DNA of 64,000 nt. Source: Bacillus sp. SJS (lineage in GTDB: Bacteria; Bacillota; Bacilli; Bacillales; Bacillaceae). A model generated the notes under the pieces. It worked only from the letters and a program-made list of their open reading frames with translations, was not told the DNA's origin and searched no databases. The position numbers and the translations under genes are program-made. The DNA lies in assembly GCF_000732485.2 (NCBI RefSeq), contig NZ_JAQV02000004.1:1-64000 (forward strand), read 5' to 3'. Every line of letters starts with the position of its first letter. Position 1 is the first letter of the stretch. This document shows positions 1 to 64,000 of the stretch, piece after piece.

Positions 1-73
1 AGGAGGCTCACCGCCCGCCCCGCTGGTCGCTGAGCGCCTGCTAACTGCAATCAACAGCCAAGTTTAACAGAGC
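1..73 (-). repeat. R1 repeat copy A, cut by window edge
   Basis: The minus strand reads from base 73 as GCTCTGTTAAACTTGGC, then TGTTGATTGCAG and AGCAGGCG, the same 5' half as the copies near 6.5, 19.4, 30.5, 41.3 and 50.8 kb. The rest lies left of the window. The terminal GAGC is immediately followed by the TAA stop codon of the TetR-type gene (74-76), with no spacer. Confidence 0.85.
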
Positions 74-649
74 TTAGTTCAAAGGATCAATTTCTCTTCT
101 AAGCATATGCCGGAGCAGCTGTTTTAAATGCAAATCGCTTTGCTCGGTTTTCTCATAATCAAGCTCGTAGGCGAAAATCATCCGAACGAGCATAAAAGCA
201 GTTAGCGGAAGAGGAACATGTGCATAATATCCTTGCTCCTGTCCTTCTCTTATCAATTTGCAAATAAGCTGGACCGATTCTTCCTCACCGCTTGTAAAGC
301 ACTTTTCAATTTCAGGAATCCGGTATTCCTTATATTCTTCAAATAAGGAAGAAACAAAAGAATCATGATGAATCTCTGCACTCAAGTACCTTAATATTTT
401 GCGCAGCTTTACAAGAATATCCTTTTCTGTCCTGTAGGCTTTAAAAGCTTCTGAACGGGTCTTTCTGATGTGACGCATATAGCAATCAAGGAGGATCTCA
501 TTTTTATCATTGTAATAATAATAGATTGTACCCTTCCCGATTCCTGCCTCTCCGGCAATTTTACTTAACGTAGTTCCCCTAAAGCCAAGGCTTGAGAAAA
601 GCCGTGTTGCTGATTGAATAATTTTCTCTTTTTTCCCTAAGTCCTTCAT
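74..649 (-). CDS. TetR/AcrR-family transcriptional regulator
   Basis: One-component DNA-binding repressor of unknown ligand, 191 aa, a normal length for the family. The N-terminal helix-turn-helix spans about residues 8-55, with the typical recognition-helix pattern GKGTIYYYY at 38-46 followed by K-x-E. Residues 60-191 are predicted helical and form the variable ligand and dimer domain, so the inducer cannot be read from sequence. The gene is divergent from the asparagine synthetase. The 291 bp between them carry four alternating GGTC/GACC half-sites in 20-bp steps, the best candidate operator for this protein. The helix-turn-helix looks like fatty-acid-type regulators (FadR/YsiA), but that is only an impression. 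Confidence 0.9.
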   Translation of the reverse strand: MKDLGKKEKIIQSATRLFSSLGFRGTTLSKIAGEAGIGKGTIYYYYNDKNEILLDCYMRHIRKTRSEAFKAYRTEKDILVKLRKILRYLSAEIHHDSFVSSLFEEYKEYRIPEIEKCFTSGEEESVQLICKLIREGQEQGYYAHVPLPLTAFMLVRMIFAYELDYEKTEQSDLHLKQLLRHMLRREIDPLN

Positions 650-836
650 TTACCGCACCCTTATGATAAAAGTCATGTGTGTTTCTCCATTATTGCCAAT
701 TATGGCAGAACAGTCAAATGCACAGTCTTGTCCCGCTCACTTGTCCATATTGGAAGTTTTTAACGAAGAGGAGGGACTTCTTTCGCTTTTTTGTCAGAAA
801 GGTTGCCAATCTATTCTGAAGGTTCTAACATATAAA

Positions 837-903
837 TATGACCAAATTCATCATTCGGTCGAATTTTTACTCTCATTTCGACCAATATAGATTTTTGGTC
901 GAA
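837..903. promoter_or_regulatory. Candidate operator array, four half-sites every 20 bp
   Basis: Half-sites TATGACC (837-843), GGTCGAA (857-863), TTCGACC (877-883) and GGTCGAA (897-903) alternate in orientation with an exact 20-bp step, giving dyad centres at about 850, 870 and 890. The last pair forms a perfect 9-bp inverted repeat, TTCGACCAA/TTGGTCGAA, with a 9-bp spacer. It lies in the divergent gap between the TetR-type gene and the asparagine synthetase, 38 bp before the latter's start. Binding by the adjacent TetR protein is inferred. Confidence 0.6.
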
Positions 904-940
904 AAAATCCAGATTAACTTTATGAAAGAAGGTCTTGAGA

Positions 941-2767
941 ATGTGCGGAATTGCAGGCTGGGCTGATTGGTCCAAAGAATTAATAGGTGAAAAAGACATT
1001 ATTCAAAGTATGACAAAGGCAATCACTCACAGAGGACCGGACGCAGATGGATTCTGGTACTCCGACCATGCCGTCCTTGGACACCGAAGACTCATTGTCA
1101 TCGACCCTGAGGGCGGACTTCAGCCAATGATCTATGAAGACACGAATCAGAAAATTGCTCTTGTCTATAACGGTGAGCTATATAATTACATTGAACTTCG
1201 TGAAGAATTGGAGAATAAGGGACATCTGTTTAAAACAAAATCTGACACAGAGGTTCTCATTCACGCTTATATAGAATGGAAAGAGGATTGCGTCCAGCAC
1301 TTTAACGGGATTTTTGCCTTCGGAATTTGGGATGATCATCTTAAAAAGCTTATGCTCGCCCGTGATCATCTTGGAGTTAAACCTCTTTATTTTGCAGAAC
1401 GCGGCCAATCCATTATTTTTGGTTCCGAATTAAAGGTTCTCCTGAAACATCCTTTAGTGGAAGCTGAAGTGACAGCTGAAGGATTATCCGAGGTATTCGC
1501 ATTAGGTCCCATGAGGACTCCGGGAAATGGAATTTTTAAAGATGTAAAAGAAATACGTGCGGGTCATTATGCGGTCTTTACGGCTGAAGGGCAAAAATCG
1601 GTCCGGTATTGGAACTTGAAAAGCGAGTCACATCGCGATGATGAGATTGCAACAGCCGAAAAAATAAAAGGACTGCTTGAAGATACGGTTAAACACCAGC
1701 TTATTGCTGACAGACCCGTTGTCTCCATGCTTTCCGGAGGCCTTGATTCCAGCGGCTTGACGGCAATCGCCGGAAAAGAATACGGAAGCAGAAATAAGGT
1801 TCTTCATACGTATTCGATTGATTTCGTTAACAACGATCAGGATTTTAAAGAGGATTTTCTTAGACGTGATAAAGATGAGCCCTGGGTAAAAAGAGTAGCC
1901 GAGCACGTTGGTACTGAGCATCATTCAATCGTTTTTGATGCTCAAAAGCTAGTAGACAATCTTCTTGTTCCAATGAGGGCAAGAGATCTTCCTGGAGTTG
2001 GTGAGATTGAAACCTCTCTCTACCTGCTGTTTGAAGAAATGAAAAAGGATGCGACTGTTGCCCTTTCTGGAGAATCCGCCGACGAAGTTTTCTCAGGATA
2101 TCCATGGTTTCACCAGGAAGAGTATTTGAATGCCGGACAATTCCCATGGCTTGTAAATCTGGGATATTTCACTGATATTTTATCCGATGAGGCAAGATTG
2201 AAACTGCAGCCTGAGGCTTACCGCCAAAAACGTTTTAAAGAGGCTGTTAACGAAGTTCCATTCCTCGAGGGCGAAAGTGAACTGGAAGCGAAGCAGCGCC
2301 AAATGTCCTATCTCTTTATCACTCGTTTCCTGCCATTTATGCTGGATCGAAAAGACCGGGCAAGTATGATGACCGGCTTTGAAGTGAGGGTCCCCTTTTG
2401 TGATTACCGGCTGGTTGAATACTTATGGAACGTTCCATTTGAATTAAAAAGCATAGATGGGATTGAAAAAGGAATTCTTCGCCGTGCATTTAAGGATTAT
2501 TTGCCGGATGACGTCCGCAACCGCAAAAAAAGTGCCTATCCAAGTACGAAGGATGACGCTTATCTCAAAGGCATCAGCAGCTGGATGACACAAATACTTG
2601 AGGATGAAGACGCCCCGATCCTTCCGCTAATCAATCAGGATCGGGTACGTGCCATCTCAAGAGGAGAAGACCAGGAAATACAAGGGGATAAAGCACGTGC
2701 CATCCTGGATTATCTTGTACAAATAAACGAATGGCTGAAAGAATACAAAATTAAAATCAGCCTCTAA
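941..2767 (+). CDS. asnB: Glutamine-hydrolysing asparagine synthetase
   Basis: Makes asparagine from aspartate, glutamine and ATP (EC 6.3.5.4). The ATG at 941 is chosen over the in-frame TTG at 935 because Cys2 (MCGIAG) must become the N-terminal nucleophile of the class II glutaminase domain; a Shine-Dalgarno AGAAGG sits 8 bases upstream. The glutaminase domain covers about residues 2-200 (HRGPD, YNGELYN). The synthetase domain follows, with the pyrophosphate loop SGGLDSS near residue 265 and a SGESADE motif further on. At 608 aa it is close in size to B. subtilis AsnO and AsnB; which paralogue it matches is not settled here. A terminator follows. Regulation by the neighbouring TetR-type protein is plausible. 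Confidence 0.95.
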   Translation: MCGIAGWADWSKELIGEKDIIQSMTKAITHRGPDADGFWYSDHAVLGHRRLIVIDPEGGLQPMIYEDTNQKIALVYNGELYNYIELREELENKGHLFKTKSDTEVLIHAYIEWKEDCVQHFNGIFAFGIWDDHLKKLMLARDHLGVKPLYFAERGQSIIFGSELKVLLKHPLVEAEVTAEGLSEVFALGPMRTPGNGIFKDVKEIRAGHYAVFTAEGQKSVRYWNLKSESHRDDEIATAEKIKGLLEDTVKHQLIADRPVVSMLSGGLDSSGLTAIAGKEYGSRNKVLHTYSIDFVNNDQDFKEDFLRRDKDEPWVKRVAEHVGTEHHSIVFDAQKLVDNLLVPMRARDLPGVGEIETSLYLLFEEMKKDATVALSGESADEVFSGYPWFHQEEYLNAGQFPWLVNLGYFTDILSDEARLKLQPEAYRQKRFKEAVNEVPFLEGESELEAKQRQMSYLFITRFLPFMLDRKDRASMMTGFEVRVPFCDYRLVEYLWNVPFELKSIDGIEKGILRRAFKDYLPDDVRNRKKSAYPSTKDDAYLKGISSWMTQILEDEDAPILPLINQDRVRAISRGEDQEIQGDKARAILDYLVQINEWLKEYKIKISL

Positions 2768-2770
2768 TAC

Positions 2771-2802
2771 AAAAGGTGTTCCGGGTTTCGGAACACCTTT
2801 TC
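2771..2802. terminator. Bidirectional terminator, asnB / chemoreceptor
   Basis: A 13-bp perfect stem, AAAAGGTGTTCCG with its complement, and a 5-base loop. T-runs on both strands serve the two convergent genes; the chemoreceptor stop codon starts one base later. Confidence 0.9.
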
Positions 2803-4581
2803 TTATTTTGCCAGTTTAAACTTGCTTGTCAGGCTTGAAAGCTCATTAGACAAACTGGTCAATTTGTTTCCAATCTCATGAGTGTGATTAATTTGAATCA
2901 TCTGCTCTTCAGAAGAGGCAAGCATTTGTTCCGCACTTGCTAGTGTCTCTTGGGAAACCGAAACGAAATTTTCAGTTGACTGCTCCATCAAAGGCATACT
3001 CTCCTGAAGAGAGTGCATATTGCTGTTCATCTCTTTTAGCTTCGCATTCACACTTTTCATTTCTTCCATTAGATGATCAAAGGAATACCTTGATTCTTCT
3101 GCTGCTGTTAAATGTGATTTCAGGCTGCTGTGGAGCTCTCCAAATTCATCCGTTGCTTTATTTGAAATATTCTCCATTTTCTGGACAGAGCCTTTTATTT
3201 CTTCTGCTGCTTTTGAGGACTGCTCGGCCAGTTTTCTGACTTCATTTGCCACGACTGCGAAACCTTTACCTGATTCCCCCGCCCTTGCTGCCTCAATTGC
3301 AGCATTCAATGCAAGCAATTTTGTCTGCTCTGAAACGGATTGAATTAAGCTGACAACTTTTGAAATAGAGCTGGAGTGGTTTTTTACCCCCCGTATCGTT
3401 TCATTCATTTTCTCGAATTCCAGTCCGAACTCATGAATTTCGCTGATCAAACCTGATATTTTTTTCTCTCCCTTGTCCGCTGACACATTCATTCCATCCG
3501 CACTTTTAAACAGGTATTCCATGCTTGTTAATGCCGTTCCAATTTCTTTCTTCATCTGATTGAACGCAGCCACGCTTGTTTCTGAGGTGGCAGCTGTCTG
3601 TTCTGCTCCCATTTTTACCACTTTGATAGCCTCCACAAGCTGTTCATTCTGATCCAGTACATCAGCTGAAGACTCGGTCAGTTCAGAGCCTGTATGCGAT
3701 AAGTCCAGCGTAGTTGAATTCATATTCGATATCATCGTTCGCATTTGAGCAATCATTTGATTAAAGCTTGCCACAAGCGATCTGATTTCAGGAATATTGG
3801 TTTTTATATTTGTTCCTGCATCAAGGCTTCCCTCTCTTACCTGTTTCATAACAAGTCTTAATTGGGACAGAGGCTTCGTCAGTCCTCTTACAAAAAATAC
3901 AATCAGCAGAGTAGCAATTAAAATGCTGATTGCTACTGTCCATGCAGTAAAATTCGCCAAGGAATAGATTGGAGCCAGATAACTCTCTGTCTCAACAGCG
4001 ATAATCAGAATGCCTTTTAGCTCCTGGATTTCTTTTATGGATAAAGTGTAGTCTTTCCCATTGATTTTTTTATGAACAATGGTCTGCTTTTCATTTTTTT
4101 TAAGGTCTCCTAATTCTTGATACTTAAGCTCTTCCCCGGTTCCTTCAAGCATCGTTACCTGCTGATCTTTCAAAAGATAAAAGTCTGCGTTCAGGCCATC
4201 CTGAATCAGCTGGCTGGACTGATTAGGCAAAACCGTTTTATTAAATCGCTTGCTGAAACCTTCTTCGTCCCCTATATATGCGAACATCAGATTACCGGCT
4301 ATTTCATTTGTTGTATTTACTTCCCGCTCTAGACGGTTCTCGATAATCGATATGGTCGTTTCTTTCGCCTTTTGATAAGAAGTGATACCGACTACTAATA
4401 CAGAGGTAACAAGTATGAATAGAACAAGTGCGATGATCCGTGTCTGAAGGCTAAAGCCATTTTTGATTCCGCTGAAATTTTTGCCAAAGCTGGAGGCTGT
4501 TTTCATCCATCGTTCCGATGACTGTTTTAAAGCAAGAAAAAATTGCCTATCTGGAAACCTTCTTAGCCATATTCGTTTCAT
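2803..4581 (-). CDS. Methyl-accepting chemotaxis protein
   Basis: Transmembrane chemoreceptor, 592 aa. A basic N-terminal stretch precedes TM1 (about residues 46-70). An extracytoplasmic sensor of about 140 residues, probably a single Cache-like domain, precedes TM2 (about 212-235). A HAMP domain with the Pro-Leu-x-x-Leu signature (KPLSQL) follows. The cytoplasmic signalling domain has the strongly conserved hairpin tip ([15 protein letters not shown] and [16 protein letters not shown]) that contacts CheW and CheA. The ligand cannot be told. It is single-gene and convergent with asnB. The 212-bp upstream gap is AT-rich; a clear SigD promoter was not found. Confidence 0.95.
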
Positions 4582-4820
4582 AAATGGAAAATTCTCCTTT
4601 TAAAGTACATATTGTGAAATGTAATTAAATTATCCCAAAAAAATATTAAGGAAGTGTAAATTTCACATTAATTTTTGCGATTTTTTGTCGAAAATTAGTT
4701 CTTTTATCATATATTATCTCCATTATTTTTCTTTATTTTAGGCATTTTGAATCCATCAGTTATGATTTCAGTTGGACAAGCATAGTATGAATTATGCCTG
4801 AAATGAAGGAAGGTCAGCCG

Positions 4821-5135
4821 ATGAAAAGACTCATTCTGCTGTGCTCGATTGCACTGCTCACATATATTATTTACTATGATTTAAGCAGGGGGACTCTTCC
4901 GAGAGCGGAGGAGGAGAACATAATGGCTGTATCACAGCCTGTAAAGAAGGAGACGTTTAAACAGCTTAGCGTTCAAAAAGGGGAATCCGTCCTTATCATC
5001 ATCAATAAGGTCAACGGCCATTCCATTCCTGTCCCCCTGGAAACTGCAGCCGAGGATTTTGAAAAACTCAATCCCGGAACAAAAGCGAACCGAATTCTAA
5101 CCGGACACTCCTATAAATTCCCTGTTTATGAGTAG
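4821..5135 (+). CDS. yqfZ: Small membrane-anchored LysM-like protein (YqfZ-like)
   Basis: A 104-aa protein with an N-terminal signal or anchor (KRLILLCSIALLTYIIYY) and an exported remainder. The C-terminal half (about 50-104) reads like a single LysM-type peptidoglycan-binding module: a V-Q-K-G-E start and FEKLNPG near the end. The ATG at 4821 is chosen over 4794 because GAAGGAAGG lies 7 bases upstream and the signal sequence starts there. Position directly before ispG matches yqfZ of B. subtilis. The CATAGTAT box near 4780 could be part of a SigE promoter, but that is weak. Confidence 0.7.
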   Translation: MKRLILLCSIALLTYIIYYDLSRGTLPRAEEENIMAVSQPVKKETFKQLSVQKGESVLIIINKVNGHSIPVPLETAAEDFEKLNPGTKANRILTGHSYKFPVYE

Positions 5136-5152
5136 CCGATTTGTCTATTTCC

Positions 5153-5182
5153 TTGTCAATACTGCTAAATGACTGATACAAT
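5153..5182 (+). promoter_or_regulatory. Probable SigA promoter of ispG
   Basis: TTGTCA (5153-5158), an 18-bp spacer and TACAAT (5177-5182), about 60 bp before the ispG start. Confidence 0.55.
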
Positions 5183-5242
5183 GTGATAGGAAAAGGTATC
5201 AATCTGGTTACCAAACCTATATGAATAAGGAGCGATCCACTC

Positions 5243-6355
5243 GTGGGTGAAATTACACATCGTACAAAAACTCGTCCTGTCAAAGTCGGTAATTTAACGA
5301 TTGGCGGAAGCAACGAGCTTATTATACAAAGCATGACCACAACTAAGACACACGACGTTGAAGCAACGGTTGCAGAAATTAACCGTCTTGAAGAAGCTGG
5401 CTGCCAAGTCGTCCGGGTTGCATGTCCGGATGAGCGCGCTGCAGACGCAATTTCCGAAATCAAGAAGCGGATAAACATTCCACTTGTCGTTGATATTCAT
5501 TTTGACTATAAACTGGCTCTTAAAGCCATTGAAGGCGGAGCAGATAAAATCCGGATTAATCCCGGAAACATCGGCCGCAAAGAAAAAGTAGAAGCTGTTG
5601 TTAATGCAGCAAAAGCAAAAGGCATTCCGATCCGTATTGGTGTGAATGCAGGATCTCTAGAAAAACGCATTTTAGAAAAGTACGGCTATCCGACTGCAGA
5701 TGGAATGGTTGAAAGCGCACTGCATCACATTAAGATATTGGAAGATCTCGATTTTCACGATATTATCGTATCGATGAAAGCTTCTGATGTAAATCTTGCG
5801 ATAGAAGCTTATGAGAAAGCTTCCAGAGCATTTGACTACCCCCTTCATCTTGGAATTACTGAATCAGGCACCCTGTTTGCAGGCACTGTAAAAAGTGCCG
5901 CCGGTTTAGGAGCCATCCTCCGTATGGGAATTGGAAATACCCTGCGCATCTCGTTAAGCGCGGATCCTGTTGAAGAGGTCAAAGTAGCAAGAGAGCTTCT
6001 AAAATCATTCGGACTTGCTTCAAATGCGGCAACGCTGATTTCATGTCCTACGTGCGGACGGATTGAAATTGACCTGATCAGTATCGCAAATGAAGTAGAG
6101 GAATACATTTCCACAATTAAAGCTCCGATTAAAGTAGCTGTGCTCGGGTGTGCTGTAAATGGCCCTGGCGAAGCACGGGAAGCCGATATCGGGATTGCCG
6201 GAGCGCGCAAAGAAGGATTACTATTCATGAAAGGGCAAATTGTTCGTAAAGTCCCTGAAGAAATCATGGTAGAAGAACTGAAAAAAGAAATCGATAAATT
6301 AGCGGAAGCTCATTACGCAAAGGAAGCAGCGGAAAAAGCGGAAGTTCAAGGCTAA
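5243..6355 (+). CDS. ispG: 4-hydroxy-3-methylbut-2-enyl diphosphate synthase IspG
   Basis: Penultimate step of the methylerythritol phosphate isoprenoid pathway: reductive conversion of MEcPP to HMBPP using a [4Fe-4S] cluster. 370 aa, the compact bacterial form. An N-terminal TIM-barrel starts with KVGNLTIGG and QSMTTTKT. The C-terminal cluster-binding region has CPTCGR and, later, [10 protein letters not shown], the latter the family signature. It starts with GTG at 5243 behind AAGGAG. The next pathway enzyme, ispH, is in the same window (14.7 kb). A strong terminator follows. Confidence 0.97.
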
Positions 6356-6361
6356 TCAAGA

Positions 6362-6410
6362 ATAGCTTCAGCGGCTCGTTCACCCTTCGGCCACTGGAGC
6401 TGGACAAGTC
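6362..6410. repeat. Possible R2 repeat relic
   Basis: A GC-rich stretch ending in GGAGCTGGACAA resembles the tail of the R2 units near 46.8 kb (GCAGCTAGACAA). It also contains a weak CTTCGG hairpin. It lies between the ispG stop and its terminator. The match is short. Confidence 0.3.
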
Positions 6411-6434
6411 AGAAATTTATACACACTTATGATA

Positions 6435-6475
6435 AAAAAAAACGGGCACTTCCCTATGGGAATGCCCGTTTTTCT
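6435..6475 (+). terminator. ispG terminator
   Basis: A stem AACGGGCA...TTCCC with its complement, a short TAT loop, A-run before and TTTTTC after. Confidence 0.9.
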
Positions 6476-6479
6476 TATT

Positions 6480-6550
6480 GCCTGTGTTAAAGCATGGTGT
6501 TGATTATTTAACACCTGCTAGCTGCAATCAACAGACAAGTTTAACAGAGC
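6480..6550 (-). repeat. R1 repeat copy B, short form with 9-bp target duplication
   Basis: On the minus strand it runs GCTCTGTTAAACTTGTC, TGTTGATTGCAG, AGCAGGTGTTAAAT, AATCAACACC, ATGCTTTAACACAGGC. Terminal arms and the inner TGTTGATT/AATCAACA arms are intact while the middle found in copy E is missing. It is flanked by the exact direct repeat TTTCTTATT (6471-6479 and 6551-6559). The right-hand repeat overlaps the stop codon of the next gene (6558-6560). Confidence 0.85.
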
Positions 6551-6557
6551 TTTCTTA

Positions 6558-6956
6558 TTAAAAGAATGGTGTTACAAACAGTCCCAGAATCACGGAAACT
6601 GCTCCAATTCCTATTGCCCAGGCTCCAAGGGTTTTAGCACCCTTTCTTCTCGCCACAAATCCAACAATTATTCCCACTGCTCCTAAGATAACGGGAAGAA
6701 GGAAAAGTGAAATAACGGAAAGAGCGATCGCTATATACCCGGTGGATCTGCCTTCAACAGCCCCATGACGGTCATCATCTGCCACGCGTTCCTCTTCACG
6801 GTATGAACCAATCGGAGGTGCGATTTCTGCAGCAGATTCTTCTCTATATTCACGGTGCTTTTCAATTTCCATTAGTTCATCACGGTTATTCAGACCATTA
6901 ACCTGATCTGAGTTCGTCATGTTGCCGTGATCTTCAAAGTGTCTTTCGTCTGCCAT
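6558..6956 (-). CDS. yqfX: Small membrane protein of unknown function (YqfX-like)
   Basis: About 132 aa. The first 75 residues are polar and charged (many Glu, Asp, Arg). Two hydrophobic helices follow (about 78-103 and 112-132) separated by a basic RRKGAK turn, so a cytoplasmic tail with a C-terminal membrane hairpin is likely. The start at 6956 is preferred because the longer frame from 6989 adds an unconserved stretch and AGGGGAAAGG precedes the later ATG. No enzymatic motif. The name rests on position between ispG and yqfW, as in B. subtilis. Confidence 0.75.
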   Translation of the reverse strand: MADERHFEDHGNMTNSDQVNGLNNRDELMEIEKHREYREESAAEIAPPIGSYREEERVADDDRHGAVEGRSTGYIAIALSVISLFLLPVILGAVGIIVGFVARRKGAKTLGAWAIGIGAVSVILGLFVTPFF

Positions 6957-7089
6957 TCCTTTCCCCTCACTTTCAGATATAAGGAGCATCCTTAGTATGC
7001 AGAAGGCGGTCCATAATTATGCCTTTATCCATTCTTTTTCTGCACTGCTTTGTGATACACTTGGAAAAGATCAAAAAAGGAGTGTCGGC

Positions 7090-7668
7090 ATGCTGCGTTT
7101 AGGGATTGATATTGACGGGACCATTACACCGCCAGAAACCTTTGTTCCATATTTAAACAAATCATTTAAAAAGCAAATAACCCTTGATGACATAAAGGAT
7201 TATGACTTGACGAAAGCTCTTGAAGTCAGCTACGAAGAATTGGGTCAATGGATGGCGGAATTTGAACCGATTATCTATGGAGAGGCTCCGGTTTCAAAAG
7301 GGGCAAAGGAAATTCTCGGTAAATGGAAAGAGAAGCATGATTTAATATTTATCAGTGCCAGAGGCCATCATCTCTATGATACGACCTTGAACTGGTTTGA
7401 AAAGAATGAGGTTTCGTTCCATAATATCGACTTAGTTGGTTCACATGACAAGCTTGAGGCCGTTAAGAAACACCGCATCGATGTGTTTTTTGAGGATAAG
7501 CATGATAATGCCTGTATGATTAGCGAGGAATTTAACATTCCAGTCATCCTTTTCAACACTCCATACAATCAGGATCCCGTTCCGGAGCAAGTCGTGCGTG
7601 TGAACAGCTGGTTTGAGGCAGAGGAATGGCTGGATCGCCGGGTACTTGAGCTAAAAGAGAATCGGTAA
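7090..7668 (+). CDS. yqfW: HAD-family 5'-nucleotidase-type protein (YqfW-like)
   Basis: A putative nucleotidase of the HAD superfamily, 192 aa. Motif I is DIDGTI at residues 6-11 (nucleophile Asp plus acid/base Asp). Motif II is ISARGHH in the middle. The late acidic motif is FFEDKHDNA. This pattern fits the NT5C-type 5'(3')-deoxyribonucleotidase family; the substrate is unproven. The ATG at 7090 is chosen because AAGGAG lies 6 bases upstream and the domain starts at once; the frame opens earlier (6997) without a ribosome site. Divergent from yqfX, convergent with zur. Confidence 0.85.
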   Translation: MLRLGIDIDGTITPPETFVPYLNKSFKKQITLDDIKDYDLTKALEVSYEELGQWMAEFEPIIYGEAPVSKGAKEILGKWKEKHDLIFISARGHHLYDTTLNWFEKNEVSFHNIDLVGSHDKLEAVKKHRIDVFFEDKHDNACMISEEFNIPVILFNTPYNQDPVPEQVVRVNSWFEAEEWLDRRVLELKENR

Positions 7669-7727
7669 TCGGTGATAAGAAATAGCGGTAATCTAAAAAT
7701 CCTGCTAAGAGGAAACGATTGAAATTG

Positions 7728-7770
7728 AAATCCCCGGAATGCTGTGTAAGCATTCCGGGGATTTGTTTTT
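7728..7770. terminator. Terminator after yqfW
   Basis: A 15-bp perfect stem (AAATCCCCGGAATGC and complement), a TGTGTAA loop and a T-run on the plus strand. The stem could also serve zur from the other side, 120 bp away. Confidence 0.85.
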
Positions 7771-7891
7771 CCAAAAATATTAAGGGATAGGCTAATTGCA
7801 GCGGAAGAAGCGAGAATTAAGCGTGAGTCAGTCAAAACAACTCCAATTAAAAGCGCAAGGAGATTTGAAACTCAGCTCCATTTTTTGTTTG

Positions 7892-8302
7892 TTAAATACA
7901 ATCAGGGCAGGTCCCATATATCTCAAATTTATGGCCGCTCACATCATAACCTTCAAGGTCATCTTTTAATTTATCCATTGGACATGAATGAAGTTCTTTC
8001 GTTTTCCCGCAGTCCATACAGATAAAATGGTGATGATGATGGGCATGGTTGCACGTGAACCTGAATTGTTTCTCACCGGATAGTTCAGTGGTCTCCAGAA
8101 TGCCCAGTTCAGCGAATAAGGATAAATTCCGGTATATTGTATCAAAGCTGAGACCGGGGTAGTTGGATTTCATGCTTTCAAGAACATCCCGGGCGGTTTG
8201 ATATTTATTGCAGTCTGCAAAGAAGGAAAGCATTTCTTCCCTCTTGTTTGTATATTTGTAGCCTGAATCTTTAAGCATTTGGAGCGCTTGCTCAATATTC
8301 AT
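7892..8302 (-). CDS. zur: Zinc uptake regulator Zur (Fur family)
   Basis: Zn-dependent repressor of zinc-import genes, 136 aa. An N-terminal winged helix (about 1-80, with [14 protein letters not shown] as the DNA-reading segment) is followed by a dimer domain with a His-rich HAHHHHH stretch. Two Cys pairs, CMDCGK and CPDC, build the structural zinc site. Assignment as Zur rather than Fur or PerR rests on its linkage to znuB and znuC. Its start overlaps the znuB stop by 4 bases (ATGA type), so it is the last gene of a znuC-znuB-zur operon that it probably represses itself. Confidence 0.92.
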
Positions 8303-9141
8303 TGTACATGTCCCCTTTTGAACTTGCTAACAATAATAGAAAGCACCAAAATGATGATATTCAATACCACAATCGTACCGCCTGGAGCGAGGTCGGCTTG
8401 ATAGGCAACGATTAACCCTATAATAACAGACAGCTCGCCGAAAATAACAGATAAAAACATGGCTTGCTTAAACCCTTTGGCGATACGAATGCTCGCTGCA
8501 ACCGGCAAGGTCATTAATGATGAAACAAGCAGGATACCAACAATCCTCATGGATGCGGCAATGACTAAGGCAACGGTCAGAATAAAAATAAAATGAATCC
8601 ACTTTGCCTGAATACCTGATGCAGTCGCATGTTCTTCATCAAATGAGAGAACGAAAAGCTCTTTATACAAAAGCCCGATGATAAGTAAAACAAAAATGGA
8701 AATGCCAACTACAATCATCAAATCCGACCGTGTAACGGCCAGCACACTTCCAAATAAATAATTCATTAAATCTTTGTTAAATCCGTCCGCCAGTGATATA
8801 AAGATGGCACCAATTCCGATACCGCCGGATAAGATGATTGGAATTGCAAGCTCCTGGTAGTGCTTATAAAGACCGCGGAGCCTCTCAATTAATAAAGAGC
8901 CGGTAACGGAGAAGGCCATTCCCATATAGATAGGGTTCGCTCCTGCTAAAATCCCCCATTTCTTTTCAAGGAAAAGGCTGACCGCAATCCCCGCCAATGT
9001 TACGTGACTCAGGGCATCCGCAATAAGCGAAAGACGCCTGACGACAATGTATACACCAAGAAGAGGAGCAATAAGCCCAATGAGAAGGCCTGAGAAAAAG
9101 GCATTTTGCAAAAATTCAAATTCAAAAAACGGACTAATCAT
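8299..9141 (-). CDS. znuB: Zinc ABC transporter permease ZnuB
   Basis: Membrane subunit of a high-affinity zinc importer of the ABC-3 (metal) family, 280 aa with about eight hydrophobic helices. The sequence [12 protein letters not shown], with the conserved SHVTLAG segment, is the family signature near the ATPase-coupling region. The start at 9141 overlaps the znuC stop by 8 bases and has GGGGAGGGG 7 bases upstream. The ABC partner is next to it. No solute-binding protein (ZnuA/AdcA) is in the window, so that part must be encoded elsewhere. Confidence 0.93.
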
Positions 9142-9913
9142 GATGATGCCCCTCCCCGTGATGATCATGGGTTAACACATGAACTGGATGCCCATAGTAA
9201 TCTGAAAGTGAGTGTCCGTTTAATTGATCGAATTCTTCAGGAGATCCGTGGAAGTGAAGTGTTTTATTCAAACATGCCACCTGTGTTACCTTATCTGAAA
9301 TGGTTCCTACATCATGAGTGACCAAAATCAGTGTAATCCCAAGCCGGCCGTTTAAATCCTTCAGCATACGATAAAAGCTCTGAACAGAAGCTGAATCCAC
9401 TCCCACCGTCGGTTCATCTAATATGAGCAGCTTCGGATCACTGACAAGAGCCCTGGCAATAAACGTCCTTTGCTGCTGGCCGCCTGAAAGCTCCCCAATA
9501 TTTCTTCTGGAGAATTCACTAAGCCCTACTGCATCTATGGCCTCTTTTACTTTCACACGATCTGCTGCTTTCATATATCGGAACAGTCCAAGCTTGCTTG
9601 TAAGGCCGCTCGCTACCACTTCAAAAACAGAAGCTGGAAAACCGGTATTAAAGCTGTTCGCTTTTTGAGATACAAATCCAATATCGTGCCAATTCTTAAA
9701 TTTTTTCAAATCCTCTCCAAAGAGCCGGATGGATCCGCTTTGAGGCCTGAGCAGGCCAAGCAAACATTTGAGAAGAGTGGTTTTTCCTGAACCGTTCGGA
9801 CCTACAAGCCCGATGAACGCTCCCTCTTCCACCGTTAAATTAATATCATCAAGAACTCTAGTCCGATCATATGAGTAGGATAAATGGGTAATTTCAATAA
9901 CAGGATGATTCAT
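9134..9913 (-). CDS. znuC: Zinc ABC transporter ATP-binding protein ZnuC
   Basis: ATPase of the zinc importer, about 259 aa. Walker A GPNGSGKTT, Q-loop (FVSQKAN), ABC signature LSGGQQQR, Walker B LLILDEP and the switch His in VTHD are all present. The tail is very His-rich ([11 protein letters not shown]), common in zinc transport components. The start is taken as ATG 9913 with AGAGGTG 6 bases upstream; an in-frame GTG at 9922 is the alternative. First gene of the operon, with a Zur-box-like palindrome upstream. Confidence 0.93.
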   Translation of the reverse strand: MNHPVIEITHLSYSYDRTRVLDDINLTVEEGAFIGLVGPNGSGKTTLLKCLLGLLRPQSGSIRLFGEDLKKFKNWHDIGFVSQKANSFNTGFPASVFEVVASGLTSKLGLFRYMKAADRVKVKEAIDAVGLSEFSRRNIGELSGGQQQRTFIARALVSDPKLLILDEPTVGVDSASVQSFYRMLKDLNGRLGITLILVTHDVGTISDKVTQVACLNKTLHFHGSPEEFDQLNGHSLSDYYGHPVHVLTHDHHGEGHHHD

Positions 9914-9940
9914 CCTTTTCACCTCTTGCTTTGCAATAAT

Positions 9941-9969
9941 TAAAGTAAGAACGATTACGATTTACTTTA
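9941..9969. promoter_or_regulatory. Zur-box-like palindrome upstream of znuC
   Basis: Contains ATTACGATTTA (9954-9964), one full half of the B. subtilis Zur box consensus. The other half is poorly conserved. The surrounding arms TAAAGTAA (9941-9948) and TTACTTTA (9962-9969) form an 8-bp perfect inverted repeat. Located 28 bp before the znuC start. Confidence 0.6.
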
Positions 9970-10057
9970 CAAAAATAAAATGGCAGCTATTGTGCATGCC
10001 ATTTTATATAACTATAAAAGTATACATGCCTTCCCTGCGTTTGTAAAGAAAATCAAA

Positions 10058-10939
10058 TTAGTGGATGGCTGATTTAAATCGCGCTCCATGAGTTTCCTGT
10101 GTGTTCATGATGGTGATAAACGCATTTTCATCAATTTCATGAATAATGGACTTCAGTTTTGTTACTTCCAGCCTTGTGACCACGGCATAAATGACTTCTG
10201 TATCTTCGTCTGAATATCCGCCTTTTCCCTTTAGCTTAGTCGTTCCGCGGCCAAGTCTGTGCAGAATTGCATCTGACACCTCTTCGAACTGCTCAGTCAC
10301 GATTATAACGGCCTTAGTCTCATCAAGTCCCTGTATGACCGTATCAATCGTTTTGAACGCTATATAATACGTCATCACTGAATACATGGCCTGCTCAGGT
10401 CCAAATACAAATGCTGCCCATCCAAAAATGAAAATATTGATGAACATAACAAATTCTCCTACAGATACAGGAAGGCGTTTCGTCATTAAAATACCAAGTA
10501 TTTCTGTTCCGTCCAGCGTTCCGCCATTACGGATCACCAATCCCACTCCGAGGCCTAAAATCAGCCCACCAAAAACGGTAGCGAGAATTGGCTCAGTAGT
10601 GAATGGTTCTGCATGATGAAGGGATTGCTCAATAATGGCCAAAGCAACGACCCCGAAAATAGAAGAAATCATGAAGGTTTTCCCGATGTGTTTGTAGCCG
10701 GAATACATAAAAGGAAGATTCAGCACAACGACTAGTGTACCAAAACTAATGAAAGCTAGTCCTGCGGGAGTAATGTGGTCAAGAATTAAAGATATACCTA
10801 TAATTCCGCCATCAATGATGTTATTGGGGATTAGAAAAAGCTCAAGTGCAGCGGCTGCCAGACCCGCTCCGATGATGATCATGATAAATCGATAGATTGT
10901 TCTTCCTAATTTTTCTTTGCGATGCTGTCTTTTTTCCAT
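10058..10939 (-). CDS. yqfU: YitT-family membrane protein (YqfU-like, DUF2179)
   Basis: Membrane protein of unknown substrate, 293 aa. About five or six hydrophobic helices occupy residues 15-205 (including [21 protein letters not shown], typical for the family). A soluble C-terminal DUF2179 domain of about 80 residues (about 210-293, with [14 protein letters not shown]) follows. The start at 10939 is chosen for AGGAGAGG just upstream and because it gives the same length as B. subtilis YqfU. Position between the zinc operon and yqfT is conserved. Confidence 0.88.
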
Positions 10940-11099
10940 AGCCCTCTCCTTTTTCTGCTTATTTTTATACATGAAATACGCTTAAGCCCATATGTATATG
11001 ATATCCCTCTTCATTAAAGAGGATGGAAGCGGCAAGGCCTCATCCTTCCGCACAACTTAGGCATGAATCCATAGATTGTGGAGAGAGGAGGGTTTAATT

Positions 11100-11354
11100 T
11101 TGATTTTATTTCAAAAAATAATTAATCAAAAGGTTAATTCCATAACCGCCGATGAACTGCTTCAGCTGGCTAAGCAAAATCAGCTATCCATCAGTCCAGC
11201 TCAGGCAGCTCAAATAGTTAAAGTGATCAAAGGAAAAAATGTGAACATCTTCAATGAAAACGAGAGAAGAAAACTTCTTGCCAGCATTTCTGCGATCACA
11301 TCCCCCGCAACGGCACAGCAGGTGGACCTGCTGTTCAAGCAGTTTGTTAAATAG
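11100..11354 (+). CDS. yqfT: Conserved small protein YqfT (DUF2624-like)
   Basis: 84 aa, soluble, mostly helical. No known catalytic motif. The TTG at 11100 is preferred because GAGAGGAGGG lies 7 bases upstream and the product begins like other YqfT proteins (LFQKIINQKVN). An earlier TTG at 11076 would place the ribosome site inside the gene. Followed by a terminator, so probably monocistronic; the neighbours on both sides are on the other strand. Confidence 0.8.
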   Translation: MILFQKIINQKVNSITADELLQLAKQNQLSISPAQAAQIVKVIKGKNVNIFNENERRKLLASISAITSPATAQQVDLLFKQFVK

Positions 11355-11407
11355 CTTATGTAAGTTGGATTCGGGCTATTACGGGTTTTCTTCATTTACA
11401 AAAAATA

Positions 11408-11441
11408 CAGAAAGGCTGTCTTTAGGAGACAGCCTTCTGTT
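11408..11441 (+). terminator. yqfT terminator
   Basis: AAGGCTGTC stem with its complement around TTTAGGA, then TCTGTTTGTTT. Confidence 0.8.
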
Positions 11442-11493
11442 TGTTTACCCTGAATGAACGGGAAGCAAATCTCCCTGGGACGGGAGTTTCCCA

Positions 11494-12387
11494 TTATTGA
11501 CTGACGATTTTATCTAGTACCCCTTCATCAAATTCTTTAGATCGAAACATCTCAATCTCAAATTTGTAAGGCGGTTTTTTATTTTTCTTATCTTCCCCTA
11601 CATAAGGAGTTTCCAATATTTTTGGCACATCTGCTAGAGAAGGATGATGCACGATGTTTAGAAGCGCATCAAAGCCAATATGTCCGAAACCAATGTTTTC
11701 ATGGCGGTCTTTTCTGGCACCAATCGGGTTTTTGCTATCATTTACATGAAGAACTTTTAGTCGATCAAGCCCGATGATCCGGTCAAATTCCTCTAATACC
11801 CCATCAAAATTATTAATCAGGTCATAACCGGCGTCATGTGTATGGCAAGTATCAAAGCAGACAGATAAATGTTCATTGTAATGAACCCCATCCATAATCC
11901 GTGCGAGCTCTTCAAAGTTTGAACCAATTTCAGAGCCTTTTCCAGCCATCGTCTCCAGGGCAATTTGAACCGGCTGATCCTTGAGAAGCACTTCATTCAG
12001 CCCCTCAACGATTTTCCTAATGCCCTCTTCTGTTCCTGCCCCAACATGTGCACCTGGATGGAGAACAATCTGTTTTGCCCCGAGTGCGGCTGTCCGCTCA
12101 ATTTCGGACCGCAAAAAGTTTACCCCAAGCTCAAATGTGTCCGGATTAACAGAATTCCCGATATTAATAATATAAGGAGCATGAACAATGATGTTGTCCA
12201 TTCCATTTTCCTTCATATGAGCCTGTCCGGCCTCGATATTCAAATCTTCAATTTTTTTGCGTCTCGTGTTTTGAGGGGCACCTGTATAAATCATAAAGGT
12301 GTTTGCTCCGTAAGATGCTGCTTCCTGGCTCGCTGCCAGCAGCATATGCTTCCCGCTCATCGAGACGTGGGAGCCGATTCTAAGCAT
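11494..12387 (-). CDS. nfo: Endonuclease IV (apurinic/apyrimidinic endonuclease)
   Basis: Base-excision repair nuclease that nicks DNA 5' of abasic sites, 297 aa, full length. TIM-barrel with the three-zinc site residues spread over [41 protein letters not shown] and HVNDSKN plus RHENIGFG, all present. Known as yqfS in B. subtilis, where it is important in the spore. It lies 12 bases after cshB, on the same strand, so the two are probably co-transcribed. Confidence 0.96.
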
Positions 12388-12399
12388 GCAAATCCCCTC

Positions 12400-13704
12400 C
12401 TATTTCTCTCTTCTCTTAATTCGGCGCTGCTTCTTCTTAATTTTATCCATTTCCCATTTCATGTGTCTTTTGTAGCCAGGCTTAACTTTTTTAGGCTTAC
12501 GAATACCATGCTTCGCACGCTCATCAACTTCTCTATCTGTTTTTGGACGATTTTTTCTGCGATGGCGATCATCTGCATCCTTAAATTCTGAACCTTCAAG
12601 ATCTTTGTATGCAAATGAGATACCCATTTTTTCAAGCTTCGCTAATGCATCTTCATCAGAAGTTTCATAAATGGTTACAGCCAGTCCCGAATACCCTGCA
12701 CGTGCTGTACGTCCTACACGGTGAATGTAAAAGTCCAAATCCTGAGGAAGCTCATAGTTGATGATATGGCTTACGCCCTCAATATCTATTCCACGTGCTG
12801 CAAGATCTGTTGCTACAACGTATTGATATTCCAGATCATTGACCTGTTTCATTACCTTTTTCCGTTCACGCGGAGGAAGTCCTCCATGAATCCGGCCAAC
12901 TTTAAGACCTTTTGCAGCAAGCTCATCAGCTACAGCATCGGCCATTTTTTTCGTATTCGTAAAAACAATTGCAAGATATGGATTGTATGCAAGAAGCATA
13001 TCATGCACAAGTTTCGTTTTATTGCGGTGTCTGAGCGGTAATAGCACATGCTCAATCTTTTCTGCCGCAGCCTGCTTGGGGGCAACATGCGTGAATTTAG
13101 GATTGGCCATGTATTTTTTCAAAAACGGCTTCAATTTTTCTGGAATGGTGGCAGAAAAAACGAGCATTTGAAGCTGTTCCGGCATTCCGCTAGCAATACG
13201 ATCCACGTCCTCAAGAAAGCCCATATCCAAGATCATGTCGGCTTCATCGACGACAAATGATTTCGTATTATTAACATGAAGGGCGTTTACTTTCAGCAAA
13301 TCATGCAATCTTCCTGGTGTTCCAATGACAATTTGAGGCTGCTGCTTCAGCTTATCAATGGAGCGCTGCTTGTCAGTTCCTCCAGTGAAGCACCTTGCCT
13401 GAATTTCCTGATCATGGTGGCTGATCAGCTTAAGGACTTCTTTGTATATTTGGTTTGCCAATTCCCTTGTCGGTGAAGTAATGACCACTTGTACGGATTG
13501 GGAAGCAGGATCCAGGTTATTTAATAACGGAAGCAAGTATGCATGGGTTTTTCCTGTCCCTGTCTGAGACTGGCCGATCACACTTTCCCCTTTAAGTATC
13601 GAAGGAATAATTCTCTCCTGTATTTCAGTAGGCTTCTCAAAGCCCAATTCTTTCACTGCGTCTATTAGAAACGGTTTAAGCTTTAATCGTTCAAATCTCT
13701 CCAT
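12400..13704 (-). CDS. cshB: DEAD-box RNA helicase CshB
   Basis: ATP-dependent RNA helicase linked to cold adaptation and RNA handling, 434 aa. Motifs in order: Q motif (PTEIQ), I (TGTGKT), Ia (PTRELA), Ib (GTPGR), II (DEAD), III (SAT), IV (VFTNT), V (ATDLAARGID), VI (HRVGRTARAG). The C-terminal tail from about residue 375 is extremely basic (KKKQRRIKRREK), typical of CshB and probably RNA-binding. Upstream of nfo in a two-gene unit and divergent from yqfQ. Confidence 0.95.
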   Translation of the reverse strand: MERFERLKLKPFLIDAVKELGFEKPTEIQERIIPSILKGESVIGQSQTGTGKTHAYLLPLLNNLDPASQSVQVVITSPTRELANQIYKEVLKLISHHDQEIQARCFTGGTDKQRSIDKLKQQPQIVIGTPGRLHDLLKVNALHVNNTKSFVVDEADMILDMGFLEDVDRIASGMPEQLQMLVFSATIPEKLKPFLKKYMANPKFTHVAPKQAAAEKIEHVLLPLRHRNKTKLVHDMLLAYNPYLAIVFTNTKKMADAVADELAAKGLKVGRIHGGLPPRERKKVMKQVNDLEYQYVVATDLAARGIDIEGVSHIINYELPQDLDFYIHRVGRTARAGYSGLAVTIYETSDEDALAKLEKMGISFAYKDLEGSEFKDADDRHRRKNRPKTDREVDERAKHGIRKPKKVKPGYKRHMKWEMDKIKKKQRRIKRREK

Positions 13705-13903
13705 AGTTGTATAAAACTCCCTTAATAATTTGCCTTCCTGTCTTATAGACGTTCCGTATCTGGACAGGTTTAACCATTTTCACATTATATACGAAAACAG
13801 GGCAAAACACCAACCTTGCAAAGTCTTTTCCAGTGAAAAGAAAAACCTTTTACCCGCTTATGCATACTCTGTAGTAGGTAACAGGATAGAAAGGAGTAAG
13901 ACT

Positions 13904-14632
13904 ATGTTTCCACAAAGACCTATGCCGCCCGGCGGCACACAGGGAAGAGGATTCATGCCGGGACCATTTTCAGGCGGAGGCCCGTTTGCTGGCCGTGGCG
14001 GACCCCCTATTCCTGGAAATCGTCCATTTACAGGGCAGGCACCAGGAGCAAGAGGCATTTTTCAAGGAGGTAATTTCGGAGGATTTGGCGGTCCTCAAGG
14101 ATTTAGCGGCGGTCAGGGCTTTGGGGGCAGCCAAGGGTTTGGCGGGTTTGGAGGCTTCGGAGGACAGGTTCCAGGGGCCCAGCAGGCAGCTGGCGCCGGC
14201 AGCGGTGGAATTAGAGGCTTACTATCACGCTTTATCCCTTCAGCAGGCGGTGCCGGAAATATTGCAGGGGCTGCCCAGCAGGGAATCTCAGGTCTTGCCA
14301 ATCCGTCCAATATAACGGGGATGCTTGGAAATGTTCAAAAGGTCCTCGGTATGGCTCAGCAGGTAACACCAATGGTCCAGCAATATGGTCCATTAGTCAG
14401 AAATCTCCCGGCAATGATTAAGATTTTCAGTCAAATGAACAGTGATGATGAGGATGACAGCAGCTCTTCTTCGGAAGAACAGACAGAAAAAAAAGCTGAA
14501 AGCAAAACAGCCGTTAAGAAAAAAACAGAGCCATTATCCAATGAAGCTGATTATAGCTTAGAGAAGCAAGACGAATTGTCTGAAGAGCCTTCAGCCAGAA
14601 AAGGTACGTCAAAACCTAGACTTTATGTATAA
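13904..14632 (+). CDS. yqfQ: YqfQ/VrrA-like protein, Gly/Gln-rich
   Basis: 242 aa, in three parts. Residues 1-100 are low-complexity, rich in Gly, Phe, Gln and Pro, with repeated GGFGG/GFGG units. Residues 100-180 are moderately hydrophobic and may form an amphipathic or membrane-associated region (GIRGLLSRFIPSAGG). The C-terminal 60 residues are highly charged. This matches the YqfQ family, to which the B. anthracis VrrA variable-repeat locus belongs; function unknown. Start at 13904 behind AAAGGAG. Position between cshB and ispH matches B. subtilis. Confidence 0.8.
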   Translation: MFPQRPMPPGGTQGRGFMPGPFSGGGPFAGRGGPPIPGNRPFTGQAPGARGIFQGGNFGGFGGPQGFSGGQGFGGSQGFGGFGGFGGQVPGAQQAAGAGSGGIRGLLSRFIPSAGGAGNIAGAAQQGISGLANPSNITGMLGNVQKVLGMAQQVTPMVQQYGPLVRNLPAMIKIFSQMNSDDEDDSSSSSEEQTEKKAESKTAVKKKTEPLSNEADYSLEKQDELSEEPSARKGTSKPRLYV

Positions 14633-14682
14633 GAGTTTTGTATTCTTCCGCCCATTTCGCTATAATAATGTCAGGTAATGAG

Positions 14683-14708
14683 AAAAAAGGCCGGTTACCG
14701 GCTTTTTT
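14683..14708 (+). terminator. yqfQ terminator
   Basis: AAAAAAGGCCGG, TTA loop, CCGGCTTTTTT. It separates yqfQ from ispH. Confidence 0.9.
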
Positions 14709-14746
14709 CATTTTCGTTTCCTGATCATCCTTTAGGAGGAAGATAC

Positions 14747-15691
14747 ATGGATGTAATTAAGATTGCTCCCCGCGGATATTGCTATGGCGTTGTGGATGCG
14801 ATGGTCATTGCGAAAAACGCGGCAATGGACAAAACCCTGCCAAGACCGATCTACATTTTGGGTATGATCGTTCATAATAAACATGTTACTGATGCTTTTG
14901 AAGAAGAAGGAATTATCACTCTGGACGGGACTAACCGTCTTGAAATTATGCAAAAAGTGGATAAAGGAACGGTTATTTTCACAGCGCATGGCGTCTCCCC
15001 GGAAGTCAGACGCATTGCCGAAGAAAAAGGCCTTGTGAGCATTGATGCTACATGTCCGGATGTAACGAGAACCCACGACTTAATCAGGGATGTAAAAGCC
15101 AAGGGCTATGAGGTAATCTATATCGGCAAAAAAGGCCATCCTGAACCAGAGGGTGCCGTTGGAGTGGCTCCGGAAATTGTTCACTTGATTGAGACGGTAG
15201 AGGATGCAGACGCTCTTGAAATCAATTCCGATAAAATTATCGTAACGAATCAGACTACAATGAGCCAATGGGACGTATACGATATTATGGAAAAGGTAAA
15301 AGACAAATTTCCCCATGTTGAATTTCATCAGGAAATTTGTCTTGCCACCCAGGTGCGCCAGGAGGCTGTTGCAGAACAGGCAAAAGAAGCTGACTTGACA
15401 ATTGTTGTGGGTGATCCGAAAAGCAACAATTCAAACAGGCTGGCTCAGGTTTCAGAGCAGATTGCCGGCACACCGGCTTATCGGATTTCCAACCTTTCCG
15501 AGCTGAAACTGGAATGGCTGAAGGGCGTTAAGACAGTTGCGATTACTGCCGGCGCCTCTACTCCGACGCCAATCACAAAGGAAGTTATTACTTTTCTTGA
15601 GAAATACGAGGACGATGAAGATAAGGTTTGGGATGTTGTCCATGCTGTACCATTGAACAAAATCCTGCCGAAAGTACGGGTAAAAAAATAA
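14747..15691 (+). CDS. ispH: 4-hydroxy-3-methylbut-2-enyl diphosphate reductase IspH
   Basis: Last step of the methylerythritol phosphate pathway: HMBPP to IPP and DMAPP on a [4Fe-4S] cluster. 314 aa. The three cluster cysteines are seen in GYCYG (residue about 12), DATCPDV and [19 protein letters not shown] and SNNSNRL complete the active site. The ATG at 14747 with TAGGAGGA upstream is certain, since the longer open frame runs back through the preceding terminator. Ends in a terminator shared with yqfO. Confidence 0.97.
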
Positions 15692-15731
15692 GAAAAAGGT
15701 GTACCGGCGGATTTGCAGGTACACCTTTTTG
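15692..15731. terminator. Bidirectional terminator ispH / yqfO
   Basis: AAAAAGGTGTACC stem with perfect complement, 11-12-base loop and T-runs on both strands. It sits between two convergent genes. Confidence 0.88.
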
Positions 15732-15738
15732 ATTTCTA

Positions 15739-16860
15739 TTAGATAAACGTAAATGGATCTGTATGAACGGCGGATGGAATAATACTGACCTCATATTTCT
15801 TTTCTTCAAATAGCGAGAGCATCAGGTCTGTTACTCCCTGTTTCATGACCTTTTCCACGTTATGGCCTGGGTCAATCACATTAAGGCCCATCATCATGGC
15901 ATCATGTGCCGTATGGTAGTAAAGGTCTCCCGTAACATAAACATCTGCTCCACTGAATTTGGCGTCATAAAGGTATTTATTTCCGTCTCCGCCGAGTACA
16001 GCACATTTCTTTACTTTCGCGTCTAAATCTCCAACGACCCGAACCGTTTCAACATTCAGCGCTTTTTTCACTTGTTCAGTAAATTCCCTGAGCGTGATCT
16101 CTCCTTCAAGCTTGCCGATTCTTCCAAGACCCATCTCAATGCCTTTTTGATCCAGGGTATGGATATCATAGGCGGGTTCTTCATACGGATGCGCCTTCAT
16201 CATGGCAGAGACTACTTTTTTCTCGAGGTTCTCAGGAAAAACCGTTTCTATTCTGAATTCATCCGCCTCTTCAAGCTTCCCTGCTTCTCCGATAAACGGG
16301 TTCGCCCCTTCCATGGGTAAAAAGCTTCCTGTCCCTTGTGCTGCAAACGAACAGCGGCTGTATTTACCGATACTCCCTGCCCCTGCAAGTCCAATGGCTG
16401 TTCTAACCTCATCTTTATGTGATGCAGGTACGAACACCGTTAATTTTTTAAGTTTTTCCTCGTAGGTGGGAGATAAAACTTTTGTATCCTGTAAATTTAG
16501 AGCCTGAGCCAGCAAGTCATTGACACCGCCCTCCGCAACATCCAAATTTGTATGAGCCGCGTAGATGGCAATATCGTGTTTTATGCATTTTTCAAGCAGC
16601 TGCCCCGCTGGCTGATCGGTCCTCAAAGCTTTCAGCGGTCTGAAGATCGGCGGATGATGGGCGATGATTAAATCGACATTCTGGCTAATGGCTTCATCAA
16701 CTACTTCATCCAGAACATCCAGTGCAATCATCACCTGTTTAACCGGCTTATTAAGAGTTCCAACCTGAAGACCAATCTTATCTCCTTCAACTGCATAGCG
16801 TTTAGGAGAAAAGCTTTCAAACAGCTCAATGACCTCATATCCGTTCGGGATTTTGCTCAT
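15739..16860 (-). CDS. yqfO: NIF3-like dinuclear metal protein YqfO
   Basis: NIF3/DUF34 family, 373 aa, with the long Gram-positive architecture. Two NIF3 halves hold the dimetal centre (HHPPIF and AHTNLD in the first half, THD-type and DPGHNVEK residues in the second). A CutA/PII-like domain is inserted in the middle (about residues 125-235, VFVPASHKDEVRTAIG...HPYEEPAYDI). Often labelled GTP cyclohydrolase 1 type 2, which is unproven. Start overlaps the trmK stop by 4 bases (ATGA), so the two are translationally coupled, as in B. subtilis. Confidence 0.93.
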   Translation of the reverse strand: MSKIPNGYEVIELFESFSPKRYAVEGDKIGLQVGTLNKPVKQVMIALDVLDEVVDEAISQNVDLIIAHHPPIFRPLKALRTDQPAGQLLEKCIKHDIAIYAAHTNLDVAEGGVNDLLAQALNLQDTKVLSPTYEEKLKKLTVFVPASHKDEVRTAIGLAGAGSIGKYSRCSFAAQGTGSFLPMEGANPFIGEAGKLEEADEFRIETVFPENLEKKVVSAMMKAHPYEEPAYDIHTLDQKGIEMGLGRIGKLEGEITLREFTEQVKKALNVETVRVVGDLDAKVKKCAVLGGDGNKYLYDAKFSGADVYVTGDLYYHTAHDAMMMGLNVIDPGHNVEKVMKQGVTDLMLSLFEEKKYEVSIIPSAVHTDPFTFI

Positions 16861-17567
16861 TCCAATACCTCCGATGCCATGGTTATCAAAGTCTCCATTT
16901 CTTCCCGCCTGCTTGTAGATTCATCTGTTGTTTTTCCTTTAGCAATTTGAGCAGCGACACTTTCCCAGTGGCGTTTTTCATGACTCCATTTTTTAATAAA
17001 TACTTCATTTTTCTCTTCCATCAGAAATGGGCCAAACAAAATGGCAGATTCCTGTTTTTTTCCGTTATAAGGATGGAGGGGGTCGCCTTTTTCTGCTACA
17101 AGGACCTCATAGATTTTCAGATCCTCTTCCAGAATTTCTTCATGGATAAGCTCCCATCCATTTTCAATCAGCCAAGTCCGTATAAAATTCGCGTTTACAT
17201 TCGGCTGAAGGATAAGGCGCTCGGTCTGATCAAGCTTGCTCTTTCCCTCCTCGAGGATCTTGGCAATCAGTCCTCCGCCCATTCCAGCAATGGTCACACA
17301 TGTGGCCTCAGATGGGCGCAATACAGAAAGCCCATCCCCCTTGCGCACATCGATCCGGCTTGTTAATCCAGTCCTCTCCACCTGTTTGACTGCGGACTGA
17401 TAAGGACCCTCCACCACTTCGCCAGCTATCGCCTTTTGAACCTTTCCGTTTATGGCCGCAAAGCATGGCAAATATGCATGATCCGATCCAATATCGGCTA
17501 AAACCGCTCCAGATGGAATAAAGTTCGCAACCGTGTATAGTCTTTTTGATAATTTCAATTCATTCAT
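16857..17567 (-). CDS. trmK: tRNA (adenine22-N1)-methyltransferase TrmK
   Basis: Class I SAM-dependent methyltransferase forming m1A22 in tRNA, 236 aa. The Rossmann motif ADIGSDHAYLP is near residue 29 and VTIAGMGGGL lies further on, the family signature. The C-terminal half is helical (coiled-coil-like) and thought to bind tRNA. The start at 17567 is preferred (AAAGGTGA upstream); the longer frame from 17585 adds six unsupported residues. First gene of a trmK-yqfO pair downstream of cccA. Confidence 0.93.
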   Translation of the reverse strand: MNELKLSKRLYTVANFIPSGAVLADIGSDHAYLPCFAAINGKVQKAIAGEVVEGPYQSAVKQVERTGLTSRIDVRKGDGLSVLRPSEATCVTIAGMGGGLIAKILEEGKSKLDQTERLILQPNVNANFIRTWLIENGWELIHEEILEEDLKIYEVLVAEKGDPLHPYNGKKQESAILFGPFLMEEKNEVFIKKWSHEKRHWESVAAQIAKGKTTDESTSRREEMETLITMASEVLE

Positions 17568-17645
17568 GATGTCACCTTTGTCCATAATTTATGTATACCT
17601 TCCCCTATTTTAGGTGAAGTGCTTCTTCATGTCCAACAGGCAAAA

Positions 17646-17668
17646 CAAAAAAACCCCTTTTAAGGGGT
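17646..17668 (-). terminator. cccA terminator
   Basis: On the minus strand ACCCC, TTAAAA loop, GGGG, then a run of seven T. It lies 10 bases after the cccA stop. Confidence 0.85.
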
Positions 17669-17678
17669 CTAAGGCGCA

Positions 17679-18038
17679 TTATTTTAACTCTGAAACCCAT
17701 TTTGCCATTTCATCGAGTTTCTTTTCATCTGGAACCAGATTAGCCGGCATTCCGCCGCCCCCGTTTTTAATTCTTTCTTTGATGGCATTTACATCCAAAT
17801 CATTACCAGCGAGTTTTGGACCAACGCCGCCCTCATAGTTTTCTCCATGACAGGAAATACACTTTCCTTTATAAATTTCCTCAGGAGACAGTTTCGCAAT
17901 ATCCTCTTGTTTAGGCTTCTCTTTCTCTCCGCCAGCCATTTCTTTCCCGTCACCAATCCCTTTTACTGAAAAAAAGAGCATTAATCCTATACCGAAAAGA
18001 GCAATTAAGGCAAAAGGAATAAGCGGATTCCGTTTCAT
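17679..18038 (-). CDS. cccA: Membrane-anchored cytochrome c550
   Basis: Small respiratory electron carrier, 119 aa, anchored by an N-terminal helix (about 7-28, PLIPFALIALFGIGLMLFF). A charged linker precedes one class I c-type domain. The haem motif is CISCH with the axial Met probably in GGMPANL. The start at 18038 is backed by GGGAGGAG upstream; the open frame to 18098 gives an unlikely N-terminus. Own terminator. Confidence 0.93.
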   Translation of the reverse strand: MKRNPLIPFALIALFGIGLMLFFSVKGIGDGKEMAGGEKEKPKQEDIAKLSPEEIYKGKCISCHGENYEGGVGPKLAGNDLDVNAIKERIKNGGGGMPANLVPDEKKLDEMAKWVSELK

Positions 18039-18174
18039 TTTTTCTCCTCCCAGACTTCGTCTCTCTCTATATGTATTATAGATGTAAACTTCCTTCATTT
18101 TACTTTATATTAGAGGGAAGGAAAAGAGAATTAGTCCAATTTCATCCAAAAAACCAGCTTTTCCTAGATTCTTT

Positions 18175-19314
18175 TCAGCAGCCGATCTGTCTTGCAATAA
18201 CCATTCTTTGAACTTCACTCGTTCCCTCGCCGATTTCAAGCAGCTTTGCATCACGCAAATACCTCTCAACATGGTAATCCTTCATATAACCATAGCCGCC
18301 ATGAATTTGGATGGCCTGATTGGTGACTTCAGAACAAATTTCAGAAGCGTAGAGCTTGCACATAGATGCTTCCTTTGTAAAAGCTTTACCCTGATCCTTA
18401 AGCCAGGCTGCTTTATATACCATCGTTCTGGCGAGCTCAATTTTCATGGCCATATCAGCGAGCTTAAATTGTATTGCCTGAAAAGCTGACAAGCTTCTGT
18501 TGAATTGCTTCCGTTCTTTAGCGTAATTAAGCGCTTTTTCAAATGCAGCCTGTGCAATTCCTACTCCCATTGCCCCAATCCCAATGCGGCCGCCATCCAA
18601 TGTAATGAGGAATTGCTTAAATCCTCTGCCTCTCTCACCAAGCAGGTTTTCCTCAGGCACCATGACATCTTCCAGAACCAATTCAGTCGTGTTTGAAGCG
18701 CTTAGCCCCATTTTTTCGTAATTGTCAATGACTGAAAACCCTTCGGCATCGGTTGGGACAATAATAGCGCTTATTTCTTTTTGACTTCCGTCTCTCCCTG
18801 TTATAGCAGTTAGAGCTAAAAATTTCGCATAGGATGCATTGGTAATGAAGCATTTGCTTCCGTTAATTAAAAAGCTGCCATCCTTTAAGACCGCTTCAGT
18901 AGCTGTTCCGCCAGCATCTGAACCAGCGTTAGGCTCTGTTAGCCCAAAGGCTCCCAATGACTCCCCTGAGCAAATTTTCGAAAGATACTTTTGCTTTTGC
19001 TCGGTTGTTCCAAATAAATTGATGGGCGCTCCCCCAAGTGAAATATGTGCAGAGTATGTAATACCAGTCGAAGCGCAGGCTCTGCTCAATTCCTCCGTTA
19101 CAATAGCAAAACTCACGGTATCTGCTCCAGCTCCCCCGAATTCTTCAGGGAAAGGTAGGCCCAGCATGCCCATATCTCCAAGCTTTTTAAATATCTGCTT
19201 TGGAAATTCCTTTGTTTTATCTCTTTCTTCAGCTCCCGGTGCTACTTCAGCATCCGAAAATTCCCTTATTGTCCGTTGAATCATTTTTTGTTCAGCCGTT
19301 AAATCAAAGTTCAT
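18175..19314 (-). CDS. Acyl-CoA dehydrogenase, short-chain type
   Basis: FAD enzyme oxidising acyl-CoA to trans-2-enoyl-CoA, 379 aa, full length. Family signatures GAFGLTEPNAGSD (FAD/substrate) and QIHGGYGYMKDYHVERYLRDA are present. The catalytic Glu falls in IGEGTSEVQR, the position seen in butyryl-CoA and other short-chain dehydrogenases. Chain length is not fixed by sequence. It sits between cccA and sigA, where B. subtilis has no such gene, and no beta-oxidation or electron-transfer-flavoprotein partner is nearby. R1 repeat copy C lies just upstream. Confidence 0.93.
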   Translation of the reverse strand: MNFDLTAEQKMIQRTIREFSDAEVAPGAEERDKTKEFPKQIFKKLGDMGMLGLPFPEEFGGAGADTVSFAIVTEELSRACASTGITYSAHISLGGAPINLFGTTEQKQKYLSKICSGESLGAFGLTEPNAGSDAGGTATEAVLKDGSFLINGSKCFITNASYAKFLALTAITGRDGSQKEISAIIVPTDAEGFSVIDNYEKMGLSASNTTELVLEDVMVPEENLLGERGRGFKQFLITLDGGRIGIGAMGVGIAQAAFEKALNYAKERKQFNRSLSAFQAIQFKLADMAMKIELARTMVYKAAWLKDQGKAFTKEASMCKLYASEICSEVTNQAIQIHGGYGYMKDYHVERYLRDAKLLEIGEGTSEVQRMVIARQIGC

Positions 19315-19438
19315 CCAATCCCCCCTGAATGTTGAACACGCTTACATTATTATTATAAGAGGAAAGGAATATTTTCACAACTTTTTAAAAATTTAATATT
19401 TTTTCGCAAACTAACGTTCTTTCATTTTTATTATAAAA

Positions 19439-19526
19439 GCTGTTAAATTTGGCTGTTGACTGCAGTTAGCAGGCGTTCGCTTTCCACTCCAATCAACAAG
19501 TGTTTACAATCAATACCATGCTTTAA
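19439..19526 (+). repeat. R1 repeat copy C
   Basis: Plus orientation: GCTGTTAAATTTGGC, TGTTGACTGCAGTTAGC, AGGCGTTCGCTTTCC, ACTCCAATCAACAAG, CAATACCATGCTTTAA. The right terminal arm is eroded and no exact flanking duplication is seen, so this is an older copy. It ends about 3 bases before the stop codon of the 171-aa membrane protein (19529-19531). Confidence 0.85.
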
Positions 19527-19528
19527 TT

Positions 19529-20044
19529 TTAGAAAAGGAAAGAGCCAATTGAAAGCAAAATGCCTGCCAATCCAGCGATAAAAAAAGAACGCGTTTTAAA
19601 GCGAACAGCAAAAGTGATCCAGATGAAGCTATGTATAATGATGGCAATTGCGGAGGAAGGTCCTTTCGGCAGATGGGCTATGCCAATCCCTGTTAAACTA
19701 AGAAGCAATAGCAGCAGGAACAAGACCCCCATATAATAAAAAAACATCCTTTGGCCTCTGCTCATTTTCAATGCTGGAATCACACATATTACAAATCCTG
19801 TAAGAAGACTCATTTGCATTGGAGGATTCATTTCAGTAAAATAGACAAAAAGAGATGCAGGAAGTAGCAGCAGAATGATATAAGGCATTAATAAAGCGGA
19901 CCGCTTCTTTTTCTTTACCTGCTCCTCTTGCTTTCCGCCTGTGTATAAGGCTAGCAGAAAGTCACAATAGGTTTCCGGAAGCAGTTTGTTGATTTTCCAA
20001 TGCTTTATTTCATCGACGATTATTTGTTTTCTTTCACTATTCAT
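19529..20044 (-). CDS. Unrecognised integral membrane protein
   Basis: About 171 aa. The first 45 residues are soluble and contain LLPETYCDFLLALYTGG, probably the conserved core of its family. A KKKK stretch then precedes about six hydrophobic helices up to the C-terminus. I do not recognise the function. The ATG at 20044 is preferred over 20053 because GGGGA would directly touch the latter. It has no B. subtilis counterpart at this position. The gene is alone between sigA and the acyl-CoA dehydrogenase, with R1 copy C at its 3' end. Confidence 0.75.
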   Translation of the reverse strand: MNSERKQIIVDEIKHWKINKLLPETYCDFLLALYTGGKQEEQVKKKKRSALLMPYIILLLLPASLFVYFTEMNPPMQMSLLTGFVICVIPALKMSRGQRMFFYYMGVLFLLLLLLSLTGIGIAHLPKGPSSAIAIIIHSFIWITFAVRFKTRSFFIAGLAGILLSIGSFLF

Positions 20045-20390
20045 TGGTGCCATTCCCCATTTGTCATGTTATTCACCTTAAGGGTAAAGAAAAATTTCAG
20101 CTTTTTTCACCTGATAAGGATAAGCGGATGATTTTAAAAAACCAGTGATCGAGACCCTCATACTGCGGCCGCAGCTGGCTTTAAGATGAAAAGTAACATG
20201 GAAATTTTATCTTATAGCTATATTTTAATAATATTTATTTTGTTCGTAAATACAAATAAATTAGAAAGCGCTTTCCTTTTTTGTTTGATTCAGCAAACAT
20301 TGCATATAGTGGACTGGATATTTGGTCCCGTGCTTCATTACCAATCATGTTCGTTAAGAACAGCCATCTTCTGTAAAGAGACAAAAAAAA
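20045..20390. other. AT-rich gap upstream of the 171-aa membrane protein
   Basis: About 345 bp without a credible gene. It holds a 12-bp perfect GC palindrome (20163-20174) and the T-run of the sigA terminator at its right edge. No riboswitch-like structure was seen. Confidence 0.5.
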
Positions 20391-20412
20391 GAAAGACGGA
20401 CATCCGCCTTTC
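20382..20412 (-). terminator. sigA terminator
   Basis: On the minus strand GAAAGGCGG, ATG/T loop, CCGTCTTTC (one G-T pair), then eight T. It starts 5 bases after the sigA stop codon. Confidence 0.85.
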
Positions 20413-20417
20413 CTTTT

Positions 20418-21530
20418 CTATTCCAAGAAATCCTTAAGCCGCTTGCTTCTGCTGGGATGACGCAATTTTCTTAATGCCTTCGCCTCGATTTGGCGGATAC
20501 GCTCACGAGTTACACCGAACACTTTTCCAACTTCTTCAAGCGTTCTGGTACGGCCGTCATCTAATCCGAAACGCAGCCTGAGGACATTCTCTTCTCTGTC
20601 TGTCAGCGTATCAAGGACATCCTCAAGCTGTTCCTTGAGCAATTCATATGCTGCATGCTCAGATGGAGATGTTGCATCCTGATCTTCAATAAAATCACCA
20701 AGATGTGAATCGTCTTCTTCACCAATCGGTGTTTCAAGAGATACTGGCTCTTGTGCAATTTTCAGGATTTCCCGTACTTTTTCCGGGGTTAAATCCATAT
20801 CTTCTGCAATTTCCTCCGGTGATGGCTCACGGCCAAGGTCCTGCAGGAGCTGTCTTTGAACACGAATAAGCTTATTAATGGTTTCCACCATATGGACGGG
20901 AATTCTTATCGTACGGGCCTGGTCGGCAATTGCACGTGTAATAGCCTGGCGGATCCACCATGTTGCATACGTACTGAATTTGTAGCCTTTACGGTAGTCA
21001 AATTTTTCTACCGCTTTCATCAGACCCATGTTTCCTTCCTGAATCAAATCAAGGAAGAGCATGCCGCGTCCTACGTAGCGTTTAGCGATACTTACAACAA
21101 GACGAAGGTTTGCTTCCGCTAAACGGCGTTTAGCTTCTTCATCACCATCTTCTATTCTTTTGGCCAATTCAATTTCTTCATTAGCAGATAGAAGGTCGAC
21201 ACGACCAATTTCTTTTAAGTACATCCGTACCGGGTCATTGATTTTAACCCCTGGCGGCACACTGAGATCATTCAGGTCAAACTCTTCTTCTTTAGCTAAA
21301 TCCTGTATGTTAGGGTCTTCTGCTTCACCGTTTTCACCTTGAAGCTCAACGCCCTGTTCACCAAGAAATTCATAATACTCATCCATTTGGTCTGATTCCA
21401 TTTCAAAGCTGGACATACGTTCTGCTATTTCCTCATATGTCAATGATCCACGCTTTTTGCCGATTTCCGTTAGCTGATCTTTCACTTGCTCAAGCGTCAG
21501 TTCTGTATCATGGGTTTGTTTGTCAGCCAT
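20418..21530 (-). CDS. sigA: Primary sigma factor SigA (RpoD)
   Basis: Housekeeping sigma-70 factor, 370 aa. Region 1.1 is short and acidic. Region 1.2 contains [11 protein letters not shown]. Region 2 has [20 protein letters not shown] and the -10-reading [14 protein letters not shown]. Region 3 has [13 protein letters not shown]. Region 4.2 ends with [21 protein letters not shown], the -35-reading helix. The start at 21530 is behind AGGAGGGG. Downstream of dnaG on the same strand, as in B. subtilis, so probably in the dnaG-sigA operon. Confidence 0.98.
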
Positions 21531-21654
21531 TGGATCCCCTCCTTCCAAACTCTTGCAGCCTTTTCAGGCAGTTAAATTTTGCGCTGCCTTATTGTAAGAC
21601 TGCTGGGTTGCTATAGATGAACTCCATTTATAATGGACGGTCATTTTCGAATGG

Positions 21655-23478
21655 TTAAGATTTAAATGAGCGTTTAAGCTGAACGATTTCCATGGCAATT
21701 CTAGCCGCTTTGACAAAATCCCTTTGTCTTTCCGCTTCATTTTTTTCAACCTCTTTCTGCTGAAGATCCCGGGTTTTCGGATGATTTAAAATCTGTCTCA
21801 TATAGTCCTGGATCTCGAGAGGAGAAGGCTCATCACTGATTTGAATCATGGCAATGTCTGACACGGCAGACATAAGCTCTTTGCTGGGAAGCCTCTGGAT
21901 AAAAGAGCTGATCTTATCATCCGTTGCTTCTTCATAATAGGCATATAAATAAGTAGCAATTACCTTGTGTTCTTCAATATTAAATTGAAGTCCGAGTGTA
22001 TCAAGCACCTTTTGTGCTGCATCCCTGCTCTTGAGCATGTGAGCCAGAAGCATTCGCTCTGCATTATGATAGGCAGGCAGAAGAGTCTTGCGTTTACGGG
22101 GAGCCATAGGCTTCTCAGCCGCTGCCTTTTTTTGCTCCCTGATCTCCTTCGGCCTTCCAGAGGTCCTAATCACTTCAGAAAGCCGTTCCTTCAAAATGCT
22201 CATATCCAGTGAAAACTCCTGTGAAAGCTGCCTTAGATAGATCTCTTGTTCGAGCGGATTTTGCATATCGGCAAATTCTTTTAAGATTTGCTCAATATAT
22301 TGCAGTCTTTCCGCTTCGTTTTGAAGATTTTTTCCTCTTTTGTAATAATGCATTTTAAAGGCCATTACCGACACGCTGGCCCCTATTACATCCTGGCGGA
22401 ACTTTTCTGCTCCGAACCGATTAATGTAGTCATCGGGGTCAAGCCCATCCGGTATCATGGCAACCTTTACGGATGCTCCAGCCTGATTCAGTGTTTTTGC
22501 CGAACGCAGTGTCGCTTCAAGGCCGGCTTTATCTGAATCGTAGCAAATGACAATCTCAGCACTGTTTCTCTTCAGAATCTTTGCCTGCTCCTCAGTCAGT
22601 GCAGTGCCCATTGCAGCAACAGACTGTTCAACCCCTGCCCTAGAAGCAGAGATCACGTCTGCAAAGCCTTCTAAAAGAACAGATTGCTGATGTTTCCTGA
22701 TATGTAGCCTTGCCTTATGAAAGTTATAAAGCACCTTGCTTTTATTAAACAGTTTGGTTTCAGGGCTGTTTAAATATTTGGGCTGTTCATCTGTCAAAAC
22801 CCGTCCTGAAAAAGCAATGGTGTTTCCGTGATGATCAAGAATTGGAAACATGATCCGGTTTCTGAAACGGTCAAGAAACTCTTTCCCGTCGTTCTTCTTG
22901 ACCAGCAGACCTGCCTGTTCCATTAGCGGCAGACTGAACCCTCTGCCCGAGAGGAATTTAGATACAAAATTCCAGGAAGGCAGTGCAAAGCCAATTTCAA
23001 ATTGTTCAATGGATTCTTTTGTAAATCCTCTTTCCAAAAGGTAATCCAATGCGTCCTGGCCCTCTTTTGTATTTACCAGCAAATGGTGGTAAAATTTCTT
23101 TAAGAGGTCATGCGCTTTCAGCATAGCAGCAGTATCATCATCCTGCTTTTCATGACTGGAGGAAGAGACCAGCGCGACTTCCTCAGGCAAAGCTATTCCT
23201 TCTTTCTCGGAAAGCTGCCGGACAGCCTCTACGAATTCATACCCTTCCATTTGCATTAAGAAAGAAAATACGTTCCCTCCTGCTTTGCAGCCAAAACAAT
23301 GAAAAATCTGCTTGTCAGGTGAAACAGAAAATGATGGAGTATTTTCTCCATGAAATGGACAAAGCCCAAAATAATTTCGCCCCTGTTTATTTAACTGGAC
23401 ATATTCTCCGATGATATCGACAATGTCCACGGACTGCTGAATCTTATTTACAGCGTCCTCAGGAATTCTCTGAGCCAT
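21655..23478 (-). CDS. dnaG: DNA primase DnaG
   Basis: Synthesises RNA primers at the replication fork, 607 aa. The N-terminal CHC2 zinc finger is CPFHGENTPSF...HCFGC (about residues 40-64). The TOPRIM core has EGFADVISASRAG and the metal-binding ICYDSDKAG. The C-terminal helicase-interaction domain (about 455-607) binds DnaC/DnaB-type helicase. Lies 36 bases after the yqxD stop and 124 bases before the sigA start. Confidence 0.97.
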   Translation of the reverse strand: MAQRIPEDAVNKIQQSVDIVDIIGEYVQLNKQGRNYFGLCPFHGENTPSFSVSPDKQIFHCFGCKAGGNVFSFLMQMEGYEFVEAVRQLSEKEGIALPEEVALVSSSSHEKQDDDTAAMLKAHDLLKKFYHHLLVNTKEGQDALDYLLERGFTKESIEQFEIGFALPSWNFVSKFLSGRGFSLPLMEQAGLLVKKNDGKEFLDRFRNRIMFPILDHHGNTIAFSGRVLTDEQPKYLNSPETKLFNKSKVLYNFHKARLHIRKHQQSVLLEGFADVISASRAGVEQSVAAMGTALTEEQAKILKRNSAEIVICYDSDKAGLEATLRSAKTLNQAGASVKVAMIPDGLDPDDYINRFGAEKFRQDVIGASVSVMAFKMHYYKRGKNLQNEAERLQYIEQILKEFADMQNPLEQEIYLRQLSQEFSLDMSILKERLSEVIRTSGRPKEIREQKKAAAEKPMAPRKRKTLLPAYHNAERMLLAHMLKSRDAAQKVLDTLGLQFNIEEHKVIATYLYAYYEEATDDKISSFIQRLPSKELMSAVSDIAMIQISDEPSPLEIQDYMRQILNHPKTRDLQQKEVEKNEAERQRDFVKAARIAMEIVQLKRSFKS

Positions 23479-23513
23479 TCTAACATCCCCGTGTTTGAAG
23501 TATTCGAGACTAA

Positions 23514-23951
23514 CTAATCAATCCCTGCAATATTCGACAAGAACTTTTCCAGAGATTCTTTAAATTGTTTCCGGTCGGCATCCAGAAAAGGTTTTGGTCC
23601 TTTAGAATGAATGCCCTCTCTTCTTCCCTTCGCAGACAAATACCGGTACTGCAAAGCCGTTTCTATATTATACTCTGTATACTGTTTACCCCTAGGCGTT
23701 AAAACAATAACGTTCTTTTTCAGGAGTAAGCCTGCCAGCCCAATATCCTGAGTAATCACAATATCCCCGGGATGAATATGGTTCACAATATAGAGATCTG
23801 CCGATTCTTTATCTGTGTCAACATAAACCCACTTTTTCCCCAGCGTTTCGCTTGTCATGTGATTATAGGAGGCGACAAATATCGACTCTGTCTCATAAGT
23901 GTCAGCTAAATCAGCGATTTCCTTCTTTACTGGGCATGCATCAGCATCCAC
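23514..23951 (-). CDS. yqxD: YqxD/YaiI family protein (UPF0178), N-terminus unclear
   Basis: About 145 aa from the only in-frame conventional start, GTG at 23951. The product opens with VDADACPVK, the strongly conserved first motif of the family, and later has ITQDIGLA and LTPRGKQY. Family members have a beta strand before DADACP. Here that strand (K-L-K-I-L) is encoded just upstream of the GTG, but without an ATG/GTG/TTG in frame and without a ribosome site for the GTG. An ATG at 23977 would supply M-P-K-K-K-L-K-I-L-V-D if a run of seven A (23965-23971) were read as eight. The gene may thus be frameshifted or use slippage. Function unknown. Confidence 0.85.
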   Translation of the reverse strand: MDADACPVKKEIADLADTYETESIFVASYNHMTSETLGKKWVYVDTDKESADLYIVNHIHPGDIVITQDIGLAGLLLKKNVIVLTPRGKQYTEYNIETALQYRYLSAKGRREGIHSKGPKPFLDADRKQFKESLEKFLSNIAGID

Positions 23952-24138
23952 TAATATTTTCAGCTTTTTTTCGGCATTTTTCTCTATTCTCCATCACTCC
24001 GTTAAAATCCTTCTTCCAAAGCAGAATCATTATTCTTACTCACCCTGACTAAGAGGAGTATTAGAATAAAGCGTGATGAAATGTCTGAAGGAAGCTGATC
24101 TGCTAAAACCATTGTCGAATAATTTTAGCATATTGTTC

Positions 24139-24356
24139 TTGACAGATACTAGTAATTAGTTTATTCTATCGCCTTAAAGTCTAAACCTAAAAAGTGTAAT
24201 TTTATCACAATTTTTTATTATAATACAAAGCCTTCATTTTTTCTACGTTTTTTACTTAAATTTGAAAAAGAAATTTTCATGCTCCAGGAGCGCACATCAA
24301 ATGAAAGCCCGGCTGAAAAAATTCAGCTGGGCCAGTCCCGCAGGATGCGGGTTTTA
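24139..24356 (+). ncRNA. Candidate small RNA with promoter and terminator
   Basis: TTGACA (24139-24144), 17-bp spacer and TATTCT (24162-24167) could start a transcript near 24174. It would end at hairpin CCCGCA-GGA-TGCGGG (24337-24351) followed by TTTTAT. An 11-bp hairpin, GCCCGGCTGAA/TTCAGCTGGGC (24307-24332), precedes it and contains one pair that is G-U in plus-strand RNA but A-C in minus-strand RNA, favouring plus transcription. A short frame with AGGAG lies inside (ATG at 24301). The 483-bp gap has no other recognisable gene. Confidence 0.4.
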
Positions 24357-24434
24357 TCTGCACTGTAATCGCTCCACTAACAAAAAGAAAATATTTTTCA
24401 CCGTTGCACTCGTTCCTAAAAAAGGAATAATCGC

Positions 24435-25241
24435 TCATTTATTCATAATGGTTTGAATAATATTTGCCGTTTCCTCTACCGCTTTGTTTGAAACGTCAAT
24501 TACGTTGCAGCCAATGCGTTCCACCACTTTGTCAAAGTACTCGATTTCTTCATTAATCCGATTGATGTTGGCATAGATTGCCTGGTCATTTAATCCAAGT
24601 GATTTGAGGCGCTCGCGTCTGATGTTATTGAGCTTTTCTGCACTGATTCTAAGACCGATGCACTTTTTGGCAGGGATCTTGAAAAGTTCTTCGGGCGGCT
24701 CCACTTCCGGTACAATCGGAACATTGGCCACCTTAAAACGTTTATGTGCAAGGTATTGGGATAAAGGTGTTTTGGATGTTCTGGAAACTCCGATCAGGAT
24801 AATATCGGCTTTCAGCAGACCCCTTGGATCTCGGCCATCATCATATTTAACAGCAAATTCAATGGCCTCAACCTTTTTGAAATAGTCTTCATCCAGCTTG
24901 CGTACTCTGCCAGGTTCATATTTCGCCTGGATGCCATAGGATGTTTCCATTTTATCAATTAAAGGACCGATAATGTCATGAATTGGCACATTCCTGACAG
25001 CTGCCAGCTGAATCAGGTAGTTCCTCAATTCCGGTACCACAAGAGTAAAGCAAATAATTGCTCCGTCCATTTGTGCGTAGGATACGACTTCCTCCAGAGT
25101 GGTTTTGTCTTCAACGTAAGGAATCCGCTTGATCATCGTGTTTGCCGCGGTTCCATTGAACTGGCTGATTGCTGCTTTAACAACCAGTTCGGCCGTCTCC
25201 CCTACTGAATCTGATACTACATAAATGACCCGGTTATTCAT
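24435..25241 (-). CDS. yqfL: PPDK regulatory-type kinase/phosphorylase YqfL
   Basis: Family of bifunctional serine/threonine kinases and phosphorylases that control pyruvate phosphate dikinase or PEP synthase (DUF299), 268 aa. Opens with [12 protein letters not shown]. The nucleotide-binding P-loop-like [11 protein letters not shown] lies near residue 150, and [12 protein letters not shown] precedes it. The start at 25241 is preferred (GGGGGAA upstream) over the longer frame. It lies 22 bases after ccpN, so one operon; in B. subtilis YqfL is reported to modulate CcpN activity, which fits this pairing. Confidence 0.93.
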
Positions 25242-25263
25242 CCCGTTCCCCCGCTTCCCTATG

Positions 25264-25902
25264 TTAAATGATATCGTTATCTGCAAGTCTCATTAGAATT
25301 TTGGTCATATTGGTTTTAGTAATTCTCCCAATGACTTCAAACCCTTTTTCTGTATCCCTAATAATTGGAAGTGCATCGATTTGCTTCTCAATCAGCGATT
25401 TTGCCACATCCATTATAAAATCCTCGTTTTTACAAACTGTAATATTCGGCATTCGTGTCATAATGATGTTAACCGGGATGGAAGCTAATTCTTGTTTGCC
25501 GATGCTAGCCCGCAGCAAATCTTTTCTGGAGAGCACACCAACGAGCAGGGAGTCCTTATCCACAACAAATAATGTACCTACGTCCTCGAGGAACATCGTG
25601 ACGATTGCATCATAGACCGACACATTCTCGCTAACGACTACGGGAATGGATTGAAAATCCTTCACCTGAAGTTTTTTCAGCTTATCGCTTAATAGCTGAT
25701 TGCCTGTCTTTCCAGTATAAAAATAGCCGACCCTCGGTCTTGCTTCCAAATATCCGGACATCGTCAAAATAGCAAGGTCCGGTCTTAGAGTAGCCCTTGT
25801 CAAATTTAATTGATCTGCTATATGTTCACCTGTTATAGGCCCATTTTCCTTCACGATTTGAAGGATTATTTCCTGCCGCTTGTTCAGTTCGATTATACTC
25901 AC
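25264..25902 (-). CDS. ccpN: CcpN, repressor of gluconeogenic genes
   Basis: Control catabolite protein of gluconeogenic genes; represses gapB and pckA in B. subtilis. An N-terminal winged helix-turn-helix ([15 protein letters not shown] ... [12 protein letters not shown], about residues 1-60) is followed by two CBS domains (about 80-212) that bind nucleotides. The start is uncertain: GTG 25902 gives 212 aa and an N-terminus like the B. subtilis protein; ATG 25917 adds five residues. First gene of the ccpN-yqfL unit. Confidence 0.92.
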
Positions 25903-26095
25903 CACCAGTTCCGGCATTCTGCGGCTATTTTTTCTCTTCCGCAAAGGATTATGTAAATGCATTACATTACGCTTGTTCTATCAACATTATATATGAAACA
26001 GGCAGGAAAAAAAGTCATGTTATGAAAGCTTTTTTATGCAAAACTGCCATCAGAGAAGGCTTTCTTCATTTATAGCGGCGTATTTACGGCATAAA

Positions 26096-26126
26096 GCTTT
26101 GGATCCTGAAAAAACAGGATCCAAAG
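26096..26126 (-). terminator. Hairpin after glyS
   Basis: A 12-bp perfect stem (CTTTGGATCCTG and complement) around AAAAAA, right after the glyS stop. On the minus strand only a weak T-stretch follows, so efficiency is uncertain. Confidence 0.6.
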
Positions 26127-26129
26127 AAC

Positions 26130-28199
26130 TTATTTAACGATAATAGAATTGGTTTCAGCGAAAGAACGAATTACATCAGCCAGCTGCTTCATTTGAGCGA
26201 GGCGGTTCACTTTTACTTTTTCATCCTCTGCCATAATCATAGTATGATCAAAGTATGACGTAATTTCTGGCGTCATCGTTTTCAGTGCAGCAAATGCTTG
26301 AACGAAATCCGAGGAGGCTGAAGCCTTATAATATTCGGAAATGGCTTCTTCCGCTTTGCTGTGCAGAGCCTTTTCGTATTCATTTTCAAAAAGCGCTGGA
26401 TCTACAGCTGTGTTATCGCCTGCCTTACTCGCTATGTTTAGTACACGCGAGAAGGCTTCAATGGTTTCTTTGAAGGTTTCGGTACCGGACTCAGATGCCA
26501 GTACATCCGCCCGTTTGATCATGGACGTTACCTCTGCTTCAGAGGATTGCAGAATGGCCTCAACCAAATCGTAGCGAATATTTCTTTCATCCATAACATA
26601 CTTCGCTCTCATTTTGAAAAATCCTGTTAATTCATCGATCAGTTTTTCCGGTTCTTCTGCTTCTAGAGAGGACAAGGAAAGCTGGAATAGCTCCCGAAGC
26701 GAAATCTTCCAATTATAGCCTATAAGGATTTGAACAATTCCGCTTGCCTGCCTTCTGAGTGCATATGGATCTTGTGATCCTGTTGGGAGCATTCCAATTG
26801 AGAAGAAAGCAGTAATTGTATCAAGCTTGTCGGCAATCGCTACGACCGCACCTGCCTCGGAAGCAGGGATCGAATCCTCGGAATGCCGTGGACTATAGTG
26901 CTCATTGATTGCCGCCGCAACCGTTTCTTTCTCCCCTAAAAGCCTGGCATACTTTTCACCCATTACACCTTGCAGTTCAGGAAATTCGTAAACCATATGG
27001 GAAACGAGATCAAATTTACTGATTTGAGCTGTCCGCTTTGCATCTTCACGGACTTCTTCATTCAGCTCAAGATGTTTTGCCAACACATCTGACAGTGCGG
27101 TAACTCTTCTTACTTTGTCCCCTAGTGAACCGAGTTCTTCATGGAATACAATTTTTTCAAGTTTTTCTAAAGCCTCGACGATTTTCAGCTTATGGTCTTC
27201 ATTATAAAAGAATGCAGCATCAGAAAGGCGGGCTCTTAATACCTTCTCATTTCCACGGGCAACTTGTTCAAGATGCACATCGTTTCCGTTGCGGACCGTT
27301 ACAAAGTAAGGAAGAAGGACGCCTTTTTCATCTTTAACCGGGAAGTAGCGCTGATGTTCCTTCATCGTCGTTACAAGCACTTCTTCAGGCAAGGTTAAAT
27401 AATCCGCTTCAAATTTCCCATATAGGGCAGTCGGGTATTCCACCAGATTGTTTACTTCCTCAAGTAAATCTTCATCAACCGGAATAACCCAATGATTTTC
27501 CTTTGCCATCTCCTCGAGCTGATGTCTGATCAGCTGCTTGCGTTCAGCCGGATTTGCAATAACATATTGTTCATTCAACTCGTTTTCATAGCTGGCTGGT
27601 TCTGTTATGGAGACAGAAGATTCTCCAAGGAAGCGGTGCCCGCTTGTTACAATACCCGTTTGGATACCTGCCAGTGTAAAAGGTATAACCTCATTGCCGA
27701 ATAACGCTATGATCGATTTAATAGGGCGGGCATAGCGCATGTCCTGACTTCCCCATTTCATATTTTTAGGGAAGGTTAGACTCGAGAGTACTTTATCCAG
27801 GTTTTTCAAAAGTTCCGCAGTGAACTGTCCTTTCACATGCTTTTGAACATGGACATACTCTACACCGTTGATTTCTTTAAAATATATATCCTCTACTGAA
27901 GCACCCTGTCCTCTGCAGAATCCCATTGCAGCCTTGCTCCAATTGCCTTCTGCATCGAGAGCAATTTTTTTTGCCGGCCCTTTCGCTTCTTCTGTTACAT
28001 CTTCCTGTTTCTCAGCTAAACCGGAAACCAAAACAGCAAGACGGCGAGGGGTTGAATACAGCTTCATTTCTCCAAATGGAACCGCATGGTCAGTCAGCCA
28101 TTTCTGTACTTTTTCTCCAAGCTGATTCATTGAATCTGTAACAAACCTTGCCGGAAGCTCTTCTAGTCTGATTTCTATCAGCAGGTCACGTTTAATCAT
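26130..28199 (-). CDS. glyS: Glycyl-tRNA synthetase beta subunit
   Basis: Beta chain of the bacterial alpha2-beta2 glycyl-tRNA synthetase, 689 aa. Carries the tRNA-binding domains: [15 protein letters not shown] opening, the HD-like central part with [13 protein letters not shown], the conserved [12 protein letters not shown] and a C-terminal anticodon-binding domain (about 575-689). Start overlaps the glyQ stop by 8 bases, giving coupled translation for equal subunit supply. Controlled by the T-box leader in front of glyQ. Confidence 0.97.
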
Positions 28200-29082
28200 G
28201 ATTTTCCGCCTCCTGTTCCTTTACCATTGGAAAGCCTAACTTTTCTCTTTCATCATAGAACGTTTTAGCCACTTTTCTTGCAAGATTCCTTACTCGGCCA
28301 ATATATCCTGTTCGTTCAGTGACTGAAATGGCCCCTCTCGCATCTAAAAGGTTGAAGGTATGAGAACACTTCAATACATAATCATACGCTGGATGCACCA
28401 GCCCCTGATCCATTTGGCGATGTGCTTCTTTTTCATAAACCGTAAACAGATGGAAGAGCATCTCTGCATCCGATGTCTCAAACGTGTATTTAGAATGTTC
28501 ATATTCCGGCATTCCGAATATATCCCGTACAGTAAATCCATCCGTCCATTCTAAGTCAAAAACGTTTTCCTTATCTTGAATATAGGACGCAAGACGTTCA
28601 ATTCCATATGTAATTTCAACTGAAACAGGCTTGCACTCTAATCCGCCTACCTGCTGAAAATACGTAAATTGGGTGATTTCCATTCCATCAAGCCATACTT
28701 CCCATCCAAGACCGGCGCAGCCAAGAGAAGGATTTTCCCAATTATCCTCTACAAAACGGATATCATGTTCAAGCGGATTTATTCCAAGTGCTTTTAAGGA
28801 GTCAAGATACAGCTCCTGAATATTATCAGGGGAAGGTTTCATAATTACTTGAAATTGATGATGCTGATACAGACGGTTAGGGTTCTCTCCATAACGGCCA
28901 TCAGCAGGCCGGCGAGACGGTTCTACATACGCTACGTTCCAGGGCTCAGGTCCAATTGCTCTTAAAAATGTGTAAGGGCTCATCGTTCCTGCACCTTTTT
29001 CGGTATCGTAAGCCTGCATTAAAATACAGCCCTGTTCTGACCAGTGCTTTTGCAATGTTAAGATCATGTTTTGAATATTCAT
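28192..29082 (-). CDS. glyQ: Glycyl-tRNA synthetase alpha subunit
   Basis: Catalytic chain, class II aminoacyl-tRNA synthetase fold, 296 aa. Typical segments are [55 protein letters not shown] and [19 protein letters not shown]. The ATG at 29082 with GGAGGG upstream is the true start; an in-frame extension to 29337 merely translates the T-box leader. Forms an operon with glyS. Confidence 0.97.
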
Positions 29083-29114
29083 ATAGATCCCTCCAAAAGG
29101 ATGATAATTTCGGC

Positions 29115-29332
29115 AAAAAACGTAAAAAACTCCCGTCTCTATGCCATTACAGAATGACATAGGGACGAGAGTTACCCGCGGTTCCACCCTACTTGGGAAT
29201 TCAGAAGACTGCTTCGTCGTTCCCCTCTTTTCAAAAACATGCTCCGGAATGCCTTTCGCAGCTGCTTCGTATCCGGCTTTCACCACCCCGGACTCGCTAT
29301 AACAAAAGCACATGCTGGTACTTCTTTCCTTC
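29115..29332 (-). promoter_or_regulatory. Glycine T-box riboswitch of glyQS
   Basis: A T-box leader: uncharged tRNA-Gly binds and favours antitermination. The T-box sequence AGGGTGGAACCGCGGG is at 29190-29175 on the minus strand. The terminator stem (arms 29129-29150 and 29153-29173) is followed by a T-run at 29129-29124. A GGC triplet at 29253-29251, followed by A, is a plausible glycine specifier codon in Stem I. The glyQ ribosome site lies 30 bases downstream. Confidence 0.92.
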
Positions 29333-29400
29333 TTCACATGGTTAAAATTCGATTAAATTATATACGAATCATAATGAAATTTATCATGATTGTCAACCTG

Positions 29401-30153
29401 CTACAGCTGATCCCGTAAATTTTCGATCTGATCCAAAAATCGTTTTGATTTTAAGTACAGACCAGAATATTCCTGATAATAGCTGTTTAAAACGAGCTTA
29501 AGTTCATTTTTCGTCTCGGTTTTGACAGAAATTTGGCCAAGCCTGTTTAAATCAAAGAAATACAGGAGACGCAAGAGTCTGACTGTTCCCTGTGAAACAA
29601 CGAGTCTGTAAGGATCTTTTTCAAAACAGCGGTGGCACAGAAAACCCGCTTCTCTAATTGAAAAATGAAAGGTTCCATCCGTACTTCCGCAATTGACACA
29701 GCCATTCAGATGCGGAGTAACTCCAAGAACCGGGAGCATTTTCAGTTCAAACATTCTTAGCAGAATATCTGGATCCTGCCCCTCGTCAAGGTGCTGGAAC
29801 ATTTGCAGAAAGAGTTCAAAAAGAAAAGGGTTCCTTTCAAGGCTGTCTGTCCCCTTGTCCAGCAGTTCTGCCATATAGGAAGCGTAAGCCGTCATAAATA
29901 AATCTTCTCTAATGGAACGCATTGAAGAGAGGGTTTCGGCCTGCTGCAAACTTCCAAGGCCTGATGATTTTTGAAATAAAAATGTGCCATAAGTAAAAAG
30001 CTGAGTCATCGCTGCAAGACGGCTGTTTGGTTTTTTTGCTCCCCTAGCCATCACTCCAACTTTACCCAGCTCTCTTGTATAAATCGTGACTATTTTATTG
30101 TTCTCTCCATAGTTGGATGAACGAATAATGATTCCTTCGCATTTTTGGAGCAC
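29401..30153 (-). CDS. recO: DNA repair protein RecO
   Basis: Mediator of RecA loading in recombinational repair, 250 aa. An N-terminal OB-fold ([23 protein letters not shown] ... [14 protein letters not shown]) is followed by a helical domain with a four-Cys zinc site, CVNCG and CHRC. The GTG at 30153 is chosen because GGAGAGG sits 5 bases upstream and the protein then begins as in B. subtilis; an ATG at 30168 is the alternative. Follows yqzL by 30 bases in the era-yqzL-recO unit. Confidence 0.94.
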
Positions 30154-30183
30154 CTTTTTCCTCTCCATCCGGAAGGGCCAGAA

Positions 30184-30327
30184 TCAAATCAGCGGAAAAT
30201 CTGGACTAATCAGCTCATCCTCTTGTGTATCGGGTCCATCTGCATGCTCCTTTTCCATTTCCTTAAAAAGAAGATACGTGTCAATATTACCTGTCTGATA
30301 AAAAACCTTCCAGGTAAAATCCTTCAT
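30184..30327 (-). CDS. yqzL: Small conserved protein YqzL
   Basis: 47 aa. Reads MKDFTWKVFYQTGNIDTYLL, then FKEMEKE and an acidic tail ending in SPDFPLI. The DFTWKVF...TGNIDTYLLFKE pattern is that of YqzL, always found between era and recO. A strong ribosome site, AAAGGTGGGGG, precedes the ATG. Function unknown; probably soluble. Confidence 0.88.
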   Translation of the reverse strand: MKDFTWKVFYQTGNIDTYLLFKEMEKEHADGPDTQEDELISPDFPLI

Positions 30328-30452
30328 GTTACCCCCACCTTTCGTCAATAAGACCAGAAAAGCTTAATCCAATTTTCTTACTGATAGGATGACCCTGACT
30401 CCCTCTAATCATGTTAAACAATATTTGCTAAATTGTGCTAGCCAATTTTTTA

Positions 30453-30524
30453 TTTTTGGCTCTGTTAAAATTGGCTGTTGATTGCAGCCGGCAGGTCTCA
30501 AATAACACCATGCTTTAACATGCT
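30453..30524 (+). repeat. R1 repeat copy D with 9-bp target duplication
   Basis: Plus orientation: GCTCTGTTAAAATTGGC, TGTTGATTGCAG, CCGGCAGG, AATAACACCATGC, TTTAACATGCT, an internally shortened form. Exact direct repeats AATTTTTTA flank it (30444-30452 and 30525-30533). The right-hand repeat ends with TTA at 30531-30533, the complement of the era stop codon. The five T and a G before GCTCTG are either element or filler. It lies within the era-yqzL gap. Confidence 0.85.
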
Positions 30525-30530
30525 AATTTT

Positions 30531-31866
<1,336 letters not shown>

Positions 31867-31946
31867 CTATTTCTATTCTACCCGAAAACATCATCTTTTT
31901 CACGTTTTCTCGTGAAATAAAGAATAAATAATTAGAATATTCTCAA

Positions 31947-32333
31947 TTATAAAAATTCAATTATTTTTGGAGTGAATATTAGCACTCCAATAAAGAAAGC
32001 TGCAATGGCCGCCACGAACACTGAGCCCGCAGCAGCATCTTTGGCAGCCTTCGCCAACGGACGCATTTCATCCGTTACAAGATCTACTGTCCGTTCAATT
32101 GCTGTATTCATAAGCTCAAGTGACAGCACTGCCGCAATTGACCCAATAACCATGTACCATTCCATTAAACTGATTTCCAGAATGAAACCTGCAGTAATGG
32201 CCAGTACCATCAATATACAATGGATCTGAAAATTTCTTTCATGCCGGAACACATTTATGAGTCCGGACGAGGCGAATGCAAAACTTTTCAACAGACGTTT
32301 AATTTCAGATGTTTTCTGATCTTGTAAGCCCAT
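31947..32333 (-). CDS. dgkA: Undecaprenol kinase DgkA
   Basis: Small membrane kinase of the diacylglycerol-kinase family; in Gram-positives it phosphorylates undecaprenol for cell-wall carrier supply. 128 aa with three helices. Signature residues E-R-N-F-Q-I-H and [18 protein letters not shown] (catalytic Glu) are present. The gene overlaps the 3' end of ybeY by 29 bases, a tight coupling. Confidence 0.93.
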
Positions 32334-32793
32334 AGGAATCTAAAATCCCCTTCTGCTTAGTAAACATTTCCTTTTCGTCTTCCTCTGTCAAATGATCATA
32401 CCCCAGCAAATGCAAAAAACCGTGAACGGCTAAAAATCCAAGCTCTCTTTTAAAGCTGTGACCATAGTCAGCAGCCTGCTCTCTTGTTCTTTCTACAGAG
32501 ATAATAATATCACCCAGTACCGGAGGCATGTCCGCCCCGATAATCTCGATCTCATCTTCACCCTGCTCTTCCATGGCAAAGGAGATCACATCCGTTGGCT
32601 GATCCTTATCCCTGTATTCACGGTTAATTTCCTGAATCCTGCTGTTATCCGTAAACGTGACCGAAACCTCGGCCCCGTCTTTTGTCTGCTCTGCTTCTGC
32701 AGCAAATTGGAGAAGATCTTCTACAATATTGATTTCTTCAGAAGACAGCTCACCTGTTTCATCGTATAGATCAATCATTAATCTTTTATTCAT
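32305..32793 (-). CDS. ybeY: Endoribonuclease YbeY (rRNA maturation)
   Basis: Metal-dependent RNase for 16S rRNA 3' maturation and ribosome quality control, 162 aa. The catalytic signature [11 protein letters not shown] is present, and DVISFAMEE upstream is also conserved. Its start overlaps the pgpH stop by 4 bases (ATGA). Part of the phoH-pgpH-ybeY-dgkA cluster. Confidence 0.96.
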
Positions 32794-34973
32794 GCCTGTT
32801 TCACCTTCTGTTTCGTTACTTCCGGATATTCAATGCGGGAGTGAAAAATTCCTTTAAGGGATTCACAAAAAGACTTCGCCACTATATCCAGTTCTTTTAA
32901 TGTTAAATCACATTCATTAAGCTGTCCATCCTGGAGGCGGTCAGCAATGATTCCTCTAACCAGCTTTTGGATGCGCTCAGGTGTTGGGCTGGACATGGAG
33001 CGTACCGCTGCCTCAACGCTATCGGCAATCGATATTACAGCGATTTCTTTGGTTTGCGGCTTAGGTCCGGGATAACGGAACTCTTCCTCCAGAATTTCAT
33101 CCCCGCGTTCCTTTGCTTTGTAGTAAAAGTATTTCAAAAGGCTCGTGCCGTGATGCTGCTCGGCAATATCAACAAATTCTTTCGGCATCTTGTGTTTTCT
33201 CAGCATCTCAGCACCATCTGATGCATGGGCAATGATTACATTTTTACTTAGCTGAGGGGAAAGCTTATCATGAGGATTGTCCATCTTCATTTGATTTTCA
33301 ATAAAGTATTGGGGACGTTTTGTTTTTCCTATGTCGTGATAATATGCTCCTACCCTCGCAAGCAATCCATTTGCTCCGATTGCTTCACAGGCAGACTCAG
33401 ACAGGTTCGCTACCATCACACTGTGATGATACGTACCAGGCGTTTCTGTGAGAATTTTCCGCAGCAGCGGATGATTCGGATTTGACAGCTCAATAAGGCG
33501 CATAGTTGAAAGCAAGCCGAAGCCTGTTTCAAAAAACGGCTGAAATCCCATTGCCAGAACAGATGCTGCGATACCGGAAATCGCCGCCATGATAAAATAG
33601 CTTCCGATTTCCAAATTTGAATAGTTTCCATTTTGTATCAAAGTCAGTGCTGTAATCATCATAATATTAACCAATGCTACAAAAAGGCCCGCCTGCAATA
33701 TTCTTGATCGTAAGTTATGCTTATTGAGGAACAGTACACCAGCAAGGCAGCCGGCAAGGTAATAGATTCCCATATTAAAATTAAATGTACCTGTAATTCC
33801 TTCGTTAAAAATGATGCTGCCGCAAACAGACAGAATAATGCTTGAAAGAATGGCCTGTCTCTCGCTGATAAGCAATTTAACGAGCATCGGTCCCATTGCA
33901 GCAGGCACAATAAGCCCTATGTATGTAATATCCAGCTGCTGGAAAAGACTGATCGCTTTCATAAACAGCAAAGATATGAAAAAAACGAGAAAGAAGAGAA
34001 GCAGGGAAAGATTCTTTTTTTCTGCTGTTTTCTGCTGGCTTTCAAAATAATAAATCAGGATTGAAACCGCCAGCAACACAAAAATCAGCAAGCCCAAAAA
34101 TGGTTTAAAGGATTGCTTATTATTAATCAGGCCGGCAATATCCAGCTTATGATAAATTTCAGGGGTAATGGTTTGTCCTTCTGAAACAATAATCTGACCT
34201 TGTTTAATGACACTTTCCTTCACTTTGTCTGCAGCCTGCTGCCGCTTTTCCTTAGTAGCTTTATCGTCATAAATATAATTCGGAATAACTGCATACTGGC
34301 CAATTTCGATGGAGGACTGAAGCATTTCAGATGTTAGCGGCGTATATTGAAGTTCCTTCTCCACCTGCTGTTTCTTCTCCTCAAGCTTATCAGTGGAAAT
34401 TTCCTCGCGCATCACCTTATTAACGGTCGTCACAACCGATTCCTTGGCCACCGTCAGTTCCTCTGTCGAAGCTCCAATTAGAGGAAAGAGGGTATCCTTT
34501 GGTATTTTCCGCTTGAAACCGTCTGCCAGTTTTTTTTCAAGAAGAGCATACTTCTCTTCTGCGGTAAGCGGTTTCAATTGTTTTTCCTTTACCGGATCTT
34601 CGTTTTTTGCGGCGTCGTTTTTCACTTCGTTTAATGCCTCAGTGTTCACTTCTATTGCAGAGTTGTAAATAAAGTTGACAAGCTGGACTCTGCTGTCCGA
34701 GTACTCTTCAACAAGCCTGTATTGATCTTCTATTTGCTGATAGGCCTCGTTCTTTTTTCTCTCCGTCTCTTCCCTGTCTACTACATTGATCGGGGAGTAC
34801 AGCGTTTGCTTTGAGATATCAAGCAGTTTAATATCGAGGTTTTGAGGCTTAACGTTTCCATACAGACTAGCGAATAAAATAATTCCAAACAGCACATAAA
34901 GAATATAGTGAAGAAATCGGTTTTGATTTATGAGGTCAATTTGTTTTTTTAAGCCTGTCTGCTTTTTTTTCAT
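32790..34973 (-). CDS. pgpH: Cyclic-di-AMP phosphodiesterase PgpH (7TM-HD)
   Basis: Membrane protein that hydrolyses c-di-AMP, 727 aa. An N-terminal TM is followed by an extracytoplasmic 7TMR-HDED domain of about 230 residues, about seven TM helices (about 290-480), and a cytoplasmic HD domain with the metal site [23 protein letters not shown] and the later HH pair. The ATG at 34973 is chosen (GGGAGGTG upstream); the frame remains open to the end of phoH but without support. Neighbour of phoH, as in B. subtilis (yqfF). Confidence 0.94.
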
Positions 34974-35056
34974 GTAAAGGCACCTCCCGCCGCTGTGAAG
35001 TAAGATCAAATGAGTGATGATACATAGACAGATGACCCGGTGAGGGTCATCTGCCA

Positions 35057-36019
35057 TCAGTTCTCATTTTTTTGATACGCTTCAATAATTTTCCCAACAA
35101 GAGGATGTCTCACTACATCTGCCTGCTCTAATTCAACAAATGAGATCCCCGGCACGTTCTCAAGCATGCTGCGGGTAATGGCAAGACCGGATTTGACTCC
35201 TTTTGGCAAGTCGACTTGAGTGATATCACCCGTTACCACCATTTTTGAACCGAATCCCAACCGGGTTAAAAACATTTTCATTTGCGCATGAGTCGTATTC
35301 TGGGATTCATCTAAAATAACAAATGCGTCATCCAGGGTACGTCCTCTCATGTAGGCTAACGGGGCAATTTCAATGGTTCCGCGTTCCATTAGACGTTCCG
35401 TATGTTCCAGGCCAAGCACATCATGCAGAGCGTCATAGAGCGGCCTTAGATAAGGATCTACCTTTTCTTTTAAATCACCAGGTAAAAATCCCAGGCTCTC
35501 TCCCGCTTCAACAGCAGGCCGCGTAAGCACGATTCTTTTAACTGAGCCGCTTTTGAGCGCATTGACAGCCATTACGACGGCAAGATACGTTTTCCCTGTA
35601 CCAGCCGGACCAATTCCGAATACAAGGTCTGATTGCCTGATGGCAGATATATAATGCCTCTGCCCCAATGTTTTAATGCGGATTGGTTTTCCTTTTGCAC
35701 TTTTCGTAATTTCTTCGTTAAATAAGGACTGAAATTCATCGAGTTTTTGTTTTTTCGCCATGCTGACTGCATAGATTACATCTCTTTCGGATATAACAAT
35801 TCCTTTGCGTATGACGCCTAGCAGCGCCTGCAATATGTCATCAGTCAGCTGAACATTTATGGAGTCCCCAGAAACATATACTGCTTCACCGCGGGTCACA
35901 ATGGTGACATGGAGCTCTTCCTCGAGCCTTTTAAGATGAATATCCTGATTACCGAAGAGCATGATGGCTTCATTCGGATTTTCTAGCTTCTGATTCATTG
36001 ACACTAAGTCTTCTGGCAT
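35057..36019 (-). CDS. phoH: PhoH-like ATPase
   Basis: 320-aa ATPase of the PhoH family, functionally tied to YbeY and RNA metabolism. Walker A GPAGTGKTYLA and Walker B VILDES are present; TRPAVEAGESLGFLPGDL and TGDITQVDLP are the typical central motifs. The N-terminal 110 residues form a KH-like part. No phosphate-regulation evidence here despite the name. It lies between yqfD and pgpH. Confidence 0.95.
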   Translation of the reverse strand: MPEDLVSMNQKLENPNEAIMLFGNQDIHLKRLEEELHVTIVTRGEAVYVSGDSINVQLTDDILQALLGVIRKGIVISERDVIYAVSMAKKQKLDEFQSLFNEEITKSAKGKPIRIKTLGQRHYISAIRQSDLVFGIGPAGTGKTYLAVVMAVNALKSGSVKRIVLTRPAVEAGESLGFLPGDLKEKVDPYLRPLYDALHDVLGLEHTERLMERGTIEIAPLAYMRGRTLDDAFVILDESQNTTHAQMKMFLTRLGFGSKMVVTGDITQVDLPKGVKSGLAITRSMLENVPGISFVELEQADVVRHPLVGKIIEAYQKNEN

Positions 36020-36022
36020 TCT

Positions 36023-37198
36023 TTAGTCTCCCTGAACTATTGGTGTGGTTTTCACGATATCTTCAATTACCTGGTAAAGTATTTTCAATTTTACTTTACC
36101 ATTCTCATTCCTTTGGTGCAAAACTTTTTCGCCCTTGATACGGCCGCTTTCTCCAATTTTTTGCATTAAATCCTCTTTTCCCATTTCGACTCCGGCTCTT
36201 ACCGCTTCCTTTACGGTATAACTCCTGGTTACTACTTCCTTTTCCCTTTTTATTTCTTTTATATACGAAAACGGGGTCTTCCACCCTAGAAATTGCAAAT
36301 CTCTTTTGTCCTGCTCTTTTACATAAACAGACGGATCTTTCTGTCTGTAACCCCAAATCTGAAGATTCCATCCGTTAATTGAGACGTATTGTTTTTCTGA
36401 TAAATTTCCGTTATAAACGCTGAAATCGGTTTTAAGAGGCACTTCGACTTCTGTTTCATACCATGTCTCGCCAAAAATCTTCGCCTTAGCCGGTATGAAT
36501 TTTCCTCCTACCATCCCCGATACAAGAAGCTGGCCCTGCTGCACGTGATCATGAACCATTGCAAGCGGCTTCCCCTGCTCAACATAAATTCTTGTGATAA
36601 CGGCTTTCTTCTTTGCCACGATATTGCGGGGACTTGAATACTCCTCCTGCTCCGGCATATTTTTTTCTACCACCTTTAATTGATAGGATGTCCCCTTTAA
36701 TTCCACCCCGACCCAGGTTAAAGCCGGAATACGGCTTGTTAAGATTTTCTGAATGTCATCTGAATCATAGGTCAAGAATTGGACGGCCCCTGGTTTCACT
36801 CCCATTCTATCCAGTTCCTTTACAATTAAATGCTCAGTTTCAGGCTTGGCTCCGTGGACTTCAATTGCCCAGATCATATTGGACAGCATGAACAGCACAC
36901 CTAAAAACAGCAGCATTCCAAGTACAAATCCACTGTTTTTGTATGATCTTTTCACAATAAAGGGGAAGCCTTTTTTCTTTGGAAAGCTGCATTTGCAATC
37001 CTGCTTCCTTCTTACGGTCCGGAAAGCATGTACATCTTTTAGCGGAATAAAAAAGGAAATCGATTGATCCCCTTCACGCTTTACTCTCCATACGGATATG
37101 CCGCTGCGGAGACACTCATTTATCATCCGCTCCAGTCCGTTCCCTTCTGCTTTAATCTGAACATAGCCAATCCAAAAGTTTGTCCAGCTGTTTTTCAC
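36023..37198 (-). CDS. yqfD: Sporulation protein YqfD
   Basis: 391-aa protein made in the mother cell during sporulation. An N-terminal soluble part of about 75 residues (GYVQIKAEG, RSGISVWRVKR) precedes one TM helix (about 86-108). A large extracytoplasmic domain with POTRA-like segments and GEVWYE-type strands follows. The GTG at 37198 is chosen (GGAGGAG upstream), giving an N-terminus like B. subtilis YqfD. Follows yqfC by 29 bases; the pair is probably driven by the SigE-type promoter before yqfC. Confidence 0.9.
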   Translation of the reverse strand: MKNSWTNFWIGYVQIKAEGNGLERMINECLRSGISVWRVKREGDQSISFFIPLKDVHAFRTVRRKQDCKCSFPKKKGFPFIVKRSYKNSGFVLGMLLFLGVLFMLSNMIWAIEVHGAKPETEHLIVKELDRMGVKPGAVQFLTYDSDDIQKILTSRIPALTWVGVELKGTSYQLKVVEKNMPEQEEYSSPRNIVAKKKAVITRIYVEQGKPLAMVHDHVQQGQLLVSGMVGGKFIPAKAKIFGETWYETEVEVPLKTDFSVYNGNLSEKQYVSINGWNLQIWGYRQKDPSVYVKEQDKRDLQFLGWKTPFSYIKEIKREKEVVTRSYTVKEAVRAGVEMGKEDLMQKIGESGRIKGEKVLHQRNENGKVKLKILYQVIEDIVKTTPIVQGD

Positions 37199-37227
37199 AC
37201 CGTTTCTCCTCCATTCCTCCATTGCCG

Positions 37228-37512
37228 TTACTGTTCAAGGTAATGAACCTGCTCTATTTTCCCCTCAAGCATAATTTCCTCAGGCAAAATCGTTCGGATT
37301 ACAAAGCTTTTTCCTTTAATTAAAAGCTGTCCCTGTTTAAGCAGAAGCCTAATTTCCTGATCGGAGAACTTCAGCAGCCCCCGGTGATTTTCAATGTATA
37401 TATGAATTTGGCCCACCATCGTAATTCGCGGTAAGTCCATCATGACATCAGGCGGGAGTTCAATCGTTTTCGTTATCCAATCTGCTATACGGCTGTTCCA
37501 TTTTTTTGCCAT
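37228..37512 (-). CDS. yqfC: Sporulation protein YqfC (YabP-type)
   Basis: 94 aa, mostly beta-strand, in the YabP/YqfC family of small mother-cell sporulation proteins (ITMVGQIHIYIENHRGLLKFSDQEIRL is the conserved part). Function not defined. The ribosome site AAGGGGGG lies 8 bases upstream. Heads the yqfC-yqfD unit. Confidence 0.92.
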   Translation of the reverse strand: MAKKWNSRIADWITKTIELPPDVMMDLPRITMVGQIHIYIENHRGLLKFSDQEIRLLLKQGQLLIKGKSFVIRTILPEEIMLEGKIEQVHYLEQ

Positions 37513-37536
37513 AAAAAAGAACCCCCCTTCATCTCA

Positions 37537-37565
37537 TATGTATGAGAGAAGCAGAGTTCTGATTC
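37537..37565 (-). promoter_or_regulatory. Possible SigE promoter of yqfCD
   Basis: Minus strand CATACATA (37544-37537), close to the SigE -10 consensus, with GAATCA 15 bp upstream as a weak -35. It lies 25 bases before the yqfC start; yqfCD is SigE-dependent in B. subtilis. Confidence 0.45.
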
Positions 37566-37580
37566 ATGAATCTTATGGTC

Positions 37581-37982
37581 TTATTTTCTGCGCCTTGTAT
37601 AGTGAGGATTAACAGAGCGTGGCTGTCCAATAATTTCGGCCCATATAATCCCTTGAACGGCCGGATTTTGAACCGCAGCTTTGTTTTGCCTGCTTTCCTT
37701 CCTGTCCAGCCTGACTACACTCAGCTCCTTATCAATGCTGCGGGCCCTTTCCCTGTTATGTTCTCTTTGAACTCTTTCGTAGACCGTCTGCACGGTCTCT
37801 TGGACCTGATTTTCCTGAGGCTTGTGAGCCTTATGACGTGGCGATGTTTTTTTCTTGATTTCAGATTTTCTTTCGCCATTTTTAAAGACTCTGGATAAGA
37901 CTGCTCCAATCAGCCATAAAAGAGCGGCTGATACTATCGGGTTTTCTGCAATCGCATTTATTAGTGATTCAATGCCATTCAT
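37581..37982 (-). CDS. Small membrane protein of unknown function, yqfB position
   Basis: 133 aa with one N-terminal hydrophobic helix (about 16-32, VSAALLWLIGAVLSRVF). A long, very basic and polar cytoplasmic-type tail follows (KKKTSPRHK, ERVQREHNRERARS), with no recognised domain. It occupies the place of yqfB in B. subtilis, between floA and yqfC, but I cannot confirm homology from sequence. A weak ribosome site and near adjacency to floA (18 bases) suggest co-transcription with it. Confidence 0.75.
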   Translation of the reverse strand: MNGIESLINAIAENPIVSAALLWLIGAVLSRVFKNGERKSEIKKKTSPRHKAHKPQENQVQETVQTVYERVQREHNRERARSIDKELSVVRLDRKESRQNKAAVQNPAVQGIIWAEIIGQPRSVNPHYTRRRK

Positions 37983-38000
37983 TAAATCCGTCCTCCAATA

Positions 38001-38987
38001 CTAATTAGAGTCGTCTTCAGGTTCATTCATTTTTCCTATCGAACCTCTCATGTCCGTATCGGCAGAAAGGTTTTGGATATTCAGGTAATCCATGACCCCC
38101 ATATTGCCGCTTTTAAGAGCATCTGCCATCGCTAGAGGAACAGCGGCTTCCGCTTCTACAACCTTAGCTCGCATTTCTTCTACCTTCGCTCTCATTTCCT
38201 GTTCAGAAGCAACAGCCATCGCTCTGCGCTCCTCAGCTTTAGCCTGTGCAATTTTTTTATCTGCTTCAGCCTGATCAGTTTGAAGGATGGCTCCGATATT
38301 TTTACCGATGTCCACATCTGCTATATCTATCGAGAGAATTTCAAATGCCGTACCGGAATCTAGCCCTTTATTTAATACAGTTTGTGAAATCATATCTGGA
38401 TTTTCAAGTACTTTCTTATGATTATTACTGCTTCCGATTGTACTGACAATCCCTTCCCCTACACGCGCGATAATGGTTTCTTCACCGGCTCCGCCTACCA
38501 GCCTCTCAATATTCGCTCTGACGGTGATTCTTGCTTTTGCCTTCATTTCAATACCATCCATCGCAACTCCCGCAATAAATGGTGTTTCAATGACTTTTGG
38601 ATTTACACTCATTTGCACCGCTTCCAGTACATCGCGCCCTGCTAAATCGATGGCAGCACATCTTTCAAACGTCAGTTCAATGTTAGCTCGTTCAGCAGCA
38701 ATCAGGGCATTAACAACCCTGTCAACATTACCTCCTGCCAGGTAATGACTTTCCAGCTGGTTTGTAGTTACACCAATGCCTGCTTTATGAGCTTTGATCA
38801 ATGGGTTTATGACCCTGCTTGGGGTTACGCGCCGGAGCCTCATCCCGATCAGTGTAAAAATACTGACCCGGACTCCGGCAGCAAGTGCGGAAATCCAGAG
38901 CATAACCGGTACAAACGTAAAGAATATACCCAGTAAAATAACTGCTGCAGCAACTAAACCTATTGTTAATAAGGTAGATGGATCCAT
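38001..38987 (-). CDS. floA: Flotillin-like protein FloA
   Basis: Scaffold of functional membrane microdomains, 328 aa. An N-terminal hydrophobic hairpin (about 5-50) anchors it. A SPFH-like domain with [29 protein letters not shown] follows, then a long Ala/Glu/Lys-rich coiled coil ([18 protein letters not shown] ... [15 protein letters not shown]). Length and architecture are those of FloA (YqfA). Nineteen bases after its partner nfeD. Confidence 0.96.
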
Positions 38988-39006
38988 AATTATCCTCCCG
39001 TCAATG

Positions 39007-40278
39007 TTAAGACTCTATTTTTCTTACGACCACACGTATTCCTTCTGTTTTAACAACCTTTACCCGTCTTCCTTTTTCGGTAAATGTTCCTTCAGATACG
39101 GCATCAACACGCTCTCCATCAATTTCAACAGTACCTGTAGGACGGAGCGCCGTTAAGCAAATACCGTTTTTCCCGATTAGCTCCACCCGGGAGCGATTAG
39201 AAATATAGCCGCTTTTCGTATCGACAGCATCATTTAAAATAAACTTTTTAAAAAATTTCATTTTTTTACCAAACACCTTTGTAAGTAAGATGGAAGCAAT
39301 AATACATACTGCAGCTGCAATTCCAATTGAAACACCCATCCAGGATGGATTATCAGCTGAAATAATCAGACTGTACCCGACAGCGCCTGCCCCTGCAAGT
39401 CCAATAATTCCGCCAGGGAGGAAGATTTCTGCAATTAGCAGGATGATTCCTGCAATAAAAAATAATACAGCATCTAATCCAGCCAGGCCAGCAGCCAAAT
39501 GTCCAAAGAAAAATAAAAAGAGAGCTGATAGGCCAAGGAAACCGAATACTCCAAATCCCGGTGTATACAATTCAAGAAGCAGTCCTAAAAAGGCAATGGT
39601 CAGAAGGATGGGAATGATCGCAGGATTTGTCAAAAATCGTGCTGCCTGGTCTGCAAAGCCCATATTAGCTGTTTCCACATGGGCTTTGGAAAGATTCAGT
39701 GCTGCGAAAACTTCCTTCAGCGAATCCGCCTCCCCTTCTGCATACTTTACTTCAAGTGCTTGTTTACCGGTCAGAGTAAGCAGCTTGCCCTTTCCGGCAT
39801 TGTATTTGGGAAGATCAATGGATGAATCCGCCATAGCAAGAGCATATACCGGATCCCGCCCGCTGCTCTCGGCTGTTTCTTTCAGCTCTGCAAGCCAAAA
39901 GGACTGTGTCTTTTTATCAGCATCGCCTCCATTTCCTTTTATAACGGCAGCGGCACCCATTTTTGATTGCTTGCGAATGTAAATGGAGTCTGTACTTAAT
40001 GCGATATAAGCACCAGCTGAAAGGGCTCTCGTATTAATGTAGGATGCAGTGGGAATTTTTGTTTTTCTGAGCTGCTCTGAAATGTCCATTGCAGCTTGCA
40101 GTGATCCTCCAGGCGTGTTTATATCCAGCATAATCTGACTTACACGTTCTTTTTCCGCACGGTGAATACTTCGTTCAATGAACGCGGCGAGAACGGAATC
40201 CACCTCGTTTTCAACCGGAATTATCAGCACTTTTTGATTTTCTGAGCTTTCTGCTGAACTTTTCGGACCAGGCACCAT
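39007..40278 (-). CDS. yqeZ: NfeD-type membrane serine protease-like protein (YqeZ), start unclear
   Basis: Partner of FloA, 423 aa from the first ATG. A ClpP/SppA-like serine-protease domain (about 15-190, with [11 protein letters not shown] and [12 protein letters not shown]) is followed by four TM helices (about 215-335) and a C-terminal OB-fold NfeD domain. The signal peptide expected for export of the protease domain lies upstream of ATG 40278, in frame (Y-A-S-V-L-I-I-L-L-T-I-C). No ATG, GTG or TTG opens it after the TGA at 40335-40333. An ATC at 40329 sits 8 bases from a perfect GGGGGG ribosome site; a CTG at 40323 is another option. The true start is therefore upstream of the one given. 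Confidence 0.88.
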
Positions 40279-40427
40279 ACAAATTGTTAATAGGATAATT
40301 AAAACGCTTGCATATTTCGTCAGGCTGATTGGTCACTCCCCCCTTTCAGTTCCCCTCAATGGATATACGTATTAAAATTGAAAAAGATTCAATTTTATTG
40401 GAAATATACAAGAAAATCCACATAACT

Positions 40428-40458
40428 AAAAACACCTCGCCGAATGGCAAGGTGTTTT
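40428..40458 (-). terminator. yqeY terminator
   Basis: Minus strand AAACACCTTGCC, ATTC loop, GGCGAGGTGTTTTTAG (one mismatch pair). It lies 9 bases after the yqeY stop. Confidence 0.88.
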
Positions 40459-40466
40459 GCTAATTA

Positions 40467-40913
40467 TTATGATAGCTGCTGCTGTACGAGCTTATTGACA
40501 AGGGAACCATCTGCTTTGCCTTTTACTTTAGGCATAATCGCAGCCATTACCTTGCCCATATCAGCTTTGGAAGATGCGCCAGTTTCTTCAATCGCATGAT
40601 TGATAATGGCCAGCAATTCTTCATCTGAAAGCTGTTCAGGCATGTACTCATTGACGATCACAATTTCAGCTTGAAGTTTATCTACCAAATCAGAACGATC
40701 AGCGTTTTTGAATTCCTGGAGGGAGTCCTTACGTTGTTTAAGTTCGCGAGAGAGGATGGTTAATTCCTCTTCTTCAGACAACTCGGATTTGTTAAGCTTG
40801 ATCGCTTCATTTTGCATGGAAGCCTTGACCATTCGTATAACAGTGAGTCTGTCTTTGTCTTTATTTCTCATCGCTTGCTTCATGTCCTGATTTAAACGAT
40901 CAAGAAGACTCAT
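40467..40913 (-). CDS. yqeY: GatB/YqeY-domain protein YqeY
   Basis: 148 aa, helical, related to the tRNA-binding tail of GatB ([21 protein letters not shown] is the family signature). Role unproven; possibly tRNA- or amino-acid-related. The ATG at 40913 has AGAGGGTG upstream. It follows rpsU by 15 bases and shares its promoter; ends in a strong terminator. Confidence 0.94.
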
Positions 40914-40928
40914 GCAATACACCCTCTT

Positions 40929-41102
40929 TTAGAATTTGCGCTTTCTAGCCGCCTCTGATTTCTTTTTGCGTTTTACGCTAGGTTTTTCATAAAATTCACG
41001 CTTTCTTGCTTCTTGCAACGTGCCTGTTTTTGAAACGGAACGTTTAAAGCGGCGAAGAGCATCTTCAAGCGATTCATTTTTCTTAACTACTGTTTTAGAC
41101 AT
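40929..41102 (-). CDS. rpsU: 30S ribosomal protein S21
   Basis: 57 aa: begins [20 protein letters not shown] and ends in a basic tail [13 protein letters not shown]. Initiation-associated small-subunit protein. Very strong ribosome site AGGGAGGG before the ATG. Expressed from the SigA promoter at 41181-41209 together with yqeY. Confidence 0.96.
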
Positions 41103-41180
41103 GCTATTTCCCTCCCTCCGAATACACCAATCGACGAATGCTTCAAAGTTGTCATGCTTATTTTAAACATGTACTTTGCC

Positions 41181-41209
41181 ATTATAATATAATAGGAGGA
41201 AATGGTCAA
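41181..41209 (-). promoter_or_regulatory. SigA promoter of rpsU-yqeY
   Basis: Minus strand TTGACC (41209-41204), 17-bp spacer, perfect TATAAT (41186-41181), 78 bases before rpsU. Confidence 0.85.
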
Positions 41210-41250
41210 CCAAAACTCGCTTTAAAGCTTAAGTTATCGCTTTTTAATTA

Positions 41251-41365
41251 GCTTTGTTAAACTTGGCTGTTGATTGCAGTTAACAGGCGTTCGCTTTCCG
41301 CGGGAGACTCGCCTTCCACTCCGATCAACAAGGGCTTAAAATCAACACCAGGCTTTAACAGAGCC
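41251..41365 (+). repeat. R1 repeat copy E, longest copy, 9-bp target duplication
   Basis: The most complete copy (115 bp). Terminal arms GCTTTGTTAAA (41251-41261) and TTTAACAGAGC (41354-41364) pair with one G-T. The inner arm TGTTGATT near 41270 can pair with AATCAACA near 41340 or, alternatively, with ATCAACA near 41325. The middle has TTCGCTTTCCGCGGGAGACT. Exact 9-bp direct repeats TTTTAATTA flank it (41242-41250 and 41366-41374). The right one ends with the complement of the deoC stop codon (41372-41374). Confidence 0.92.
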
Positions 41366-41371
41366 TTTTAA

Positions 41372-42043
41372 TTAATAATCAGACTGAGAGCTTCCTCCAC
41401 TGACAATGCTGATCCCGGCGCTTGCTCCAATTCGGGTTGCCCCTGCTTCAATCATAAGGTCTGCTCCAGCACGGTCACGCACTCCGCCAGATGCTTTAAC
41501 TCCCAGATCAGGACCGACTGTTTTTCTCATCAGACGGATGTCTTCAACCGTTGCTCCTCCTGTGGAGAAACCAGTAGAGGTTTTGACAAAGTCAGCACCG
41601 GCTTTAACGGAAAGTTCGCAAGCAAGTGTTTTTTCTTCATCTGTTAAAAGACATGTTTCAATGATTACTTTTGTTAAGGCTTTGCCTTTTGCTGCTTCTG
41701 TTACCGCACGGATATCTTTTTCTACCAGTTCTGCATCTCCATCTTTGAGAGCACCGATATTAATAACCATATCTACTTCTGCCGCACCCTTTTCGATCGC
41801 ATCCTTCGTTTCGAATGCTTTTGTTTCAGGTGTGGAAGCTCCTAGAGGAAAACCGATAACGGTACATACTTTGACATCTGTACCTTCTAAAAGACGGGCG
41901 CATGTTTCAACCCATGTTGGATTTACACAGACAGAAGCGAATTGATATTCTTTTGCTTCCTCACAAAGTTTTTCAATCTGAGCCTTTGTTGTGTCCGGTT
42001 TTAGTGCTGTGTGATCTATCATTTTTGCCATATTTTCAGTCAT
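41372..42043 (-). CDS. deoC: Deoxyribose-phosphate aldolase
   Basis: Class I aldolase splitting 2-deoxyribose-5-phosphate into acetaldehyde and glyceraldehyde-3-phosphate in deoxynucleoside breakdown, 223 aa. IDHTALKPD opening, the Schiff-base Lys in [11 protein letters not shown], a second Lys in [10 protein letters not shown] and GASAGISIV near the end. Ribosome site GAGGGG 8 bases upstream. Stands alone between mtaB and rpsU; the other deo genes are not here. Confidence 0.96.
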
Positions 42044-42189
42044 ATTTTAAACCCCTCTCAACTAGTTGTCTGACTTCCTACCTCCTCTATTATACATAGA
42101 CAGGACGCTGAAGTCATTACCTTAAAATCAAAGCGCTTTGCAAGGCATCGGGCTTTGAAATTGCGAGCAGATGCCCTTACAGATTGCCT

Positions 42190-42219
42190 AAAAAAAAGAA
42201 ATCCGAAAACCGGATTTCC
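42190..42219 (-). terminator. mtaB terminator
   Basis: Minus strand GAAATCCG, GTTTT loop, CGGATTTC, then eight T, directly after the mtaB stop. Confidence 0.9.
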
Positions 42220-42227
42220 TGCATCTT

Positions 42228-43580
42228 TTAAGAGCTTAGGCGAATGGTATCCTTTGGCTCTTCCACAACTCTGACGAATTGGCCTTCACTATAAGGATAA
42301 CCAGCCTTTTCGATTTTTACGCGGACAATTTGCCCAACCATTTCTTCTGAAGCCTGAAAAACAACTTTTAAATAGTTATCGGTATAACCCACATATAAGC
42401 CGCTTCCAGGTGCATCTTTGTACTCTTCTTCAGGAATCACCTCTAAAACTTCTCCTTCGTAAGATGACGCATATTCTTTCGCAAGCTGATCGGATAATTC
42501 AATTAGACGGTGAACCCGCTCATTTTTCACTTCTTCATCCACTTGATCTTCCATTCTTGCCGCTGGAGTGCCTGTCCGCTTCGAATAAGGGAATACATGC
42601 AGTTCTGAGAATTTATGCTCATTAATAAAATTGTATGTTTCCATGAATTCTTCTTCTGTTTCACCAGGGAATCCAACAATGACATCGGAAGTGACTGCTA
42701 ATCCAGGAAGTGCCTTTTTCAGCCGGACAAGTCTTTCTGCAAAAAATTCCATCGTATATTTTCTTCTCATTCTTTTCAGAACGGTATTTGAAGCAGATTG
42801 AATAGGAATATGCAAATGGCGGACGATTTTATCTGATTGATCCAATACCTCAATAACTTCATCGGTAATTTGACTTGCTTCAATCGAAGAAATCCGGATT
42901 CTTTTCAGACCCTCTACCCGCTCATCCAGTGCACGCAAAAGGGCAGCAAAATTGTAATCCTTCATGTCTTCCCCATAACCGCCGGTATGAATTCCAGTCA
43001 AAACAATTTCCTTGTAGCCTGAATCCACAAGCTGCTGAGCTTGTTTAATCACTTCTTCAGGATCTCTGGAGCGCATTAGTCCCCGGGCCCATGGAATGAT
43101 GCAAAACGTGCAAAAGTTGTTGCAGCCTTCCTGGATTTTTAATGAAGCTCTTGTGCGATCGGTAAATGCCGGTACATCGAGTTCTTCATAGGTTCTTGCT
43201 TTCATAATATTGCTTACACCATTAATCGGCTGTCTTTCTTCGCGATACTGGGAAATGTAATCAAGCATTTTCACCCGATCCTGTGTACCGACAACGATGT
43301 CCACACCAGGGATGGCCATAATTTCTGCCGGTGATGTCTGAGCATAGCACCCTGTAACACAAATAACACCGTCTGGATTTTTTCGAATCGCCCGGCGAAT
43401 GACCTGGCGGCTCTTTTTATCCCCTGTATTTGTAACCGTGCATGTATTAATGACATAAACGTCTGCTGAACTTTCAAATTCTTTCCTCTCATAGCCAGCT
43501 TCTTTAAAAAGCTGCCAAATGGCTTCGGTTTCATAATGGTTCACTTTACAGCCTAATGTATGAAACGCAACGGATGCCAT
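42228..43580 (-). CDS. mtaB: tRNA t6A37 methylthiotransferase MtaB
   Basis: Radical-SAM enzyme forming ms2t6A at position 37 of ANN-decoding tRNAs, 450 aa. An N-terminal UPF0004 domain binds the second cluster (GCKVNHYE, NTCTVTN, TGCYAQ). The radical-SAM motif is CNNFCTFC in the middle. A C-terminal TRAM domain (about 375-440) binds tRNA. Follows rsmE by 6 bases, so in one operon with prmA-rsmE, probably all the way from dnaJ. Confidence 0.96.
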   Translation of the reverse strand: MASVAFHTLGCKVNHYETEAIWQLFKEAGYERKEFESSADVYVINTCTVTNTGDKKSRQVIRRAIRKNPDGVICVTGCYAQTSPAEIMAIPGVDIVVGTQDRVKMLDYISQYREERQPINGVSNIMKARTYEELDVPAFTDRTRASLKIQEGCNNFCTFCIIPWARGLMRSRDPEEVIKQAQQLVDSGYKEIVLTGIHTGGYGEDMKDYNFAALLRALDERVEGLKRIRISSIEASQITDEVIEVLDQSDKIVRHLHIPIQSASNTVLKRMRRKYTMEFFAERLVRLKKALPGLAVTSDVIVGFPGETEEEFMETYNFINEHKFSELHVFPYSKRTGTPAARMEDQVDEEVKNERVHRLIELSDQLAKEYASSYEGEVLEVIPEEEYKDAPGSGLYVGYTDNYLKVVFQASEEMVGQIVRVKIEKAGYPYSEGQFVRVVEEPKDTIRLSS

Positions 43581-43586
43581 ATATCT

Positions 43587-44345
43587 TCACCTCATTAATT
43601 CAAAATGGTAGGAAACCGCTGCAAGTGCATAGAGCGGAGCGGTTTCAGTCCTTAAAATCCTCGGTCCAAAGCCTGCTGTTATGAAGCCCTGCTCCTGAAG
43701 AAAGTCAATTTCTTCAAGCGTAAATCCGCCTTCAGGTCCTGTTGCAACAAGCAGTGACTGCCCCGCGGACAGCTGTTCAAGAGCTTTTGAGAAACTGCTC
43801 TTTTCCCCTTTTTTTGCTGATTCTTCATATGCTGCAATTTTCACATCATACTTTTTTGATATCTGAACAAGTTCTTTTAGAGAAACCGGATTTTTTACGG
43901 ATGGAATACGATTTCGATAGGACTGTTCGGCTGCTTCCTTTGCTATCTTCTGCCAGCGTTCGGCTTTCTTCTTGGATTTTTTGTCATCCAATTTTACTAC
44001 AGAACGAGCCGCATTAAAAGGGATAAACATCCGAGCACCGAGCTCTGTCCCTTTCTGGATAATTAAATCCAGTTTATCCCCTTTAGGCAGCCCGCATGCA
44101 ATTGTAACGTGTACCGGCAGTTCTTTATTCTCTGTCACCCATTCTGACACATGGCAATCTGCATCATGTTGACCCGGTTCTGCCAGAGTGCATAATGCTT
44201 CCTCTCCATCCGAAGTCACCCAGATGATCGAATCTCCCTCTCTCATCCGCATAACCTTGATCATATGATGAAAATCGTCGCCTGCCGCTTTTATGGAGGA
44301 TCCAATTTCACTTCTTGGTGTATCGATAAAATAACGCTGCATCAT
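43587..44345 (-). CDS. rsmE: 16S rRNA m3U1498 methyltransferase RsmE
   Basis: SPOUT-class (trefoil-knot) methyltransferase, 252 aa. An N-terminal PUA-like RNA-binding part (HHMIKVMRMREGD) precedes the knot with LLVATGPEGGFTLEE and GFGPRILRTETAP, both diagnostic. Two adjacent ATGs at the start make the first residue ambiguous by one. Located 71 bases after prmA. Confidence 0.96.
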   Translation of the reverse strand: MMQRYFIDTPRSEIGSSIKAAGDDFHHMIKVMRMREGDSIIWVTSDGEEALCTLAEPGQHDADCHVSEWVTENKELPVHVTIACGLPKGDKLDLIIQKGTELGARMFIPFNAARSVVKLDDKKSKKKAERWQKIAKEAAEQSYRNRIPSVKNPVSLKELVQISKKYDVKIAAYEESAKKGEKSSFSKALEQLSAGQSLLVATGPEGGFTLEEIDFLQEQGFITAGFGPRILRTETAPLYALAAVSYHFELMR

Positions 44346-44416
44346 AATCCCTCCACCCGCAGGTACTGAAAATTGAAAGGGGCGACTAAAAGAGCCGGCC
44401 CCGTTAACTGTAAAAA

Positions 44417-45370
44417 TCAGATGGCACTTTGTTCGCTTTTTCTTGCTATAAAAGCAACCCAGTCTTCCATGACAACCGTTTCCGAAATCTCAAACCCCGC
44501 CTTAATAAGCGCGTCTCTCACATCATTTTTCTTATTAAGAATGATGCCGGATGTAATGAACCATCCGCCCTCTTTTACGAGGTTGTAAGCTTCATCTGTA
44601 AACTTCAAGATAACCTCGGCCAATATATTCGCTACGATGACATCTGCTTGTTCGGAAATTCCGGAAAGCAAGTCGTTTTGAAAAACTTCAACCTTTCCAT
44701 TCACTTTGTTAAGGACTGTATTTTGCCTAGCACTTTCAACTGCCACTGGATCTAAATCCATCGCACGAACAGCTTCAGCGCCCAACAATGCAGAAGCGAT
44801 ACTGAGTACACCTGAGCCAGTTCCAATATCAATTACCTTGTCACCTTTTTTGACCGTACGCTCTAAGGCCTGAATGCATAGAACGGTTGTCGGATGCGTA
44901 CCCGTTCCAAAAGCCATACCAGGATCAAGTTCAATAATGAGTTCATCGGAATGAACAGGCTCATACTCTTCCCAGGTAGGAACGATGGTGAATTTTTCTG
45001 ATATTTTTACAGGGTGGTAATATTTTTTCCATGCAGTAGCCCAGTCTTCTTCGTTCACTTCGCTCGTCTTGAGCTGCTTTGATCCCAGATTAATCCCATA
45101 CTGAGATAATCCCTCAATAGAGTTTGTAATTCCTTCAACCGTTTCGGCTAAAAAGCTGTTCATTGGCAGATAGGCCTTAATGATGACCCCCTCAGCAGGG
45201 TAGTCAAGAGGATCGAGATGGTAGATTTCTCCATACACACTTTCTCTTTCCTTTAGCAGGTCCATTTGATCTTCGATTACGACACCGCTCGCTCCAGCTT
45301 CGTGTAGTATGTTAGAGATTGGTTCTACTGCTTCTTGTGTTGTATGGATACTGATTTCTGACCATTTCAT
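44417..45370 (-). CDS. prmA: Ribosomal protein L11 methyltransferase PrmA
   Basis: SAM-dependent trimethylation of L11 lysines, 317 aa. Short N-terminal substrate-recognition domain, then a Rossmann domain: [36 protein letters not shown] and VANILAEVI are the family hallmarks. Twenty-two bases after dnaJ; conserved as the distal end of the dnaK operon. Confidence 0.97.
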
Positions 45371-45392
45371 CCTCTGCCAACTCCTTCATATA

Positions 45393-46526
45393 TTAATCGC
45401 CTTTAATTGCTCGTTTTACTTTATCGAAGAAACTTTCTTCATTCTCATCAGGCAGGTTGCCGGTTATTTCAGCAAATTCTCTGATCAGTTCTTTTTGCTT
45501 TTCAGTGAGGTTTGTAGGTGTAACAACCCGCACAACAATATGCTGGTCCCCTTGTCCGTATCCTCTGACGTTCGGTATTCCTTTTCCTTTCAGACGGAAT
45601 TTAGTACCAGCTTGTGTTCCAGCAGGAACCTTCAGCTTCACTTTCCCCTGAAGAGTTGGAACTTCAATTTCATCCCCTAATGCTGCTTGGGCAAACGTTA
45701 GAGGCATTTCACAATATACATCGTCTCCATCACGCTCAAAGAAATCATGCTCCTGTATTTGGAATACGACATATAAATCTCCTGCCGGCCCGCCATTGAT
45801 TCCCGGTTCGCCTTGCCCTGAAACGCGAAGCTGCTGCCCGTCATCCACGCCTGCCGGAATGTTTACTTTTATTTTTCTGCGTTTCTTCACTGTTCCATCG
45901 CCGCCGCATGTGGAGCATTTATGCTTAATCATTTTTCCAGTACCACTGCAATAATGACAGACTCTGCGGTTAACGATACGGCCAAATGGTGTATTCTGCT
46001 CAACATTCAGCTGACCTGAACCTCCGCAGTGTGAACAGGTTTCCGGAGATGTTCCGGGTTTAGCACCTGAGCCGTGACAAGTATCACACGCTTCATCTCT
46101 AGGAATTTCAATTTCCTTTTCCAATCCAAATGCCGCTTCTTCAAACTTCAATGACATGGTGTATTGCAGATCAGCTCCCTGACGCGGGGCATTCGGATCT
46201 CTTCTCCGGCCTCCGCCTCCGCCAAAAATAGAACTGAAAATATCATCAAAGCCAAATCCGCCGCCAAAGTCTCCGCCTTGTCCGCCGAATCCGCCAAATC
46301 CCTGATTCGGATCCGTATGGCCGAATTGATCATAATGGCCGCGCTTCTGATCATCGCTTAAGATTTCATATGCTTCTTTTATCTCTTTAAATTTTTGATC
46401 GGCATCTGCCTCTTTATTAATGTCCGGATGGTATTGTTTCGAAAGCTTACGGTAGGCGCGCTTGACCTCCTCTTTCGAAGCATCCTTGCCGACGCCAAGT
46501 ACATCATAGTAGTCTCGCTTACTCAT
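45393..46526 (-). CDS. dnaJ: Chaperone DnaJ (Hsp40)
   Basis: DnaK co-chaperone, 377 aa, full type I architecture. The J-domain (1-70) has the HPD tripeptide in YHPDINK. A Gly/Phe-rich linker (about 75-115) follows, then four CxxCxGxG zinc repeats ([34 protein letters not shown]) and C-terminal substrate-binding domains. It is separated from dnaK by 490 bp that hold a terminator and the R2 repeats, an unusually long interruption for this operon. Confidence 0.97.
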
Positions 46527-46594
46527 AATCCTCTCACTCCCGAATTCTCACATAAAGTAAATTGTATCATTTTAAAGCACATTGTAGCAATAAC

Positions 46595-46895
46595 GAAAAG
46601 CGTAGGGCGCTTAAGTAAGGTTGTTCTGCTAAGACCGCGACGTCCTGCCGCAAAGCAGAACTGACCTGCCTCCTGCAGGCCTCAGTCTGGGGCATTGGAG
46701 CTTTTGACCGAGAGGCGCTCAAGTAAGGTTGTTCAGCTAAAAGCGCGACGTCCTGTCGCAACGCTGAACGAGCCTTCATCTTGAAGGCCCTCGACCGAAA
46801 AAGCGAAATGACCCTGCGGCACAGCGCCCGCAGCTAGACAATAAAGAAAAGCGTAGGGCGCTCAAGTAAGGTTGTTCTACTAAGACCGTTTCTTG
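46595..46895. repeat. R2 repeat, two tandem units plus a truncated third
   Basis: Units begin at about 46600, 46711 and 46850 with GGCGCTYAAGTAAGGTTGTTC. Unit 1 has arms GTTCTGCT (46623-46630) and AGCAGAAC (46654-46661); unit 2 has GTTCAGC (46731-46737) and GCTGAAC (46763-46769). Inside both is GCGAC-GTCCT-GYCGC. A further hairpin follows: CCTGC/GCAGG in unit 1 (46665-46679), GCCTTCA/TGAAGGC in unit 2 (46772-46788). The third unit keeps only the 5' arm. No coding potential; the rest of the dnaK-dnaJ gap is the dnaK terminator. Confidence 0.8.
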
Positions 46896-46961
46896 ATGTC
46901 CGCCCATTCCTTGTTTCTGCATCTTATTAAATCCCCGCTCTTTCCGTTCTTTTCTGTTCGT

Positions 46962-47001
46962 AAAAAAAGTCAAAGTCAAGGCAAGCCTGACTTTGACTTT
47001 T
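46962..47001 (-). terminator. dnaK terminator
   Basis: Minus strand AAAGTCAAAGTCAGG, CTTG loop, CCTTGACTTTGACTTT and a T-run, 17 bases after the dnaK stop. The stem itself is built from repeated GTCAAA units. Confidence 0.88.
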
Positions 47002-47017
47002 CTGGGTCGAAAACAGT

Positions 47018-48856
<1,839 letters not shown>

Positions 48857-48871
48857 TCAAGTTATGTACGC

Positions 48872-49459
48872 TTATTGACTTACTTTTACCATGGACGGGC
48901 GAATAACCCGGTCTTTCAATTTATAGCCCTTTTGAAACTCTTCAATGACCGTATTTGGTTCAAATCCCTCTTCTTCACCCTGCATAACAGCCTGATGCAA
49001 ATGAGGATCGAATGTTTTTCCTACAGTCTCGATTTCCTCTACACCTTCACTTTTCAGAGCTTGGACGAGCTGACGGTGAACCATTTCCATTCCTTGAAGA
49101 ATAGATTTAGTCTGTTCATCAGAAGCTTCTACCTTAAGAGCCCTGTCAAAGTTATCCAATGCCGGAAGAATTTCTGAGATCAGATTTTGCGCGCGGTATT
49201 TTTGGGCGGATTCAGCATCCATTCTTGCTCTGCGCTTATAGTTCTCAAAATCTGCCTGTACGCGGAGCAGCTTGCTTTCAGATTCCTCAACTTGTGATTC
49301 AAGGGAAGCAATCTTCTCTCTCGCTTCGCTTAGCTCGTCCGTTTCAGGCCCAGCTTCTGCAGTTTCTTCCTGAGAAAGAATCTCCTCTTCTGAAAGAGCG
49401 GATTTTTCTTCTGCTTCTTTTGCTAAATCACGTTCATTTAGATCTTTTTCATTTTCCAC
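48872..49459 (-). CDS. grpE: Nucleotide exchange factor GrpE
   Basis: DnaK co-chaperone, 195 aa. An acidic N-terminal stretch of about 50 residues, a long coiled coil (about 50-105, [25 protein letters not shown]) and a beta-wing ([22 protein letters not shown]). Starts with GTG at 49459 behind GGGAGGTG. Second gene of the hrcA operon. Confidence 0.96.
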
Positions 49460-49527
49460 AATCTTTCACCTCCCTTAAATGCATGAGAAAGGGGATGGGT
49501 TTTGCCAGTCCCCATCCTTCTTTTTTC

Positions 49528-49590
49528 AGGCCGTTTTCACAAATTCTAATGTCAGGAAACTGCATAGGGTGCGGTTAGAATAAACGGCCT
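49528..49590 (-). other. Stem-loop in the hrcA-grpE gap, possible processing site
   Basis: Arms AGGCCGTTT (49528-49536) with AAACGGCCT (49582-49590), and ATTCTAA (49543-49549) with TTAGAAT (49575-49581), enclose a 25-base loop, with a 6-base bulge on one side. No T-run follows, so it is not a plain terminator. In B. subtilis the dnaK operon transcript is cleaved between hrcA and grpE and a stem-loop protects the grpE-dnaK part; this structure sits in the same place. Confidence 0.55.
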
Positions 49591-49644
49591 GCACACAAGC
49601 AGCATACGTTTAATAAAAAGCTGCGTTAAAAAGCAAACTCATCT

Positions 49645-50676
49645 TCAGCTGTAATACTGATCAGACATCGCTTTTGAAAGTCCCCCTGCAACTTTTTGGA
49701 GCAAACTGACAACTCTTGAATATTCCATCCTGGTAGGACCCAGTATGGCTATCGTTCCGATTTTCTTTTCATCAATTGAATAATCAGCAGTAATCAGACT
49801 GCAGTATTCCATCGCAGTAATCTGATTCTCTTTCCCAATTGAAATGGATAGTCCGGAATCTTTGCTGCTCAATAATTTATAAAACAGCCGTTCCTCATCA
49901 ATCATCCTCAAAAGAGTTTTCACCTTTTCAAGGTCACTGAATTCCGGCTGATTCAGCATATTGGTTTTTCCGCCGAAAAAAAGCTTTTCCTGGTGATTCT
50001 TCGGCAGTAGACTGTCCTCAAAGCTTTGAAGGAACATTCCATAATTCTCAATATGCGTTTTTAATAGACTGGCTACTTCCTTGTACATTTTATCCTTAAG
50101 TTCAGAAAGTGAAACCCCTGATAGTCGTTCATTAAGGATATTGACGACTTTTTCCAAATCGCCTGGACGTATGCCTTCAGGAAGGGAAATCGGTCTGCTT
50201 TCAACATGTCCCGTATTCGTCACCATTATAGCAACCGCAGCATTTTCGCTGATTGGGATGATTTGCAAGTGTTTAAGCTGATTTTCATTCACTTTTGGCC
50301 CAAGCACAATGGTCGTGTAGCTGGTCATATCAGAAAGGATCTGAGCAGACTTCTGGACCATTTTCTCCAGTTCAAAGATCTTTTCCTCAAAAAGAGATTT
50401 GATCATTCGAACCTCATTGCTTGCCAGTCTTTTAGGAGACAGCAGATGATCAACGTAATACCTGTAGCCTTTCTCTGAAGGTATACGTCCTGAAGAAGTG
50501 TGCGGTTTTTCAATAAAGCCCAATTCTTCGAGATCTGCCATTTCATTCCGAATGGTAGCTGAGCTAAAAGATATCTCTTCTTTCTTGGACAGGGTTCTGG
50601 AACCGACAGGCTGAGCTGACTGGATGAAGTCATCAACAATTACCTGCAAAATCAGCAATTGACGATTAGTTAGCAT
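49645..50676 (-). CDS. hrcA: Heat-inducible repressor HrcA
   Basis: Class I heat-shock repressor acting on CIRCE operators, 343 aa. An N-terminal winged helix ([18 protein letters not shown] ... [16 protein letters not shown]) is followed by a GAF-like and dimerisation part. Needs GroE for activity in B. subtilis. First gene of the operon, directly behind its own CIRCE element, so autoregulated. Confidence 0.97.
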
Positions 50677-50691
50677 CTGTCATCACCTCTG

Positions 50692-50718
50692 TTAGCACTC
50701 GTAGTTGCTGAGTGCTAA
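50692..50718. promoter_or_regulatory. CIRCE operator of the hrcA operon
   Basis: Perfect TTAGCACTC-N9-GAGTGCTAA, 16 bases before the hrcA start. Confidence 0.97.
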
Positions 50719-50728
50719 TACTATTTAC

Positions 50729-50757
50729 AAATTATCAAAACAGAAAAGAAAAGTCAA
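50729..50757 (-). promoter_or_regulatory. SigA promoter of the hrcA operon
   Basis: Minus strand TTGACT (50757-50752), 17-bp spacer, TAATTT (50734-50729), immediately upstream of CIRCE; GATAAT with a 15-bp spacer is an alternative -10. Confidence 0.6.
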
Positions 50758-50785
50758 TTCAAAAGTCTTCTTTTTTTATGGTGTA

Positions 50786-50880
50786 GCTCTGTTCCACTTG
50801 ACTGTTGATTTCTACAGAAGGCGTTCCCTTTCCGCTCCAATAAACAGGTCTTTTTAAAACAGCACATGGCTTTACCATGC
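50786..50880 (+). repeat. R1 repeat copy F, diverged
   Basis: Plus orientation: GCTCTGTTCCACTTGAC, TGTTGATTTCTACAG, AAGGCGTTCCCTTTCC, GCTCCAATAAACAGG, ACATGGCTTTACCATGC. Arms and spacing match the other copies, but several bases have changed and no flanking duplication remains. Six bases separate it from the hemW stop codon (50887-50889). Confidence 0.8.
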
Positions 50881-50886
50881 CTGCGG

Positions 50887-52029
50887 TTAAGAAAGCCCTA
50901 TAAATGACTGGAACACCTCATTGCCGAGAAGCCTGCCCTGAACGGAAAGAAAGATGCTTGACTCATCTTCTTCAAGGAGTCCTTTTTGCTTTTGCTCGTT
51001 TATTGGGCTTTTAAAAACATCCGTCAGTTCCTGACCGAATTTTTGTTTAAATACTTGCTTGCTGACACCTGCAGTTTTACGAAGACCGAGGAATAGCTCT
51101 TCTTCCATTCGTTCAGCTTCCGTTACTTTATGCCTTGTCGTTATAGGGGAACCCGACTCATCAATCAATGACATGTACTTCTTCAAAGGACCGGCATTTA
51201 CTTCCCTCATCCCATTTACGTACCCGTGAGCTCCTGCGCCAAAACCAAAATATTCTTCATTATTCCAGTATGTCAGGTTGTGCAGGCTTTCCATACCAGG
51301 CAGGGAAAAGTTGCTGATTTCATATTGATTAAAGCCGGCTTGCCTCATTCTGGACATTAAAAGCTCATACATGCGAGCTTCTTCTTCCTGAGGGGGCAGA
51401 GGAAGCCTGCCTTTTTGCACAAGATTATAAAAAACGGTTTTTGGTTCAATAATCAGCGAATAGGCGGAAAAATGCTGAACATCAAGAGCCAATGCCAAAT
51501 CCAGCGTTCGCTCAAAATCTTCTGCAGTCTGTCCTGGAAGACCAAACATCAAATCAATGCTCAAATTATCAAAACCGGCTTTTTTCGCATCCTCGACTGT
51601 TCTAAGCACGTCGTTCTTACGGTGCACTCTGCCAATTTTCTCGAGCAGACTGTCTTCAAAACTCTGGACCCCTATACTGAACCGATTGACTCCAAAGCTT
51701 TTAAGAAGTCTCATTTTCTCGTAGGAGAGATCCCCCGGGTTTGCCTCAACCGTAAACTCAATGTTCTTATTTGAAGGAAGAAGGTGACGGCTGATTGTAG
51801 TCATAAGCTGTGTAAGCTGTGCCTCATTCAACGCTGTCGGAGTTCCTCCGCCGATAAAAATGGTATCAAGCTCCTGTTTATCGTGTGTTTGCATTACCCG
51901 GACAATTTCCGTTTGCAAATAGTCAAGATACAATTCCACCGGCTGGTTTTGGATGAAGATCTTATTAAAATCGCAGTAATGGCAGATGTATTCACAGAAT
52001 GGGATATGGACATAGGCTGCTTTCACCAT
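50887..52029 (-). CDS. hemW: Radical-SAM haem chaperone-type protein HemW
   Basis: Long annotated as oxygen-independent coproporphyrinogen oxidase (HemN); HemW proteins instead insert haem. 380 aa. The radical-SAM motif is CEYICHYCDF (CxxxCxxC), near the N-terminus. HNLTYWNNEEYFGFGAGAHG contains the HNxxYW motif associated with HemW haem binding. The extra HemN cysteine is absent (F follows CHYC-D), which supports HemW. ATG 52029 has AAAAGGAGAG upstream. Downstream of lepA. Confidence 0.93.
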   Translation of the reverse strand: MVKAAYVHIPFCEYICHYCDFNKIFIQNQPVELYLDYLQTEIVRVMQTHDKQELDTIFIGGGTPTALNEAQLTQLMTTISRHLLPSNKNIEFTVEANPGDLSYEKMRLLKSFGVNRFSIGVQSFEDSLLEKIGRVHRKNDVLRTVEDAKKAGFDNLSIDLMFGLPGQTAEDFERTLDLALALDVQHFSAYSLIIEPKTVFYNLVQKGRLPLPPQEEEARMYELLMSRMRQAGFNQYEISNFSLPGMESLHNLTYWNNEEYFGFGAGAHGYVNGMREVNAGPLKKYMSLIDESGSPITTRHKVTEAERMEEELFLGLRKTAGVSKQVFKQKFGQELTDVFKSPINEQKQKGLLEEDESSIFLSVQGRLLGNEVFQSFIGLS

Positions 52030-52054
52030 GATGGACTCTCCTTTTTTAATGGAA

Positions 52055-52079
52055 GATGCCGCAGAAATTCTGCGGCATC
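52055..52079 (-). other. Perfect 12-bp hairpin between lepA and hemW
   Basis: GATGCCGCAGAA, one base, TTCTGCGGCATC, starting 12 bases after the lepA stop. No T-run follows on the minus strand; the hemW ribosome site comes 10 bases later. It may stabilise lepA mRNA or lower hemW expression rather than terminate. Confidence 0.6.
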
Positions 52080-52090
52080 CCTTATCATTT

Positions 52091-53920
52091 TTAGTTATCA
52101 TCCATTTTAAGAACGGCCATAAACGCTTCCTGCGGTACCTCAACAGAACCAACCATTTTCATGCGCTTTTTACCTTCTTTTTGTTTTTCAAGAAGCTTTC
52201 TTTTACGGGAAATGTCTCCGCCGTAACATTTAGCCAGAACGTTCTTTCTCATAGCTTTAATGGTAGAACGAGCCACAATTTTCTGACCGATCGCTGCTTG
52301 AATAGGCACCTCGAACTGCTGGCGCGGGATGAGATCTTTTAATTTTTCTACAATCACTTTTCCTCTGTCATATGCACTGTCGCGGTGAACGATAAAGGAT
52401 AAAGCATCAATTGTTTCGTTATTAAGCAGGATATCCATTTTAACGAGCTTGGATTCCTTATATCCAATTAGTTCATAATCGAATGAAGCATATCCTTTTG
52501 TACTGGACTTCAGCTGATCAAAGAAATCGTACACAATTTCTGATAACGGGATTTCATAAACGATGCTCACTCGGATCTCATCCAGGTACTGCATGTCAAT
52601 AAAAATTCCGCGTTTGCCCTGGCAAAGCTCCATAACGGCTCCAACGTAATCATTTGGTACCATAACGGTTGCTTTTACATATGGCTCTTCTACACGGGCA
52701 ATTTTCTGAGGATCAGGCATATTGGACGGATTATCAATTCTAAGCTCTTCTCCATCTGTCAAAAACACGGTGTAAATAACACTTGGTGCTGTGGTAATTA
52801 AATCGATATTGAATTCACGTTCAATACGCTCCTGGATGATTTCCATATGAAGAAGTCCAAGGAAACCGCAGCGGAAACCAAAGCCTAGTGCCTGTGACGT
52901 TTCCGGCTCATATTGAAGTGCAGAATCATTCAGTTCCAATTTTTCAAGCGCTTCCCGTAAATCATTGTACTTGGCTGTGTCAATCGGATAAAGACCGCAA
53001 TAAACCATCGGATTTAGTCTGCGGTAGCCTGGAAGCGGCTCGGCAGCACCATTTTTCGCACTGGTAATGGTATCACCCACACGGGTATCCCCGACGTTTT
53101 TGATGGCTGCTGTAAGGAATCCAACATCCCCTACCGTAAGCTCGTCCTTCATGACCGCTTTTGGCGTGAACACACCAAGCTCAAGCACTTCAAATTCTTT
53201 ACCGGTAGCCATCATTTTAATTTTCTGTCCGACTTTTACGGTACCTTCCATAATCCTGATGTAAGCAACGACGCCGCGATATGAATCATACAAAGAATCA
53301 AAAATCATTGCTTGAAGAGGACCCTCAGGATCTCCTGTAGGAGCCGGAACCTTTTCTACAACCTGCTCCAGAATCTCTTCAATGCCGATCCCTGCTTTTG
53401 CGGATGCGAGAACCGCTTCTGATGCATCAAGACCTATAACATCCTCAATTTCCTTGCGAACACGTTCAGGCTCTGCGCTTGGCAAGTCGATTTTGTTGAT
53501 GACTGGAAGTATTTCAAGGTTATTGTCGAGCGCCAAATACACGTTGGCAAGAGTCTGAGCTTCAATTCCCTGTGCTGCATCGACAACGAGCACGGCACCT
53601 TCGCACGCTGCAAGGCTTCTGGATACTTCATAAGTGAAATCGACATGGCCAGGGGTGTCAATCAAGTGGAAAATATATTCTTCGCCATCCTTAGCTTTAT
53701 ATGTAAGCTGAACGGCATTCAATTTAATCGTTATTCCACGTTCCCGTTCAAGATCCATTGAATCCAAAAGCTGCGCTTTCATTTCCCGTTGAGTTATGGC
53801 CGAAGTCTTCTCAAGGATCCTGTCTGCTAAAGTGGATTTTCCGTGATCAATATGGGCAATTATTGAGAAATTACGAATTTTAGACTGTCTTTTAAATTTA
53901 TCCGGATTATTCATGATCAT
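52091..53920 (-). CDS. lepA: Elongation factor 4 (LepA)
   Basis: Ribosome-associated GTPase, 609 aa. G1 [10 protein letters not shown]3 DTPGHVDF, G4 NKID in the N-terminal domain. EF-G-like domains II, III and V follow, then the LepA-specific C-terminal domain ([28 protein letters not shown] ... [17 protein letters not shown]). ATG 53920 has AGGAG 6 bases upstream; ATG 53914 also possible. Upstream of hemW, as in B. subtilis. Confidence 0.97.
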
Positions 53921-54021
53921 CTATCACTCCTACAAAACTGCGCAGTGCGCTAGCATTGATTATATCAATTGGAAATTCAACATTCAACTAATGTTTTGAA
54001 AGGAGCAGATTTGCTGCATGT

Positions 54022-54049
54022 AAAAACAGCTTCCTTGAAGGAAGCTGCT
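54022..54049 (-). terminator. Terminator after yqxA
   Basis: Minus strand CAGCTTCC, TTCAA loop, GGAAGCTG, TTTTTA, 5 bases after the yqxA stop. It closes the gpr-spoIIP-yqxA group. Confidence 0.88.
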
Positions 54050-54054
54050 GCTTG

Positions 54055-54399
54055 TTATTGATCCTTTTCTCCCTTCACGGCGGAAATCAGTTTGCCAAAA
54101 AGGTTTTCAATACCAGAGGAAATTCCTTTAGCTGCCTCCGACAAGGGATTGAAGGCTTCCATGCTTTCGAGCTGCTTTCTTTTCGTTTCCAGGTCATGAC
54201 TTGTAATGGATTGGCCGAGAACGGAGGCCTCTATGTCCTGATTTTGTCCGCCATTTTTAACAGTAAAAGCACTTTTCATATCAGGATTATCATATCCCTG
54301 AAGATTTTTCATCCCGTTCCCGGCAAGCTGCATACCCATTAAGACACCAATGAAAAGAAGGGCTGCAGTAAGGATGGATTTCACCATAAATTTTCCCAT
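54055..54399 (-). CDS. yqxA: YqxA family protein (DUF3679)
   Basis: 114 aa. An N-terminal hydrophobic helix (about 5-24, SILTAALLFIGVLMGMQL) can anchor or export it, and the remainder is polar with no catalytic motif. Name from family and place between spoIIP and lepA. Twenty-one bases after spoIIP, so likely co-expressed in sporulation; role unknown. Confidence 0.85.
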   Translation of the reverse strand: MGKFMVKSILTAALLFIGVLMGMQLAGNGMKNLQGYDNPDMKSAFTVKNGGQNQDIEASVLGQSITSHDLETKRKQLESMEAFNPLSEAAKGISSGIENLFGKLISAVKGEKDQ

Positions 54400-54420
54400 T
54401 TTGAATCCCTCGCCGTCTTA

Positions 54421-55617
54421 TTATTTCTTCTCCGTTTTGACGTCAGCCTGAACTTTTTCTGCCTGCCAGTAAAATTCGCTGAAAACATCAGCAACGGCCT
54501 TAGTCGTATTTCTCAACTCTTCCATATTATTATCCACTCCCCCAAATTCCATAAGAAGTGAATTACCGGATAAATCCTGATTGAAAAGCCCGTTCGAATT
54601 TTTTATCTTCAATGTTACCCCTTTACTGAGCCCGGGGTATTTTTCAGAAAGTTTAGTATGAAGGCTTTTAGCCAATTCTATGTTTTTTTCACGATTCGTA
54701 TTTTTCCCTCCGACTACAAATACAAGCTGAGCATAGGGTTTTCCCTTTATCGATACCGTCGTCTGAGCATGAGGTCGGGAATCACGGTGAATATCAATCA
54801 GGTACGCAAGATCTTTTCCGGAAGTCATCGCTTCCTGTACGACAGGTCTTGCTGCTGTATAGGACTGGCTATATTTCATTTTCCTGTCCTTTAAAATTTT
54901 CTGGATATCCTTTTGCTCAAAACGCGTCCCGACTCCTTGAGCCTCCAGTTCATCGGCAAGCATCTTCCCAACAAGAGTGACGTTCGCACTTTTGTGGAAG
55001 GCATCGTCAGGGTCCTTGGATGGATTTTTAAACAGAGGCAGGTAGGATTCCGTATTGTGTGTGCTGTAGATATAAACCACTTTCTTTTCTCCAGTACTAT
55101 GGACGGGAGGCTTAACCGTACCCTCTGACTTTGCCGAAGCCTTGCGGAGCTCCTCAATTGATGCTTCCCGTTCCTGAAGCTGCACTTCTTCGGGAGGTGC
55201 GGATTCAAAAGGAATAATGGTACTATAGTTGCCGCCTTCACCCGCAACAATGATTTCACTGTCATATAAAGAAAACCCGGGAAGCTCCCTTCCAAGCAAA
55301 CTCCGCGGATCATTCAGATTTATACTTGCAGCGAGCTTCAAAAACATGGATGACCAATCAGCGGGCTTGCTTTCCTCCGGCAGCACTTGTGTAAAGTAAT
55401 GATTCTCAGTTCCCAGTAAATAAACGAATGCTTCGCCCGCAATACCGTCTGCGAGGCTGTGAATGGAAGTTGAAGCTGGTCGGTATTGGGGCTTTAATGA
55501 AGTAAGGACGCCCGACAAAACAAAAATAAATACAAGGCCCAAAAAGGCCGATATAAACAATTTTTTAATGCTTGTCCCGTTAATTGCCATGATAGGGGCT
55601 GTGCTTGTCCGTTTCAT
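54421..55617 (-). CDS. spoIIP: Stage II sporulation protein P
   Basis: Peptidoglycan amidase and endopeptidase acting with SpoIID and SpoIIM in engulfment, 398 aa. One N-terminal TM (about 18-40) and an exported catalytic domain from about 180: YIYSTHNTESYLP, LIDIHRDSRPH and the late LLMEFGGVDN carry the zinc and active-site residues. Sixty-nine bases after gpr. Confidence 0.96.
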   Translation of the reverse strand: MKRTSTAPIMAINGTSIKKLFISAFLGLVFIFVLSGVLTSLKPQYRPASTSIHSLADGIAGEAFVYLLGTENHYFTQVLPEESKPADWSSMFLKLAASINLNDPRSLLGRELPGFSLYDSEIIVAGEGGNYSTIIPFESAPPEEVQLQEREASIEELRKASAKSEGTVKPPVHSTGEKKVVYIYSTHNTESYLPLFKNPSKDPDDAFHKSANVTLVGKMLADELEAQGVGTRFEQKDIQKILKDRKMKYSQSYTAARPVVQEAMTSGKDLAYLIDIHRDSRPHAQTTVSIKGKPYAQLVFVVGGKNTNREKNIELAKSLHTKLSEKYPGLSKGVTLKIKNSNGLFNQDLSGNSLLMEFGGVDNNMEELRNTTKAVADVFSEFYWQAEKVQADVKTEKK

Positions 55618-55686
55618 GCATATCCGTCCTCTCGCAGAATGTCTTATACATTCTATGGACCATTTGCGAGAGTTAGAACCAAATTG

Positions 55687-56817
55687 CTAGTGTGTGTAGG
55701 TGCCTCTATTATCATGTCCAATTTGGCCATGGAGAGCAGAATTTAAGCCGCTCGCAATGACATTGGCCATATCACTGATAAATACATCCACTTCCTTTGG
55801 TGTAACCATTAGATTATGACCAAGAGGATTTAACACTTCCTGAATGAGTGCCCGCTTTTCTTCCTCAGGGAGCGTTCCGATAATCCCTAAATAAGTTTGG
55901 CGATGTTCCTCTCCGGGAAGATCTTCTTCACTTAATTTTTTGCGCTCGCCAAAAGACATTCCCGCTGGAACAAGCGACCTGGATGGACGGTCTCCCTGTG
56001 TCATCTCTCTGCCAAAATGCTTCAGAATATAATCGATGGTATCGCTCGCAATGGTGACTGCGTCCACCACGGTCGGTATACCAATTGCAATCACTGGAAT
56101 TCCAAGTGTTTCCACGCTTAATTCTTTTCGTTTGTTTCCTACGCCCGATCCCGGGTGGATCCCTGTATCCGAGATTTGAATCGTCGCATTTACCCGCTCA
56201 ATTGATCTTGCCGCAAGCGCATCAATTGCAATAATAAAATCAGGTTTAATCCGATTGACAACCCCTAAAATAATGTCGCTCGTTTCAATTCCCGTAAGTC
56301 CCATTACTCCAGGAGAGATGACGCTGACCGGACGGTAGCCCTCTTGGACATTTTCAGGCTGAAGCTCAAATAAATGCCTCGTCACAAGAAGATTTTCTGC
56401 TGCAATCGGTCCAAGTGCGTCGGGTGTAACATTCCAGTTCCCTAAACCCGCAATCAGGCATGAGGCCTCTTTCTTAATTCCGAGGTTTTCAATAAATTTG
56501 CTGAATTCCCTTGCAAATACTTCGATTACCTCCTGCTGGAGATCTGTATCCTTTTGTCTGATTCCGTCTGCCTGAATGGTTAAATAATTGCCGGCCTTTT
56601 TACCTGTAGCCTCTTCACCTTCTTTATTTATTTCTACAGAAGTAAGCTTAATTTCCCCCTCTGTACGCTCCTTAACCACGATCCCCTTCACTTCGCCCTG
56701 ATTTGAAGGATTAGGCTGAGCCTGGCTTTTTTCCTGCTGTTCAAGGGCAAGATCCCTTGCTTCAATTGCAAGATCGGTACGGACCGTATACTTTCCTAAA
56801 TCAATCGAATCACTCAT
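55687..56817 (-). CDS. gpr: Germination protease Gpr
   Basis: Aspartic-type spore protease that degrades small acid-soluble proteins during germination, 376 aa. A short propeptide precedes [14 protein letters not shown], around the self-cleavage region. Core motifs are [14 protein letters not shown] and [14 protein letters not shown]. The start at 56817 has GGAGGG upstream; the frame is open to 56859. Divergent from rpsT, upstream of spoIIP. Confidence 0.96.
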
Positions 56818-56916
56818 TATTTTCCCTCCTGATGATTGTCCTGGTTTTATTTTTTCCAATTAGGAGGGCAGCCATTCTGAAAGTAGGCTATCAACGAAAA
56901 TTCCTTGTCAGAGGTA

Positions 56917-56945
56917 TTGCATAACCGTGCGGGGTCTGATAAAAT
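56917..56945 (+). promoter_or_regulatory. SigA promoter of rpsT
   Basis: TTGCAT (56917-56922), 17-bp spacer, TAAAAT (56940-56945). Confidence 0.75.
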
Positions 56946-57020
56946 ATCTCTTGTTCTCTATGTTGGAAATAATATCGAGTTAAATAGATCTCGATTGCTT
57001 TTTTTTAGGAGGTGAATCGG

Positions 57021-57287
57021 ATGCCAAATATTAAATCTGCTATTAAACGTGTAAAAACAAATGATCAGCGCCGCGCTCATAACGCAACACTTAAGTCTTC
57101 TATGCGTACTGCAATCAAAAGAGTTGAGTCACTAGTTGTTAACAACGATGCTGACAATGCAAAAACTGCTCTTCAAGAAGCTGCTAAAAGAATTGACAAA
57201 GCTGCTCAAAGCGGAATCATCCACAAAAACACTGCTTCTCGCTACAAATCCCGTTTGACTAAACAAGTTAACGGATTGTCCGCGTAA
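57021..57287 (+). CDS. rpsT: 30S ribosomal protein S20
   Basis: 88 aa, Lys/Arg-rich helical protein beginning [21 protein letters not shown] 57021 behind TAGGAGGTG; a few in-frame codons before it are not used. Transcribed alone from its own promoter and closed by a strong terminator. Confidence 0.97.
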
Positions 57288-57296
57288 GCAAAGAAC

Positions 57297-57330
57297 AAAG
57301 AGGGCCGGCATATCGCCGGCCCTCTTTTCT
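57297..57330 (+). terminator. rpsT terminator
   Basis: AAAGAGGGCCGGC stem with perfect complement and TTTTCTTT after it. Confidence 0.92.
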
Positions 57331-57501
57331 TTGTGCTTTTCACAGCCTATGCTGGGATACAGCTGTATTCAACATGGAGGATTCGCGTTCACCCCCGCAG
57401 CAAATCGCCTGCACTGCTTACCTGCATGCCCGCTCCTGCCTCACTTTTCTTCGCTTCAATAAGCATAAGCAACAGGTCCAGGCTAAAGGAAATTTAATCG
57501 A

Positions 57502-58524
57502 TTATTTTCGCGGCTTTGCAAGCTGTATTAAGAACAGCTCCAAAATTAACACCTTGTCCATGCCGCCTGTTTTCATCCCGTAATCTGCATCGGCAAGACG
57601 CTTCATCAGCTGCTTTAGTTCTTCTTCAGAAAACGACGTTGCCTGCTGTGCAGCGAGCTTTATTCTAAAAGGATGCACCTTTAACGTGCTGGCAATCTGC
57701 GGCTGGCCATAACCTCCTGCACTCAGCTGCTTCACTTGGAGAATCAGACGGAATTGCGAGGAAATAAGGGAAAGAATTTTTATCGGTTCTTCATTTGCCT
57801 TCAATAAATCGTGGAGGACGTGAAGAGCGAGGTCTGCTTTTCTAGCTGTCACATGATTAATCAATTCAAAAATATTTTGTTCAAGAGTTCTCGCAGTCAG
57901 CTCGTCCACAAGCGATTTAGTAATGACCCCTCCTGGTCCGGTATAAGCTGAAAGCTTGTGAATCTCCTGATCCATCATCATCAGACTTCCGCTCGTTAAG
58001 GATACGAGGTGTTCTGCTGCATCAGATTCCAGCTCTGTTTCCTCTGCTGCAGCCAGGGTATGCGTCCATTGGATGAGCTCTTGTTCCGATAAAGATTTAG
58101 CCTCACCGATCACAGCATTCTTTTTTAAGGCCTTTGAAATCTTTTTGCGCTCATCTAATTTTTCATATGGAGCTTGTACGATTAAAACAGTATAGGGGGC
58201 GGGTTCTTTAAGGTATTGCTCAAATCTCTCTGTATTGTGCTCTATTTTTTCTTTTTTCTTTTCTCCCGTTAGAAATGACGGATTCTTAAGGAGAACCACC
58301 CGTTTTTCTCCCATAAAAGGAAGAGTTTCGGCATCTTCAATAGCCGTTTCGACAGCTGTTTCTTCCATATCATAAATAGAGAAATTAAAATCCTTCTCAT
58401 CTTCTTGGAGAGCAGCGGCTATCAATTTTTTCACCGATTGTTCCATAAGATATGTTTCTGTCCCGATCAGTAAATAAACCGGAGACAGTTTTTTAGTATT
58501 GATCTGTTTCCAAAACTGCAGCAC
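57502..58524 (-). CDS. holA: DNA polymerase III delta subunit HolA
   Basis: Clamp-loader subunit that opens the sliding clamp, 340 aa. An AAA+-type fold with SPVYLLIGTETYLMEQSVKKL at the N-terminus, LPFMGEKRVVLLKNPSFL and a C-terminal helical collar domain. The GTG at 58524 is chosen (TAGGAG upstream, N-terminus as in other HolA proteins); the reading frame continues to 58689 but crosses a terminator-like hairpin in the leader. Confidence 0.93.
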   Translation of the reverse strand: MLQFWKQINTKKLSPVYLLIGTETYLMEQSVKKLIAAALQEDEKDFNFSIYDMEETAVETAIEDAETLPFMGEKRVVLLKNPSFLTGEKKKEKIEHNTERFEQYLKEPAPYTVLIVQAPYEKLDERKKISKALKKNAVIGEAKSLSEQELIQWTHTLAAAEETELESDAAEHLVSLTSGSLMMMDQEIHKLSAYTGPGGVITKSLVDELTARTLEQNIFELINHVTARKADLALHVLHDLLKANEEPIKILSLISSQFRLILQVKQLSAGGYGQPQIASTLKVHPFRIKLAAQQATSFSEEELKQLMKRLADADYGMKTGGMDKVLILELFLIQLAKPRK

Positions 58525-58841
58525 AATGATCCAGCTCCTATGTAAAAAAACTCTACACTCATCGTAAAGAGTTTCTCTCTGTTTGGCAAGATGAAGAACG
58601 CCAAATCTTCTATGAAACGGAGGAGGGATGAAACCCCTCCATCCATATATGATAAACGTTCTTCTGCAGGTCCCGGGTTCATTCTGCAAAAAAACGATGC
58701 CGCATCTACTTCTTCTATTTTGTGTTTAAAGCAGCAGAGTATCGCTGTTAAGATCTTCTAATCAGCAGATCTTTTTACATGCGCAGGATGGATTTTTTTT
58801 CTAGTTTCCCTTATACTAATGTGGAAACAGGAGGGGTAAAT
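58525..58841. other. holA-yqzM gap: leader hairpins
   Basis: 317 bp with no gene. Minus strand: GGAGGG/CCCTCC hairpin (about 58616-58635), then the terminator at 58544-58574. Plus strand: AAGATCT/AGATCTT (58750-58773) followed by five T-type bases, and the yqzM ribosome site at the right edge. Confidence 0.5.
58544..58574 (-). terminator. Terminator or attenuator just upstream of holA
   Basis: Minus strand AAACTCT, 13-base loop, AGAGTTT, then a T-run, 20 bases before the holA start. It could end transcripts coming from comEC or attenuate holA. Confidence 0.65.
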
Positions 58842-58976
58842 GTGAATGAATTTGAGAAAAATGTGCAGAGTAAACGAAATGATGCTGTAGATTCAGGAGT
58901 TGGATTTGCTGTTTCCTTCGGATTTTTTGCAACCCTTTTCATTATTGCAACAGTCATCAAGCTTGTTGCATCCTGA
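58842..58976 (+). CDS. yqzM: Small membrane protein YqzM
   Basis: 44 aa: NEFEKNVQSKRNDAVDSG then one C-terminal TM helix (FAVSFGFFATLFIIATVIKLV). Matches YqzM, conserved between holA and comEC. GTG at 58842 is the start, with AGGAGGGG 6 bases upstream. Antisense to any transcript running from comEC into holA. Its terminator overlaps the comEC 3' end. Confidence 0.88.
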   Translation: MNEFEKNVQSKRNDAVDSGVGFAVSFGFFATLFIIATVIKLVAS

Positions 58977-59004
58977 TTTTAAAAGAGGAATGAATGGTGA
59001 TGGG

Positions 59005-59034
59005 AGAGACTGGCATTCAGTCTCTATTTTTTTT
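59005..59034 (+). terminator. yqzM terminator, overlaps comEC 3' end
   Basis: AGAGACTG, GCATT loop, CAGTCTCT, A and eight T. The comEC stop codon (59017-59019) lies inside the hairpin. Confidence 0.85.
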
Positions 59035-61350
59035 GCTGCCCGGGTTTACTACATCGTATGGAGGATGGTTGATAAAGGTTCCTGTTTTTCCGTTAAAAAG
59101 GAATTGGATGGTCCCGCCAGTATCCGTCCGGAGTGTCTTGACTCCTTCTTGTTTTAGCCTTTTCAGAACTTCGAGATGGGGATGTCCATACCGGTTTTTC
59201 CTTCCTGCAGATATAATCGCAGCGGAGGGCTGAATCCTCTCCAGCATGTCAGACGAGGTTGAAAACTTACTGCCATGGTGGCCGGCCTTTAAAACATCAA
59301 TATTCATTTGCTGATCTGTTTTTAGCATGAAAGCCTCACCTTCCTTCTCCAAATCCCCCGTTAGAAGCCACCGCTTCCCCCCAAGACTAAATCGCAGGAC
59401 AAGTGAATCTTCATTTTTGCTCTCACTCCACTTAAGCGGCCAAAGGACCTGAAAATTGATTCCTGCTTTTTTAATGACCTGCTGCCCTCTGGCTGTTTTC
59501 ACTGCTATTCCTTTTTGAACGGTTTTTTCAATAAGAATTCGATCGGTTTGATCCCGGACAAACCCTCCCGGTACGATAAGCTCCCCTATCGTGATATTGT
59601 TCAAAATGTTTAAGTATTCGCCTGTATGGTCCTGGTCTGCATGACTAAGGAAAACTGTATCTATCCTTGAAATTCCTTTAGATGATAAATAGGGAAGAAG
59701 TGTATAATCTGAAAGCCGTTTTTTCTCCCTCTGATGCCTCCACTCTGCATCCTCTTCTTGAAATACAATTTTCCCTCCGGTATCAATTAAATACGTTCCC
59801 TTATTATAAGGCAGTTCAATGACCACGCAATCCCCTTGTCCAACATCCAAAAATGTTACCGATCCATTCGGATCAATATATGGAAGAATGAAATCGATGA
59901 TCAGCAGCCCGGCTAAAAGGGAAATGGCCCCGATCGTTTTTTTTATCCCTTTTTCCATTGACCAAAAACAATAGATGACCCCTGCCGTATAACATAGTAT
60001 GAGAAAGCTTGAGGGTTTTCCCATATTGAGAAGAAAGGGATCGGCAGCAGCAATAAATTCGGTTATCCTGTTTGTCCAATCAATCACCAAGTCTGCGATA
60101 CGGATCCCGCCCTGCCAAAACGGAATTTTCATGCAAGCCATAAAAAAAGAAATGAGAGACAGTGGCATTAAGATGAATGAATAGTATGGAACATAGAAGA
60201 AATTGACGATTAAGCTGAGGAGGGACATTTCCCAAAAAGAAGATAAGATGAGGGGCATTGTGGAAATCATGGATAAGAAGGTGAGAAACAAATTCTGAAC
60301 ATGAATTCTTCCGCTGAACGTATTAAATATTGCAGCAGACAGCAATATACAAAAACTAATAATGAATGTGAGCTGAAATCCAGCTAAAAATAAGTTCAAG
60401 GGACTGGAAGCGAGCCATAAAAGAAATAGTAATGACAGCAGATTTAGAGGATGAATCGGCCATTTTAAAAGAAGAAACAGAAAATAGAGCTCTGCTGCCA
60501 AGACGGCTCTTACTACTGATGGCGATCCTCCTGCCAAAATCAAATAGGAAGGAAGCAGAATAAAGAGCAGGAGGGCAGAAGTTTCTCTGCTTAACCCCAT
60601 CCTCATTAGCATAAACCTGCCCGCTGCGGCAATTAAAGCAACCTGCATGCCTGAGATAGCCAGCAAATGAGTGAGGCCGATTCTTTGATAAGCCTTTTCT
60701 GTATCCTGATTGATCCATTCCCGCTCTCCAAATATAAGAGCCTGAACGATTCCTGCGGATTCTGGCGAAAAATACCGGAGAATGAGCATCAGCCCCTCAG
60801 ATCTCCAATTTAGCAAGGCAGCTTCGGGAGAGGAACCAGTCATGCAGTTACTTATACTGGATGACGATAATATCCAGTGAATCGATTGCGCCTCCAAGTA
60901 CTCCTTATAATTAAAGCCGTTTGGAATAGTTGAATTTAGAGGAGGCTCAAGCATCCCCTTCACCTGACAGCTCATCCCCCCCTTTATTGTCTGGAGTTTT
61001 TGCTTCATGGCTTCATTAGGAATTAGCAACCGCAAGGCGACCGTTTCATGGTTATCAAGCCTAATTCTAGCGCTGAAACGATCTCCATCTGTAACAGGAT
61101 GAACGGTCATCATTCCTCTTCCTGTAAAGGCTCCCTCACGGAGACTGCTTTGGCTATGATGGCTGTGGTACGAGGATAAACATAGAAAGAATAAAAACAT
61201 TGCAGCAGCCAGGACACTTCCGATCACCCTCTTTTTCGATACATGGAGCAGGCATCCTCCTAATAAGAGGAGGAAACCTGTCCATTCCAAATGGTATCGG
61301 ACCGAGATAACGGCAATGACAGAGGCAGCTGCACATAATACGTAATTCAC
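59017..61350 (-). CDS. comEC: DNA uptake channel ComEC/Rec2
   Basis: Inner-membrane channel for single-stranded DNA in natural transformation, 777 aa, intact. Several N-terminal TMs flank an OB-like domain. The central competence domain with many TMs has GERE(W)INQDTEKAYQRIGLTHLLAISGMQ. The C-terminal metallo-beta-lactamase domain has FLDVGQGDC, LSHADQDHTGEY and KAGHHGSK. GTG start at 61350 behind AGGAGG. Last gene of comEA-comEB-comEC. Confidence 0.96.
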   Translation of the reverse strand: MNYVLCAAASVIAVISVRYHLEWTGFLLLLGGCLLHVSKKRVIGSVLAAAMFLFFLCLSSYHSHHSQSSLREGAFTGRGMMTVHPVTDGDRFSARIRLDNHETVALRLLIPNEAMKQKLQTIKGGMSCQVKGMLEPPLNSTIPNGFNYKEYLEAQSIHWILSSSSISNCMTGSSPEAALLNWRSEGLMLILRYFSPESAGIVQALIFGEREWINQDTEKAYQRIGLTHLLAISGMQVALIAAAGRFMLMRMGLSRETSALLLFILLPSYLILAGGSPSVVRAVLAAELYFLFLLLKWPIHPLNLLSLLFLLWLASSPLNLFLAGFQLTFIISFCILLSAAIFNTFSGRIHVQNLFLTFLSMISTMPLILSSFWEMSLLSLIVNFFYVPYYSFILMPLSLISFFMACMKIPFWQGGIRIADLVIDWTNRITEFIAAADPFLLNMGKPSSFLILCYTAGVIYCFWSMEKGIKKTIGAISLLAGLLIIDFILPYIDPNGSVTFLDVGQGDCVVIELPYNKGTYLIDTGGKIVFQEEDAEWRHQREKKRLSDYTLLPYLSSKGISRIDTVFLSHADQDHTGEYLNILNNITIGELIVPGGFVRDQTDRILIEKTVQKGIAVKTARGQQVIKKAGINFQVLWPLKWSESKNEDSLVLRFSLGGKRWLLTGDLEKEGEAFMLKTDQQMNIDVLKAGHHGSKFSTSSDMLERIQPSAAIISAGRKNRYGHPHLEVLKRLKQEGVKTLRTDTGGTIQFLFNGKTGTFINHPPYDVVNPGSKKNRD

Positions 61351-61374
61351 ACAGGCGCCTCCTAAAAATATAAC

Positions 61375-61941
61375 TCAGGACCCTGACATAATCCGGTCAG
61401 CCCTTCTTTTCAATTCGTCCATTTCCGACTCATCTTCCACAAGCTCTTTTAACCGGCTGAGCAAATCCGTCAGCAGCTCGTCCTTTTCTGTGCCTTTCAT
61501 GCTTTCCAGCTGTCTGTGCTCAACCTGCTTTACTTTTACACCTGCCTGCTGGAAAAGCTCAATGGCATACGGATGATTCTTGTAATCTGCAGAGTAAAAA
61601 ACCGATTGTATACCAGCTTGAATTATTGCTTTACAGCACTGCAGGCACGGAAAATGGGTCACATAGATTTCTGCATCCTTTGTCGGCACGCCAAATTTTG
61701 CACATTGTAATATGGCATTCATTTCGGCGTGTATAGTTCTCACACAATGGCCGTCTATACAATAGCATCCTGAATCAATACAATGATCTCCACCAGCAAT
61801 GGACCCATTGTACCCTCCTGCTATCATTCTTTTTTCACGTACGATGGTCGCCCCGACCGCGAGCCTGGTGCATGTACTTCTAAGTGCCAGCAAATGGCTT
61901 TGCGCCATAAAATATTGATCCCATGAAATGCGATTCATCAT
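61375..61941 (-). CDS. comEB: ComEB, dCMP deaminase-like protein
   Basis: 188 aa. Zinc deaminase motifs HAEMNAI (with catalytic Glu) and PCLQCC; extra His/Cys (HCIDSGCYCIDGHC) bind a second metal. Homologous to deoxycytidylate deaminase, although part of the comE operon; not essential for transformation in B. subtilis. Twenty-five bases before comEC. Confidence 0.95.
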   Translation of the reverse strand: MMNRISWDQYFMAQSHLLALRSTCTRLAVGATIVREKRMIAGGYNGSIAGGDHCIDSGCYCIDGHCVRTIHAEMNAILQCAKFGVPTKDAEIYVTHFPCLQCCKAIIQAGIQSVFYSADYKNHPYAIELFQQAGVKVKQVEHRQLESMKGTEKDELLTDLLSRLKELVEDESEMDELKRRADRIMSGS

Positions 61942-62002
61942 TTATCCCTCCGCTTTTTTACCTTCCTTTATTTTAGCGGTGCAGGAAATCCTCCGTCAAA
62001 GG

Positions 62003-62653
62003 TTAATTGACCTGTATCAAATCTTTTAGCTTTTCATACGTCTTATCTCCGATTCCTGAAACCTCTTTTAATTCATCTTCCGATTTAAACTTCCCATTTT
62101 CATCCCTGTATGCTAAAATGGCTTCCGCTTTAGACGGGCCAATCCCCGGAAGTGTCTGCAGATCTTCCAAAGCGGCAGTGTTCAGATTAACCTTTTTTGA
62201 ATCTGGTGAAGCATTGCCGTGCGCAGTGCCGATTCCCTGAGACGGCTCTGCTTCAGCTGTTTCTCCCTTTGCCGGTATATAAATGGCTGTACCATCCTCT
62301 AAAACCGCAGCTAAATTAATTAGCTTTCCATCTGCAGATTCCAATAATCCTCCTGCATGCTCAACCGCATCCTTCACCCTGGAGCCTTCCCATAATTCAT
62401 AAACTCCCGGCCGCTGGACAGATCCTTTTACATCCACCATAAAACCTTCCTTTTTAGCGCTCGTTTTCTTTTGAGCTTCTGGCTCATTGAAGACTTCCGC
62501 TTCACTGGCAGCCTGAATTTCAGCTTCTGCAGGAATCTCCTGAGCTTTTTCAGCCTTATCCGGCAGTTCTCTTGAAAACATAAAAAATACCCCGGCCAGC
62601 AGAATGAGAGACCCTGCAATCAAAAGCACCTTATACTTCTGAATAAAATCCAT
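62003..62653 (-). CDS. comEA: Competence DNA-binding protein ComEA
   Basis: Membrane-anchored receptor for double-stranded DNA, 216 aa. TM anchor (about 9-26), an acidic linker, a SLBB domain (about 72-130, VDVKGSVQRPGVYEL) and a C-terminal helix-hairpin-helix pair (VNLNTAALEDLQTLPGIG ... SEDELKEVSGIGDKTYEKL). First gene of the comE operon, divergent from comER with 90 bp between. Confidence 0.96.
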   Translation of the reverse strand: MDFIQKYKVLLIAGSLILLAGVFFMFSRELPDKAEKAQEIPAEAEIQAASEAEVFNEPEAQKKTSAKKEGFMVDVKGSVQRPGVYELWEGSRVKDAVEHAGGLLESADGKLINLAAVLEDGTAIYIPAKGETAEAEPSQGIGTAHGNASPDSKKVNLNTAALEDLQTLPGIGPSKAEAILAYRDENGKFKSEDELKEVSGIGDKTYEKLKDLIQVN

Positions 62654-62743
62654 TCCATCACCTCTAATGATTATATTTGGTATAAGTAAAATAGGAGCTG
62701 CATAATGTGTAGGAGAATAGGCAAGTGAAGGAGGGGAAAGCCA

Positions 62744-63571
62744 TTGAACATCGGTTTTATTGGAACGGGAAATATGGGAAGGATTCTTATCGAGGCTTTC
62801 GTTGAATCAGCGGCGGTAAAACCCCGGGAGATCCATATTACGAATCGGACTTTAGAAAAAGCTCACCATATACAATCGCAGTTTCCAGGAATACATGTAA
62901 GCGAAAACAGCGAAGAAATCGCGAGAATATGCTCTTTGATCTTCCTTTGCGTGAAGCCGCTTGATCTGCATCCTTTAGTGACGCGCCTTTCGCCTCAGCT
63001 TACAAAAGATCAATGTTTAATCTCAATAACGAGTCCGGTTTCAGCAAATCTTCTTGAATCCATTTCTCCCTGTCAGACGGCCAGAGTGATACCAAGTATT
63101 ACAAACCGTGCACTAAGCGGAATATCGCTCATTACTTTTGGAAAAACATGCTCAGAAGAGAACCGGGCTAAAATTCTTCAGTTATGCGCGCAAATATCAG
63201 AACCTGTGCTAATAGAAGAGGATGTAACCAGAGTTGCATCTGATATCGTGAGCTGCGGGCCTGCATTTTTCAGCTACCTCCTTCAGCGTTTTACTGATGC
63301 GGCCGTTCAGGAAACACAAATCAGCAGGGAAATGGCGGAACAGCTTGCAGCAGGAATGATAACGGGAATGGGGAAATTGATTGAAACCGGGCATTACACG
63401 CTGCCTGGTCTGCAGAAAAAGGTTTGTGTAAAAGGCGGAGTCACCGGAGAAGGAATCGGCATTCTTGAAAAGGAGCTTGGGAACGTATTTGAGCACTTAT
63501 TCAGGAAGACACATGAGAAGTTTGATGAAGATCTTTCGCTTGTCGGGGATCAATTCAGGAGCCATCACTAA
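62744..63571 (+). CDS. comER: ComER, pyrroline-5-carboxylate reductase-like
   Basis: 275 aa, Rossmann N-terminus (MNIGFIGTGNMG) and a C-terminal dimer domain with VKGGVTGEGIGILEK, the ProC-family signature. In B. subtilis ComER is not needed for transformation and has been tied to sporulation and biofilm entry; enzymatic activity is unproven. Starts with TTG at 62744 behind GGAGGGG. Divergent from comEA, as in B. subtilis. Confidence 0.93.
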   Translation: MNIGFIGTGNMGRILIEAFVESAAVKPREIHITNRTLEKAHHIQSQFPGIHVSENSEEIARICSLIFLCVKPLDLHPLVTRLSPQLTKDQCLISITSPVSANLLESISPCQTARVIPSITNRALSGISLITFGKTCSEENRAKILQLCAQISEPVLIEEDVTRVASDIVSCGPAFFSYLLQRFTDAAVQETQISREMAEQLAAGMITGMGKLIETGHYTLPGLQKKVCVKGGVTGEGIGILEKELGNVFEHLFRKTHEKFDEDLSLVGDQFRSHH

Positions 63572-63621
63572 TTCAAATTCGTCATCGTTCTGTATAATCC
63601 TTCTATAAATTTTTAAAAAAG

Positions 63622-63651
63622 AAAAAAGGACGCAACTACGCGTCCTTTTTT
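63622..63651. terminator. Bidirectional terminator comER / yqeM
   Basis: AAAAAAGGACGC, AACTAC loop, GCGTCCTTTTTT; T-runs for both convergent genes. The yqeM stop codon overlaps its right end. Confidence 0.92.
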
Positions 63652-64000
63652 AGTTCCTGGTTTTTTTGGCAGCAAAAAATATGCGCTCTGCCTCTTCACT
63701 TATCTCACCGGGCTGAAAATCACCAAACGACTCCAGCACTTCAAAGCCCGCATGATTGAGCCAAAGAATAAGTTTTTCAATTTCATATGTCCGCTGCTGA
63801 TGAAATTCATCAATTCGCCTGTAGCACTCATCATCCTCTTTGACGAAAAAGGTAAGCTCATGCTCAACTGAATGCTCTTTTTCCCCTTCAAAGCACTGCC
63901 AAATCAAACTCACATCATCACCGGCATCAGCAAATGTTGACCCCGTAAATATGTGTTTCATTTTATATATGGAGTGAATGTCAAAAAGGAAAAGCCCATC
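63650..64000 (-). CDS. yqeM: SAM-dependent methyltransferase YqeM, partial
   Basis: The C-terminal 116 residues of a class I methyltransferase; the 5' part, with the SAM-binding motif, is beyond the right edge. The fragment reads GLFLFDIHSIYKMKHIF at its start (end of the Rossmann core in YqeM-type proteins) and later HQQRTYEIEKLILWL and FEVLESFGDF, typical of the family. Position after comER matches yqeM. An internal Met (63961) is not the true start. Confidence 0.85.
   Translation of the reverse strand, partial: DGLFLFDIHSIYKMKHIFTGSTFADAGDDVSLIWQCFEGEKEHSVEHELTFFVKEDDECYRRIDEFHQQRTYEIEKLILWLNHAGFEVLESFGDFQPGEISEEAERIFFAAKKTRN

Follow-up and report, generated by a model that had tools for sequence, protein, structure and literature searches.

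Six copies of R1 in the window

The window analysed here is the first 64 kb of contig C4 from a draft genome of 4.15 Mb in 36 contigs, and it carries six copies of a small repeat, R1, next to genes. A preliminary description of this DNA proposed that R1 inserts at a defined place beside a TAA codon, or is selected to stay there. This raises the question of what kind of element R1 is and why it lies where it does.

All six copies are real and lie at or near the positions first described, and all six are found 3′ of a minus-strand gene. Copy A (1..73, plus strand) is truncated by the contig start, which leaves the right part of a longer element, and abuts the stop of a TetR-type gene (74-649, minus strand); a longer copy is present at this site in G076, a genome of the same species. 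Copy B (6481..6550, plus strand) is a short form flanked by an exact 8-bp duplication, TTCTTATT (6472-6479 and 6552-6559), which overlaps the stop TTA of the gene at 6558-6956 on the minus strand. Copies C (19437..19538) and D (30459..30520), both on the minus strand, are short forms with decayed right ends, the former at the stop of the gene at 19529-20053 (minus strand) and the latter beside the era stop (30531-31439, minus strand). Copy E (41251..41364, minus strand, 114 nt) lies at the deoC stop, which is overlapped by an exact 8-bp duplication, TTTTAATT (41242-41249 and 41366-41373). Because G076 carries the full long form of 182 nt at the same site, copy E is probably a deletion form. 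Copy F (50786..50881, minus strand) is a diverged short form beside the hemW stop (50887-52029, minus strand).

The element-to-stop gaps first given hold for copies A (0 nt) and B (7 nt), while that of E is 7 nt, or 6 counting an extra terminal C. The gaps of C, D and F vary with where the decayed right ends are drawn (-10 or 2, 35 or 10, and 5 or 9 nt, respectively). Likewise, the names TetR-type, Era, DeoC and HemW are supported, but yqfX is not confirmed by name, the candidate matching CrgA weakly and under the cut-off. In the family search, the 174-aa gene beside copy C has no hit.

When a 209-kb region is compared between the window genome and G076, 10 of 11 elements match up in both order and strand. 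Several draft contigs start or stop in or at R1 (position 1 of the window, C34:1, C19:1 and the end of C3), and the assembly therefore probably breaks at the repeat.

The Rfam hits in the window are two Bacillaceae-1 RNAs, away from R1. They lie at 46613-46679 and 46721-46787 within 46588-46888, with a third repeat beside them at 46839-46888, and at least five of the genus's six genomes have stretches like this one at other places.

Genome-wide census of R1

The genome contains 57 occurrences of the seed GCTCTGTTAAA, compared to 2 of a reversed control. Searching 73 stretches of the genome (405 kb) with a profile gave at least 82 R1 elements or fragments, a lower bound, as the stretches were picked by exact seeds and by two genome searches with the best 40 candidates each; 15 of the 57 seed occurrences fall outside these 82. 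Long forms measure around 182 nt, and short forms, which are missing the middle, around 70-115 nt. Three same-strand copies stand in a row within 630 nt at C23:131365-131994, and a pair is found at C31:441710-442074 (loci L055 and L075).

Placement was counted for the 73 of 82 elements with both neighbours called. Genes were called with our own ORF caller, in which no gene may extend across an element; genes interrupted by R1 would therefore be missed in these counts. A stop lies within 10 nt of 14 of the 73 elements and within 60 nt of 44, compared to 10.9% and 41% of uniform gene-sparing positions; the other 59 are farther than 10 nt. Copies B, C, E and F of the window are among the 14, D was scored as 35 nt and A has no left neighbour. 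Outside the window, 14.7% of 68 copies are within 10 nt of a stop. Thus the stop-codon rule, which describes all six copies in the window, weakens across the genome, and the six-of-six pattern is best taken as local clustering within a trend that is real but less strong. The companion claim that no copy abuts a gene start stands: none of the 73 is within 20 nt of a start, where uniform placement would give 19%.

R1 is a new MITE with an unusual conserved core

The two ends of R1, GGCTCTGTTAAAG and GCTCTGTTAAAC (with mostly A outside end 2), are inverted repeats, as first described, but are not fully identical. Among 36 two-ended copies, the 8-bp flanks are identical in 16 and agree at 7 of 8 positions in 4. 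This level of 7/8 or better, seen for 20 of 36 true pairs, was reached by 21 of 1260 mispaired flanks. The remaining 16 copies match at 6/8 or less, which we put down to decay or wrong end calls. For cores in named genomes elsewhere, the corresponding counts are 42 of 101 and, for mispaired flanks, 26 of 1005. The ninth flank column agrees in 21 of 36 copies, with around 22 of 36 expected from the base make-up of both sides; as this is chance level, the duplication length is 8, and a 9-bp duplication was dropped.

Empty sites are found in related genomes. Of the C4 elements, 7 of the 8 that are assessable are absent at the orthologous place in the sister species G073 (three others are not assessable), with a single target copy left at the cleanest sites, B, E and F; the others diverged more. 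The sites of copies B and D are empty in G073, that of C has no element in either G073 or G077, and those of E and F are empty in both. The preliminary description was right to see in R1 a small element that inserts, is bounded by inverted repeats and favours one kind of site.

R1 is a new MITE of the IS1595 kind, and the conserved core that it carries is unusual. REP/BIME units are palindromic repeats without target duplication, and membership in that class was ruled out on account of the R1 duplications. In the literature searched, which takes in few subscription papers, we found neither a description of the R1 family nor a paper printing the core sequence strings, and a review of prokaryotic MITEs mentions neither IS1595 nor Bacillus in its available text (PMC10969869).

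IS1595 elements of the genus share the R1 ends

A transposase of the IS1595 type (PF12762) is encoded at 11 loci across six genomes of the genus. The end search on these loci, run without a chance control, gave two kinds of ends. Three elements (L133, L136 and L141) have GGCTnTGTTAA-type ends and exact 8-bp duplications, and their ends differ from the 12-nt R1 end by 0-2 bases. Five others (L131, L132, L134, L137 and L139) have a second end type resembling GGCTGTTTTCGTA, GGCTCTTTTCGTA or GGCTGTGTTCGTA, also with exact 8-bp duplications. For L135, L138 and L140 the search found no pair of inverted ends and duplications.

Because the ends and the 8-bp duplications are alike, an IS1595 transposase of the genus most likely mobilised R1 in trans. 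In E. coli, a composite transposon of the IS1595 family creates duplications at AT-rich sites of 8 bp, according to the available part of a report with 23 mapped sites (PMC7835479). The IS1595 element of the window genome itself, L141, looks decayed, with its transposase split into two ORFs, and this counts against our explanation.

A decayed IS1595-like remnant is also seen at L063 (1990-2304), where a GGCTCTGTTAAA end is followed by an ORF that, by eye, resembles the C-terminal part of an IS1595-type transposase.

The core is a hairpin found between two end types

The core of R1, its middle ~126 nt (TTGATTGGAG...CGGAAATCAA), has a wider distribution than the R1 ends. In a family search the long form was matched in 36 of 80 genomes, many of the listed matches covering only positions ~36-163, and a 37-nt core pattern was found in at least 118 stretches. 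The 80 core loci listed come from Peribacillus, Metabacillus, Cytobacillus, Gottfriedia, Neobacillus, Fictibacillus, Mesobacillus, Rossellomorea and other genera. Among plasmids there were 17 matching records, from Priestia, Peribacillus, Bacillus, Paenibacillus, Radiobacillus, Niallia and Planococcus; the phages and viral contigs searched gave no match.

The core folds as one long imperfect hairpin (z of -4.9 for the long form). Covariation was examined in 34 sequences, hand-picked from 49 non-redundant sequences among 65 complete cores and leaving out mostly diverged or deleted ones. For a 45-pair structure, 93.6% of cells are paired and 21 of the 45 pairs show double changes, compared to 9.3 in shuffles and 5-9 when the structure is slid, although the structure was drawn from members of the same set and is thereby favoured over its slid versions. 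Covariation is no proof of RNA function here, as gene conversion between the hairpin arms could also keep the match. Rfam covariance models gave no match at E up to 1 for six loci with long forms or cores, and no terminator-like site was found in and around the one long R1 copy scanned.

For 151 complete cores, both arms are R1-type in 43, both are of the second type in 38, 7 are mixed and 63 are partial only. The same core therefore occurs between two end types, and both are represented among the IS1595 elements of the genus. One exchange of frames looks recent: the L217 core is 97.7% identical to that of L236, and their arms appear unrelated. Repeated swapping was not retained, as a quick tree of 77 rows gave 3 changes and a single switch was not rejected.

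An IS110/IS1111-type element interrupts the core at one point

An IS110/IS1111-type element, whose protein families are PF01548 and PF02371, splits four R1 copies at or near contig ends of the window genome (C5:78056, C28:25291, C21:1214 and C31:363), in each case at the same point in the apical part of the core. The genus has nine matches to the protein, one of which (31% identical) was left aside. In all eight loci examined (86-100% identical; L287-L292, L294 and L295) the R1 core is broken at the same point, with the break visible on one side only in L287 and L290 being a short remnant.

Downstream of the transposase gene lies a noncoding region of 401 nt, within which GCCTCCTC complements the target top strand, a match equalled by 11 of 500 shuffles, uncorrected for eight tests. 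For the other seven of the eight expected guide matches, 77 to 491 of 500 shuffles do as well. Behind GCCTCCTC, CCGAG matches the left side of the target (by eye), and this arrangement follows the guide order of IS1111-type seekRNAs as given in the available text of PMC11187229. We therefore predict, from sequence matches, an RNA guide that would direct the element to the R1 core.

R1 is mostly oriented along transcription between codirectional genes

Between codirectional genes, 77 of 104 pooled R1 copies share the strand of the genes (p about 1e-6). The bias was first noticed in the window genome (35:10) and then sought elsewhere; by set, the counts are 34:10 in the window genome, 32:15 in the named genomes elsewhere and 11:2 in G073 and G077. 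Leaving out four Metabacillus loci of the named set, the pooled count is 76 of 102 and the count elsewhere 31:14, with no place counted twice there. The duplication-proven subset elsewhere, taken alone, gives 15:9, which is not significant. Convergent and divergent gaps show no bias, whether judged against local GC skew (35:31) or against the strand on which the other genes lie (35:30). Our most likely guess is that the bias comes from selection on the transcribed strand.

A rival reading is that R1 is kept at 3′ ends as a domesticated regulatory repeat, its transcript acting in the stability or processing of 3′ UTRs. The bias in all three genome sets and the covarying hairpin are in line with this idea. 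However, the empty sites in G073 show that single copies are not kept that far, counter-selection against one orientation equally explains the bias, and the duplication-proven subset does not reach significance. In addition, the scanned copy has no terminator-like site. A strand test of G-U versus A-C pairs (110 versus 81, with one dominant pair set aside) speaks for neither side. Overall, we consider domestication unlikely.

Less plausible is an effect of replication direction rather than transcription. In its favour, gene strand and local GC skew disagree within codirectional gaps in just 7 of 104 cases, and R1 agrees with the skew in 80. Pneumococcal repeats, as described in the available text of PMC3049150, are 61-63% on the leading strand, mirroring the coding bias. 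Nonetheless, codirectional gaps differ from the unbiased convergent and divergent ones (Fisher p 0.008), and at a scale of a few kb GC skew is a poor stand-in for replication direction. Replication is weakened as a cause of the bias and rather improbable.

Selection on the transcribed strand would fit into a broader picture, which we advance tentatively and regard as doubtful in its entirety: the ~126-nt hairpin may be a passenger of two IS1595-type MITE frames that differ in their ends, spread through many Bacillaceae genera, selected on the transcribed strand between codirectional genes and serving as an address for an RNA-guided IS1111-type element. Three mobile systems would then meet on a single hairpin.

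Target preference accounts for most of the placement beside stops

A target model was trained on 42 insertions of this core that duplications prove and that lie in named genomes, one of them Metabacillus, and applied to element-free C4 with gene-breaking positions excluded. An earlier model trained on the flanks of R1 itself gave a similar answer but was partly circular, and was replaced. The preference can be written TTT-W8-AAA: the octamer is A or T at nearly every position, the three bases preceding it are T, and most of the three that follow are A.

The model predicts 24% of copies in convergent gaps (uniform placement 10%, observed 33%), 84% of codirectional copies closer to the stop (uniform 50%, observed 71%, 32 of 45), a stop within 10 nt for 23% (uniform 11%, observed 19%) and within 60 nt for 68% (uniform 41%, observed 60%), and a start within 20 nt for 1.6% (uniform 19%, observed 0%). 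We infer that Metabacillus mangrovi belongs to the genus of the window genome, since IS coordinates and scores are identical in G075 and in G083, which holds the M. mangrovi locus L176; without the Metabacillus row (41 rows) the same measures are 24, 85, 23, 68 and 1.6%. The model is imperfect: the codirectional value falls under its prediction (p 0.02), the convergent value is somewhat over it (p 0.08), and the orientation bias is left unexplained. In their own genomes, the training insertions (40 duplication-proven cases) show a weaker stop bias, with 15 of 24 codirectional copies closer to the stop and 6 of 40 within 10 nt of one; a start lies within 60 nt of 27.5% of them and within 20 nt of none. 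The preliminary description set the stop-codon idea against a random expectation for the distances to stops; they match it for most measures when the null is sequence-matched and depart from it when the null is uniform.

Some stop-facing flanks hold a terminator-like site between the stop and the element: 21 of 36 for flanks of 30-60 nt and 0 of 12 for flanks of 0-12 nt, where such a site lies beyond the element in 4 of 12. For comparison, such a site lies within 70 nt of 43 of the 204 C4 genes that have no R1 beside them, and of 2 when shuffled. Just behind an intrinsic terminator is a second common location of R1.

A TAA codon as the target is thus superfluous, as a sequence-only model trained elsewhere predicts most of the stop-side placement, and targeting of stop codons as such was set aside. 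That R1 directly targets the stop codon or the context of translation termination is highly improbable. In favour of it, the window copies lie 0-10 nt from a stop, the genome-wide count within 10 nt exceeds the uniform value (p 0.025), and in copies B and E the duplicated octamer shares bases with the stop triplet. However, a TAA is AT-rich in its own right, the model already gives more than is observed within 10 nt, most copies lie farther away, many of them behind a terminator-like site, and few of the proven insertions elsewhere are close to a stop.

Stop-side placement instead follows largely from target preference together with a presumed loss of harmful copies. Such loss is suggested by the model itself, since gene-sparing positions hold 39% of its weight. 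In the mechanism we propose, R1 (~182 nt, with short forms of ~70-115 nt), bounded by GGCTCTGTTAAA and TTTAACAGAGC, would be mobilised in trans by an IS1595 transposase and favours an AT-only octamer with T's before and A's after it. In this genome, the target sites that spare genes cluster at gene 3′ ends, in the stop codon and in the T-tract of intrinsic terminators. Copies breaking genes or landing in promoters would be lost, and preference and loss combined would leave R1 beside stops and not beside starts. Taken as a whole, an IS1595-type MITE with AT-octamer targeting and loss of harmful copies is very probably the right explanation.

A testable rule, TTT-W8-AAA plus loss of harmful copies, thus supplants the idea of stop-codon targeting, and this rule may extend to other AT-targeting elements in low-GC Firmicutes. 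In addition, the R1 core, which is shared under two end types, biased in orientation and used by a second element to land in, offers a natural test for selection on a MITE core, either as RNA or as a DNA target.

Comparison with known systems

R1 resembles the pneumococcal BOX, RUP and SPRITE repeats, which are small, have MITE features and strong folds, and show a strand bias with coding; SPRITE is strongly enriched near the 3′ ends of convergent genes. The partners proposed for these repeats, in contrast to R1, are IS630-Spn1 and ISSpn2 (all from the available text of PMC3049150), and the terminator-like tail of SPRITE, a hairpin followed by a T-run, was not found in the R1 copy scanned. The bcr1-bcr18 repeats of the Bacillus cereus group, compared by description and not by sequence alignment, are likewise interspersed and intergenic, some being MITE-like and some having a conserved structure, and occur in UTRs (PMC3446304, available text).

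As a landing site, the R1 core recalls REP as the site of ISPa11 and attC as that of ISKpn4, where a dispersed folded repeat is the specific site of an element with a DEDD transposase (available parts of PMC11187229 and PMC1525189). The long noncoding region downstream of the gene is also a feature of IS1111-type elements (PMC11187229, available text). Unlike the ISPa11 and ISKpn4 targets, R1 is itself a MITE with inverted ends and duplications, and the guide function is a prediction.

R1 is also close to IS1595 elements and the MITEs derived from them, as it has a terminal sequence near-identical to that of three PF12762 elements and 8-bp AT-rich duplications. It differs from IS1595 elements in carrying, in place of a transposase, a conserved hairpin that is also found between the second end type.
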